Shown in pieces: positions 1-64,000 of a stretch of DNA of 64,000 nt. This stretch comes from Henricia sp. BOLD:AAB3569 (Eukaryota; Echinodermata; Asteroidea; Spinulosida; Echinasteridae), in NCBI GenBank assembly GCA_037783545.1, contig JBBELK010001435.1:62001-126000 (forward strand), read 5' to 3'. A program made the position numbers and the translations under genes. A model generated the notes under the pieces. That model saw only the letters and a list, made by a program, of their open reading frames with translations, did not search any database and was not told where the DNA came from. The first letter of the stretch is position 1, and each line of letters opens with the position of its first letter.

Positions 1-3000
1 TTTTTCGACCTCCAAATTTGCCGACGTTTGGACCACACTTTCACCAAATTGCCGAGCCAAACTGCGGTGCGTTAACGACAGTCCGAATGACTGAGCATGC
101 GCACAACTCAGGAGTACCCCAAAGAGGTGTGTACAGACAGCCACGGTTTGCGTGAGAGCAGTCAGGAAGCCTCAACCCAGTTTTTTCTAAACTTTGAAAT
201 TTCTCTGCCATTTCCCGGCGAAAGTCTGTCAATTTTTTATGACAAGTGCGCAATATAGAGAGTTTAGGGCATGCAAAATTTGAAGTTCGTCGGAACATTT
301 TTCGACCTCCAAATTTGCCGACGTTTGGACCACACTTTGACCAAATTGCCGAGCCAAACTGCGGTGCGTTAACGACAGTCCGAATGACTGAGCATGCGCA
401 CAACTCAGGAGTACCCCAAAGAGGTGTGTACAGACAGCCACGGTTTGCGTGAGAGCAGTCAGGAAGCCTCAACCCAGTTTTTTCTAAACTTTGAAATTTC
501 TCTGCCATTTCCCGGCGAAAGTCTGTCAATTTTTTTATGACAAGTGCGCAATATAGAGAGTTTAGGGCATGCAAAATTTGAAGTTCGTCGGAACATTTTT
601 CGACCTCCAAATTTGCCGACGTTTGGACCACACTTTGACCAAATTGCCGAGCCAAACTGCGGTGCGTTAACGACAGTCCGAATGACTGAGCATGCGCACA
701 ACTCAGGAGTACCCCAAAGAGGTGTGTACAGACAGCCACGGTTTGCGTGAGAGCAGTCAGGAAGCCTCAACCCAGTTTTTTCTAAACTTTGAAATTTCTC
801 TGCCATTTCCCGGCGAAAGTCTGTCAATTTTTTATGACAAGTGCGCAATATAGAGAGTTTAGGGCAAGCAAAATTTGAAGTTCGTCGGAACATTTTTCGA
901 CCTCCAAATTTGCCGACGTTTGGACCACACTTTGACCAAATTGCCGAGCCAAACTGCGGTGCGTTAACGACAGTCCGAATGACTGAGCATGCGCACAACT
1001 CAGGAGTACCCCAAAGAGGTGTGTACAGACAGCCACGGTTTGCGTGAGAGCAGTCAGGAAGCCTCAACCCAGTTTTTTTCTAAACTTTGAAATTTCTCTG
1101 CCATTTCCCGGCGAAAGTCTGTCAATTTTTTATGACAAGTGCGCAATATAGAGAGTTTAGGGCAAGCAAAATTTGAAGTTCGTCGGAACATTTTTCGACC
1201 TCCAAATTTGCCGACGTTTGGACCACACTTTGACCAAATTGCCGAGCCAAACTGCGGTGCGTTAACGACAGTCCGAATGACTGAGCATGCGCACAACTCA
1301 GGAGTACCCCAAAGAGGTGTGTACAGACAGCCACGGTTTGCGTGAGAGCAGTCAGGAAGCCTCAACCCAGTTTTTTTCTAAACTTTGAAATTTCTCTGCC
1401 ATTTCCCGGCGAAAGTCTGTCAATTTTTTATGACAAGTGCGCAATATAGAGAGTTTAGGGCATGCAAAATTTGAAGTTCGTCGGAACATTTTTCGACCTC
1501 CAAATTTGCCGACGTTTGGACCACACTTTGACCAAATTGCCGAGCCAAACTGCGGTGCGTTAACGACAGTCCGAATGACTGAGCATGCGCACAACTCAGG
1601 AGTACCCCAAAGAGGTGTGTACAGACAGCCACGGTTTGCGTGAGAGCAGTCAGGAAGCCTCAACCCAGTTTTTTCTAAACTTTGAAATTTCTCTGCCATT
1701 TCCCGGCGAAAGTCTGTCAATTTTGTATGACAAGTGCGCAATATAGAGAGTTTAGGGCATGCAAAATTTGAAGTTCGTCGGAACATTTTTCGACCGCCAA
1801 ATTTGCCGACGTTTGGACCACACTTTGACCAAATTGCCGAGCCAAACTGCGGTGCGTTAACGACAGTCCGAATGACTGAGCATGCGCACAACTCAGGAGT
1901 ACCCCAAAGAGGTGTGTACAGACAGCCACGGTTTGAGTGAGAGCAGTCAGGAAGCCTCAACCCAGTTTTTTCTAAACTTTGAAATTTCTCTGCCATTTCC
2001 CGGCGAAAGTCTATCAATTTTTTATGACAAGTGCGCAATATAGAGAGTTTAGGGCATGCAAAATTTGAAGTTCGTCGGAACATTTTTCGACCTCCAAATT
2101 TGCCGACGTTTGGACCACACTTTGACCAAATTGCCGAGCCAAACTGCGGTGCGTTAACGACAGTCCGAATGACTGAGCATGCGCACAACTCAGGAGTACC
2201 CCAAAGAGGTGTGTACAGACAGCCACGGTTTGCGTGAGAGCAGTCAGGAAGCCTCAACCCAGTTTTTTTCTAAACTTTGAAATTTCTCTGCCATTTCCCG
2301 GCGAAAGTCTGTCAATTTTTTATGACAAGTGCGCAATATAGAGAGTTTAGGGCATGCAAAATTTGAAGTTCGTCGGAACATTTTTCGACCTCCAAATTTG
2401 CCGACGTTTGGACCACACTTTGACCAAATTGCCGAGCCAAACTGCGGTGCGTTAACGACAGTCCGAATGACTGAGCATGCGCATAACTCAGGAGTACCCC
2501 AAAGAGGTGTGTACAGACAGCCACGGTTTGCGTGAGAGCAGTCAGGAAGCCTCAACCCAGTTTTTTCTAAACTTTGAAATTTCTCTGCCATTTCCAGGCG
2601 AAAGTCTGTCAATTTTTTATGACAAGTGCGCAATATAGAGAGTTTAGGGCAAGCAAAATTTGAAGTTCGTCGGAACATTTTTCGACCTCCAAATTTGCCG
2701 ACGTTTGGACCACACTTTGACCAAATTGCCGAGCCAAACTGCGGTGCGTTAACGACAGTCCGAATGACTGAGCATGCGCACAACTCAGGAGTACCCCAAA
2801 GAGGTGTGTACAGACAGCCACGGTTTGCGTGAGAGCAGTCAGGAAGCCTCAACCCAGTTTTTTTCTAAACTTTGAAATTTCTCTGCCATTTCCCGGCGAA
2901 AGTCTGTCAATTTTTTATGACAAGTGCGCAATATAGAGAGTTTAGGGCATGCAAAATTTGAAGTTCGTCGGAACATTTTTCGACCTCCAAATTTGCCGAC

Positions 3001-6000
3001 GTTTGGACCACACTTTGACCAAATTGCCGAGCCAAACTGCGGTGCGTTAACGACAGTCCGAATGACTGAGCATGCGCACAACTCAGGAGTACCCCAAAGA
3101 GGTGTGTACAGACAGCCACGGTTTGCGTGAGAGCAGTCAGGAAGCCTCAACCCAGTTTTTTTCTAAACTTTGAAATTTCTCTGCCATTTCCCGGCGAAAG
3201 TCTGTCAATTTTTTATGACAAGTGCGCAATATAGAGAGTTTAGGGCATGCAAAATTTGAAGTTCGTCGGAACATTTTTCGACCTCCAAATTTGCCGACGT
3301 TTGGACCACACTTTGACCAAATTGCCGAGCCAAACTGCGGTGCGTTAACGACAGTCCGAATGACTGAGCATGCGCACAACTCAGGAGTACCCCAAAGAGG
3401 TGTGTACAGACAGCCACGGTTTGCGTGAGAGCAGTCAGGAAGCCTCAACCCAGTTTTTTCTAAACTTTGAAATTTCTCTGCCATTTCCCGGCGAAAGTCT
3501 GTCAATTTTTTATGACAAGTGCGCAATATAGAGAGTTTAGGGCATGCAAAATTTGAAGTTCGTCGGAACATTTTTCGACCTCCAAATTTGCCGACGTTTG
3601 GACCACACTTTGACCAAATTGCCGAGCCAAACTGCGGTGCGTTAACGACAGTCCGAATGACTGAGCATGCGCACAACTCAGGAGTACCCCAAAGAGGTGT
3701 GTACAGACAGCCACGGTTTGCGTGAGAGCAGTCAGGAAGCCTCAACCCAGTTTTTTCTAAACTTTGAAATTTCTCTGCCATTTCCCGGCGAAAGTCTGTC
3801 AATTTTTTATGACAAGTGCGCAATATAGAGAGTTTAGGGCATGCAAAATTTGAAGTTCGTCGGAACATTTTTCGACCTCCAAATTTGCCGACGTTTGGAC
3901 CACACTTTGACCAAATTGCCGAGCCAAACTGCGGTGCGTTAACGACAGTCCGAATGACTGAGCATGCGCACAACTCAGGAGTACCCCAAAGAGGTGTGTA
4001 CAGACAGCCACGGTTTGCGTGAGAGCAGTCAGGAAGCCTCAACCCAGTTTTTTCTAAACTTTGAAATTTCTCTGCCATTTCCCGGCGAAAGTCTGTCAAT
4101 TTGTTATGACAAGTGCGCAATATAGAGAGTTTAGGGCATGCAAAATTTGAAGTTCGTCGAAACATTTTTCGACCTCCAAATTTGCCGACGTTTGGACCAC
4201 ACTTTGATCAAATTGCCGAGCCAAACTGCGGTGCGTTAACGACAGTCCGAATGACTGAGCATGCGCACAACTCAGGAGTACCCCAAAGAGGTGTGTACAG
4301 ACAGCCACGGTTTGCGTGAGAGCAGTCAGGAAGCCTCAACCCAGTTTTTTCTAAACTTTGAAATTTCTCTGCCATTTCCCGGCGAAAGTCTGTCAATTTT
4401 TTATGACAAGTGCGCAATATAGAGAGTTTAGGGCATGCAAAATTTGAAGTTCGTCGGAACATTTTTCGACCTCCAAATTTGCCGACGTTTGGACCACACT
4501 TTGACCAAATTGCCGAGCCAAACTGCGGTGCGTTAACGACAGTCCGAATGACTGAGCATGCGCACAACTCAGGAGTACCCCAAAGAGGTGTGTACAGACA
4601 GCCACGGTTTGCGTGAGAGCAGTCGGGAAGCCTCAACCCAGTTTTTTATAAACTTTGAAATTTCTCTGCCATTTCCCGGCGAAAGTCTGTCAATTTTTTT
4701 ATGACAAGTGCGCAATATAGAGAGTTTAGGGCATGCAAAATTTGAAGTTCGTCGGAACATTTTTCGACCTCCAAATTTGCCGACGTTTGGACCACACTTT
4801 GACCAAATTGCCGAGCCAAACTGCGGTGCGTTAACGACAGTCCGAATGACTGAGCATGCGCACAACTCAGGAGTACCCCAAAGAGGTGTGTACGGACAGC
4901 CACGGTTTGCGTGAGAGCAGTCAGGAAGCCTCAACCCAGTTTTTTCTAAACTTTGAAATTTCTCTGCCATTTCCCGGCGAAAGTCTGTCAATTTTTTTAT
5001 GACAAGTGCGCAATATAGAGAGTTTAGGGCATGCAAAATTTGAAGTTCGTCGGAACATTTTTCGACCTCCAAATTTGCCGACGTTTGGACCACACTTTGA
5101 CCAAATTGCCGAGCCAAACTGCGGTGCGTTAACGACAGTCCGAATGACTGAGCATGCGCACAACTCAGGAGTACCCCAAATAGGTGTGTACAGACAGCCA
5201 CGGTTTGCGTGAGAGCAGTCAGGAAGCCTCAACCCAGTTTTTTCTAAACTTTGAAATTTCTCTGCCATTTCCCGGCGAAAGTCTGTCAATTTTTTATGAC
5301 AAGTGCGCAATATAGAGAGTTTAGGGCATGCAAAATTTGAAGTTCGTCGGAACATTTTTCGACCTCCAAATTTGCCGACGTTTGGACCACACTTTGACCA
5401 AATTGCCGAGCCAAACTGCGGTGCGTTAACGACAGTCCGAATGACTGAGCATGCGCACAACTCAGGAGTACCCCAAAGAGGTGTGTACAGACAGCCACGG
5501 TTTGCGTGAGAGCAGTCAGGAAGCCTCAACCCAGTTTTTTCTAAACTTTGAAATTTCTCTGCCATTTCCCGGCGAAAGTCTGTCAATTTTTTATGACAAG
5601 TGCGCAATATAGAGAGTTTAGGGCATGCAAAATTTGAAGTTCGTCGGAACATTTTTCGACCTCCAAATTTGCCGACGTTTGGACCACACTTTGACCAAAT
5701 TGCCGAGCCAAACTGCAGTGCGTTAACGACAGTCCGAATGACTGAGCATGCGCACAACTCAGGAGTACCCCAAAGAGGTGTGTACAGACAGCCACGGTTT
5801 GCGTGAGAGCAGTCAGGAAGCCTCAACCCAGTTTTTTCTAAACTTTGAAATTTCTCTGCCATTTCCCGGCGAAAGTCTGTCAATTTTTTATGACAAGTGC
5901 GCAATATAGAGAGTTTAGGGCATGCAAAATTTAAAGTTCGTCGGAACATTTTTCGACCTCCAAATTTGCCGACGTTTGGACCACACTTTGACCAAATTGC

Positions 6001-9000
6001 CGAGCCAAACTGCGGTGCGTTAACGACAGTCCGAATGACTGAGCATGCGCACAACTCAGGAGTACCCCAAAGAGGTGTGTACAGACAGCCACGGTTTGCG
6101 TGAGAGCAGTCAGGAAGCCTCAACCCAGTTTTTTCTAAACTTTGAAATTTCTCTGCCATTTCCCGGCGAAAGTCTGTCAATTTTTTATGACAAGTGCGCA
6201 ATATAGAGAGTTTAGGGCATGCAAAATTTGAAGTTCGTCGGAACATTTTTCGACCTCCAAAATTGCCGACGTTTGGACCACACTTTGACCAAATTGCCGA
6301 GCCAAACTGCGGTGCGTTAACGACAGTCCGAATGACTGAGCATGCGCACAACTCAGGAGTACCCCAAAGAGGTGTGTACAGACAGCCACGGTTTGCGTGA
6401 GAGCAGTCAGGAAGCCTCAACCCAGTTTTTTCTAAACTTTGAAATTTCTCTGCCATTTCCCGGCGAAAGTATGTCAATTTTTTATGACAAGTGCGCAATA
6501 TAGAGAGTTTAGGGCATGCAAAATTTGAAGTTCGTCGGAACATTTTTCGACCTCCAAATTTGCCGACGTTTGGACCACACTTTGACCAAATTGCCGAGCC
6601 AAACTGCGGTGCGTTAACGACAGTCCGAATGACTGAGCATGCGCACAACTCAGGAGTACCCCAAAGAGGTGTGTACAGACAGCCACGGTTTGCGTGAGAG
6701 CAGTCAGGAAGCCTCAACCCAGTTTTTTCTAAACTTTGAAATTTCTCTGCCATTTCCCGGCGAAAGTCTGTCAATTTTTTATGACAAGTGCGCAATATAG
6801 AGAGTTTAGGGCATGCAAAATTTGAAGTTCGTCGGAACATTTTTCGACCTCCAAATTTGCCGACGTTTGGACCACACTTTGACCAAATTGCCGAGCCAAA
6901 CTGCGGTGCGTTAACGACAGTCCGAATGACTGAGCATGCGCACAACTCAGGAGTACCCCAAAGAGGTGTGTACAGACAGCCACGGTTTGCGTGAGAGCAG
7001 TCAGGAAGCCTCAACCCAGTTTTTTCTAAACTTTGAAATTTCTCTGCCATTTCCCGGCGAAAGTCTGTCAATTTTTTATGACAAGTGCGCAATATAGAGA
7101 GTTTAGGGCATGCAAAATTTGAAGTTCGTCGGAACATTTTTCTACCTCCAAATTTGCCGACGTTTGGACCACACTTTGACCAAATTGCCGAGCCAAACTG
7201 CGGTGCGTTAACGACAGTCCGAATGACTGAGCATGCGCACAACTCAGGAGTACCCCAAAGAGGTGTGTACAGACAGCCACGGTTTGCGTGAGAGCAGTCA
7301 GGAAGCCTCAACCCAGTTTTTTCTAAACTTTGAAATTTCTCTGCCATTTCCCGGCGAAAGTCTGTCAATTTTTTATGACAAGTGCGCAATATAGAGAGTT
7401 TAGGGCATGCAAAATTTGAAGTTCGTCGGAACATTTTTCGACCTCCAAATTTGCCGACGTTTGGACCACACTTTGACCAAATTGCCGAGCCAAACTGCGG
7501 TGCGTTAACGACAGTCCGAATGACTGAGCATGCGCACAACTCAGGAGTACCCCAAAGAGGTGTGTACAGACAGCCACGGTTTGCGTGAGAGCAGTCAGGA
7601 AGCCTCAACCCAGTTTTTGTCTAAACTTTGAAATTTCTCTGCCATTTCCCGGCGAAAGTCTGTCAAATTTGTATGACAAGTGCGCAATATAGAGAGTTTA
7701 GGGCATGCAAAATTTGAAGTTCGTCGGAACATTTTTCGACCTCCAAATTTGCCGACGTTTGGACCACACTTTGACCAAATTGCCGAGCCAAACTGCGGTG
7801 CGTTAACGACAGTCCGAATGACTGAGCATGCGCACAACTCAGGAGTACCCCAAAGAGGTGTGTACAGACAGCCACGGTTTGCGTGAGAGCAGTCAGGAAG
7901 CCTCAACCCAGTTTTTTATAAACTTTGAAATTTCTCTGCCATTTCCCGGCGAAAGTCTGTCAATTTTTTATGACAAGTGCGCAATATAGAGAGTTTAGGG
8001 CATGCACAATTTGAAGTTCGTCGGAACATTTTTCGACCTCCAAATTTGCCGACGTTTGGACCACACTTTGACCAAATTGCCGAGCCAAACTGCGGTGCGT
8101 TAACGACAGTCCGAATGACTGAGCATGCGCACAACTCAGGAGTACCCCAAAGAGGTGTGTACAGACAGCCACGGTTTGCGTGAGAGCAGTCAGGAAGCCT
8201 CAACCCAGTTTTTTCTAAACTTTGAAATTTCTCTGCCATTTCCCGGCGAAAGTCTGTCCATTTTTTTTATGACAAGTGCGCAATATAGAGAGTTTAGGGC
8301 ATGCAAAATTTGAAGTTCGTCGGAACATTTTTCGACCTCCAAATTTGCCGACGTTTGGACCACACTTTCACCAAATTGCCGAGCCAAACTGCGGTGCGTT
8401 AACGACAGTCCGAATGACTGAGCATGCGCACAACTCAGGAGTACCCCAAAGAGGTGTGTACAGACAGCCACGGTTTGCGTGAGAGCAGTCAGGAAGCCTC
8501 AACCCAGTTTTTTCTAAACTTTGAAATTTCTCTGCCATTTCCCGGCGAAAGTCTGTCCATTTTTGTATGACAAGTGCGCAATATAGAGAGTTTAGGGCAT
8601 GCAAAATTTGAAGTTCGTCGGAACATTTTTCGACCTCCAAATTTGCCGACGTTTGGACCACACTTTGACCAAATTGCCGAGCCAAACTGCGGTGCGTTAA
8701 CGACAGTCCGAATGACTGAGCATGCGCACAACTCAGGAGTACCCCAAAGAGGTGTGTACAGACAGCCACGGTTTGCGTGAGAGCAGTCAGGAAGCCTCAA
8801 CCCAGTTTTTTCTAAACTTTGAAATTTCTCTGCCATTTCCCGGCGAAAGTCTGTCAATTTTTTATGACAAGTGCGCAATATAGAGAGTTTAGGGCATGCA
8901 ACATTTGAAGTTCGTCGGAACATTTTTCGACCTCCAAATTTGCCGACGTTTGGACCACACTTTGACCAAATTGCCGAGCCAAACTGCGGTGCGTTAACGA

Positions 9001-9293
9001 CAGTCCGAATGACTGAGCATGCGCACAACTCAGGAGTACCCCAAAGAGGTGTGTACAGACAGCCACGGTTTGCGTGAGAGCAGTCAGGAAGCCTTAACCC
9101 AGTTTTTTCTAAACTTTGAAATTTCTCTGCCATTTCCCGGCGAAAGTCTGTCAATTTTTTATGACAAGTGCGCAATATAGAGAGTTTAGGGCATGCAAAA
9201 TTTGAAGTTCGTCGGAACATTTTTCGACCTCCAAATTTGCCGACGTTTGGACCACACTTTGACCAAATTGCCGAGCCAAACTGCGGTGCGTTA
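1..9293 (-). repeat. Satellite A array, left block (297-bp units)
   Basis: About 31 head-to-tail copies of a 297-bp unit, running off the left edge of the window. Copies differ by only a few substitutions and by the length of one T tract (six to eight T after CCCAG), so the period varies by one base. A recognisable variant with GGGCAAGC in place of GGGCATGC occurs near 865, 1163 and 2650. The unit contains GCATGC, GTTAAC and the word ACAGCCACGGT. The block stops inside a unit after GGTGCGTTA at 9293. Low divergence between neighbours suggests recent homogenisation. No gene is embedded. Unit-forward is taken as the minus strand, by homology with the open frame of satellite B. Confidence 0.97.
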
Positions 9294-9314
9294 TGCTAGG
9301 AGTCCACTGGGCCA

Positions 9315-9339
9315 GCGCCAGTTGGTGCCAGTTTGCGCC
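9315..9339 (+). repeat. Left inverted repeat of the 9.3-9.9 kb insert
   Basis: A 25-bp stretch made of GCGCCAGTT-type blocks. It matches the reverse complement of 9865-9889 at 22 of 25 positions by hand count. Confidence 0.65.
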
Positions 9340-9462
9340 AATGCAATTTGCTGTGGCGCCTAGTGTCGCCAATAAGGTGCCTAGTGGCGTGTAGTGGCTC
9401 AAACTGCCTCCCAACTGGCTCGTGGTGGCCCGTAACGGCACCAAATTTGAATGTGGCGGCAA

Positions 9463-9489
9463 GAAAATTTCAAATTGTTTGAAATTTTC
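9463..9489. other. Hairpin, 12-bp arms
   Basis: The arms GAAAATTTCAAA and TTTGAAATTTTC are perfectly complementary around a TTG loop. It lies near the middle of the left half of the insert, between copies of GTGGCG and CGCCAC that extend the inverted symmetry imperfectly. Confidence 0.7.
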
Positions 9490-9691
9490 GTCGCGCCACT
9501 TGCATCGAGCAATCAGCGCCAAGTGTCCGCCAAGTGGCACCAAATGGCGCGAACATATCGCCCTTTGGTGCAAACAATCCGCCTATTGGAATCCACTGGA
9601 ATGTAAGTTGCGCCAATGAGACATATCAAAATTGTAAATATTTAGTAGAGATGTTGTTCATACAGCAGCTGAGGAGGGTCTGAACCAGGTA

Positions 9692-9725
9692 GCCGATGGC
9701 CGGTATTTATATACCGGTAGTCGGC
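9692..9725. other. Hairpin with 7-bp and 5-bp stems
   Basis: The inner arms are CCGGTAT and ATACCGG around TTAT. The outer arms are GCCGA and TCGGC, separated from the inner stem by 3-nt bulges on each side. It sits inside the short transposon-like insert. No function is assigned. Confidence 0.6.
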
Positions 9726-9864
9726 AAGTAGCCCCAAGCGGCGGCAAGTTCAAACCAATTTGGCGACCTTTGGCACAAATTAATCACCAAGTGGCGCAAA
9801 GTAGCCGTCTATTGGCGCGAATGGCGCCAACAGGGTGAATTTTGGAATCAAATGGCCGTGTAAT

Positions 9865-9889
9865 GGCGCGAACTGGCGCAAACTGGCGC
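9865..9889 (-). repeat. Right inverted repeat of the 9.3-9.9 kb insert
   Basis: Partner of 9315-9339. It reads GGCGCGAACTGGCGC and onward, ending 14 bp before the first B sequence. Confidence 0.65.
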
Positions 9890-9904
9890 AACATTTTGGA
9901 GCAA

Positions 9905-9915
9905 ACCGTGGCTGT
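9905..9915 (-). other. First copy in B of the conserved word ACAGCCACGGT
   Basis: The 11-mer is present once per unit in A, B and C, although the half of the unit around it is otherwise poorly alignable. Here it marks the exact left end of the B array. A protein-binding or nicking role is possible, but nothing in the sequence proves it. Confidence 0.6.
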
Positions 9916-10812
9916 TGGGACACCCTGCGCTGCGCTGGTGTACATTTGTACGGCCGTTGACTCACCCCAGATTGTGACGGGAATTAGGTCAAAGTGTGTC
10001 CCAAATGCCGGCAAATTTAGAAATCAAGGAATTTTCCAACCAACTTTAAATTTTGCATGCTCCAAACTGTATATATTCCGCACTTGTCATGCAAAATTGA
10101 CAGATTTTCGCTGGGAAATGACGGAGAAATTTCAGAGTTTAGGGAAAGCGGAGCTCGGCTACGTGGTTATTCCCCTAACCGTGGCTGTTGGGACACCCTG
10201 CGCTGCGCTGGTGTACATTTGTACGGCCGTTGACTCACCCTAGATTGTGACGGGAATTAGGTCAAAGTGTGTCCCAAATGCCGGCAAATTTGGAAATCAA
10301 GGAATTTTCCAACCAACTTCAAATTTTGCATGCTCCAAACTGTATATATTCCGCACTTGTCATGCAAAATTGACAGATTTTCGCTAGGAAATGACGGAGA
10401 AATTTCAGAGTTTAGGGAAAGCGGAGCTCGGCTACGTGGTTATTCCCCTAACCGTGGCTGTTGGGACACCCTGCGCTGCGCTGGTGTACATTTGTACGGC
10501 CGTTGACTCACCCCAGATTGTGACGGGAATTAGGTCAAAGTGTGTCCCAAATGCCGGCAAATTTGGAAATCAAGGAATTTTCCAACCAACTTTAAATTTT
10601 GCATGCTCCAAACTGTATATATTCCGCACTTGTCATGCAAAATTGACAGATTTTCGCTGGGAAATGACGGAGAAATTTCAGAGTTTAGGGAAAGCGGAGC
10701 TCGGCTACGTGGTTATTCCCCTAACCGTGGCTGTTGGGACACCCTGCGCTGCGCTGGTGTACATTTGTACGGCCGTTGACTCACCCCAGATTGTGACGGG
10801 AATTAGGTCAAA

Positions 10813-11007
10813 GTGTGTCCCAAATGCCGGCAAATTTGGAAATCAAGGAATTTTCCAACCAACTTCAAATTGTGCATGCTCCAAACTGTATATATTCCGC
10901 TACGTGGTTATTCCCCTAACCGTGGCTGTTGGGACACCCTGCGCTGCGCTTGTGTACATTTGTACGGCCGTTGACTCACCCCAGATTGTGACGAGAATTA
11001 GGTCAAA
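10813..11007 (+). repeat. Internally deleted B unit (195 bp)
   Basis: This unit lacks 78 bp that normally run from CACTTGTCATGC to GAGCTCG. The junction reads TTCCGC/TACGTGG at 10900, with a 2-bp GC microhomology. The loss is a multiple of three, so the unit's open frame is kept. Confidence 0.9.
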
Positions 11008-12103
11008 GTGTTTCCCAAATGCCGGCAAATTTGGAAATCAAGGAATTTTCCAACCAACTTCAAATTTTGCATGCTCCGAACTGTATATATTCCGCACTTG
11101 TCATGCAAAATTGACAGATTTTCGCTGGGAAATGACGGAGAAATTTCAGAGTTTAGTGAAAGCGGAGCTCGGCTACGTGGTTATTCCCCTAACCGTGGCT
11201 GTTGGGACACCCTGCGCTGCGCTGGTGTACATTTGTACGGCCGTTGACTCACCCTAGATTGTGACGGGAATTAGGTCAAAGTGTGTCCCAAATGCCGGCA
11301 AATTTGGAAATCAAGGAATTTTCCAACCAACTTCAAATTTTGCATGCTCCAAACTGTATATATTCCGCACTTGTCATGCAAAATTGACAGATTTTCGCTG
11401 GGAAATGACGGAGAAATTTCAGAGTTTAGTGAAAGCGGAGCTCGGCTACGTGGTTATTCCCCTAACCGTGGCTGTTGGGACACCCTGCGCTGCGCTGGTG
11501 TACATTTGTACGGCCGTTGACTCACCCCAGATTGTGACGAGAATTAGGTCAAAGTGTGTCCCAAATGCCGGCAAATTTGGAAATCAAGGAATTTTCCAAC
11601 CAACTTCAAATTTTGCATGCTCCAAACTGTATATATTCCGCACTTGTCATGCAAAATTGACAGATTTTCGCTAGGAAATGACGGAGAAATTTCAGAGTTT
11701 AGGGAAAGCGGAGCTAGCTCGGCTACGTGGTTATTCCCCTAACCGTGGCTGTTGGGACACCCTGCGCTGCGCTGGTGTACATTTGTACGGCCGTTGACTC
11801 ACCCTAGATTGTGACGGGAATTAGGTCAAAGTGTGTCCCAAATGCCGGCAAATTTGGAAATCAAGGAATTTTCCAACCAACTTCAAATTTTGCATGCTCC
11901 AAACTGTATATATTCCGCACTTGTCATGCAAAATTGACAGATTTTCGCTAGGAAATGACGGAGAAATTTCAGAGTTTAGGGAAAGCGGAGCTCGGCTACG
12001 TGGTTATTCCCCTAACCGTGGCTGTTGGGACACCCTGCGCTGCGCTGGTGTACATTTGTACGGCCGTTGACTCACCCCAGATTGTGACGGGAATTAGGTC
12101 AAA

Positions 12104-14833
12104 GTGTGTCCCAAATGCCGGCAAATTTGGAAATCAAGGAATTTTCCAACCAACTTTAAATTTTGCATGCTCCAAACTGTATATATTCCGCACTTGTCAT
12201 GCAAAATTGACAGATTTTCGCTGGGAAATGACGGAGAAATTTCAGAGTTTAGGGAAAGCGGAGCTCGGCTACGTGGTTATTCCCCTAACCGTGGCTGTTG
12301 GGACACCCTGCGCTGCGCTGGTGTACATTTGTACGGCCGCTGACTCACCCCAGATTGTGACGGGAATTAGGTCAAAGTGTGTCCCAAATGCCGGCAAATT
12401 TGGAAATCAAGGAATTTTCCAACCAACTTCAAATTTTGCATGCTCCAAACTGTATATATTTCGCACTTGTCATGCAAAATTGACAGATTTTCGCTGGGAA
12501 ATGACGGAGAAATTTCAGAGTTTAGGGAAATCGGAGCTCGGCTACGTGGTTATTCCCCTAACCGTGGCTGTTGGGACACCCTGCGCTGCGCTGGTGTACA
12601 TTTGTACGGCCGTTGACTCACCCCAGATTGTGACGGGAATTAGGTCAAAGTGTGTCCCAAATGCCGGCAAATTTGGAAATCAAGGAATTTTCCAACCAAC
12701 TTCAAATTTTGCATACTCCAAACTGTATATATTCCGCACTTGTCATGCAAAATTGACAGATTTTCGCTGGGAAATGACGGAGAAATTTCAGAGTTTAGGG
12801 AAAGCGGAGCTCGGCTACGTGGTTATTCCCCTAACCGTGGCTGTTGGGACACCCTGCGCTGCGCTTGTGTACATTTGTACGGCCGTTGACTCACCCCAGA
12901 TTGTGACGGGAATTAGGTCAAAGTGTGTCCCAAATGCCGGCAAATTTGGAAATCAAGGAATTTTCCAACCAACTTCAAATTTTGCATACTCCAAACTGTA
13001 TATATTCCGCACTTGTCATGCAAAATTGACAGATTTTCGCTGGGAAATGACGGAGAAATGTCAGAGTTTAGGGAAAGCGGAGCTCGGCTACGTGGTTATT
13101 CCCCTAACCGTGGCTGTTGGGACACCCTGCGCTGCGCTGGTGTACATTTGTACGGCCGTTGACTCACCCCAGATTGTGACGGGAATTAGGTCAAAGTGTG
13201 TCCCAAATGCCGGCAAATTTGGAAATCAAGGAATTTTCCAACCAACTTCAAATTTTGCATGCTCCAAACTGTATATATTCCGCACTTGTCATGCAAAATT
13301 GACAGATTTTCGCTAGGAAATGACGGAGAAATTTCAGAGTTTAGGGAAAGCGGAGCTCGGCTACGTGGTTATTCCCCTAACCGTGGCTGTTGGGACACCC
13401 TGCGCTGCGCTGGTGTACATTTGTACGGCCGTTGACTCACCCCAGATTGTGACGGGAATTAGGTCAAAGTGTGTCCCAAATGCCGGCAAATTTGGAAATC
13501 AAGGAATTTTCCAACCAACTTTAAATTTTGCATGCTCCAAACTGTATATATTCCGCACTTGTCATGCAAAATTGACAGATTTTCGCTGGGAAATGACGGA
13601 GAAATTTCAGAGTTTAGGGAAAGCGGAGCTCGGCTACGTGGTTATTCCCCTAACCGTGGCTGTTGGGACACCCTGCGCTGCGCTGGTGTACATTTGTACG
13701 GCCGCTGACTCACCCCAGATTGTGACGGGAATTAGGTCAAAGTGTGTCCCAAATGCCGGCAAATTTGGAAATCAAGGAATTTTCCAACCAACTTCAAATT
13801 TTGCATGCTCCAAACTGTATATATTTCGCACTTGTCATGCAAAATTGACAGATTTTCGCTGGGAAATGACGGAGAAATTTCAGAGTTTAGGGAAATCGGA
13901 GCTCGGCTACGTGGTTATTCCCCTAACCGTGGCTGTTGGGACACCCTGCGCTGCGCTGGTGTACATTTGTACGGCCGTTGACTCACCCCAGATTGTGACG
14001 GGAATTAGGTCAAAGTGTGTCCCAAATGCCGGCAAATTTGGAAATCAAGGAATTTTCCAACCAACTTCAAATTTTGCATACTCCAAACTGTATATATTCC
14101 GCACTTGTCATGCAAAATTGACAGATTTTCGCTGGGAAATGACGGAGAAATTTCAGAGTTTAGGGAAAGCGGAGCTCGGCTACGTGGTTATTCCCCTAAC
14201 CGTGGCTGTTGGGACACCCTGCGCTGCGCTTGTGTACATTTGTACGGCCGTTGACTCACCCCAGATTGTGACGGGAATTAGGTCAAAGTGTGTCCCAAAT
14301 GCCGGCAAATTTGGAAATCAAGGAATTTTCCAACCAACTTCAAATTTTGCATACTCCAAACTGTATATATTCCGCACTTGTCATGCAAAATTGACAGATT
14401 TTCGCTGGGAAATGACGGAGAAATGTCAGAGTTTAGGGAAAGCGGAGCTCGGCTACGTGGTTATTCCCCTAACCGTGGCTGTTGGGACACCCTGCGCTGC
14501 GCTGGTGTACATTTGTACGGCCGTTGACTCACCCCAGATTGTGACGGGAATTAGGTCAAAGTGTGTCCCAAATGCCGGCAAATTTGGAAATCAAGGAATT
14601 TTCCAACCAACTTCAAATTTTGCATGCTCCAAACTGTATATATTCCGCACTTGTCATGCAAAATTGACAGATTTTCGCTGGGAAATGACGGAGAAATTTC
14701 AGAGTTTAGGGAAAGCGGAGCTCGGCTACGTGGTTATTCCCCTAACCGTGGCTGTTGGGACACCCTGCGCTGCGCATGCGCTGGTGTACATTTGTACGGC
14801 CGTTGACTCACCCCAGATTGTGACGGGAATTAG
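12104..14833 (+). repeat. Two tandem copies of a 5-unit higher-order repeat (1365 bp)
   Basis: Unit variants follow the same order in 12104-13468 and 13469-14833: a TTTAAATTTTG unit, a unit with GCCGCTGACTC followed by GGAAATCGGAG, two units with GCATACTCC (the second with GAAATGTCAG), then a standard unit. The copies look almost identical; one visible difference is CGCTAGG versus CGCTGGG in the last unit. A third copy lies at 16951-18315. Confidence 0.85.
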
Positions 14834-15233
14834 GTCAAAGTGTGTCCCAAATGCCGGCAAATTTGGAAATCAAGGAATTTTCCAACCAACTTTAAATTTG
14901 GCATGCTCCAAACTGTATATATTCCGCACTTGTCATGCAAAATTGACAGATTTTCGCTGGGAAATGACGGAGAAATTTCAGAGTTTAGGGAAAGCGGAGC
15001 TCGGCTACGTGGTTATTCCCCTAACCGTGGCTGTTGGGACACCCTGCGCTGCGCTGGTGTACATTTGTACGGCCGTTGACTCACCCCATATTGTGACGGG
15101 AATTAGGTCAAAGTGTGTCCCAAATGCCGGCAAATTTGGAAATCAAGGAATTTTCCAACCAACTTCAAATTTTGCATGCTCCAAACTGTATATATTCCGC
15201 ACTTGTCATGCAAAATTGACAGATTTTCTCTAG
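13320..15233 (+). other. Open frame running through seven B units (637 codons); not called a gene
   Basis: This is the longest uninterrupted frame in the B arrays. It exists because the 273-bp unit (and the 279-bp variant) is a multiple of three and this frame of the consensus has no stop. Elsewhere it is cut by recurrent TAG variants (CGCTAGG and ACCCTAG). The repeat peptide contains KLTDFRWEM, EKFQSLGK and TSNFACSKL. There is no signal peptide, splice structure, non-repeat exon or known domain. Between A and B, 12 of the 14 changed codons in the core are non-synonymous, which does not look like protein conservation. Confidence 0.6.
14771..14779 (+). repeat. TGCGCATGC: 6-bp longer (279-bp) B unit marker
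   Basis: Five B units are 279 bp because they contain TGCGCATGC (14771, 18526, 21735, 39695, 42431). Its reverse complement GCATGCGCA is present in every A and C unit at the matching place, upstream of ACAGCCACGGT. I infer that 279 bp is the older B form and that the 273-bp form lost six bases between GCGC repeats. Confidence 0.8.
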
Positions 15234-16470
15234 GAAATGACGGAGAAATTTCAGAGTTTAGGGAAAGCGGAGCTCGGCTACGTGGTTATTCCCCTAACCG
15301 TGGATGTTGGGACACCCTGCGCTGCGCTGGTGTACATTTGTACGGCCGTTGACTCACCCCAGATTGTGACGGGAATTAGGTCAAAGTGTGTCCCAAATGC
15401 CGGCAAATTTGGAAATCAAGGAATTTTCCAACCAACTTTAAATTTTGCATGCTCCAAACTGTATATATTCCGCACTTGTCATGCAAAATTGACAGATTTT
15501 CGCTGGGAAATGACGGAGAAATTTCAGAGTTTAGGGAAAGCGGAGCTCGGCTACGTGGTTATTCCCCTAACCGTGGCTGTTGGGACACCCTGCGCTGCGC
15601 TGGTGTACATTTGTACGGCCGTTGACTCACCCCAGATTGTGACGGGAATTAGGTCAAAGTGTGTCCCAAATGCCGGCAAATTTGGAAATCAAGGAATTTT
15701 CCAACCAACTTCAAATTTTGCATGCTCCAAACTGTATATATTCCGCACTTGTCATGCAAAATTGACAGATTTTCGCTGGGAAATGACGGAGAAATTTCAG
15801 AGTTTAGGGAAAGCGGAGCTCGGCTACGTGGTTATTCCCCTAACCGTGGCTGTTGGGACACCCTGCGCTGCGCTTGTGTACATTTGTACGGCCGTTGACT
15901 CACCCCAGATTGTGACGAGAATTAGGTCAAAGTGTTTCCCAAATGCCGGCAAATTTGGAAATCAAGGAATTTTCCAACCAACTTCAAATTTTGCATGCTC
16001 CAAACTGTATATATTCCGCACTTGTCATGCAAAATTGACAGATTTTCGCTAGGAAATGACGGAGAAATTTCAGAGTTTAGGGAAAGCGGAGCTCGGCTAC
16101 GTGGTTATTCCCCTAACCGTGGCTGTTGGGACACCCTGCGCTGCGCTGGTGTACATTTGTACGGCCGCTGACTCACCCCAGATTGTGACGGGAATTAGGT
16201 CAAAGTGTGTCCCAAATGCCGGCAAATTTGGAAATCAAGGAATTTTCCAACCAACTTCAAATTTTGCATGCTCCAAACTGTATATATTTCGCACTTGTCA
16301 TGCAAAATTGACAGATTTTCGCTGGGAAATGACGGAGAAATTTCAGAGTTTAGGGAAAGCGGAGCTCGGCTACGTGGTTATTCCCCTAACCGTGGCTGTT
16401 GGGACACCCTGCGCTGCGCTGGTGTACATTTGTACGGCCGTTGACTCACCCCAGATTGTGACGGGAATTA

Positions 16471-16480
16471 GGTCAAACTG
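16471..16480 (+). repeat. Junction of a 73-bp deletion in a B unit
   Basis: GGTCAAACTG joins GGTCAAAGTG to CCAAACTG over a short CAAA homology. The two-unit spacing is 473 instead of 546 bp. The identical junction at 20226-20235 shows that both come from one event followed by duplication. The deletion is not a multiple of three. Confidence 0.9.
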
Positions 16481-16950
16481 TATATATTCCGCACTTGTCA
16501 TGCAAAATTGACAGATTTTCGCTGGGAAATGACGGAGAAATTTCAGAGTTTAGGGAAAGCGGAGCTCGGCTACGTGGTTATTCCCCTAACCGTGGCTGTT
16601 GGGACACCCTGCGCTGCGCTTGTGTACATTTGTACGGCCGTTGACTCACCCCAGATTGTGACGGGAATTAGGTCAAAGTGTGTCCCAAATGCCGGCAAAT
16701 TTGGAAATCAAGGAATTTTCCAACCAACTTCAAATTTTGCATACTCCAAACTGTATATATTCCGCACTTGTCATGCAAAATTGACAGATTTTCGCTGGGA
16801 AATGACGGAGAAATGTCAGAGTTTAGGGAAAGCGGAGCTCGGCTACGTGGTTATTCCCCTAACCGTGGCTGTTGGGACACCCTGCGCTGCGCTGGTGTAC
16901 ATTTGTACGGCCGTTGACTCACCCCAGATTGTGACGGGAATTAGGTCAAA

Positions 16951-18315
16951 GTGTGTCCCAAATGCCGGCAAATTTGGAAATCAAGGAATTTTCCAACCAA
17001 CTTCAAATTTTGCATGCTCCAAACTGTATATATTCCGCACTTGTCATGCAAAATTGACAGATTTTCGCTGGGAAATGACGGAGAAATTTCAGAGTTTAGG
17101 GAAAGCGGAGCTCGGCTACGTGGTTATTCCCCTAACCGTGGCTGTTGGGACACCCTGCGCTGCGCTGGTGTACATTTGTACGGCCGCTGACTCACCCCAG
17201 ATTGTGACGGGAATTAGGTCAAAGTGTGTCCCAAATGCCGGCAAATTTGGAAATCAAGGAATTTTCCAACCAACTTCAAATTTTGCATGCTCCAAACTGT
17301 ATATATTTCGCACTTGTCATGCAAAATTGACAGATTTTCGCTGGGAAATGACGGAGAAATTTCAGAGTTTAGGGAAATCGGAGCTCGGCTACGTGGTTAT
17401 TCCCCTAACCGTGGCTGTTGGGACACCCTGCGCTGCGCTGGTGTACATTTGTACGGCCGTTGACTCACCCCAGATTGTGACGGGAATTAGGTCAAAGTGT
17501 GTCCCAAATGCCGGCAAATTTGGAAATCAAGGAATTTTCCAACCAACTTCAAATTTTGCATACTCCAAACTGTATATATTCCGCACTTGTCATGCAAAAT
17601 TGACAGATTTTCGCTGGGAAATGACGGAGAAATTTCAGAATTTAGGGAAAGCGGAGCTCGGCTACGTGGTTATTCCCCTAACCGTGGCTGTTGGGACACC
17701 CTGCGCTGCGCTTGTGTACATTTGTACGGCCGTTGACTCACCCCAGATTGTGACGGGAATTAGGTCAAAGTGTGTCCCAAATGCCGGCAAATTTGGAAAT
17801 CAAGGAATTTTCCAACCAACTTCAAATTTTGCATACTCCAAACTGTATATATTCCGCACTTGTCATGCAAAATTGACAGATTTTCGCTGGGAAATGACGG
17901 AGAAATGTCAGAGTTTAGGGAAAGCGGAGCTCGGCTACGTGGTTATTCCCCTAACCGTGGCTGTTGGGACACCCTGCGCTGCGCTGGTGTACATTTGTAC
18001 GGCCGTTGACTCACCCCAGATTGTGACGGGAATTAGGTCAAAGTGTGTCCCAAATGCCGGCAAATTTGGAAATCAAGGAATTTTCCAACCAACTTCAAAT
18101 TTTGCATGCTCCAAACTGTATATATTCCGCACTTGTCATGCAAAATTGACAGATTTTCGCTGGGAAATGACGGAGAAATTTCAGAGTTTAGTGAAAGCGG
18201 AGCTCGGCTACGTGGTTATTCCCCTAACCGTGGCTGTTGGGACACCCTGCGCTGCGCTGGTGTACATTTGTACGGCCGTTGACTCACCCTAGATTGTGAC
18301 GGGAATTAGGTCAAA
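16951..18315 (+). repeat. Third copy of the 5-unit B higher-order repeat
   Basis: It has the same variant order as 12104-14833, with small differences: the first unit has TTCAAATTTTG, one unit reads CAGAATTTAGG, and the last has TTTAGTGAAAG and ends with ACCCTAG. Confidence 0.8.
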
Positions 18316-20705
18316 GTGTGTCCCAAATGCCGGCAAATTTGGAAATCAAGGAATTTTCCAACCAACTTCAAATTTTGCATGCTCCAAACTGTATATATTC
18401 CGCACTTGTCATGCAAAATTGACAGATTTTCGCTGGGAAATGACGGAGAAATTTCAGAGTTTAGGGAAAGCGGAGCTCGGCTACGTGGTTATTCCCCTAA
18501 CCGTGGCTGTTGGGACACCCTGCGCTGCGCATGCGCTGGTGTACATTTGTACGGCCGTTGACTCACCCCAGATTGTGACGGGAATTAGGTCAAAGTGTGT
18601 CCCAAATGCCGGCAAATTTGGAAATCAAGGAATTTTCCAACCAACTTTAAATTTGGCATGCTCCAAACTGTATATATTCCGCACTTGTCATGCAAAATTG
18701 ACAGATTTTCGCTGGGAAATGACGGAGAAATTTCAGAGTTTAGGGAAAGCGGAGCTCGGCTACGTGGTTATTCCCCTAACCGTGGCTGTTGGGACACCCT
18801 GCGCTGCGCTGGTGTACATTTGTACGGCCGTTGACTCACCCCATATTGTGACGGGAATTAGGTCAAAGTGTGTCCCAAATGCCGGCAAATTTGGAAATCA
18901 AGGAATTTTCCAACCAACTTCAAATTTTGCATGCTCCAAACTGTATATATTCCGCACTTGTCATGCAAAATTGACAGATTTTCGCTAGGAAATGACGGAG
19001 AAATTTCAGAGTTTAGGGAAAGCGGAGCTCGGCTACGTGGTTATTCCCCTAACCGTGGCTGTTGGGACACCCTGCGCTGCGCTGGTGTACATTTGTACGG
19101 CCGTTGACTCACCCCAGATTGTGACGGGAATTAGGTCAAAGTGTGTCCCAAATTCCGGCAAATTTGGAAATCAAGGAATTTTCCAACCAACTTTAAATTT
19201 TGCATGCTCCAAACTGTATATATTCCGCACTTGTCATGCAAAATTGACAGATTTTCGCTGGGAAATGACGGAGAAATTTCAGAGTTTAGGGAAAGCGGAG
19301 CTCGGCTACGTGGTTATTCCCCTAACCGTGGCTGTTGGGACACCCTGCGCTGCGCTGGTGTACATTTGTACGGCCGTTGACTCACCCCAGATTGTGACGG
19401 GAATTAGGTCAAAGTGTGTCCCAAATGCCGGCAAATTTGGAAATCAAGGAATTTTCCAACCAACTTCAAATTTTGCATGCTCCAAACTGTATATATTCCG
19501 CACTTGTCATGCAAAATTGACAGATTTTCGCTGGGAAATGACGGAGAAATTTCAGAGTTTAGGGAAAGCGGAGCTCGGCTACGTGGTTATTCCCCTAACC
19601 GTGGCTGTTGGGACACCCTGCGCTGCGCTTGTGTACATTTGTACGGCCGTTGACTCACCCCAGATTGTGACGAGAATTAGGTCAAAGTGTTTCCCAAATG
19701 CCGGCAAATTTGGAAATCAAGGAATTTTCCAACCAACTTCAAATTTTGCATGCTCCAAACTGTATATATTCCGCACTTGTCATGCAAAATTGACAGATTT
19801 TCGCTAGGAAATGACGGAGAAATTTCAGAGTTTAGGGAAAGCGGAGCTCGGCTACGTGGTTATTCCCCTAACCGTGGCTGTAGGGACACCCTGCGCTGCG
19901 CTGGTGTACATTTGTACGGCCGCTGACTCACCCCAGATTGTGACGGGAATTAGGTCAAAGTGTGTCCCAAATGCCGGCAAATTTGGAAATCAAGGAATTT
20001 TCCAACCAACTTCAAATTTTGCATGCTCCAAACTGTATATATTTCGCACTTGTCATGCAAAATTGACAGATTTTCGCTGGGAAATGACGGAGAAATTTCA
20101 GAGTTTAGGGAAAGCGGAGCTCGGCTACGTGGTTATTCCCCTAACCGTGGCTGTTGGGACACCCGGCGCTGCGCTGGTGTACATTTGTACGGCCGTTGAC
20201 TCACCCCAGATTGTGACGGGAATTAGGTCAAACTGTATATATTCCGCACTTGTCATGCAAAATTGACAGATTTTCGCTGGGAAATGACGGAGAAATTTCA
20301 GAGTTTAGGGAAAGCGGAGCTCGGCTACGTGGTTATTCCCCTAACCGTGGCTGTTGGGACACCCTGCGCTGCGCTTGTGTACATTTGTACGGCCGTTGAC
20401 TCACCCCAGATTGTGACGGGAATTAGGTCAAAGTGTGTCCCAAATGCCGGCAAATTTGGAAATCAAGGAATTTTCCAACCAACTTCAAATTTTGCATACT
20501 CCAAACTGTATATATTCCGCACTTGTCATGCAAAATTGACAGATTTTCGCTGGGAAATGACGGAGAAATGTCAGAGTTTAGGGAAAGCGGAGCTCGGCTA
20601 CGTGGTTATTCCCCTAACCGTGGCTGTTGGGACACCCTGCGCTGCGCTGGTGTACATTTGTACGGCCGTTGACTCACCCCAGATTGTGACGGGAATTAGG
20701 TCAAA
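18316..20705 (+). repeat. Long duplicated B segment, copy 2
   Basis: It matches 14561-16950 unit by unit at +3755 bp, including the 279-bp unit and the 73-bp deletion. Private changes include AAATTCCGGC near 19152, CTGTAGGGAC near 19880 and CCCGGCGC near 20163. Confidence 0.85.
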
Positions 20706-21524
20706 GTGTGTCCCAAATGCCGGCAAATTTGGAAATCAAGGAATTTTCCAACCAACTTCAAATTTTGCATGCTCCAAACTGTATATATTCCGCACTTGTC
20801 ATGCAAAATTGACAGATTTTCGCTGGGAAATGACGGAGAAATTTCAGAGTTTAGTGAAAGCGGAGCTCGGCTACGTGGTTATTCCCCTAACCGTGGCTGT
20901 TGGGACACCCTGCGCTGCGCTGGTGTACATTTGTACGGCCGTTGACTCACCCTAGATTGTGACGGGAATTAGGTCAAAGTGTGTCCCAAATGCCGGCAAA
21001 TTTGGAAATCAAGGAATTTTCCAACCAACTTCAAATTTTGCATGCTCCAAACTGTATATATTCCGCACTTGTCATGCAAAATTGACAGATTTTCACTGGG
21101 AAATGACGGAGAAATTTCAGAGTTTAGGGAAAGCGGAGCTCGGCTACGTGGTTATTCCCCTAACCGTGGCTGTTGGGACACCCTGCGCTGCGCTGGTGTA
21201 CATTTGTACGGCCGTTGACTCACCCCAGATTGTGACGGGAATTAGGTCAAAGTGTGTCCCAAATGCCGGCAAATTTGGAAATCAAGGAATTTTCCAACCA
21301 ACTTCAAATTTTGCATGCTCCAAACTGTATATATTCCGCACTTGTCATGCAAAATTGACAGATTTTCGCCGGGAAATGACGGAGAAATTTCAGAGTTTAG
21401 TGAAAGCGGAGCTCGGCTACGTGGTTATTCCCCTAACCGTGGCTGTTGGGACACCCTGCGCTGCGCTGGTGTACATTTGTACGGCCGTTGACTCACCCTA
21501 GATTGTGACGGGAATTAGGTCAAA

Positions 21525-23441
21525 GTGTGTCCCAAATGCCGGCAAATTTGGAAATCAAGGAATTTTCCAACCAACTTCAAATTTTGCATGCTCCAAACTG
21601 TATATATTCCGCACTTGTCATGCAAAATTGACAGATTTTCACTGGGAAATGACGGAGAAATTTCAGAGTTTAGGGAAAGCGGAGCTCGGCTACGTGGTTA
21701 TTCCCCTAACCGTGGCTGTTGGGACACCCTGCGCTGCGCATGCGCTGGTGTACATTTGTACGGCCGTTGACTCACCCCAGATTGTGACGGGAATTAGGTC
21801 AAAGTGTGTCCCAAATGCCGGCAAATTTGGAAATCAAGGAATTTTCCAACCAACTTTAAATTTGGCATGCTCCAAACTGTATATATTCCGCACTTGTCAT
21901 GCAAAATTGACAGATTTTCGCTGGGAAATGACGGAGAAATTTCAGAGTTTAGGGAAAGCGGAGCTCGGCTACGTGGTTATTCCCCTAACCGTGGCTGTTG
22001 GGACACCCTGCGCTGCGCTGGTGTACATTTGTACGGCCGTTGACTCACCCCAGATTGTGACGGGAATTAGGTCAAAGTGTGTCCCAAATGCCGGCAAATT
22101 TGGAAATCAAGGAATTTTCCAACCAACTTCAAATTTTGCATGCTCCAAACTGTATATATTCCGCACTTGTCATGCAAAATTGACAGATTTTCGCTAGGAA
22201 ATGACGGAGAAATTTCAGAGTTTAGGGAAAGCGGAGCTCGGCTACGTGGTTATTCCCCTAACCGTGGCTGTTGGGACACCCTGCGCTGCGCTGGTGTACA
22301 TTTGTACGGCCGTTGACTCACCCCAGATTGTGACGGGAATTAGGTCAAAGTGTGTCCCAAATGCCGGCAAATTTGGAAATCAAGGAATTTTCCAACCAAC
22401 TTTAAATTTTGCATGCTCCAAACTGTATATATTCCGCACTTGTCATGCAAAATTGACAGATTTTCGCTGGGAAATGACGGAGAAATTTCAGAGTTTAGGG
22501 AAAGCGGAGCTCGGCTACGTGGTTATTCCCCTAACCGTGGCTGTTGGGACACCCTGCGCTGCGCTGGTGTACATTTGTACGGCCGTTGACTCACCCCAGA
22601 TTGTGACGGGAATTAGGTCAAAGTGTGTCCCAAATGCCGGCAAATTTGGAAATCAAGGAATTTTCCAACCAACTTCAAATTTTGCATGCTCCAAACTGTA
22701 TATATTCCGCACTTGTCATGCAAAATTGACAGATTTTCGCTGGGAAATGACGGAGAAATTTCAGAGTTTAGGGAAAGCGGAGCTCGGCTACGTGGTTATT
22801 CCCCTAACCGTGGCTGTTGGGACACCCTGCGCTGCGCTTGTGTACATTTGTACGGCCGTTGACTCACCCCAGATTGTGACGAGAATTAGGTCAAAGTGTT
22901 TCCCAAATGCCGGCAAATTTGGAAATCAAGGAATTTTCCAACCAACTTCAAATTTTGCATGCTCCAAACTGTATATATTCCGCACTTGTCATGCAAAATT
23001 GACAGATTTTCGCTAGGAAATGACGGAGAAATTTCAGAGTTTAGGGAAAGCGGAGCTCGGCTACGTGGTTATTCCCCTAACCGTGGCTGTTGGGACACCC
23101 TGCGCTGCGCTGGTGTACATTTGTACGGCCGCTGACTCACCCCAGATTGTGACGGGAATTAGGTCAAAGTGTGTCCCAAATGCCGGCAAATTTGGAAATC
23201 AAGGAATTTTCCAACCAACTTCAAATTTTGCATGCTCCAAACTGTATATATTTCGCACTTGTCATGCAAAATTGACAGATTTTCGCTGGGAAATGACGGA
23301 GAAATTTCAGAGTTTAGTGAAAGCGGAGCTCGGCTACGTGGTTATTCCCCTAACCGTGGCTGTTGGGACACCCTGCGCTGCGCTGGTGTACATTTGTACG
23401 GCCGTTGACTCACCCCAGATTGTGACGGGAATTAGGTCAAA
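21525..23441 (+). repeat. Long duplicated B segment, copy 3 (shorter)
   Basis: Seven units match 18316 onward at +3209 bp, starting with the 279-bp unit. The match ends before the 73-bp-deleted unit, and the array passes into the 6-unit repeat that holds the transposon. Confidence 0.8.
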
Positions 23442-24193
23442 GTGTGTCCCAAATGCCGGCAAATTTGGAAATCAAGGAATTTTCCAACCAACTTCAAATT
23501 TTGCATACTCCAAACTGTATATATTCCGCACTTGTCATGCAAAATTGACAGATTTTCGCTGGGAAATGACGGAGAAATTTCAGAGTTTAGGGAAAGCGGA
23601 GCTCGGCTACGTGGTTATTCCCCTAACCGTGGCTGTTGGGACACCCTGCGCTGCGCTTGTGTACATTTGTACGGCCGTTGACTCACCCCAGATTGTGACG
23701 GGAATTAGGTCAAAGTGTGTCCCAAATGCCGGCAAATTTGGAAATCAAGGAATTTTCCAAACAACTTCAAATTTTGCATGCTCCAAACTGTATATATTTC
23801 GCACTTGTCATGCAAAATTGACAGATTTTCGCTGGGAAATGACGGAGAAATTTCAGAGTTTAGGGAAAGCGGAGCTCGGCTACGTGGTTATTCCCCTAAC
23901 CGTGGCTGTTGGGACACCCTGCGCTGCGCTTGTGTACATTTGAACGGCCGTTGACTCACCCCAGATTGTGACGAGAATTAGGTCAAAGTGTTTCCCAAAT
24001 GCCGGCAAATTTGGAAATCAAGGAATTTTCCAACCAACTTCAAATTTTGCATGCTCCAAACTGTATATATTTCGCACTTGTCATGCAAAATTGACAGATT
24101 TTCGCTGGGAAATGACGGAGAAATTTCAGAGTTTAGGGAAAGCGGAGCTCGGCTACGTGGTTATTCCCCTAACCGTGGCTGTTGGGACACCCT
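23169..24193 (+). repeat. Left part of the 6-unit B repeat split by the transposon
   Basis: Four units: an ATATTTCGC unit, a GCATACTCC unit, a unit with TTTCCAAACAAC, and a TTCCCAAATG unit. The series continues across the transposon at 29318-29929, giving the same six-unit order as 32387-34024 and 34025-35662. One unit here reads ATTTGAACGG instead of ATTTGTACGG near 23940. Confidence 0.85.
24192..24193. other. CT target-site duplication, left
   Basis: The interrupted B unit reads GGGACACCCT before the element and CTGCGCTGCG after it. The intact unit reads GACACCCTGCGCTGCG, so CT is duplicated. Confidence 0.75.
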
Positions 24194-24212
24194 CCCAGTG
24201 GGCACAAGACGT
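24194..24212 (+). repeat. Left terminal inverted repeat
   Basis: CCCAGTGGGCACAAGACGT pairs with the right end (CCCAGTGGGCACACGACGT when read inward), 18 of 19 identical. Past this point the ends share only a general GACGTC pattern. Confidence 0.88.
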
Positions 24213-24219
24213 CGTTTAG

Positions 24220-24842
24220 ACGTCGATATGACGTCAGTTATTGACGTCTTATTCAGGTCGTCTGGGGGTCGTATATGCAAAGCCAAAAGACGTCTCCATT
24301 TAGACGAGTAAAAGACGTCTGCATTTAGACGAGTAAAAGACGTCTGCATTTAGACGAGAAAAAGACGTCTGCCTTTTTACGAGAAATAGACGTCTGCTTT
24401 TAGACGAGTAAAAGACGTCTTCTTTTTGACGTCTAATTTACGTCAAATTATTGACGTCTTATTCACGTCTTTTTGGGGTCGTATATGCAAAGCCAAAAGA
24501 CGTCTGCTTTTTGACGAGTAAAAGACGTCTGCTTTTTGACGAGTAAAAGACGTCTGCTTTATGACGAGAAAAAGACGTCTCTTATTGACATCGAATTGAC
24601 GTAAATTATTGACGTCTTATTAACGTCGCTGTGGGGTCGTATATGCAAAGCCAAACGACGTCTGCTTTCAGTCGAGTAAAAGACGTCTGCTTTTTGACGA
24701 GTAAAAGACGTCTGCTTTTTTACGTCTAATTTACGTAAATTATTGACGTCTTATTGACGTCTTTTTGGGGTCGTATATGCAAAGCCAAAAGACGTCTTTT
24801 TCCTGACGTCTTTTAGGCGTCTAAAAGATGTCTTTTCCTGGA
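24220..24842 (+). repeat. Left subterminal repeat field, two nested levels
   Basis: The larger unit contains GTATATGCAAAGCC preceded by TTATTGACGTCTTATT. GTATATGC occurs at 24271, 24481, 24639 and 24773, so spacings are 210, 158 and 134 bp. The spacing shrinks with the number of a roughly 25-bp inner repeat (AAAGACGTCTGC, a T-rich stretch, then GACGAGT) inside each unit. Dense GACGTC sites near the end suggest transposase binding repeats; this is inference from similar elements. A full CRE-type TGACGTCA occurs at 24229-24236. Confidence 0.85.
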
Positions 24843-25249
24843 TCCTGACGCCTTTTCCTGATGCCTCTTCCCGATACCTCATACATTATCATACATTACC
24901 ATACATTAACATTACGCATAGGCTACATATTCATACACTACTTATACACTACTTATACACTACTCATACATTATCTTTATGCGCGATTTATATTTATGCT
25001 CCACGAAAACTTGCACCCTAGAACCCATGGTTGGCACACACCTACTAACCGAATACCAAATTTAATTATAATCACTCGTCACTTTGAGTTTGTTCATCCC
25101 TGACAATTGCCAATTTGCCTATTATCAAGCAACAACCCATTTACAAAAATCAAAACAACTGCCAAAACTGAAGCAAATTAGCATTTTTACACGGTAAATC
25201 TGTTGAGTTACATGCAATCCCACAATGCATTGCATTCTTTTTAACAGCT
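24843..25249. other. AT-rich spacer with a simple repeat
   Basis: Non-coding stretch inside the transposon. 24881-24979 is a degenerate run of CATACATTA and TTATACACTAC words. The rest is AT-rich and unremarkable, with no domain or RNA gene seen. Confidence 0.6.
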
Positions 25250-25353
25250 AGAAAAAGACGTCTATAAGACGTCATTTTTTGGTCACGACCACCATAAGAC
25301 GCACGACTCAAAAACGACTGAAAAAAGACGTCTTTAACACGTCGTGTGCCCAC
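25250..25353 (+). repeat. Internal copy of the transposon's right end
   Basis: This segment closely matches the terminal 29193-29311. Shared pieces in order are AAAAAGACGTCT, TTTTTTGGTCACGACCACC (TTTTTTGTCACGACCACT at the end), ACGCACGAC, AAAAACGAC, AAAAAGACGTC and ACACGTCGTGTGCCCAC. The match stops at CCCAC, four bases (TGGG) before the true terminus, and ATGTTGCCG follows. It implies that a complete 1.16-kb element (24194-25353) was fused to, or invaded, a relative that uses the same right end. Confidence 0.85.
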
Positions 25354-25457
25354 ATGTTGCCGTTAACGTTGGATAAACGTCATGCCCCTCCGTCGGTGCG
25401 ACGTATTGCTTGCTGTCTGGGCTGTACATAGCACACCCGGTCTGAAAACGAATACTA
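25354..25457. other. Linker with a fragment of the 141-bp repeat
   Basis: Contains CTGTACATAGCACAC (25421-25435), a word of the 141-bp unit found from 27.6 kb onward (compare 28160-28174). The matching continuation of the unit reappears at about 26880, so the segment between looks inserted into a repeat unit. Confidence 0.55.
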
Positions 25458-25496
25458 GACAACTCGTACCCGGGACAACATGATTTTTTTTTTCAG

Positions 25497-25658
25497 ATAA
25501 GAATGGGATGTGCACAACCATATTGCCATCGCTGTGAAAGGTATGAAAAGGAATGTTTCCGCAATGTGACATTCAAATTATCATGCTCATATTTTTTTGA
25601 CATACTTTTGATTTCTATTTTCTTTGTTTGCAGATGGGAACTAGATGTGCATAGGTGA
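25497..25658 (+). other. Possible two-exon remnant of an unknown gene
   Basis: A T-run ending TTTCAG precedes 44 bp that end GAAAG before GTATGA. About 90 bp later, a pyrimidine-rich tract ending TTTGCAG precedes ATGGGAACTAG. If these acted as an intron, the frame would stay open across the join and read CAQPYCHRCERWELD before a TGA at 25656-25658. The Cys/His-rich end recalls zinc-binding tails, but the peptide is too short to identify. It may be the last part of a transposase or captured gene, or chance. Confidence 0.2.
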
Positions 25659-25913
25659 ATATTGCAAGTGAAGTCAATACATCAACAATGAAGATCATGG
25701 ATAAATTGATGGACCAAAATTTATTTCATATCCAACAGTGGAGATCCTAGAGATCCGCACCTACAGGGCTCATAAAAAATTAAATGCAAATTTAAAGACC
25801 ATTTTTTTTTCATTAAAATTACCCGACAATAGAAAGAACATTTCAAAATAAATATCTTATAAGATAAAGTAAAGTAAAATTGGATAATTATAATTTAATT
25901 AAAATAACTGAAA

Positions 25914-26044
25914 GACACAGGCTGGTCAGCAATGCGCGTGCGCCAAATTCCTGCCACGAAATACGCAGCTCCATAGCAAAGGCATGGTGCTTCGTATTTC
26001 GTGGCACGAATTTGGCGCGCGCGCATTGCTGACGGTCCTGTGCC
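25914..26044. repeat. Foldback element 1 (131 bp)
   Basis: Arms of 56 bp (25914-25969 and 25989-26044) are complementary at 49 of 56 positions around a 19-nt loop containing CCATAGCAAAGGCATGG. Arm words include CACAGG, GTCAGCAATGCGCG and GCCAAATTC. It belongs to the same family as 26350-26485. It looks like a palindromic MITE. Confidence 0.85.
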
Positions 26045-26349
26045 ATTAACTAGAAATACATTGTAAAGAAAAATAAAATTAAGATAAAGTAAATAAATAT
26101 GTAATTAAAATAAATTAAAGCTGAATTACGATAAAGTAAAAAAAACAACATTTAATTAAACTGATTTAATTAAAATATTTAATGAAAGTTAAATTTTGAT
26201 TAAAAAACCAATGCGATAATTAAAGAAAAATTTACTTTAGGTTCTAAGCATCACAATCGCGATACAGTTACAAGGATGCCAGCAAAACAAAGCGGCCAAA
26301 TTTAATACTTTAACTTACTATTCCAATACATTTAGTAAAGGATTTACTT
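26045..26349. other. AT-rich spacer between the foldback elements
   Basis: Dominated by AATTAAA, TTTAATTA and AAGATAAAGTAAA words, some shared with the stretch just left of foldback 1. No coding or RNA feature is seen. Confidence 0.6.
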
Positions 26350-26485
26350 AAAGGCACAGGCTCGTCAGCAATGCGCGCCCGCCAAATTCGTGCTCGAAAC
26401 ACGCAGCTCCATGCCTTTGCTATGGAGCTGCGTATTGCGTGGCACACATTTGGCGGGCGCGCATTGGTGACGAGCCTGTGCCTTT
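26350..26485. repeat. Foldback element 2 (136 bp)
   Basis: The arms start AAAGGCACAGGCTCGTCA and close as the complement at 26485. The outer 37 bp pair with a single mismatch. The loop region reads CCATGCCTTTGCTATGG, the exact reverse complement of the loop word of foldback 1, so the two copies have opposite loop orientation with equivalent arms. Confidence 0.87.
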
Positions 26486-26780
26486 GATGTTTAAAAATGT
26501 TCTATACATTTTTAACTAACTTTATAAAAAAATCCAGATAAAATGACAAATATTTATGTAGGCTCCTACATGCAATTTAGAACAAAAGCTGGTAGATTCT
26601 ATCTCAAAACATCACATTTTTAAATATAAATTCCAATTATAAATGGAAGGAACCCAATATGTATTTCATTGCTCTTTTTATTTATATTCTCCGATTTTGG
26701 CCTGCATCTATCCTTCCCCCGCTCGTCTCCTGAATCCTTCTTTCCTTGCCCGTCCATCTGCAGGAAAAACAAAAAACCAG

Positions 26781-26871
26781 GATGCGAGTTGACCCGGGTG
26801 CGAGTTGTCCCGGGTGTCTTTTTTTGGGTTCGAGTTGTCCCGGGTTCGAGTTGTCCCGGGTACGAGTTGTC
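26781..26871 (+). repeat. 16-bp minisatellite (GGGTNCGAGTTGTCCC)
   Basis: Five units of the GCGAGTTGNCCC / TTCGAGTTGTCCC type, with one spacer GGTGTCTTTTTTT between the second and third. The last unit forms the right arm of the 22-bp inverted repeat of the nested element. The left arm has one unit only. Confidence 0.85.
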
Positions 26872-26879
26872 CTGTTTCC

Positions 26880-26948
26880 CTGAAAACGATCGTAAAACGA
26901 CGTCTTAAATACGTAATGTTTTTGTAGTTTTTGGCAGGTGGAGCATCC
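26880..26948 (+). repeat. Diverged 141-bp repeat unit fragment
   Basis: It reads CGTAAAACGACGTCTTAAA, then ATGTTTTTGTAGTTTTTGG and CAGGTGGAG, matching the unit at 27536-29190 with several changes. It shows that the tandem array once extended left of the unique block 26949-27535. Confidence 0.75.
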
Positions 26949-27535
26949 TGAGATCTCAGGGAATTTCCACTCTGCAAAGCGACGTGACAATACCCTGAGG
27001 AAATACACGCAAATCTGTGGAGCGAGCCTGCTGTTGTCTTGAGCCAACTCACGCCCGAGTCATTTTGATGTAATTTAATCAATTCGGTCATGTTATGCCG
27101 AAAAGAAACAATTTCTATACTTTCCAGAAATTCTATTGGGTTCCGTTCCTTATGACTGTCCCATTCCTACAAAAATTTCCGGCGACGAACCTTATTTACT
27201 CCGCAGTTTTCCAAATTAATAACAGGGATGCATGCTGACGAATGTAATGGAACGGATTCCCCAGTATGCTTTAAATAGCAGCCAATCGCCGACGCGGACA
27301 ACGGCCAGCATTACCGAGTACATGTATCACATGCATGCACGTTGTTTACTACCTGCGCGCGTTACATTTGAATGCCTGCAATCATGCTGCATGTGCACTG
27401 CAAGCGTCATGATTGGTCCAGCAGAGGCGACAAGATTTCTGTCGCTAGTCCCACCGCCAAATGGGGCCTTTTTCAACAGGGCCACTGTACGCAGGAGTTG
27501 GGGAGTGCGTTAAAGGGGTACTGTTGAAAGAGGAT
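26949..27535. other. Unique block with promoter-like words
   Basis: No repeat and no supported gene. It holds a TATA-like TTTAAATAGC near 27270, a CCAAT word (GCCAATCGCC, near 27281) and an inverted one (GATTGGTCC, near 27412), with GC content higher than its surroundings. It could be promoter sequence captured by the transposon. The 93-codon frame here has no recognisable domain. Confidence 0.4.
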
Positions 27536-29190
27536 GCAGGTGGAGATGATGTTTCAGATAGAGAAAAATACGTCTTTAAAACGTCGTTTTTCTTCTCCCG
27601 CTGTATTTTATACCCACGATTTGCTAACGACGGTAAAACGACATCGTAAAGACGTCGTGTTTTTGTTGTTTTAGGCAGGTGGAGATGATGTATCAGATAG
27701 AGGAAAAAGACGTCTTAAGACGTCGTTTTTGTCCTTCCTGCTGTACGTAGCACAGATGATTTGATAACGACGGTAAAACGACGTCGTAAAGACGTCGTGT
27801 TTTTGTTGTTTTTAGGCAGGTGGAGATGTTGTTTCAGATAGAAAAAAAGATGTCTTTAAGACGTCGTTTTTCCTATCCCCGCTGTATTTTGTACCCACGA
27901 TTTGCTAACGACGATAAAACGACGTCGTAAAGACGTCGTATTTTTTTTTGGCAGGTGGAGATGATCTTCCAGATAGAGAAAAAAAGACGGCTTTAAGACG
28001 TCGTTTTTGTTCGGCCTGCTGTACGTAGCACACACGATTTGCTAACGACGGTAAAACGACGTCGTAAAGACGTCGTGTTTTTGTTGTTTTTGGCGAGTGT
28101 AGATGATGTTTCAGATAGAGAAAAAAAGACGGCTTTAAGACGTCGTTTTTGTTCGGCCTGCTGTACATAGCACACACGATTTGCTAACGACGGTAAAACG
28201 ACGTCGTAAAGACGTCGTGTTTTTGTTGTTTTTGGCGAGTGTAGATGATGTTTCAGATAGAGAAAAAAAGACGGCTTTAAGACGTCGTTTTTGTTCGGCC
28301 TGCTGTACGTAGCACACACGATTTGATAACGACGGTAAAACGACGTCGTAAAGACGTCGTGTTTTTGTTGTTTTTGGCGAGTGTAGATGATGTTTCAGAT
28401 AGAGAAAAAAAGACGTCTAAAGACGTCGTTTTTGTTCGGCCTGCTGTACGTAGCACACACGATTTGATAACGACGGTAAAACGACCGACGTCGTCAAGAC
28501 GTCGTGTTTTTGTTGTTTTTAGGCAGGTGGAGATGTTGTTTCAGATAGAAAAAAAGATGTCTTTAAGACGTCGTTTTTCCTCTCCCCGCTGTATTTTGTA
28601 CCCACGATTTGCTAACGACGGTAAAACGACGTCGTAAAGACGTCGTGTTTTTTTATTTTTGTTGGCAGGTGGAGATGATCTTCCAGATAGCACATATGAT
28701 TTGATAACGACGTCATAAAGACGTCGTGTTTTTGCTTTTGTTACCTGGTGGAGATGATGTTTTAGATAGAGAAAAAAAGACGTCTTTAAGACGTCGTTTT
28801 TGTTCTCTCTGTGGTACGTAAAACACACGATTTGATAACGACGGTAAAATGACGTCATAAAGACGTCGTGTTTTTGTTGTTTTTGGCAGGTGGACATGAT
28901 GTTTCAGATAGAGACAAAAATACGTCTTTAAGACGTCGTTTTTCTTCTCCCCGCTGTATTTTGTACCCACGATTTATTAACAACGGTAAAACGACGTCGT
29001 AAAGACGTCGTGTTTTTGTTGTTTTTGGCAGGTGGACATGATGTTTCAGACAGAGAAAAAAAGACGTCTTTAAGACGTCTTTTTTGTTCTTCCTGCTGTA
29101 CGTAGACAGATGATTTGATAACGACGGTAAAACGACGTCATAAAGACGTCGTGTTTCTGTTGTTTTTGCCGGGTGAAGATGATGTTTCAA
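27536..29190 (+). repeat. 141-bp tandem array of the transposon's right half
   Basis: About twelve units with anchors GATTTGCTAACG / GATTTGATAACG at roughly 27618, 27758, 27899, 28036, 28178, 28319, 28461, 28606, 28698, 28829, 28970 and 29111. One unit near 28606-28698 is shortened by about 50 bp. Each unit carries GGTGGAGATGATGTTTCAG, AAAAGACGTCTTTAAGACG, CTGTACGTAGCACAC and ACGACGTCGTAAAGACGTCG. Adjacent units around 28.0-28.4 kb (GACGGCTTTAAGACG, GGCGAGTGTAG) are the most alike, marking recent local expansion. TGACGTCA occurs at 28850-28857. Confidence 0.92.
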
Positions 29191-29192
29191 AT

Positions 29193-29315
29193 AGAGAAAA
29201 AAAGACGTCTTTAAGACGTCATTAAGACGTCGTTTTTTGTCACGACCACTATACGACGCACGACCAAAAAACGACCGTAAAAAGACGTCGTTAACACGTC
29301 GTGTGCCCACTGGGC
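29193..29315 (+). repeat. Right terminal region of the transposon
   Basis: Follows the last 141-bp unit and ends ACACGTCGTGTGCCCAC plus TGGG. The last 19 bp form the terminal inverted repeat with 24194-24212. Its duplicate without the final TGGG is at 25250-25353. Confidence 0.88.
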
Positions 29316-29317
29316 TG
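29316..29317. other. CT target-site duplication, right
   Basis: Second copy of the CT at 24192-24193. The B unit resumes with GCGCTGCGCTGGTG. Confidence 0.75.
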
Positions 29318-30326
29318 CGCTGCGCTGGTGTACATTTGTACGGCCGTTGACTCACCCCAGATTGTGACGGGAATTAGGTCAAAGTGTGTCCCAAATGCCG
29401 GCAAATTTGGAAATCAAGGAATTTTCCAACCAACTTCAAATTTTGCATACTCCAAACTGTATATATTCCGCACTTGTCATGCAAAATTGACAGATTTTCG
29501 CTGGGAAATGACGGAGAAATTTCAGAGTTTAGGGAAAGCGGAGCTCGGCTACGTGGTTATTCCCCTAACCGTGGCTGTTGGGACACCCTGCGCTGCGCTT
29601 GTGTACATTTGTACGGCCGTTGACTCACCCCAGATTGTGACGAGAATTAGGTCAAAGTGTTTCCCAAATGCCGGCAAATTTGGAAATCAAGGAATTTTCC
29701 AACCAACTTCAAATTTTGCATGCTCCAAACTGTATATATTCCGCACTTGTCATGCAAAATTGACAGATTTTCGCTAGGAAATGACGGAGAAATTTCAGAG
29801 TTTAGGGAAAGCGGAGCTCGGCTACGTGGTTATTCCCCTAACCGTGGCTGTTGGGACACCCTGCGCTGCGCTGGTGTACATTTGTACGGCCGCTGACTCA
29901 CCCCAGATTGTGACGGGAATTAGGTCAAAGTGTGTCCCAAATGCCGGCAAATTTGGAAATCAAGGAATTTTCCAACCAACTTCAAATTTTGCATGCTCCA
30001 AACTGTATATATTCCGCACTTGTCATGCAAAATTGACAGATTTTCGCTGGGAAATGACGGAGAAATTTCAGAGTTTAGGGAAAGCGGAGCTCGGCTACGT
30101 GGTTATTCCCCTAACCGTGGCTGTTGGGACACCCTGCGCTGCGCTTGTGTACATTTGTACGGCCGTTGACTCACCCCAGATTGTGACGAGAATTAGGTCA
30201 AAGTGTTTCCCAAATGCCGGCAAATTTGGAAATCAAGGAATTTTCCAACCAACTTCAAATTTTGCATGCTCCAAACTGTATATATTCCGCACTTGTCATG
30301 CAAAATTGACAGATTTTCGCTAGGAA

Positions 30327-31567
30327 ATGACGGAGAAATTTCAGAGTTTAGGGAAAGCGGAGCTCGGCTACGTGGTTATTCCCCTAACCGTGGCTGTTGG
30401 GACACCCTGCGCTGCGCTGGTGTACATTTGTACGGCCGTTGACTCACCCCAGATTGTGACGGGAATTAGGTCAAAGTGTGTCCCAAATGCCGGCAAATTT
30501 GGAAATCAAGGAATTTTCCAACCAACTTCAAATTTTGCATACTCCAAACTGTATATATTCCGCACTTGTCATGCAAAATTGACAGATTTTCGCTTGGAAA
30601 TGACGGAGAAATGTCAGAGTTTAGGGAAAGCGGAGCTCGGCTACGTGGTTATTCCCCTAACCGTGGCTGTTGGGACACCCTGCGCTGCGCTGGTGTACAT
30701 TTGTACGGCCGTTGACTCACCCCAGATTGTGACGGGAATTAGGTCAAAGTGTGTCCCAAATGCCGGCAAATTTGGAAATCAAGGAATTTTCCAACCAACT
30801 TCAAATTTTGCATGCTCCAAACAGTATATATTCCGCACTTGTCATGCAAAATTGACAGATTTTCGCTGGGAAATGACGGAGAAATTTCAGAGTTTAGTGA
30901 AAGCGGAGCTCGGCTACGTGGTTATTCCCCTAACCGTGGCTGTTGGGACACCCTGCGCTGCGCTGGTGTACATTTGTACGGCCGTTGACTCACCCTAGAT
31001 TGTGACGGGAATTAGGTCAAAGTGTGTCCCAAATGCCGGCAAATTTGGAAATCAAGGAATTTTCCAACCAACTTCAAATTTTGCATGCTCCAAACTGTAT
31101 ATATTCCGCACTTGTCATGCAAAATTGACAGATTTTCACTGGGAAATGACGGAGAAATTTCAGAGTTTAGGGAAAGCGGAGCTCGGCTACGTGGTTATTC
31201 CCCTAACCGTGGCTGTTGGGACACCCTGCGCTGCGCTGGTGTACATTTGTACGGCCGTTGACTCACCCCAGATTGTGACGGGAATTAGGTCAAAGTGTGT
31301 CCCAAATGCCGGCAAATTTGGAAATCAAGGAATTTTCCAACCAACTTCAAATTTTGCATACTCCAAACTGTATATATTCCGCACTTGTCATGCAAAATTG
31401 ACAGATTTTCGCTGGGAAATGACGGAGAAATGTCAGAGTTTAGGGAAAGCGGAGCTCGGCTACGTGGTTATTCCCCTAACCGTGGCTGTTGGGACACCCT
31501 GCGCTGCGCTGGTGTACATTTGTACGGCCGTTGACTCACCCCAGATTGTGACGGGAATTAGGTCAAA
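30327..31567 (+). repeat. Duplicated B segment, copy 1 (offset 5733 bp)
   Basis: The units match 36060-37300 in order: GCATACTCC with GAAATGTCAG, TTTAGTGAAAG with ACCCTAG, TTTTCACTGGG, then GCATACTCC again. The offset of 5733 bp is exactly 21 units. After this point the two copies differ by one unit. Confidence 0.8.
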
Positions 31568-32386
31568 GTGTGTCCCAAATGCCGGCAAATTTGGAAATCA
31601 AGGAATTTTCCAACCAACTTTAAATTTTGCATGCTCCAAACTGTATATATTCCGCACTTGTCATGCAAAATTGACAGATTTTCGCTGGGAAATGACGGAG
31701 AAATTTCAGAGTTTAGGGAAAGCGGAGCTCGGCTACGTGGTTATTCCCCTAACCGTGGCTGTTGGGACACCCTGCGCTGCGCTGGTGTACATTTGTACGG
31801 CCGTTGACTCACCCCAGATTGTGACGGGAATTAGGTCAAAGTGTGTCCCAAATGCCGGCAAATTTGGAAATCAAGGAATTTTCCAACCAACTTCAAATTT
31901 TGCATGCTCCAAACTGTATATATTCCGCACTTGTCATGCAAAATTGACAGATTTTCGCTGGGAAATGACGGAGAAATTTCAGAGTTTAGGGAAAGCGGAG
32001 CTCGGCTACGTGGTTATTCCCCTAACCGTGGCTGTTGGGACACCCTGCGCTGCGCTTGTGTACATTTGTACGGCCGTTGACTCACCCCAGATTGTGACGA
32101 GAATTAGGTCAAAGTGTTTCCCAAATGCCGGCAAATTTGGAAATCAAGGAATTTTCCAACCAACTTCAAATTTTGCATGCTCCAAACTGTATATATTCCG
32201 CACTTGTCATGCAAAATTGACAGATTTTCGCTAGGAAATGACGGAGAAATTTCAGAGTTTAGGGAAAGCGGAGCTCGGCTACGTGGTTATTCCCCTAACC
32301 GTGGCTGTTGGGACACCCTGCGCTGCGCTGGTGTACATTTGTACGGCCGCTGACTCACCCCAGATTGTGACGGGAATTAGGTCAAA

Positions 32387-35300
32387 GTGTGTCCCAAATG
32401 CCGGCAAATTTGGAAATCAAGGAATTTTCCAACCAACTTCAAATTTTGCATGCTCCAAACTGTATATATTTCGCACTTGTCATGCAAAATTGACAGATTT
32501 TCGCTGGGAAATGACGGAGAAATTTCAGAGTTTAGGGAAAGCGGAGCTCGGCTACGTGGTTATTCCCCTAACCGTGGCTGTTGGGACACCCTGCGCTGCG
32601 CTGGTGTACATTTGTACGGCCGTTGACTCACCCCAGATTGTGACGGGAATTAGGTCAAAGTGTGTCCCAAATGCCGGCAAATTTGGAAATCAAGGAATTT
32701 TCCAACCAACTTCAAATTTTGCATACTCCAAACTGTATATATTCCGCACTTGTCATGCAAAATTGACAGATTTTCGCTGGGAAATGACGGAGAAATTTCA
32801 GAGTTTAGGGAAAGCGGAGCTCGGCTACGTGGTTATTCCCCTAACCGTGGCTGTTGGGACACCCTGCGCTGCGCTTGTGTACATTTGTACGGCCGTTGAC
32901 TCACCCCAGATTGTGACGGGAATTAGGTCAAAGTGTGTCCCAAATGCCGGCAAATTTGGAAATCAAGGAATTTTCCAAACAACTTCAAATTTTGCATGCT
33001 CCAAACTGTATATATTTCGCACTTGTCATGCAAAATTGACAGATTTTCGCTGGGAAATGACGGAGAAATTTCAGAGTTTAGGGAAAGCGGAGCTCGGCTA
33101 CGTGGTTATTCCCCTAACCGTGGCTGTTGGGACACCCTGCGCTGCGCTTGTGTACATTTGTACGGCCGTTGACTCACCCCAGATTGTGACGAGAATTAGG
33201 TCAAAGTGTTTCCCAAATGCCGGCAAATTTGGAAATCAAGGAATTTTCCAACCAACTTCAAATTTTGCATGCTCCAAACTGTATATATTTCGCACTTGTC
33301 ATGCAAAATTGACAGATTTTCGCTGGGAAATGACGGAGAAATTTCAGAGTTTAGGGAAAGCGGAGCTCGGCTACGTGGTTATTCCCCTAACCGTGGCTGT
33401 TGGGACACCCTGCGCTGCGCTGGTGTACATTTGTACGGCCGTTGACTCACCCCAGATTGTGACGGGAATTAGGTCAAAGTGTGTCCCAAATGCCGGCAAA
33501 TTTGGAAATCAAGGAATTTTCCAACCAACTTCAAATTTTGCATACTCCAAACTGTATATATTCCGCACTTGTCATGCAAAATTGACAGATTTTCGCTGGG
33601 AAATGACGGAGAAATTTCAGAGTTTAGGGAAAGCGGAGCTCGGCTACGTGGTTATTCCCCTAACCGTGGCTGTTGGGACACCCTGCGCTGCGCTTGTGTA
33701 CATTTGTACGGCCGTTGACTCACCCCAGATTGTGACGAGAATTAGGTCAAAGTGTTTCCCAAATGCCGGCAAATTTGGAAATCAAGGAATTTTCCAACCA
33801 ACTTCAAATTTTGCATGCTCCAAACTGTATATATTCCGCACTTGTCATGCAAAATTGACAGATTTTCGCTAGGAAATGACGGAGAAATTTCAGAGTTTAG
33901 GGAAAGCGGAGCTCGGCTACGTGGTTATTCCCCTAACCGTGGCTGTTGGGACACCCTGCGCTGCGCTGGTGTACATTTGTACGGCCGCTGACTCACCCCA
34001 GATTGTGACGGGAATTAGGTCAAAGTGTGTCCCAAATGCCGGCAAATTTGGAAATCAAGGAATTTTCCAACCAACTTCAAATTTTGCATGCTCCAAACTG
34101 TATATATTTCGCACTTGTCATGCAAAATTGACAGATTTTCGCTGGGAAATGACGGAGAAATTTCAGAGTTTAGGGAAAGCGGAGCTCGGCTACGTGGTTA
34201 TTCCCCTAACCGTGGCTGTTGGGACACCCTGCGCTGCGCTGGTGTACATTTGTACGGCCGTTGACTCACCCCAGATTGTGACGGGAATTAGGTCAAAGTG
34301 TGTCCCAAATGCCGGCAAATTTGGAAATCAAGGAATTTTCCAACCAACTTCAAATTTTGCATGCTCCAAACTGTATATATTCCGCACTTGTCATGCAAAA
34401 TTGACAGATTTTCGCTGGGAAATGACGGAGAAATTTCAGAGTTTAGGGAAAGCGGAGCTCGGCTACGTGGTTATTCCCCTAACCGTGGCTGTTGGGACAC
34501 CCTGCGCTGCGCTTGTGTACATTTGTACGGCCGTTGACTCACCCCAGATTGTGACGGGAATTAGGTCAAAGTGTGTCCCAAATGCCGGCAAATTTGGAAA
34601 TCAAGGAATTTTCCAAACAACTTCAAATTTTGCATGCTCCAAACTGTATATATTTCGCACTTGTCATGCAAAATTGACAGATTTTCGCTGGGAAATGACG
34701 GAGAAATTTCAGAGTTTAGGGAAAGCGGAGCTCGGCTACGTGGTTATTCCCCTAACCGTGGCTGTTGGGACACCCTGCGCTGCGCTTGTGTACATTTGTA
34801 CGGCCGTTGACTCACCCCAGATTGTGACGAGAATTAGGTCAAAGTGTTTCCCAAATGCCGGCAAATTTGGAAATCAAGGAATTTTCCAACCAACTTCAAA
34901 TGTTGCATGCTCCAAACTGTATATATTTCGCACTTGTCATGCAAAATTGACAGATTTTCGCTGGGAAATGACGGAGAAATTTCAGAGTTTAGGGAAAGCG
35001 GAGCTCGGCTACGTGGTTATTCCCCTAACCGTGGCTGTTGGGACACCCTGCGCTGCGCTGGTGTACATTTGTACGGCCGTTGACTCACCCCAGATTGTGA
35101 CGGGAATTAGGTCAAAGTGTGTCCCAAATGCCGGCAAATTTGGAAATCAAGGAATTTTCCAACCAACTTCAAATTTTGCATACTCCAAACTGTATATATT
35201 CCGCACTTGTCATGCAAAATTGACAGATTTTCGCTGGGAAATGACGGAGACATTTCAGAGTTTAGGGAAAGCGGAGCTCGGCTACGTGGTTATTCCCCTA

Positions 35301-35662
35301 ACCGTGGCTGTTGGGACACCCTGCGCTGCGCTTGTGTACATTTGTACGGCCGTTGACTCACCCCAGATTGTGACGAGAATTAGGTCAAAGTGTTTCCCAA
35401 ATGCCGGCAAATTTGGAAATCAAGGAATTTTCCAACCAACTTCAAATTTTGCATGCTCCAAACTGTATATATTCCGCACTTGTCATGCAAAATTGACAGA
35501 TTTTCGCTAGGAAATGACGGAGAAATTTCAGAGTTTAGGGAAAGCGGAGCTCGGCTACGTGGTTATTCCCCTAACCGTGGCTGTTGGGACACCCTGCGCT
35601 GCGCTGGTGTACATTTGTACGGCCGCTGACTCACCCCAGATTGTGACGGGAATTAGGTCAAA
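32387..35662 (+). repeat. Two tandem copies of a 6-unit higher-order repeat (1638 bp)
   Basis: 32387-34024 and 34025-35662 have matching unit order: ATATTTCGC; GCATACTCC (GCATGCTCC in the second copy); TTTCCAAACAAC; TTCCCAAATG with ATATTTCGC; GCATACTCC; TTCCCAAATG ending CGCTAGG. The transposon interrupts a third copy at 23169-29929, in the fourth unit. Confidence 0.88.
33410..33411. other. Empty-site equivalent of the transposon insertion
   Basis: The fourth unit of the intact 6-unit repeat reads GGGACACCCTGCGCTGCG without interruption. The same holds at 35048-35049. These paralogous empty sites define the element ends and the CT duplication. Confidence 0.8.
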
Positions 35663-36059
35663 GTGTGTCCCAAATGTCGGCAAATTTGGAAATCAAGGAA
35701 TTTTCCAACCAACTTCAAATTTTGCATGCTCCAAACTGTATATATTCCGCACTTGTCATGCAAAATTGACAGATTTTCGCTGGGAAATGACGGAGAAATT
35801 TCAGAGTTTAGGGAAAGCGGAGCTCGGCTACGTGGTTATTCCCCTAACCGTGGCTGTTGGGACACCCTGCGCTGCGCTTGTGTACATTTGTACGGCCGTT
35901 GACTCACCCCAGATTGTGACGAGAATTAGGTCAAAGTGTTTCCCAAATGCCGGCAAATTTGGAAATCAAGGAATTTTCCAACCAACTTCAAATTTTGCAT
36001 GCTCCAAACTGTATATATTCCGCACTTGTCATGCAAAATTGACAGATTTTCGCTAGGAA

Positions 36060-37300
36060 ATGACGGAGAAATTTCAGAGTTTAGGGAAAGCGGAGCTCGG
36101 CTACGTGGTTATTCCCCTAACCGTGGCTGTTGGGACACCCTGCGCTGCGCTGGTGTACATTTGTACGGCCGTTGACTCACCCCAGATTGTGACGGGAATT
36201 AGGTCAAAGTGTGTCCCAAATGCCGGCAAATTTGGAAATCAAGGAATTTTCCAACCAACTTCAAATTTTGCATACTCCAAACTGTATATATTCCGCACTT
36301 GTCATGCAAAATTGACAGATTTTCGCTGGGAAATGACGGAGAAATGTCAGAGTTTAGGGAAAGCGGAGCTCGGCTACGTGGTTATTCCCCTAACCGTGGC
36401 TGTTGGGACACCCTGCGCTGCGCTGGTGTACATTTGTACGGCCGTTGACTCACCCCAGATTGTGACGGGAATTAGGTCAAAGTGTGTCCCAAATGCCGGC
36501 AAATTTGGAAATCAAGGAATTTTCCAACCAACTTCAAATTTTGCATGCTCCAAACTGTATATATTCCGCACTTGTCATGCAAAATTGACAGATTTTCGCT
36601 GGGAAATGACGGAGAAATTTCAGAGTTTAGTGAAAGCGGAGCTCGGCTACGTGGTTATTCCCCTAACCGTGGCTGTTGGGACACCCTGCGCTGCGCTGGT
36701 GTACATTTGTACGGCCGTTGACTCACCCTAGATTGTGACGGGAATTAGGTCAAAGTGTGTCCCAAATGCCGGCAAATTTGGAAATCAAGGAATTTTCCAA
36801 CCAACTTCAAATTTTGCATGCTCCAAACTGTATATATTCCGCACTTGTCATGCAAAATTGACAGATTTTCACTGGGAAATGACGGAGAAATTTCAGAGTT
36901 TAGGGAAAGCGGAGCTCGGCTACGTGGTTATTCCCCTAACCGTGGCTGTTGGGACACCCTGCGCTGCGCTGGTGTACATTTGTACGGCCGTTGACTCACC
37001 CCAGATTGTGACGGGAATTAGGTCAAAGTGTGTCCCAAATGCCGGCAAATTTGGAAATCAAGGAATTTTCCAACCAACTTCAAATTTTGCATACTCCAAA
37101 CTGTATATATTCCGCACTTGTCATGCAAAATTGACAGATTTTCGCTGGGAAATGACGGAGAAATGTCAGAGTTTAGGGAAAGCGGAGCTCGGCTACGTGG
37201 TTATTCCCCTAACCGTGGCTGTTGGGACACCCTGCGCTGCGCTGGTGTACATTTGTACGGCCGTTGACTCACCCCAGATTGTGACGGGAATTAGGTCAAA
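36060..37300 (+). repeat. Duplicated B segment, copy 2
   Basis: Partner of 30327-31567 at +5733 bp. Copy 1 has CGCTTGGAAATG and AAACAGTATATA where this copy has the common CGCTGGGAAATG and AAACTGTATATA. Confidence 0.8.
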
Positions 37301-40300
37301 GTGTGTCCCAAATGCCGGCAAATTTGGAAATCAAGGAATTTTCCAACCAACTTCAAATTTTGCATGCTCCAAACTGTATATATTCCGCACTTGTCATGCA
37401 AAATTGACAGATTTTCGCTAGGAAATGACGGAGAAATTTCAGAGTTTAGGGAAAGCGGAGCTCGGCTACGTGGTTATTCCCCTAACCGTGGCTGTTGGGA
37501 CACCCTGCGCTGCGCTGGTGTACATTTGTACGGCCGTTGACTCACCCCAGATTGTGACGGGAATTAGGTCAAAGTGTGTCCCAAATGCCGGCAAATTTGG
37601 AAATCAAGGAATTTTCCAACCAACTTTAAATTTTGCATGCTCCAAACTGTATATATTCCGCACTTGTCATGCAAAATTGACAGATTTTCGCTGGGAAATG
37701 ACGGAGAAATTTCAGAGTTTAGGGAAAGCGGAGCTCGGCTACGTGGTTATTCCCCTAACCGTGGCTGTTGGGACACCCTGCGCTGCGCTGGTGTACATTT
37801 GTACGGCCGTTGACTCACCCCAGATTGTGACGGGAATTAGGTCAAAGTGTGTCCCAAATGCCGGCAAATTTGGAAATCAAGGAATTTTCCAACCAACTTC
37901 AAATTTTGCATGCTCCAAACTGTATATATTCCGCACTTGTCATGCAAAATTGACAGATTTTCGCTGGGAAATGACGGAGAAATTTCAGAGTTTAGGGAAA
38001 GCGGAGCTCGGCTACGTGGTTATTCCCCTAACCGTGGCTGTTGGGACACCCTGCGCTGCGCTTGTGTACATTTGTACGGCCGTTGACTCACCCCAGATTG
38101 TGACGAGAATTAGGTCAAAGTGTTTCCCAAATGCCGGCAAATTTGGAAATCAAGGAATTTTCCAACCAACTTCAAATTTTGCATGCTCCAAACTGTATAT
38201 ATTCCGCACTTGTCATGCAAAATTGACAGATTTTCGCTAGGAAATGACGGAGAAATTTCAGAGTTTAGGGAAAGCGGAGCTCGGCTACGTGGTTATTCCC
38301 CTAACCGTGGCTGTTGGGACACCCTGCGCTGCGCTGGTGTACATTTGTACGGCCGCTGACTCACCCCAGATTGTGACGGGAATTAGGTCAAAGTGTGTCC
38401 CAAATGCCGGCAAATTTGGAAATCAAGGAATTTTCCAACCAACTTCAAATTTTGCATGCTCCAAACTGTATATATTTCGCACTTGTCATGCAAAATTGAC
38501 AGATTTTCGCTGGGAAATGACGGAGAAATTTCAGAGTTTAGGGAAAGCGGAGCTCGGCTACGTGGTTATTCCCCTAACCGTGGCTGTTGGGACACCCTGC
38601 GCTGCGCTGGTGTACATTTGTACGGCCGTTGACTCACCCCAGATTGTGACGGGAATTAGGTCAAAGTGTGTCCCAAATGCCGGCAAATTTGGAAATCAAG
38701 GAATTTTCCAACCAACTTCAAATTTTGCATACTCCAAACTGTATATATTCCGCACTTGTCATGCAAAATTGACAGATTTTCGCTGGGAAATGACGGAGAA
38801 ATTTCAGAGTTTAGGGAAAGCGGAGCTCGGCTACGTGGTTATTCCCCTAACCGTGGCTGTTGGGACACCCTGGGCTGCGCTGGTGTACATTTGTACGGCC
38901 GTTGACTCACCCCAGATTGTGACGGGAATTAGGTCAAAGTGTGTCCCAAATGCCGGCAAATTTGGAAATCAAGAAATTTTCCAACCAACTTTAAATTTTG
39001 CATGCTCCAAACTGTATATATTCCGCACTTGTCATGCAAAATTGACAGATTTTCGCTGGGAAATGACGGAGAAATTTCAGAGTTTAGGGAAAGCGGAGCT
39101 CGGCTACGTGGTTATTCCCCTAACCGTGGCTGTTGGGACACCCTGCGCTGCGCTGGTGTACATTTGTACGGCCGTTGACTCACCCCAGATTGTGACGGGA
39201 ATTAGGTCAAAGTGTGTCCCAAATGCCGGCAAATTTGGAAATCAAGGAATTTTCCAACCAACTTCAAATTTTGCATGTTCCAAACTGTATATATTCCGCA
39301 CTTGTCATGCAAAATTGACAGATTTTCGCTGGGAAATGACGGAGAAATTTCAGAGTTTAGTGAAAGCGGAGCTCGGCTACGTGGTTATTCCCCTAACCGT
39401 GGCTGTTGGGACACCCTGCGCTGCGCTGGTGTACATTTGTACGGCCGTTGACTCACCCTAGATTGTGACGGGAATTAGGTCAAAGTGTGTCCCAAATGCC
39501 GGCAAATTTGGAAATCAAGGAATTTTCCAACCAACTTCAAATTTTGCATGTTCCAAACTGTATATATTCCGCACTTGTCATGCAAAATTGACAGATTTTC
39601 GCTGGGAAATGACGGAGAAATTTCAGAGTTTAGGGAAAGCGGAGCTCGGCTACGTGGTTATTCCCCTAACCGTGGCTGTTGGGACACCCTGCGCTGCGCA
39701 TGCGCTGGTGTACATTTGTACGGCCGTTGACTCACCCCAGATTGTGACGGGAATTAGGTCAAAGTGTGTCCCAAATGCCGGCAAATTTGGAAATCAAGGA
39801 ATTTTCCAACCAACTTTAAATTTGGCATGCTCCAAACTGTATATATTCCGCACTTGTCATGCAAAATTGACAGATTTTCGCTGGGAAATGACGGAGAAAT
39901 TTCAGAGTTTAGGGAAAGCGGAGCTCGGCTACGTGGTTATTCCCCTAACCGTGGCTGTTGGGACACCCTGCGCTGCGCTGGTGTACATTTGTACGGCCGT
40001 TGACTCACCCCAGATTGTGACGGGAATTAGGTCAAAGTGTGTCCCAAATGCCGGCAAATTTGGAAATCAAGGAATTTTTCAACCAACTTCAAATTTTGCA
40101 TGCTCCAAACTGTATATATTCCGCACTTGTCATGCAAAATTGACAGATTTTCGATAGGAAATGACGGAGAAATTTCAGAGTTTAGGGAAAGCGGAGCTCG
40201 GCTACGTGGTTATTCCCCTAACCGTGGCTGTTGGGACACCCTGCGCTGCGCTGGTGTACATTTGTACGGCCGTTGACTCACCCCAGATTGTGACGGGAAT

Positions 40301-43300
40301 TAGGTCAAAGTGTGTCCCAAATGCCGGCAAATTTGGAAATCAAGGAATTTTCAAACCAACTTCAAATTTTGCATGCTCCAAACTGTATATATTCCGCACT
40401 TGTCATGCAAAATTGACAGATTTTCGCTGGGAAATGACTGAGAAATTTCAGAGTTTAGGGAAAGCGGAGCTCGGCTACGTGGTTATTCCCCTAACCGTGG
40501 CTGTTGGGACACCCTGCGCTGCGCTTGTGTACATTTGTACGGCCGTTGACTCACCCCAGATTGTGACGGGAATTAGGTCAAAGTGTGTCCCAAATGCCGG
40601 CAAATTTGGAAATCAAGGAATTTTCCAACCAACTTCAAATTTTGCATGCTCCAAACTGTATATATTCCGCACTTGTCATGCAAAATTGACAGATTTTCGC
40701 TGGGAAATGACGGAGAAATTTCAGAGTTTAGGGAAAGCGGAGCTCGGCTACGTGGTTATTCCCCTAACCGTGGCTGTTGGGACACCCTGCGCTGCGCTGG
40801 TGTACATTTGTACGGCCGTTGACTCACCCCAGATTGTGACGGGAATTAGGTCAAAGTGTGTCCCAAATGCCGGCAAATTTGGAAATCAAGGAATTTTCCA
40901 ACCAACTTTAAATTTTGCATGCTCCAAACTGTATATATTCCGCACTTGTCATGCAAAATTGACAGATTTTCGCTGGGAAATGACGGACAAATTTCAGAGT
41001 TTAGGGAAAGCGGAGCTCGGCTACGTGGTTATTCCCCTAACCGTGGCTGTTGGGACACCCTGCGCTGCGCTGGTGTACATTTGTACGGCCGTTGACTCAC
41101 CCCAGATTGTGACGGGAATTAGGTCAAAGTGTGTCCCAAATGCCGGCAAATTTGGAAATCAAGGAATTTTCCAACCAACTTCAAATTTTGCATGCTCCAA
41201 ACTGTATATATTCCGCACTTGTCATGCAAAATTGACAGATTTTCGGTAGGAAATGACGGATAAATTTCAGAGTTTAGGGAAAGCGGAGCTCGGCTACGTG
41301 GTTATACCCCTAACCGTGGCTGTTGGGACACCCTGCGCTGCGCTTGTGTACATTTGTACGGCCGTTGACTCACCCCAGATTGTGACGGGAATTAGGTCAA
41401 AGTGTGTCCCAAATGCCGGCAAATTTGGAAATCAAGGAATTTTCCAACCAACTTTAAATTTCGCATGCTCCAAACTGTATATATTCCGCACTTGTCATGC
41501 AAAATTGACAGATTTTCGCTGGGAAATGACGGAGAAATTTCAGAGTTTAGGGAAAGCGGAGCTCGGCTACGTGGTTATTCCCCTAACCGTGGCTGTTGGG
41601 ACACCCTGCGCTGCGCTGGTGTACATTTGTACGGCCGTTGACTCACCCCAGATTGTGACGGGAATTAGGTCAAAGTGTGTCCCAAATGCCGGCAAATTTG
41701 GAAATCAAGGAATTTTCCAACCAACTTCAAATTTTGCATGCTCCAAACTGTATATATTCCGCACTTGTCATGCAAAATTGACAGATTTTCGCTGGGAAAT
41801 GACGGAGACATTTCAGAGTTTAGGGAAAGCGGAGCTCGGCTACGTGGTTATTCCCCTAACCGTGGCTGTTGGGACACCCTGCGCTGCGCTGGTGTACATT
41901 TGTACGGCCGTTGACTCACCCCAGATTGTGACGGGAATTAGGTCAAAGTGTGTCCCAAATGCCGGCAAATTTGGAAATCAAGGAATTTTCCAACCAACTT
42001 CAAATTTTGCATGCTCCAAACTGTATATATTCCGCACTTGTCATGCAAAATTGACAGATTTTCGCTAGGAAATGACGGAGAAATTTCAGAGTTTAGGGAA
42101 AGCGGAGCTCGGCTACGTGGTTATACCCCTAACCGTGGCTGTTGGGACACCCTGCGCTGCGCTTGTGTACATTTGTACGGCCGTTGACTCACCCCAGATT
42201 GTGACGGGAATTAGGTCAAAGTGTGTCCCAAATGCCGGCAAATTTGGAAATCAAGGAATTTTCCAACTAACTTCAAATTTTGCATGCTCCAAACTGTATA
42301 TATTCCGCACTTGTCATGCAAAATTGACAGATTTTCGCTGGGAAATGACGGAGAAATTTCAGAGTTTAGGGAAAGCGGAGCTCGGCTACATGGTTATTCC
42401 CCTAACCGTGGCTGTTGGGACACCCTGCGCTGCGCATGCGCTGGTGTACATTTGTACGGCCGTTGACTCACCCCAGATTGTGACGGGAATTAGGTCAAAG
42501 TGTGTCCCAAATGCCGGCAAATTTGGAAATCAAGGAATTTTCCAACCAACTTCAAATTGTGCATGCTCCAAACTGTATATATTCCGCACTTGTCATGCAA
42601 AATTGAGAGATTTTCGCTGGGAAATGACGGAGAAATTTCAGAGTTTAGGGAAAGCAGAGCTCGGCTACGTGGTTATTCCCCTAACCGTGGCTGTTGGGAC
42701 ACCCTGCGCTGCGCTTGTGTACATTTGTACGGCCGTTGACTCACCCCAGATTGTGACGGGAATTAGGTCAAAGTGTGTCCCAAATGCCGGCAAATTTGGA
42801 AATCAAGGAATTTTCCAACCAACTTCAAATTGTGCATGCTCCAAACTGTATATATTCCGCACTTGTCATGCAAAATTGACAGATTTTCGCTGGGAAATGA
42901 CGGAGAAATTTCAGAGTTTAGGGAAAGCGGAGCTCGGCTACGTGGTTATTCCCCTAACCGTGGCTGTTGGGACACCCTGCGCTGCGCTGGTGTACATTTG
43001 TACGGCCGTTGACTCACCCCAGATTGTGACGGGAATTAGGTCAAAGTGTGTCCCAAATGCCGGCAAATTTGGAAATCAAGGAATTTTCCAACCAACTTTA
43101 AATTTCGCATGCTCCAAACTGTATATATTCCGCACTTGTCATGCAAAATTGACAGATTTTCGCTGGGAAATGACGGAGAAATTTCAGAGTTTAGGGAAAG
43201 CGGAGCTCGGCTACGTGGTTATTCCCCTAACCGTGGCTGTTGGGACACCCTGCGCTGCGCTGGTGTACATTTGTACGGCCGTTGACTCACCCCAGATTGT

Positions 43301-43506
43301 GACGGGAATTAGGTCAAAGTGTGTCCCAAATGCCGGCAAATTTGGAAATCAAGGAATTTTCCAACCAACTTCAAATTTTGCATGCTCCAAACTGTATATA
43401 TTCCGCACTTGTCATGCAAAATTGACAGATTTTCGCTAGGAAATGACCGAGAAATTTCAGAGTTTAGGGAAAGCGGAGCTCGGCTACGTGGTTATACCCC
43501 TAACCG

Positions 43507-43508
43507 TG
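43507..43508. other. B-to-A junction
   Basis: Plus-oriented B (CCTAACCGTG) joins minus-oriented A (CCATTTCCCGGCG). TG fits both partners, a 2-bp microhomology. The break cuts the word ACCGTGGCTGT after its sixth base. Confidence 0.85.
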
Positions 43509-46500
43509 CCATTTCCCGGCGAAAGTCTGTCAATTTTTTATGACAAGTGCGCAATATAGAGAGTTTAGGGCATGCAAAATTTGAAGTTCGTCGGAACATT
43601 TTTCGACCTCCAAATTTGCCGACGTTTGGACCACACTTTGACCAAATTGCCGAGCCAAACTGCGGTGCGTTAACGACACTCCGAATGACTGAGCATGCGC
43701 ACAACTCAGGAGTACCCCAAAGAGGTGTGTACAGACAGCCACGGTTTGCGTGAGAGCAGTCAGGAAGCCTCAACCCAGTTTTTTCTAAACTTTGAAATTT
43801 CTCTGCCATTTCCCGGCGAAAGTCTGTCAATTTTTGTATGACAAGTGCGCAATATAGAGAGTTTAGGGCATGCAAAATTTGAAGTTCGTCGGAACATTTT
43901 TCGACCTCCAAATTTGCCGACGTTTGGACCACACTTTGACCAAATTGCCGAGCCAAACTGCGGTGCGTTAACGACAGTCCGAATGACTGAGCATGCGCAC
44001 AACTCAGGAGTACCCCAAAGAGGTGTGTACAGACAGCCACGGTTTGCGTGAGAGCAGTCAGGAAGCCTCAACCCAGTTTTTTCTAAACTTTGAAATTTCT
44101 CTGCCATTTCCCGGCGAAAGTCTGTCAATTTTTTATGACAAGTGCGCAATATAGAGAGTTTAGGGCATGCAAAATTTGAAGTTCGTCGGAACATTTTTCG
44201 ACCTCCAAATTTGCCGACGTTTGGACCACACTTTGACCAAATTGCCGAGCCAAACTGCGGTGCGTTAACGACAGTCCGAATGACTGAGCATGCGCACAAC
44301 TCAGGAGTACCCCAAAGAGGTGTGTACAGACAGCCACGGTTTGCGTGAGAGCAGTCAGGAAGCCTCAACCCAGTTTTTTCTAAACTTTGAAATTTCTCTG
44401 CCATTTCCCGGCGAAAGTCTGTCAATTTTTTATGACAAGTGCGCAATATAGAGAGTTTAGGGCATGCAAAATTTGAAGTTCGTCCGAACATTTTTCGAAC
44501 TCCAAATTTGCCGACGTTTGGACCACACTTTGACCAAATTGCCGAGCCAAACTGCGGTGCGTTAACGACAGTCCGAATGACTGAGCATGCGCACAACTCA
44601 GGAGTACCCCACAGAGGTGTGTACAGACAGCCACGGTTTGCGTGAGAGCAGTCAGGAAGCCTCAACCCAGTTTTTTCTAAACTTTGAAATTTCTCTGCCA
44701 TTTCCCGGCGAAAGTCTGTCAATTTTTTATGACAAGTGCGCAATATAGAGAGTTTAGGGCATGCAAAATTGGAAGTTCGTCGGAACATTTTTCGACCTCC
44801 AAATTTGCCGACGTTTGGACCACACTTTGACCAAATTGCCGAGCCAAACTGCGGTGCGTTAACGACAGTCCGAATGACTGAGCATGCGCACAACTCAGGA
44901 GTACCCCAAAGAGGTGTGTACAGACAGCCACGGTTTGCGTGAGAGCAGTCAGGAAGCCTCAACCCAGTTTTTTCTAAACTTTGAAATTTCTCTGCCATTT
45001 CCAGGCGAAAGTCTGTCAACTTTTTATGACAAGTGCGCAATATAGAGAGTTTAGGGCATGCAAAATTTGAAGTTCGTCGGAACATTTTTCGACCTCCAAA
45101 TTTGCCGACGTTTGGACCACACTTTGACCAAATTGCCGAGCCAAACTGCGGTGCGTTAACGACAGTCCGAATGACTGAGCATGCGCACAACTCAGGAGTA
45201 CCCCAAAGAGGTGTGTACAGACAGCCACGGTTTGCGTGAGAGCAGTCAGGAAGCCTCAACCCAGTTTTTTCTAAACTTTGAAATTTATCTGCCATTTCCC
45301 GGCGAAAGTCTGTCAATTTTTTATGACAAGTGCGCAATATAGAGAGTTTAGGGCATGCAAAATTTGAAGTTCGTCGGAACATTTTTCGACCTCCAAATTT
45401 GCCGACGTTTGGACCACACTTTGACCAAATTGCCGAGCCAAACTGCGGTGCGTTAACGACAGTCCGAATGACTGAGCATGCGCACAACTCAGGAGTACCC
45501 CAAAGAGGTGTGTACAGACAGCCACGGTTTGCGTGAGAGCAGTCAGGAAGCCTCAACCCAGTTTTTTCTAAACTTTGAAATTTCTCTGCCATTTCCCGGC
45601 GAAAGTCTGTCAATTTGTTATGACAAGTGCGCAATATAGAGAGTTTAGGGCATGCAAAATTTGAAGTTCGTCCGAACATTTTTCGAACTCCAAATTTGCC
45701 GACGTTTGGACCACACTTTGACCAAATTGCCGAGCCAAACTGCGGTGCGTTAACGACAGTCCGAATGACTGAGCATGCGCACAACTCAGGAGTACCCCAC
45801 AGAGGTGTGTACAGACAGCCACGGTTTGCGTGAGAGCAGTCAGGAAGCCTCAACCCAGTTTTTTCTAAACTTTGAAATTTCTCTGCCATTTCCCGGCGAA
45901 AGTCTGTCAATTTTTTATGACAAGTGCGCAATATAGAGAGTTTAGGGCATGCAAAATTTGAAGTTCGTCGGAACATTTTTCGACCTCCAAATTTGCCGAC
46001 GTTTGGACCACACTTTGACCAAATTGCCGAGCCAAACTGCGGTGCGTTAACGACAGTCCGAATGACTGAGCATGCGCACAACTCAGGAGTACCCCAAAGA
46101 GGTGTGTACAGACAGCCACGGTTTGCGTGAGAGCAGTCAGGAAGCCTCAACCCAGTTTTTTCTAAACTTTGAAATTTCTCTGCCATTTCCCGGCGAAAGT
46201 CTGTCAACTTTTTATGACAAGTGCGCAATATAGAGAGTTTAGGGCATGCAAAATTTGAAGTTCGTCGGAACATTTTTCGACCTCCAAATTTGCCGACGTT
46301 TGGACCACACTTTGACCAAATTGCCGAGCCAAACTGCGGTGCGTTAACGACAGTCCGAATGACTGAGCATGCGCACAACTCAGGAGTACCCCAAAGAGGT
46401 GTGTACAGACAGCCACGGTTTGCGTGAGAGCAGTCAGGAAGCCTCAACCCAGTTTTTTCTAAACTTTGAAATTTCTCTGCCATTTCCCGGCGAAAGTCTG

Positions 46501-48242
46501 TCAACTTTTTATGACAAGTGCGCAATATAGAGAGTTTAGGGCATGCAAAATTTGAAGTTCGTCGGAACATTTTTCGACCTCCAAATTTGCCGACGTTTGG
46601 ACCACACTTTGACCAAATTGCCGAGCCAAACTGCGGTGCGTTAACGACAGTCCGAATGACTGAGCATGCGCACAACTCAGGAGTACCCCAAAGAGGTGTG
46701 TACAGACAGCCACGGTTTGCGTGAGAGCAGTCAGGAAGCCTCAACCCAGTTTTTTCTAAACTTTGAAATTTATCTGCCATTTCCCGGCGAAAGTCTGTCA
46801 ATTTTTTATGACAAGTGCGCAATATAGAGAGTTTAGGGCATGCAAAATTTGAAGTTCGTCGGAACATTTTTCGACCTCCAAATTTGCCGACGTTTGGACC
46901 ACACTTTGACCAAATTGCCGAGCCAAACTGCGGTGCGTTAACGACAGTCCGAATGACTGAGCATGCGCACAACTCAGGAGTACCCCAAAGAGGTGTGTAC
47001 AGACAGCCACGGTTTGCGTGAGAGCAGTCAGGAAGCCTCAACCCAGTTTTTTCTAAACTTTGAAATTTCTCTGCCATTTCCCGGCGAAAGTCTGTCAATT
47101 TTTTATGACAAGTGCGCAATATAGAGAGTTTAGGGCATGCAAAATTTGAAGTTCGTCCGAACATTTTTCGAACTCCAAATTTGCCGACGTTTGGACCACA
47201 CTTTGACCAAATTGCCGAGCCAAACTGCGGTGCGTTAACGACAGTCCGAATGACTGAGCATGCGCACAACTCAGGAGTACCCCACAGAGGTGTGTACAGA
47301 CAGCCACGGTTTGCGTGAGAGCAGTCAGGAAGCCTCAACCCAGTTTTTTCTAAACTTTGAAATTTCTCTGCCATTTCCCGGCGAAAGTCTGTCATTTTTT
47401 TATGACAAGTGCGCAATATAGAGAGTTTAGGGCATGCAAAATTTGAAGTTCGTCGGAACATTTTTCGACCTCCAAATTTGCCGACGTTTGGACCACACTT
47501 TGACCAAATTGCCGAGCCAAACTGCGGTGCGTTAACGACAGTCCGAATGACTGAGCATGCGCACAACTCAGGAGTACCCCAAAGAGGTGTGTACAGACAG
47601 CCACGGTTTGCGTGAGAGCAGTCAGGAAGCCTCAACCCAGTTTTTTCTAAACTTTGAAATTTCTCTGCCATTTCCCGGCGAAAGTCTGTCAACTTTTTAT
47701 GACAAGTGCGCAATATAGAGAGTTTAGGGCATGCAAAATTTGAAGTTCGTCGGAACATTTTTCGACCTCCAAATTTGCCGACGTTTGGACCACACTTTGA
47801 CCAAATTGCCGAGCCAAACTGCGGTGCGTTAACGACAGTCCGAATGACTGAGCATGCGCACAACTCAGGAGTACCCCAAAGAGGTGTGTACAGACAGCCA
47901 CGGTTTGCGTGAGAGCAGTCAGGAAGCCTCAACCCAGTTTTTTTCTAAACTTTGAAATTTATCTGCCATTTCCCGGCGAAAGTCTGTCAATTTTTTATGA
48001 CAAGTGCGCAATATAGAGAGTTTAGGGCATGCAAAATTTGAAGTTCGTCGGAACATTTTTCGACCTCCAAATTTGCCGACGTTTGGACCACACTTTGACC
48101 AAATTGCCGAGCCAAACTGCGGTGCGTTAACGACAGTCCGAATGACTGAGCATGCGCACAACTCAGGAGTACCCCAAAGAGGTGTGTACAGACAGCCACG
48201 GTTTGCGTGAGAGCAGTCAGGAAGCCTCAACCCAGTTTTTTC
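43509..48242 (-). repeat. Satellite A array, second block
   Basis: About 16 units of 297 bp. A variant unit with GTCCGAACATT, TTCGAACTCC and CCCACAGAGG recurs at 44422, 45610 and 47095 (spacings of four and five units). A second variant, GTCAACTTTTTATG, occurs near 45016, 46204, 46501 and 47689. These variants, absent from the left A block, show that the right-hand A arrays form their own subfamily. Confidence 0.96.
43760..47932 (-). other. Open frame through fourteen A units (1390 codons); not called a gene
   Basis: Longest uninterrupted frame in the window. The 297-bp unit is 99 codons and this frame of the consensus has no stop. The repeat peptide contains KLTDFRREM, EKFQSLEKTG and TSNFACPKL, matching the B and C peptides. 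Units with one more or one fewer T in the T tracts shift the frame, which ends such runs elsewhere. Nothing outside the repeat (leader, exon, tail) supports a gene. Confidence 0.6.
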
Positions 48243-49560
48243 CAAACTCTGAAATTTCTCGGCCATTTCCTGGCGAAAGTCTGTCAATTTTTCAGGACAA
48301 GTGCGGAATATACACTGTTTGGAGCATGCAAAATTTGAAGTTTGTCGGAAAATTTCTTGACTTCCAAATTTTCCGACGTTTGGACCACACTTTGACCAAA
48401 TTCCCGTCCCAAACAAGAGTGAGCATGCGCATGAGTGATCAGGAGTACACGGACAGCCACGGTCTGCAGAGCATGCAGGAAGCCCAGTTTTCCCTAAACT
48501 CTGAAATTTCTCGGCCATTTCCCGGCGAAAGTCTGTCAATTTTTCAGGACAAGTGCGGAATATAGACTGTTTGGAGCATGCAAAATTTGAAGTTGGTCGG
48601 AAAATTTCTTGACTTCCAAATTTGCCGACGTTTGGACCACACTTTGACCAAATTCCCGTCCCAAACAAGACTGAGCATGCGCACGAGTGATCAGGAGTAC
48701 ACGGACAGCCACGGTCTGCAGAGCAGGCAGGAAGCCCGAGCCCAGTTTTCCCTAAACTCTGAAATTTCTCTGCCATTTCCTGGCGAAAGTCTGTCAATTT
48801 TTCAGGACAAGTGCGGAATATAGACTGTTTGGAGCATGGAAAATTTGAAGTTCGTCGGAAAATTTCTTGACTTCCAAATTTGCCGACGTTTGGACCACAC
48901 TTTGACCAAATTCCCGTCCCAAACAAGACTGAGCATGCGCACGAGTGATCAGGAGTACACGGACAGCCACGGTCTGCAGAGCAGGCAGGAAGCCCGAGCC
49001 CAGTTTTCCCCAAACTCTGAAATTTCTCGGCCATTTCTCGGCGAAAGTCTGTCAATTTTTCAGGACAAGTGCGGAATATAGACTGTTTGGAGCATGCAAA
49101 ATTTGAAGTACGTCGGAAAATTTCTTGACTTCCAAATTTGCCGACGTTTGGACCACACTTTGACCAAATTCCCGTCCCAAACAAGACTGAGCATGCGCAC
49201 GAGTGATCAGGAGTACACGGACAGCCACGGTCTGCAGAGCAGGCAGGAAGCCCAGTTTTCCCTAAACTCTGAAATTTCTCGGCCATTTCCCGGCGAAAGT
49301 TTGTCAATTTTTCAGGACAAGTGCGGAATATAGACTGTTTGGAGCATGCAAAATTTGAAGTTCATCGGAAAATTTCTTGACTTCCAAATTTGCCGTCGTT
49401 TGGACCACACTTTGACCAAATTCCCGTCCCAAACAAGACTGAGCATGCGCACGAGTGATCAGGAGTACACGGACAGCCACGGTCTGCAGAGCAGGCAGGA
49501 AGCCCAGTTTTCCCTAAACTCTGAAATTTCTCGGCCATTTCCCGGCGAAAGTCTGTCAAT
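48243..49560 (-). repeat. Satellite C block (five units of 252 or 258 bp)
   Basis: Five units with anchor spacings of 252, 258, 258, 252 and 252 bp, embedded in phase within A. C shares some states with A (GCATGCGCAC, GGAAGCC, CGACGTTTGGACC) and others with B (GTGCGGAATATA, GTTTGGAGCATGC, CCCTAAACTCTG, AATTCCCGTCCC versus B AATTCCCGTCAC). It lacks about 30 bp that A has around GGTGCGTTAACGACAG. The 6-bp length difference is an extra CGAGCC. C looks intermediate between A and B or close to their ancestor. Its internal divergence is visibly higher than among A units. Confidence 0.92.
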
Positions 49561-51355
49561 TTTTTATGACAAGTGCGCAATATAGAGAGTTTAGGGCATG
49601 CAAAATTTGAAGTTCGTCGGAACATTTTTCGACCTCCAAATTTGCCGACGTTTGGACCACACTTTGACCAAATTGCCGAGCCAAACTGCGGTGCGTTAAC
49701 GACAGTCCGAATGACTGAGCATGCGCACAACTCAGGAGTACCCCAAAGAGGTGTGTACAGACAGCCACGGTTTGCGTGAGAGCAGTCAGGAAGCCTCAAC
49801 CCAGTTTTTTCTAAACTTTGAAATTTCTCTGCCATTTCCCGGCGAAAGTCTGTCAATTTTTTATGACAAGTGCGCAATATAGAGAGTTTAGGGCATGCAG
49901 AATTTGAAGTTCGTCCGAACATTTTTCGAACTCCAAATTTGCCGACGTTTGGACCACACTTTGACCAAATTGCCGAGCCAAACTGCGGTGCGTTAACGAC
50001 AGTCCGAATGACTGAGCATGCGCACAACTCAGGAGTACCCCACAGAGGTGTGTACAGACAGCCACGGTTTGCGTGAGAGCAGTCAGGAAGCCTCAACCCA
50101 GTTTTTTCTAAACTTTGAAATTTCTCTGCCATTTCCCGGCGAAAGTCTGTCAATTTTTTATGACAAGTGCGCAATATAGTGAGTTTAGGGCATGCAAAAT
50201 TTGAAGTTCGTCGGAACATTTTTCGACCTCCAAATTTGCCGACGTTTGGACCACACTTTGACCAAATTGCCGAGCCAAACTGCGGTGCGTTAACGACAGT
50301 CCGAATGACTGAGCATGCGCACAACTCAGGAGTACCCCAAAGAGGTGTGTACAGACAGCCACGGTTTGCGTGAGAGCAGTCAGGAAGCCTCAACCCAGTT
50401 TTTTCTAAACTTTGAAATTTCTCTGCCATTTCCCGGCGAAAGTCTGTCAACTTTTTATGACAAGTGCGCAATATAGAGAGTTTAGGGCATGCAAAATTTG
50501 AAGTTCGTCGGAACATTTTTCGACCTCCAAATTTGCCGACGTTTGGACCACACTTTGACCAAATTGCCGAGCCAAACTGCGGTGCGTTAACGACAGTCCG
50601 AATGACTGAGCATGCGCACAACTCAGGAGTACCCCAAAGAGGTGTGTACAGACAGCCACGGTTTGCGTGAGAGCAGTCAGGAAGCCTCAACCCAGTTTTT
50701 TCTAAACTTTGAAATTTATCTGCCATTTCCCGGCGAAAGTCTGTCAATTTTTTATGACAAGTGCGCAATATAGAGAGTTTAGGGCATGCAAAATTTGAAG
50801 TTCGTCGGAACATTTTTCGACCTCCAAATTTGCCGACGTTTGGACCACACTTTGACCAAATTGCCGAGCCAAACTGCGGTGCGTTAACGACAGTCCGAAT
50901 GACTGAGCATGCGCACAACTCAGGAGTACCCCAAAGAGGTGTGTACAGACAGCCACGGTTTGCGTGAGAGCAGTCAGGAAGCCTCAACCCAGTTTTTTCT
51001 AAACTTTGAAATTTCTCTGCCATTTCCCGGCGAAAGTCTGTCAATTTTTTATGACAAGTGCGCAATATAGAGAGTTTAGGGCATGCAAAATTTGAAGTTC
51101 GTCCGAACATTTTTCGAACTCCAAATTTGCCGACGTTTGGACCACACTTTGACCAAATTGCCGAGCCAAACTGCGGTGCGTTAACGACAGTCCGAATGAC
51201 TGAGCATGCGCACAACTCAGGAGTACCCCACAGAGGTGTGTACAGACAGCCACGGTTTGCGTGAGAGCAGTCAGGAAGCCTCAACCCAGTTTTTTCTAAA
51301 CTTTGAAATTTCTCTGCCATTTCCCGGCGAAAGTCTGTCAATTTTTTTATGACAA

Positions 51356-53138
51356 GTGCGCAATATAGAGAGTTTAGGGCATGCAAAATTTGAAGTTCGT
51401 CGGAACATTTTTCGACCTCCAAATTTGCCGACGTTTGGACCACACTTTGACCAAATTACCGAGCCAAACTGCGGTGCGTTAACGACAGTCCGAATGACTG
51501 AGCATGCGCACAACTCAGGAGTACCCCAAAGAGGTGTGTACAGACAGCCACGGTTTGCGTGAGAGCAGTCAGGAAACCTCAACCCAGTTTTTTCTAAACT
51601 TTGAAATTTCTCTGCCATTTCCCGGCGAAAGTCTGTCAACTTTTTATGACAAGTGCGCAATATAGAGAGTTTAGGGCATGCAAAATTTGAAGTTCGTCGG
51701 AACATTTTTCGACCTCCAAATTTGCCGACGTTTGGACCACACTTTGACCAAATTGCCGAGCCAAACTGCGGTGCGTTAACGACAGTCCGAATGACTGAGC
51801 ATGCGCACAACTCAGGAGTACCCCAAAGAGGTGTGTACAGACAGCCACGGTTTGCGTGAGAGCAGTCAGGAAGCCTCAACCCAGTTTTTTCTAAACTTTG
51901 AAATTTCTCTGCCATTTCCCGGCGAAAGTCTGTCCATTTTGTTATGACAAGTGCGCAATATAGAGAGTTTAGGGCATGCAAAATTTGAAGTTCGTCGGAA
52001 CATTTTTCGACCTCCAAATTTGCCGACGTTTGGACCACACTTTCACCAAATTGCCGAGCCAAACTGCGGTGCGTTAACGACAGTCCGAATGACTGAGCAT
52101 GCGCACAACTCAGGAGTACCCCAAAGAGGTGTGTACAGACAGCCACGGTTTGCGTGAGAGCAGTCAGGAAGCCTCAACCCAGTTTTTTCTAAACTTTGAA
52201 ATTTCTCTGCCATTTCCCGGCGAAAGTCTGTCAATTTTTTATGACAAGTGCGCAATATAGAGAGTTTAGGGCATGCAAAATTTGAAGTTCGTCCGAACAT
52301 TTTTCGACCTCCAAATTTGCCGACGTTTGGACCACACTTTGACCAAATTGCCGAGCCAAACTGCGGTGCGTTAACGACAGTCCGAATGACTGAGCATGCG
52401 CACAACTCAGGAGTACCCCAAAGAGGTGTGTACAGACAGCCACGGTTTGCGTGAGAGCAGTCAGGAAGCCTCAACCCAGTTTTTTCTAAACTTTGAAATT
52501 TCTCTGCCATTTCCCGGCGAAAGTCTGTCAATTTTTTATGACAAGTGCGCAATATAGAGAGTTTAGGGCATGCAAAATTTGAAGTTCGTCGGAACATTTT
52601 TCGACCTCCAAATTTGCCGACGTTTGGACCACACTTTGACCAAATTGCCGAGCCAAACTGCGGTGCGTTAACGACAGTCCGAATGACTGAGCATGCGCAC
52701 AACTCAGGAGTACCCCAAAGAGGTGTGTACAGACAGCCACGGTTTGCGTGAGAGCAGTCAGGAAGCCTCAACCCATTTTTTTCTAAACTTTGAAATTTCT
52801 CTGCCATTTCCCGGCGAAAGTCTGTCAATTTTTTATGACAAGTGCGCAATATAGAGAGTTTAGGGCATGCAAAATTTGAAGTTCGTCGGAACATTTTTCG
52901 ACCTCCAAATTTGCCGACGTTTGGACCACACTTTGACCAAATTGCCGAGCCAAACTGCGGTGCGTTAACGACAGTCCGAATGACTGAGCATGCGCACAAC
53001 TCAGGAGTACCCCAAAGAGGTGTGTACAGACAGCCACGGTTTGCGTGAGAGCAGTCAGGAAGCCTCAACCCAGTTTTTTCTAAACTTTGAAATTTCTCTG
53101 CCATTTCCCGGCGAAAGTCTGTCAATTTTTTATGACAA
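51356..53138 (-). repeat. A-type higher-order duplication, copy 1 (offset 2377 bp)
   Basis: Six units match 53733-55515. Diagnostic shared changes are AAATTACCGAGCC and AGGAAACCTC in the first unit, GTCAACTTTT in the second, GTCCATTTTG with TTTCACCAAATT in the third, GTCCGAACATT in the fourth, and CCCATTTTTTTC after the fifth. The offset is eight units plus one base. Confidence 0.85.
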
Positions 53139-53732
53139 GTGCGCAATATAGAGAGTTTAGGGCATGCAAAATTTGAAGTTCGTCCGAACATTTTTCGACC
53201 TCCAAATTTGCCGACGTTTGGACCACACTTTGACCAAATTGCCGAGCCAAACTGCGGTGCGTTAACGACAGTCCGAATGACTGAGCATGCGCACAACTCA
53301 GGAGTACCCCAAAGAGGTGTGTACAGACAGCCACGGTTTGCGTGAGAGCAGTCAGGAAGCCTCAACCCAGTTTTTTCTAAACTTTGAAATTTCTCTGCCA
53401 TTTCCCGGCGAAAGTCTGTCAATTTTTTATGACAAGTGCGCAATATAGAGAGTTTAGGGCATGCAAAATTTGAAGTTCGTCCGAACATTTTTCGAACTCC
53501 AAATTTGCCGACGTTTGGACCACACTTTGACCAAATTGCCGAGCCAAACTGCGGTGCGTTAACGACAGTCCGAATGACTGAGCATGCGCACAACTCAGGA
53601 GTACCCCACAGAGGTGTGTACAGACAGCCACGGTTTGCGTGAGAGCAGTCAGGAAGCCTCAACCCAGTTTTTTCTAAACTTTGAAATTTCTCTGCCATTT
53701 CCCGGCGAAAGTCTGTCAATTTTTTATGACAA

Positions 53733-55515
53733 GTGCGCAATATAGAGAGTTTAGGGCATGCAAAATTTGAAGTTCGTCGGAACATTTTTCGACCTCCAAA
53801 TTTGCCGACGTTTGGACCACACTTTGACCAAATTACCGAGCCAAACTGCGGTGCGTTAACGACAGTCCGAATGACTGAGCATGCGCACAACTCAGGAGTA
53901 CCCCAAAGAGGTGTGTACAGACAGCCACGGTTTGCGTGAGAGCAGTCAGGAAACCTCAACCCAGTTTTTTCTAAACTTTGAAATTTCTCTGCCATTTCCC
54001 GGCGAAAGTCTGTCAACTTTTTATGACAAGTGCGCAATATAGAGAGTTTAGGGCATGCAAAATTTGAAGTTCGTCGGAACATTTTTCGACCTCCAAATTT
54101 GCCGACGTTTGGACCACACTTTGACCAAATTGCCGAGCCAAACTGCGGTGCGTTAACGACAGTCCGAATGACTGAGCATGCGCACAACTCAGGAGTACCC
54201 CAAAGAGGTGTGTACAGACAGCCACGGTTTGCGTGAGAGCAGTCAGGAAGCCTCAACCCAGTTTTTTCTAAACTTTGAAATTTCTCTGCCATTTCCCGGC
54301 GAAAGTCTGTCCATTTTGTTATGACAAGTGCGCAATATAGAGAGTTTAGGGCATGCAAAATTTGAAGTTCGTCGGAACATTTTTCGACCTCCAAATTTGC
54401 CGACGTTTGGACCACACTTTCACCAAATTGCCGAGCCAAACTGCGGTGCGTTAACGACAGTCCGAATGACTGAGCATGCGCACAACTCAGGAGTACCCCA
54501 AAGAGGTGTGTACAGACAGCCACGGTTTGCGTGAGAGCAGTCAGGAAGCCTCAACCCAGTTTTTTCTAAACTTTGAAATTTCTCTGCCATTTCCCGGCGA
54601 AAGTCTGTCAATTTTTTATGACAAGTGCGCAATATAGAGAGTTTAGGGCATGCAAAATTTGAAGTTCGTCCGAACATTTTTCGACCTCCAAATTTGCCGA
54701 CGTTTGGACCACACTTTGACCAAATTGCCGAGCCAAACTGCGGTGCGTTAACGACAGTCCGAATGACTGAGCATGCGCACAACTCAGGAGTACCCCAAAG
54801 AGGTGTGTACAGACAGCCACGGTTTGCGTGAGAGCAGTCAGGAAGCCTCAACCCAGTTTTTTCTAAACTTTGAAATTTCTCTGCCATTTCCCGGCGAAAG
54901 TCTGTCAATTTTTTATGACAAGTGCGCAATATAGAGAGTTTAGGGCATGCAAAATTTGAAGTTCGTCGGAACATTTTTCGACCTCCAAATTTGCCGACGT
55001 TTGGACCACACTTTGACCAAATTGCCGAGCCAAACTGCGGTGCGTTAACGACAGTCCGAATGACTGAGCATGCGCACAACTCAGGAGTACCCCAAAGAGG
55101 TGTGTACAGACAGCCACGGTTTGCGTGAGAGCAGTCAGGAAGCCTCAACCCATTTTTTTCTAAACTTTGAAATTTCTCTGCCATTTCCCGGCGAAAGTCT
55201 GTCAATTTTTTATGACAAGTGCGCAATATAGAGAGTTTAGGGCATGCAAAATTTGAAGTTCGTCGGAACATTTTTCGACCTCCAAATTTGCCGACGTTTG
55301 GACCACACTTTGACCAAATTGCCGAGCCAAACTGCGGTGCGTTAACGACAGTCCGAATGACTGAGCATGCGCACAACTCAGGAGTACCCCAAAGAGGTGT
55401 GTACAGACAGCCACGGTTTGCGTGAGAGCAGTCAGGAAGCCTCAACCCAGTTTTTTCTAAACTTTGAAATTTCTCTGCCATTTCCCGGCGAAAGTCTGTC
55501 AATTTGTTATGACAA
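53733..55515 (-). repeat. A-type higher-order duplication, copy 2
   Basis: Partner of 51356-53138 with the same ordered set of rare variants. The following units differ, so the duplication edge lies near 55515. Confidence 0.85.
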
Positions 55516-58500
55516 GTGCGCAATATAGAGAGTTTAGGGCATGCAAAATTTGAAGTTCGTCCGAACATTTTTCGAACTCCAAATTTGCCGACGTTTGGAC
55601 CACACTTTGACCAAATTGCCGAGCCAAACTGCGGTGCGTTAACGACAGTCCGAATGACTGAGCATGCGCACAACTCAGGAGTACCCCACAGAGGTGTGTA
55701 CAGACAGCCACGGTTTGCGTGAGAGCAGTCAGGAAGCCTCAACCCAGTTTTTTCTAAACTTTGAAATTTCTCTGCCATTTCCCGGCGAAAGTCTGTCAAT
55801 TTTTTATGACAAGTGCGCAATATAGAGAGTTTAGGGCATGCAAAATTTGAAGTTCGTCGGAACATTTTTCGACCTCCAAATTTGCCGACGTTTGGACCAC
55901 ACTTTGACCAAATTGCCGAGCCAAACTGCGGTGCGTTAACGACAGTCCGAATGACTGAGCATGCGCACAACTCAGGAGTACCCCAAAGAGGTGTGTACAG
56001 ACAGCCACGGTTTGCGTGAGAGCAGTCAGGAAGCCTCAACCCAGTTTTTTCTAAACTTTGAAATTTCTCTGCCATTTCCCGGCGAAAGTCTGTCAACTTT
56101 TTATGACAAGTGCGCAATATAGAGAGTTTAGGAAATGCAAAATTTGAAGTTCGTCGGAACATTTTTCGACCTCCAAATTTGCCGACGTTTGGACCACACT
56201 TTGACCAAATTGCCGAGCCAAACTGCGGTGCGTTAACGACAGTCCGAATGACTGAGTATGCGCACAACTCAGGAGTACCCCAAAGAGGTGTGTACAGACA
56301 GCCACGGTTTGCGTGAGAGCAGTCAGGAAGCCTCAACCCAGTTTTTTCTAAACTTTGAAATTTCTCTGCCATTTCCCGGCGAAAGTCTGTCAATTTTTTA
56401 TGACAAGTGCGCAATATAGAGAGTTTAGGGCATGCAAAATTTGAAGTTCGTCGGAACATTTTTCGACCTCCAAATTTGCCGACGTTTGGACCACACTTTG
56501 ACCAAATTGCCGAGCCAAACTGCGGTGCGTTAACGACAGTCCGAATGACTGAGCATGCGCACAACTCAGGAGTACCCCAAAGAGGTGTGTACAGACAGCC
56601 ACGGTTTGCGTGAGAGCAGTCAGGAAGCCTCAACCCAGTTTTTTCTAAACTTTGAAATTTCTCTGCCATTTCCCGGCGAAAGTCTGTCAATTTTTGTATG
56701 ACAAGTGCGCAATATAGAGAGTTTAGGGCATGCAAAATTTGAAGTTCGTCGGAACATTTTTCGACCTCCAAATTTGCCGACGTTTGGACCACACTTTGAC
56801 CAAATTGCCGAGCCAAACTGCGGTGCGTTAACGACAGTCCGAATGACTGAGCATGCGCACAACTCAGGAGTACCCCAAAGAGGTGTGTACAGACAGCCAC
56901 GGTTTGCGTGAGAGCAGTCAGGAAGCCTCAACCCAGTTTTTTCTAAACTTTGAAATTTCTCTGCCATTTCCCGGCGAAAGTCTGTCAATTTTTTATGACA
57001 AGTGCGCAATATAGAGAGTTTAGGGCATGCAAAATTTGAAGTTCGTCGGAACATTTTTCGACCTCCAAATTTGCCGACGTTTGGACCACACTTTGACCAA
57101 ATTGCCGAGCCAAACTGCGGTGCGTTAACGACAGTCCGAATGACTGAGCATGCGCACAACTCAGGAGTACCCCAAAGAGGTGTGTACAGACAGCCACGGT
57201 TTGCGTGAGAGCAGTCAGGAAGCCTCAACCCAGTTTTTTCTAAACTTTGAAATTTCTCTGCCATTTCCCGGCGAAAGTCTGTCAACTTTTTATGACAAGT
57301 GCGCAATATAGAGAGTTTAGGGCATGCAAAATTTGAAGTTCGTCGGAACATTTTTCGACCTCCAAATTTGCCGACGTTTGGACCACACTTTGACCAAATT
57401 GCCGAGCCAAACTGCGGTGCGTTAACGACAGTCCGAATGACTGAGCATGCGCACAACTCAGGAGTACCCCAAAGAGGTGTGTACAGACAGCCACGGTTTG
57501 CGTGAGAGCAGTCAGGAAGCCTCAACCCAGTTTTTTCTAAACTTTGAAATTTATCTGCCATTTCCCGGCGAAAGTCTGTCCATTTTGTTATGACAAGTGC
57601 GCAATATAGAGAGTTTAGGGCATGCAAAATTTGAAGTTCGTCGGAACATTTTTCGACCTCCAAATTTGCCGACGTTTGGACCACACTTTCACCAAATTGC
57701 CGAGCCAAACTGCGGTGCGTTAACGACAGTCCGAATGACTGAGCATGCGCACAACTCAGGAGTACCCCAAAGAGGTGTGTACAGACAGCCACGGTTTGCG
57801 TGAGAGCAGTCAGGAAGCCTCAACCCAGTTTTTTCTAAACTTTGAAATTTCTCTGCCATTTCCCGGCGAAAGTCTGTCAATTTTTTATGACAAGTGCGCA
57901 ATATAGAGAGTTTAGGGCATGCAAAATTTGAAGTTCGTCGGAACATTTTTCGACCTCCAAATTTGCCGACGTTTGGACCACACTTTGACCAAATTGCCGA
58001 GCCAAACTGCGGTGCGTTAACGACAGTCCGAATGACTGAGCATGCGCACAACTCAGGAGTACCCCAAAGAGGTGTGTACAGACAGCCACGGTTTGCGTGA
58101 GAGCAGTCGACAGGAAGCCTCAACCCAGTTTTTTCTAAACTTTGAAATTTCTCTGCCATTTCCCGGCGAAAGTCTGTCAATTTTGTATGACAAGTGCGCA
58201 ATATAGAGAGTTTAGGGCATGCAAAATTTGAAGTTCGTCCGAACATTTTTCGAACTCCAAATTTGCCGACGTTTGGACCACACTTTGACCAAATTGCCGA
58301 GCCAAACTGCGGTGCGTTAACGACAGTCCGAATGACTGAGCATGCGCACAACTCAGGAGTACCCCACAGAGGTGTGTACAGACAGCCACGGTTTGCGTGA
58401 GACCAGTCAGGAAGCCTCAACCCAGTTTTTTCTAAACTTTGAAATTTCTCTGCCATTTCCCGGCGAAAGTCTGTCAATTTTTTATGACAAGTGCGCAATA

Positions 58501-59797
58501 TAGAGAGTTTAGGGCATGCAAAATTTGAAGTTCGTCGGAACATTTTTCGACCTCCAAATTTGCCGACGTTTGGACCACACTTTGACCAAATTGCCGAGCC
58601 AAACTGCGGTGCGTTAACGACAGTCCGAATGACTGAGCATGCGCACAACTCAGGAGTACCCCAAAGAGGTGTGTACAGACAGCCACGGTTTGCGTGAGAG
58701 CAGTCAGGAAGCCTCAACCCAGTTTTTTCTAAACTTTGAAATTTCTCAGCCATTTCCCGGCGAAAGTCTGTCCATTTTTTTATGACAAGTGCGCAATATA
58801 GAGAGTTTAGGGCATGCAAAATTTGAAGTTCGTCGGAACATTTTTCGACCTCCAAATTTGCCGACGTTTGGACCACACTTTCACCAAATTGCCGAGCCAA
58901 ACTGCGGTGCGTTAACGACAGTCCGAATGACTGAGCATGCGCACAACTCAGGAGTACCCCAAAGAGGTGTGTACAGACAGCCACGGTTTGCGTGAGAGCA
59001 GTCAGGAAGCCTCAACCCATTTTTTTCTAAACTTTGAAATTTCTCTGCCATTTCCCGGCGAAAGTCTGTCAATTTTTTATGACAAGTGCGCAATATAGAG
59101 AGTTTAGGGCATGCAAAATTTGAAGTTCGTCGGAACATTTTTCGACCTCCAAATTTGCCGACGTTTGGACCACACTTTGACCAAATTGCCGAGCCAAACT
59201 GCGGTGCGTTAACGACAGTCCGAATGACTGAGCATGCGCACAACTCAGGAGTACCCCAAAGAGGTGTGTACAGACAGCCACGGTTTGCGTGAGAGCAGTC
59301 AGGAAGCCTCAACCCAGTTTTTTCTAAACTTTGAAATATCTCTGCCATTTCCCGGCGAAAGTCTGTCAATTTTTTATGACAAGTGCGCAATATAGAGAGT
59401 TTAGGGCATGCAAAATTTGAAGTTCGTCGGAACATTTTTCGACCTCCAAATTTGCCGACGTTTGGACCACACTTTGACCAAATTGCCGAGCCAAACTGCG
59501 GTGCGTTAACGACAGTCCGAATGACTGAGCATGCGCACAACTCAGGAGTACCCCAAAGAGGTGTGTACAGACAGCCACGGTTTGCGTGAGAGCAGTCAGG
59601 AAGCCTCAACCCAGTTTTTTCTAAACTTTGAAATTTCTCTGCCATTTCCCGGCGAAAGTCTGTCCATTTTTTTATGACAAGTGCGCAATATAGAGAGTTT
59701 AGGGCATGCAAAATTTGAAGTTCGTCGGAACATTTTTCGACCTCCAAATTTGCCGACGTTTGGACCACACTTTCACCAAATTGCCTTTTTCTAAAAT

Positions 59798-59819
59798 GTT
59801 TTATTCGTCCGAATAAAAC
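59798..59819. other. Perfect 10-bp hairpin at the insertion's left end
   Basis: GTTTTATTCG, TC loop, CGAATAAAAC. It lies 12 bp inside the left junction. Confidence 0.8.
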
Positions 59820-59870
59820 ACGCTAACCAGTCCAACGTTGTTACCGATAGAACCAGTGCTTCAGCAGCCG

Positions 59871-60148
59871 TTGTCGTTGCCAGTCCAGGTCATTTATCCA
59901 CTAAGCGTTCGCCGTTATTGCCAAATTTCCTCATTCGTAGTCGTTGCCAGTCCAGGTCATTTATCCACTAAGCGTTCGCCGTTATTGCCAAATTTCCTCA
60001 TTCGTAGTCATTGCCAGTCCAGGTCATTTATCCACCAATTGTTCGCCGTTATTGCCAAATTTCCTCATTCGTTGTCGTTGCCAGTCCAGGTCATTTATCC
60101 ACCAAATTTCCTCATTCGTTGTCGTTGCCAATCCAGGTCATTATCCGG
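59871..60148 (+). repeat. 67-bp minisatellite
   Basis: Units begin TTGCCAGTCCAGGTCATTTA. GCCAGTCC occurs at 59879, 59946, 60013 and 60080 (67-bp steps), and a variant GCCAATCC lies at 60127 after a unit shortened by 20 bp. The unit also holds GTTCGCCGTTATTGCC and TTTCCTCATTCG. A stray CCAGTCCAGGTC at about 60258 hints at an older, longer array. Confidence 0.9.
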
Positions 60149-60513
60149 CGAGTATTCTCCATCACAATCATCACCAATATTGGTCGATCGTGTCCGAGTA
60201 TCAGGTCATATCCTTCGAGAAGCACCACAGGTACATCCTCATAAAACCACAATCGTCACCAGTCCAGGTCTGGAAGAATCAAGACCGCAGACTCGGATCC
60301 AATCGTGTTCCAAAATTGCATCGGCGTTCCCCGTGACGTACGTACTGGTCACTCCATCATTGAGCAACGTTCCAGGACATCACGGGATTCCGCGAAAAAC
60401 TCCTCCAAACTACCTATGTGCAAGGGTAGTCCTTTGGAAAGCGGTCATCACAGGCCAGCGAGGAAAGAACCCGTACGCCAACCCGACCGCCTCAAACTGC
60501 GGTGCGTTAACGA

Positions 60514-63500
60514 CCGAGCCAAACTGCGGTGCGTTAACGACAGTCCGAATGACTGAGCATGCGCACAACTCAGGAGTACCCCAAAGAGGTGTGTACAGAC
60601 AGCCACGGTTTGCGTGAGAGCAGTCAGGAAGCCTCAACCCAGTTTTTTCTAAACTTTGAAATTTCTCTGCCATTTCCTGGCGAAAGTCTGTCAATTTTTT
60701 ATGACAAGTGCGCAATATAGAGAGTTTAGGGCATGCAAAATTTGAAGTTCGTCGGAACATTTTTCGACCTCCAAATTTGCCGACGTTTGGACCACACTTT
60801 GACCAAATTGCCGAGCCAAACTGCGGTGCGTTAACGACGGTCCGAATGACTGAGCACGCGCACAACTCAGGAGTACCCCAAAGAGGTGTGTACAGACAGC
60901 CACGGTTTGCGTGAGAGCAGTCAGGAAGCCTCAACCCAGTTTTTTTCTAAACTTTGAAATTTCTCTGCCATTTCCCGGCGAAAGTCTGTCAATTTTGTAT
61001 GACAAGTGCGCAATATAGAGAGTTTAGGGCATGCAAAATTTGAAGTTCGTCGGAACATTTTTCGACCTCCAAATTTGCCGACGTTTGGACCACACTTTGA
61101 CCAAATTGCCGAGCCAAACTACGGTGCGTTAACGACAGTCCGAATGACTGAGCATGCGCACAACTCAGGAGTACCCCAAAGAGGTGTGTACAGACAGCCA
61201 CGGTTTGCGTGAGAGCAGTCAGGAAGCCTCAACCCAGTTTTTTCTAAACTTTGAAATTTTCTGCCATTTCCCGGCGAAAGTCTGTCAATTTTGTATGACA
61301 AGTGCGCAATATAGAGAGTTTAGGGCATGCAAAATTTGAAGTTCGTCGGAACATTTTTCGACCTCCAAATTTGCCGACGTTTGGACCACACTTTGACCAA
61401 ATTGCCGAGCCAAACTGCGGTGCGTTAACGACAGTCCGAATGACTGAGCATGCGCACAACTCAGGAGTACCCCAAAGAGGTGTGTACAGACAGCCACGGT
61501 TTGCGTGAGAGCAGTCAGGAAGCCTCAACCCATTTTTTTCTAAACTTTGAAATTTCTCTGCCATTTCCCGGCGAAAGTCTGTCAATTTTTTATGACAAGT
61601 GCGCAATATAGAGAGTTTAGGGCATGCAAAATTTGAAGTTCGTCGGAACATTTTTCGACCTCCAAATTTGCCGACGTTTGGACCACACTTTGACCAAATT
61701 GCCGAGCCAAACTGCGGTGCGTTAACGACAGTCCGAATGACTGAGCATGCGCACAACTCAGGAGTACCCCAAAGAGGTGTGTACAGACAGCCACGGTTTG
61801 CGTGAGAGCAGTCAGGAAGCCTCAACCCAGTTTTTTCTAAACTTTGAAATTTCTCTGCCATTTCCCGGCGAAAGTCTGTCCATTTTTTTATGACAAGTGC
61901 GCAATATAGAGAGTTTAGGGCATGCAAAATTTGAAGTTCGTCGGAACATTTTTCGACCTCCAAATTTGCCGACGTTTGGACCACACTTTCACCAAATTGC
62001 CGAGCCAAACTGCGGTGCGTTAACGACAGTCCGAATGACTGAGCATGCGCACAACTCAGGAGTACCCCAAAGAGGGGTGTACAGACAGCCACGGTTTGCG
62101 TGAGAGCAGTCAGGAAGCCTCAACCCAGTTTTTTCTAAACTTTGAAATATCTCTGCCATTTCCCGGCGAAAGTCTGTCAATTTTTTATGACAAGTGCGCA
62201 ATATAGAGAGTTTAGGGCATGCAAAATTTGAAGTTCGTCGGAACATTTTTCGACCTCCAAATTTGCCGACGTTTGGACCACACTTTGACCAAATTGCCGA
62301 GCCAAACTGCGGTGCGTTAACGACAGTCCGAATGACTGAGCATGCGCACAACTCAGGAGTACCCCAAAGAGGTGTGTACAGACAGCCACGGTTTGCGTGA
62401 GAGCAGTCAGGAAGCCTCAACCCAGTTTTTTCTAAACTTTGAAATTTCTCTGCCATTTCCCGGCGAAAGTCTGTCCATTTTTTTATGACAAGTGCGCAAT
62501 ATAGAGAGTTTAGGGCATGCAAAATTTGAAGTTCGTCGGAACATTTTTCGACCTCCAAATTTGCCGACGTTTGGACCACACTTTCACCAAATTGCCGAGC
62601 CAAACTGCGGTGCGTTAACGACAGTCCGAATGACTGAGCATGCGCACAACTCAGGAGTACCCCAAAGAGGTGTGTACAGACAGCCACGGTTTGCGTGAGA
62701 GCAGTCAGGAAGCCTCAACCCAGTTTTATCTAAACTTTGAAATTTCTCTGCCATTTCCCGGCGAAAGTCTGTCAATTTTTTATGACAAGTGCGCAATATA
62801 GAGAGTTTAGGGCATGCAAAATTTGAAGTTCGTCGGAACATTTTTCGACCTCCAAATTTGCCGACGTTTGGACCACACTTTGACGAAATTGCCGAGCCAA
62901 ACTGCGGTGCGTTAACGACAGTCCGAATGACTGAGCATGCGCACAACTCAGGAGTACCCCAAAGAGGTGTGTACAGACAGCCACGGTTTGCGTGAGAGCA
63001 GTCAGGAAGCCTCAACCCAGTTTTTTCTAAACTTTGAAATTTCTCTGCCATTTCCCGGCGAAAGTCTGTCAATTTTTTTATGACAAGTGCGCAATATAGA
63101 GAGTTTAGGGCATGCAAAATTTGAAGTTCGTCGGAACATTTTTCGACCTCCAAATTTGCCGACGTTTGGACCACACTTTGACCAAATTGCCGAGCCAAAC
63201 TGCGGTGCGTTAACGACAGTCCGAATGACTGAGCATGCGCACAACTCAGGAGTACCCCAAAGAGGTGTGTACAGACAGCCACGGTTTGCGTGAGAGCAGT
63301 CAGGAAGCCTCTCAACCCAGTTTTTTCTAAACTTTGAAATTTCTCTGCCATTTCCCGGCGAAAGTCTGTCAATTTTTTTATGACAAGTGCGCAATATAGA
63401 GAGTTTAGGGCATGCAAAATTTGAAGTTCGTCGGAACATTTTTCGACCTCCAAATTTGCCGACGTTTGGACCACACTTTGACCAAATTGCCGAGCCAAAC

Positions 63501-63576
63501 TGCGGTGCGTTAACGACAGTCCGAATGACTGAGCATGCGCACAACTCAGGAGTACCCCAAAGAGGTGTGTACAGAC
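60514..63576 (-). repeat. Satellite A array, fourth block
   Basis: About ten units. They show more private changes than the central blocks: GAGCACGCGC near 60855, AACTACGGTG near 61120, GAGGGGTGT near 62074, and CCTCTCAACC near 63310. This fits an array edge. Confidence 0.96.
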
Positions 63577-63577
63577 C
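63575..63577. other. Head-to-head inversion junction within satellite A
   Basis: Minus-oriented A ends at GTGTACAGAC and the sequence continues CGCAGTTTGGCTCGG, which is A on the other strand. AC fits both sides. One side cuts the conserved ACAGCCACGGT word after AC. The other lies in AAACTGCGGTGCG. Confidence 0.92.
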
Positions 63578-64000
63578 GCAGTTTGGCTCGGCAATTTGGT
63601 CAAAGTGTGGTCCAAACGTCGGCAAATTTGGAGGTCGAAAAATGTTCCGACGAACTTCAAATTTTGCATGCCCTAAACTCTCTATATTGCGCACTTGTCA
63701 TAAAAAATTGACAGACTTTCGCCGGGAAATGGCAGAGAAATTTCAAAGTTTAGAAAAAACTGGGTTGAGGCTTCCTGACTGCTCTCACGCAAACCGTGGC
63801 TGTCTGTACACACCTCTTTGGGGTACTCCTGAGTTGTGCGCATGCTCAGTCATTCGGACTGTCGTTAACGCACCGCAGTTTGGCTCGGCAATTTGGTCAA
63901 AGTGTGGTCCAAACGTCGGCGAATTTGGAGGTCGAAAAATGTTCCGACGAACTTCAAATGTTGCATGCCCTAAACTCTCTATATTGCGCACTTGTCATAA
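63577..64000 (+). repeat. Satellite A, inverted block (runs off the window)
   Basis: About 1.4 units of A in plus orientation, the same orientation as B. Private changes are GTCGGCGAATTTGG near 63915 and TCAAATGTTGC near 63955. Confidence 0.93.

What the first reader, a model, noticed from the sequence alone, without database searches (positions are those of the whole stretch)
1..64000. Three homologous satellites (297, 273 and 252/258 bp) alternate in opposite orientations at one locus
By hand alignment, A, B and C share a core of roughly 165 bp (words TTTGCATGC, GGCAAATTTGGA, GCACTTGTCA, AATTGACAGA) while the rest of the unit has diverged or been replaced. B is inverted between A blocks. 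C shares states with each. A conserved core with a swapped half may reflect a bound protein or a modular exchange process. I do not recognise this family.
Basis: seen in the sequence. Interest (0 to 1): 0.72.

Follow-up and report, generated by a model that had tools for sequence, protein, structure and literature searches.

The report
Abundant starfish satellite with three subfamilies
Three look-alike tandem repeats in this stretch of a starfish genome are branches of one very abundant satellite DNA family, and their differing halves come from small deletions and exchange between arrays rather than from a foreign replacement.

Summary
A (297 bp), B (273) and C (252/258) are homologous satellites; their consensus units share a 152-column core that aligns without a gap. 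B lies inverted between A blocks, and the array turns again at 63576/63577. "Core kept, half replaced" does not hold. Full-length variants on another contig (D 294 bp, E 295 bp) bridge the types: B differs from D mainly by a 25-bp gap and a 5-bp repeat, C from E by gaps of 24, 15 and 6 bp. Exchange is real, though. Contig C71 carries a 531-bp dimer made of B and C pieces, and the C block of the window is a ~1.3-kb near-copy (2 mismatches in 1321) of a stretch on contig C249, set in phase into the A array. The family is not local: core words with up to 3 mismatches number 473,282, about 134 Mb or 18% of the assembly; A, B and C words give 103 Mb or 14%. The mtDNA marks a starfish. Core diversity inside arrays is not reduced and no CENP-B box is found, so a bound protein is not supported. 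Centromere location could not be tested. New member of a known kind, notable for abundance and the traceable transfer.

The parts
1..9293 (+). A array, 297/298-bp units
   Evidence: TRF; core hits
9294..9903 (.). non-satellite sequence between A and B arrays
   Evidence: read; no core hit
9904..24193 (-). B array, 273-bp units, with short units near 10900, 16474 and 20229 and a 3755-bp tandem duplication
24194..29314 (.). 5,121-bp insertion with 13-bp inverted ends inside a B unit; CT duplicated at the site
   Evidence: the intact site word occurs 102 times in the window
29315..43506 (-). B array, continued
43505..43509 (.). B-/A+ inversion junction, 2 bp of shared TG; the 32-bp junction word occurs 5 times in the genome
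43507..48239 (+). A array
48240..49564 (+). C tract (five C cores plus a C/A hybrid unit), 2 mismatches in 1321 bp to C249:52325-53645
49565..59785 (+). A array, continued
59786..60513 (.). non-satellite sequence with a 67-bp tandem repeat
60514..63576 (+). A array
63575..63578 (.). A+/A- turn, 2 bp of shared AC; one copy in the genome at up to 1 mismatch
63577..64000 (-). A array inverted, continuing through the next 10 kb of the contig
   Evidence: L075

Best explanation
A, B and C are subfamilies of one satellite family of a starfish. They descend from a full-length monomer of about 294 bp. B lost about 25 bp and gained a 5-bp repeat, and C lost about 45 bp in three pieces. Each then spread by amplification of segments, which keeps arrays nearly uniform. 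Arrays of different subfamilies still exchange tracts by homologous pairing in register, most easily through the gap-free core, where both partners match without interruption; the C block in the window is one such conversion-like transfer. Turns of orientation come from a different process, end joining with 2-bp matches, and the B/A turn was later copied with a larger segment. The arrays most likely form heterochromatin, perhaps around centromeres. Shown: homology, bridging forms, recombinants, the C tract and its best match, copy numbers, junctions. Inferred: direction of the deletions, the exchange pathway, direction of the C transfer, the chromatin role.
For: Core score far above shuffles. 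D and E collinear with one 1-bp gap; B against D 95/116 identical with a 25-bp gap, a 5-bp insertion and a 1-bp gap; C against E 87/97 identical with gaps of 24, 15, 6 and 1 and a 3-bp insertion. C71 dimer: the 273-bp unit has 17 of 18 B-versus-C core sites in C state and a B-type remainder; the 258-bp unit has B states at sites 21-66 and 96 and C elsewhere; max-chi reached by 0 of 5000 permutations for each. C tract 99.85% to one C249 stretch, next best 98.2% among the 69 loci compared, limits 48240 and 49534-49564. B/A junction word 5 times on 4 contigs. Counts. Mirror units at the A+/A- turn are no more alike than all pairs, so it is not a fold-back copy.
Against: Only four subfamily switch points were mapped (two in the window, two on C71); they fall in the core or at its edge, but four are too few to show that breakpoints prefer the core. 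The left limit of the C tract lies at a short-unit joint of C249, where only a few bases match. The last of the seven C71 units read has further B states in its 3' core, so the dimer is not fully uniform. D could be a B x C-like mosaic instead of an ancestral form (max-chi 9.7, reached by 93 of 5000). E (295) and F (about 296) keep other lengths. Divergence in the core is about half that of the remainder, which long-term constraint would also give.
Confidence: 0.72

Rival explanations
1. The core is kept by a bound protein (a centromere or heterochromatin protein), and the rest is free to change.
For: Between subfamilies the core has fewer substitutions (A-B 24/152 against 43/120, Fisher p 0.0002; B-C p 0.00005; A-C p 0.03) and no gaps. 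Its length is near that of a nucleosome core (my remark).
Against: Inside the window arrays core diversity is not lower: A 88/12768 against 72/12180 (84 units, p 0.34), B 129/15048 against 82/11979 (99 units, p 0.11); segregating sites 53 core, 39 rest. No CENP-B-box-like site above shuffles in six units tested (motif recalled). Fixed differences against segregating sites: p 0.01 for A-B, 0.02 for B-C, 0.15 for A-C.
Confidence: 0.2
2. A and B share only a core because one half was replaced by foreign sequence.
For: Without the bridging forms the variable parts of A and B align poorly (score 26, shuffle maximum 24).
Against: D carries the B-like and A/C-like words in one collinear unit, and D and E align end to end. 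All three types share ACAGCCACGGT or ACAGCCACGGTT.
Confidence: 0.05
3. The satellite is a coding repeat: one antisense frame is open through A, B, C, D and the C71 273-bp unit.
For: Five of six consensus units whose length is a multiple of three are open in the same frame; the C71 258-bp unit has one stop. Random substitution of D, with branch lengths that I chose, keeps all three open in 175 of 5000 trials.
Against: No excess of substitutions at third codon positions (positions 1/2/3: A-B 7/9/8, A-C 4/4/5, B-C 3/11/4), pN/pS 0.85-0.94. Only 58 of 84 A and 69 of 99 B units keep the frame (C 4 of 4); 22 of 84 A units are 298 bp. E and F are not multiples of three. The Pfam score of the best family shrinks with the number of units read.
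Confidence: 0.03
4. The alternation of orientation and type is an assembly artefact.
For: At least one contig (C2) ends in an array, and the A+/A- turn has one copy.
Against: The B/A turn occurs at 5 places on 4 contigs, units on either side of the A turn are not mirror copies, and the C tract re-enters the A register in phase.
Confidence: 0.06

Closest known systems
Meloidogyne satellite library with conserved boxes (Mestrovic et al. 2013, PMC3694981; abstract, outline and passages seen)
   Same: Several related satellites in simple and higher-order arrays, monomers shuffled between arrays, a low-variability segment shared
   Different: There 32-64% identity and short boxes, one CENP-B-like; here 84-91% over a 152-bp gap-free core, no CENP-B-like box, and full-length bridging monomers
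Primate alpha satellite (recalled; also abstracts in the listing)
   Same: Divergent monomer subfamilies, higher-order repeats, homogenised arrays, conversion between arrays
   Different: 171-bp monomer, CENP-B boxes, proven centromere role; none of these shown here
Satellites mentioned in other starfish genome papers (Asterias amurensis PMC11090083, passages: satellite 1.80%; Plazaster borealis PMC9270726, passages: 9 satellite elements, 2,752 bp)
   Same: Same class of animals
   Different: No sequence in the passages seen, and a far lower satellite share than the 14-18% estimated here; methods differ

Membership tests
Satellite DNA (long, homogeneous head-to-tail arrays, high copy number) | Head-to-tail tandem arrays of one monomer with high uniformity | tested here: met
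   TRF 97-99% matches for A and B rows, 95% for C, 91% for the A row that spans the C block; mean departure from consensus 0.6% A, 0.8% B, 1.4% C
Satellite DNA (long, homogeneous head-to-tail arrays, high copy number) | High copy number in many places | tested here: met
   473,282 core words with up to 3 mismatches, reversed-pattern control 0; at least 11, 9 and 5 contigs in the capped lists for A, B and C
Satellite DNA (long, homogeneous head-to-tail arrays, high copy number) | Non-coding | tested here: met
   No third-position excess, pN/pS 0.85-0.94, frame broken in 26 of 84 A and 30 of 99 B units; absence of translation not tested
Centromeric satellite | Located at the centromere and bound by CENP-A | not testable with these tools
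   No chromosome map, FISH or ChIP data held
Satellites with a CENP-B box | NTTCGNNNNANNCGGGN (recalled) | tested here: not met
   Best match 7 of 9 fixed bases or fewer in six units, reached by 190 or more of 400 shuffles each
Satellites with higher-order repeats | Multimers of distinct monomers amplified as a unit | tested here: met
   531-bp dimers on C71; recurring 252/258/122 patterns on C249
A named satellite in a repeat library | Match to a Dfam or RepBase entry | not testable with these tools
   No eukaryote repeat library offered; Rfam gives 0 matches at gathering scores
Transposon-derived satellite | Monomer embedded in a mobile element | tested here: inconclusive
   Flanks of one small array on C3 read by eye; no element holding a single monomer recognised; no systematic search made

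The most novel reading that the evidence does not exclude
This is the main centromeric or pericentromeric satellite of a starfish, 14-18% of its assembly, in which the shared core survives because it is the stretch through which different arrays pair and convert each other, so that conservation is made by recombination rather than by a bound protein.
Probability: 0.25. Interest if true: 0.65.

Novelty: new member of a known kind. Interest (0 to 1): 0.42.

Why it matters
Starfish satellites seem little described. Of ten paper searches, all but 53 (mtDNA) bore on satellites or starfish genomes, and the titles listed show no paper on such a family; one search listed 15 of 1,076 papers and 12 of 35, and most subscription journals are not held. 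Here one family takes up an estimated 14-18% of an assembly, and one transfer between arrays can be measured and matched to a likely source. That makes an old question, why satellite monomers keep conserved and variable parts, testable: constraint and exchange predict different patterns inside arrays.

Tried and rejected
Swapped half: rejected by the full-length variants. CENP-B box (six units) and long dyads (A, B, C): not above shuffles. Coding satellite: rejected; the Pfam score for DUF371 fell from 64.8 bits over six A units to 25.2 over two, a sum over repeats, and B and C reads gave other families. One PDB search, with a B read only, gave nothing (best E 0.29). Rfam on the window: none. 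No tRNA gene in the window. Fold-back artefact at the A turn: rejected. The first MAFFT alignment misplaced the B variable part; pairwise alignments with a higher gap-opening cost were used for the deletion argument. The divergence tests still use the MAFFT alignment and so may overstate substitutions in the remainder. Diversity counts used 84 A and 99 B window units; units of odd length and at array ends were dropped first.

Full report
What was checked. TRF gives A (297 bp) at 1-9293, 43507-59785 and 60514-63576, B (273 bp) at 9904-24193 (in several overlapping rows) and 29315-43508, and C (252) at 48231-49686. A profile of the 152-column core finds 205 copies, some partial: B- 105, A+ 93, C+ 5, A- 2. 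Steps between neighbours of one type are mostly 297/298 in A (62 and 22), 273 in B (92), and 252/258 in C (2 and 2). Core alignments beat all 500 shuffles for each pair by a wide margin.

The genome. The window is G000:C1435:62001-126000 of a 740.7-Mb genome in 2104 contigs. Contig C2104 is the 16,221-bp mtDNA. Its COX1 reads as one frame with the echinoderm code and with the invertebrate code; AAA read as Asn gives the usual FSTNHKDIG start, which favours the echinoderm code (the motif is recalled). 16S rRNA lies opposite to 12S, and ND1 and ND2 are also reversed (genes recognised by me). A 4.6-kb inversion of 16S, ND1 and ND2 separates starfish from sea urchins (PMC3308324, passage seen). 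The species is not known to me.

How abundant. A 31-base core pattern has 328,458 exact matches (168,520 + 159,938) and 473,282 with up to 3 mismatches (245,321 + 227,961). Words specific to A, B and C, up to 3 mismatches, have 173,134, 151,158 and 39,339 matches. The reversed-pattern control is 0 in each. At the observed unit lengths these are 51, 41 and 10 Mb, 13.9% of the assembly together; all core copies at the mean unit of 283 bp make about 134 Mb, 18%, and the exact ones 93 Mb, 12.5%. These are estimates from single words. Some 110,000 core copies lack a listed A, B or C word: they are other variants, such as D, E and F, or A/B/C units changed at the word.

No swapped half. On contig C3, 0.6 Mb apart, lie arrays of E (295 bp, L078/L079) and D (294 bp, L080). 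D and E align end to end over the variable part with one 1-bp gap, 108/142 identical. B against D: 95/116 identical, a 25-bp gap, a 5-bp insertion and a 1-bp gap. C against E: 87/97 identical, gaps of 24, 15, 6 and 1, and a 3-bp insertion. A against E: 135/143, a 2-bp insertion. The variable part is thus inherited and trimmed. One result against the simple ancestral reading: D shows a weak mosaic signal of B and C states (93 of 5000 permutations).

Exchange is real. Contig C71 has a dimer of 273 + 258 bp; 531-bp steps recur in the listing, and 7 consecutive units were read in L081. The consensus 273-bp unit has C states at 17 of 18 B-versus-C core sites and then a B-type remainder (113/121 identical to B); the 258-bp unit has B states in mid-core, then C states and a C-type remainder (99 of 100 aligned bases). 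The seventh unit differs, with more B states in its 3' core. Read in a row this is one B-derived tract of about 200 bp set into C units, with both ends in the core or at its edge. In the window the C block differs by 2 of 1321 bp from C249:52325-53645; the next best stretch is 98.2% alike (also C249) and C81 97.4%. The comparison was with the 69 satellite loci held, among them 30 C loci of which one, L045, is the window itself and was left out; a better source may exist elsewhere. The limits are 48240 on the left and 49534-49564 on the right, core positions 12-42, and the A register resumes in phase. The left limit coincides with the joint of a short (122-bp) unit on C249. A conversion tract or template switch of about 1.3 kb explains this best; the direction is inferred, since C lies amid A here and amid C there.

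Turns of orientation. The B-/A+ joint shares 2 bp (TG) and its 32-bp word occurs five times: C1435:15968, C1435:105490 (this one), C1456:19368, C1656:12432, C1868:26360. One event was copied with its surroundings. The A+/A- joint shares 2 bp (AC), has one copy with up to 1 mismatch allowed, and is not a mirror copy: distances of mirrored units 5,4,7,4,5,1,6,4,6 against a mean of 4.05 for all pairs.

Why the core is kept. Between subfamilies the core changes less: A-B 24/152 against 43/120, B-C 18/152 against 31/90, A-C 13/152 against 18/99. Inside the window arrays it does not: A 0.69% against 0.59% (p 0.34), B 0.86% against 0.68% (p 0.11). Segregating sites are 53 in core, 39 in remainder. 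A protein-bound core would be expected to show less recent variation too; exchange between arrays predicts lower divergence without lower recent variation. The test is weak, because units in an array are related to each other and slightly harmful variants can linger. I favour exchange but do not exclude constraint.

Role. Arrays this abundant are as a rule heterochromatin, often around centromeres (established knowledge of satellites); no result here places the arrays on chromosomes. Some arrays lie well inside contigs of several Mb (C3, 4.4 Mb; C96, 3.9 Mb), so not all are in contigs made of satellite alone.

Verdict. A real and very abundant starfish satellite family that I could not find described in the searches named above; ordinary in kind, of interest for its share of the genome, the bridging monomers, and a transfer between arrays with a likely source.

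Noticed in passing
window 24194-29314: 5,121-bp insertion with inverted ends CCCAGTGGGCACA and many GACGTC-rich tandem repeats, CT duplicated at the site; frames from a start codon are at most 166 aa, and that one runs into the satellite.
   Followed up: partly
window 43763-47944 (-) and homologous frames: One antisense frame stays open through the A, B, C and D consensus units, with runs up to 1394 codons; no sign of codon constraint.
   Followed up: yes
window 12500-20700: A 3755-bp tandem duplication within B, 2-14 differences per kb for starts 13000-16500, sharing the same short unit.
   Followed up: partly
window about 25910-26050 and 26350-26490: Two long near-palindromes, seen by eye; look like fold-back elements.
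   Followed up: no
G000:C955 (48,576 bp): Contig holds three COX1 matches 16,221 bp apart, so it is probably a run of mtDNA copies.
   Followed up: no
L079 about 1000-1100 and L078 about 2500-2700: The C3 array of E units ends against a tRNA-like sequence, and its other flank shares words with the window insertion near 26940-27530; by eye only.
   Followed up: no
G000:C70 from base 5001: TTAGGG telomeric arrays are present in the assembly, 33,443 + 31,257 overlapping 30-mers.
   Followed up: no
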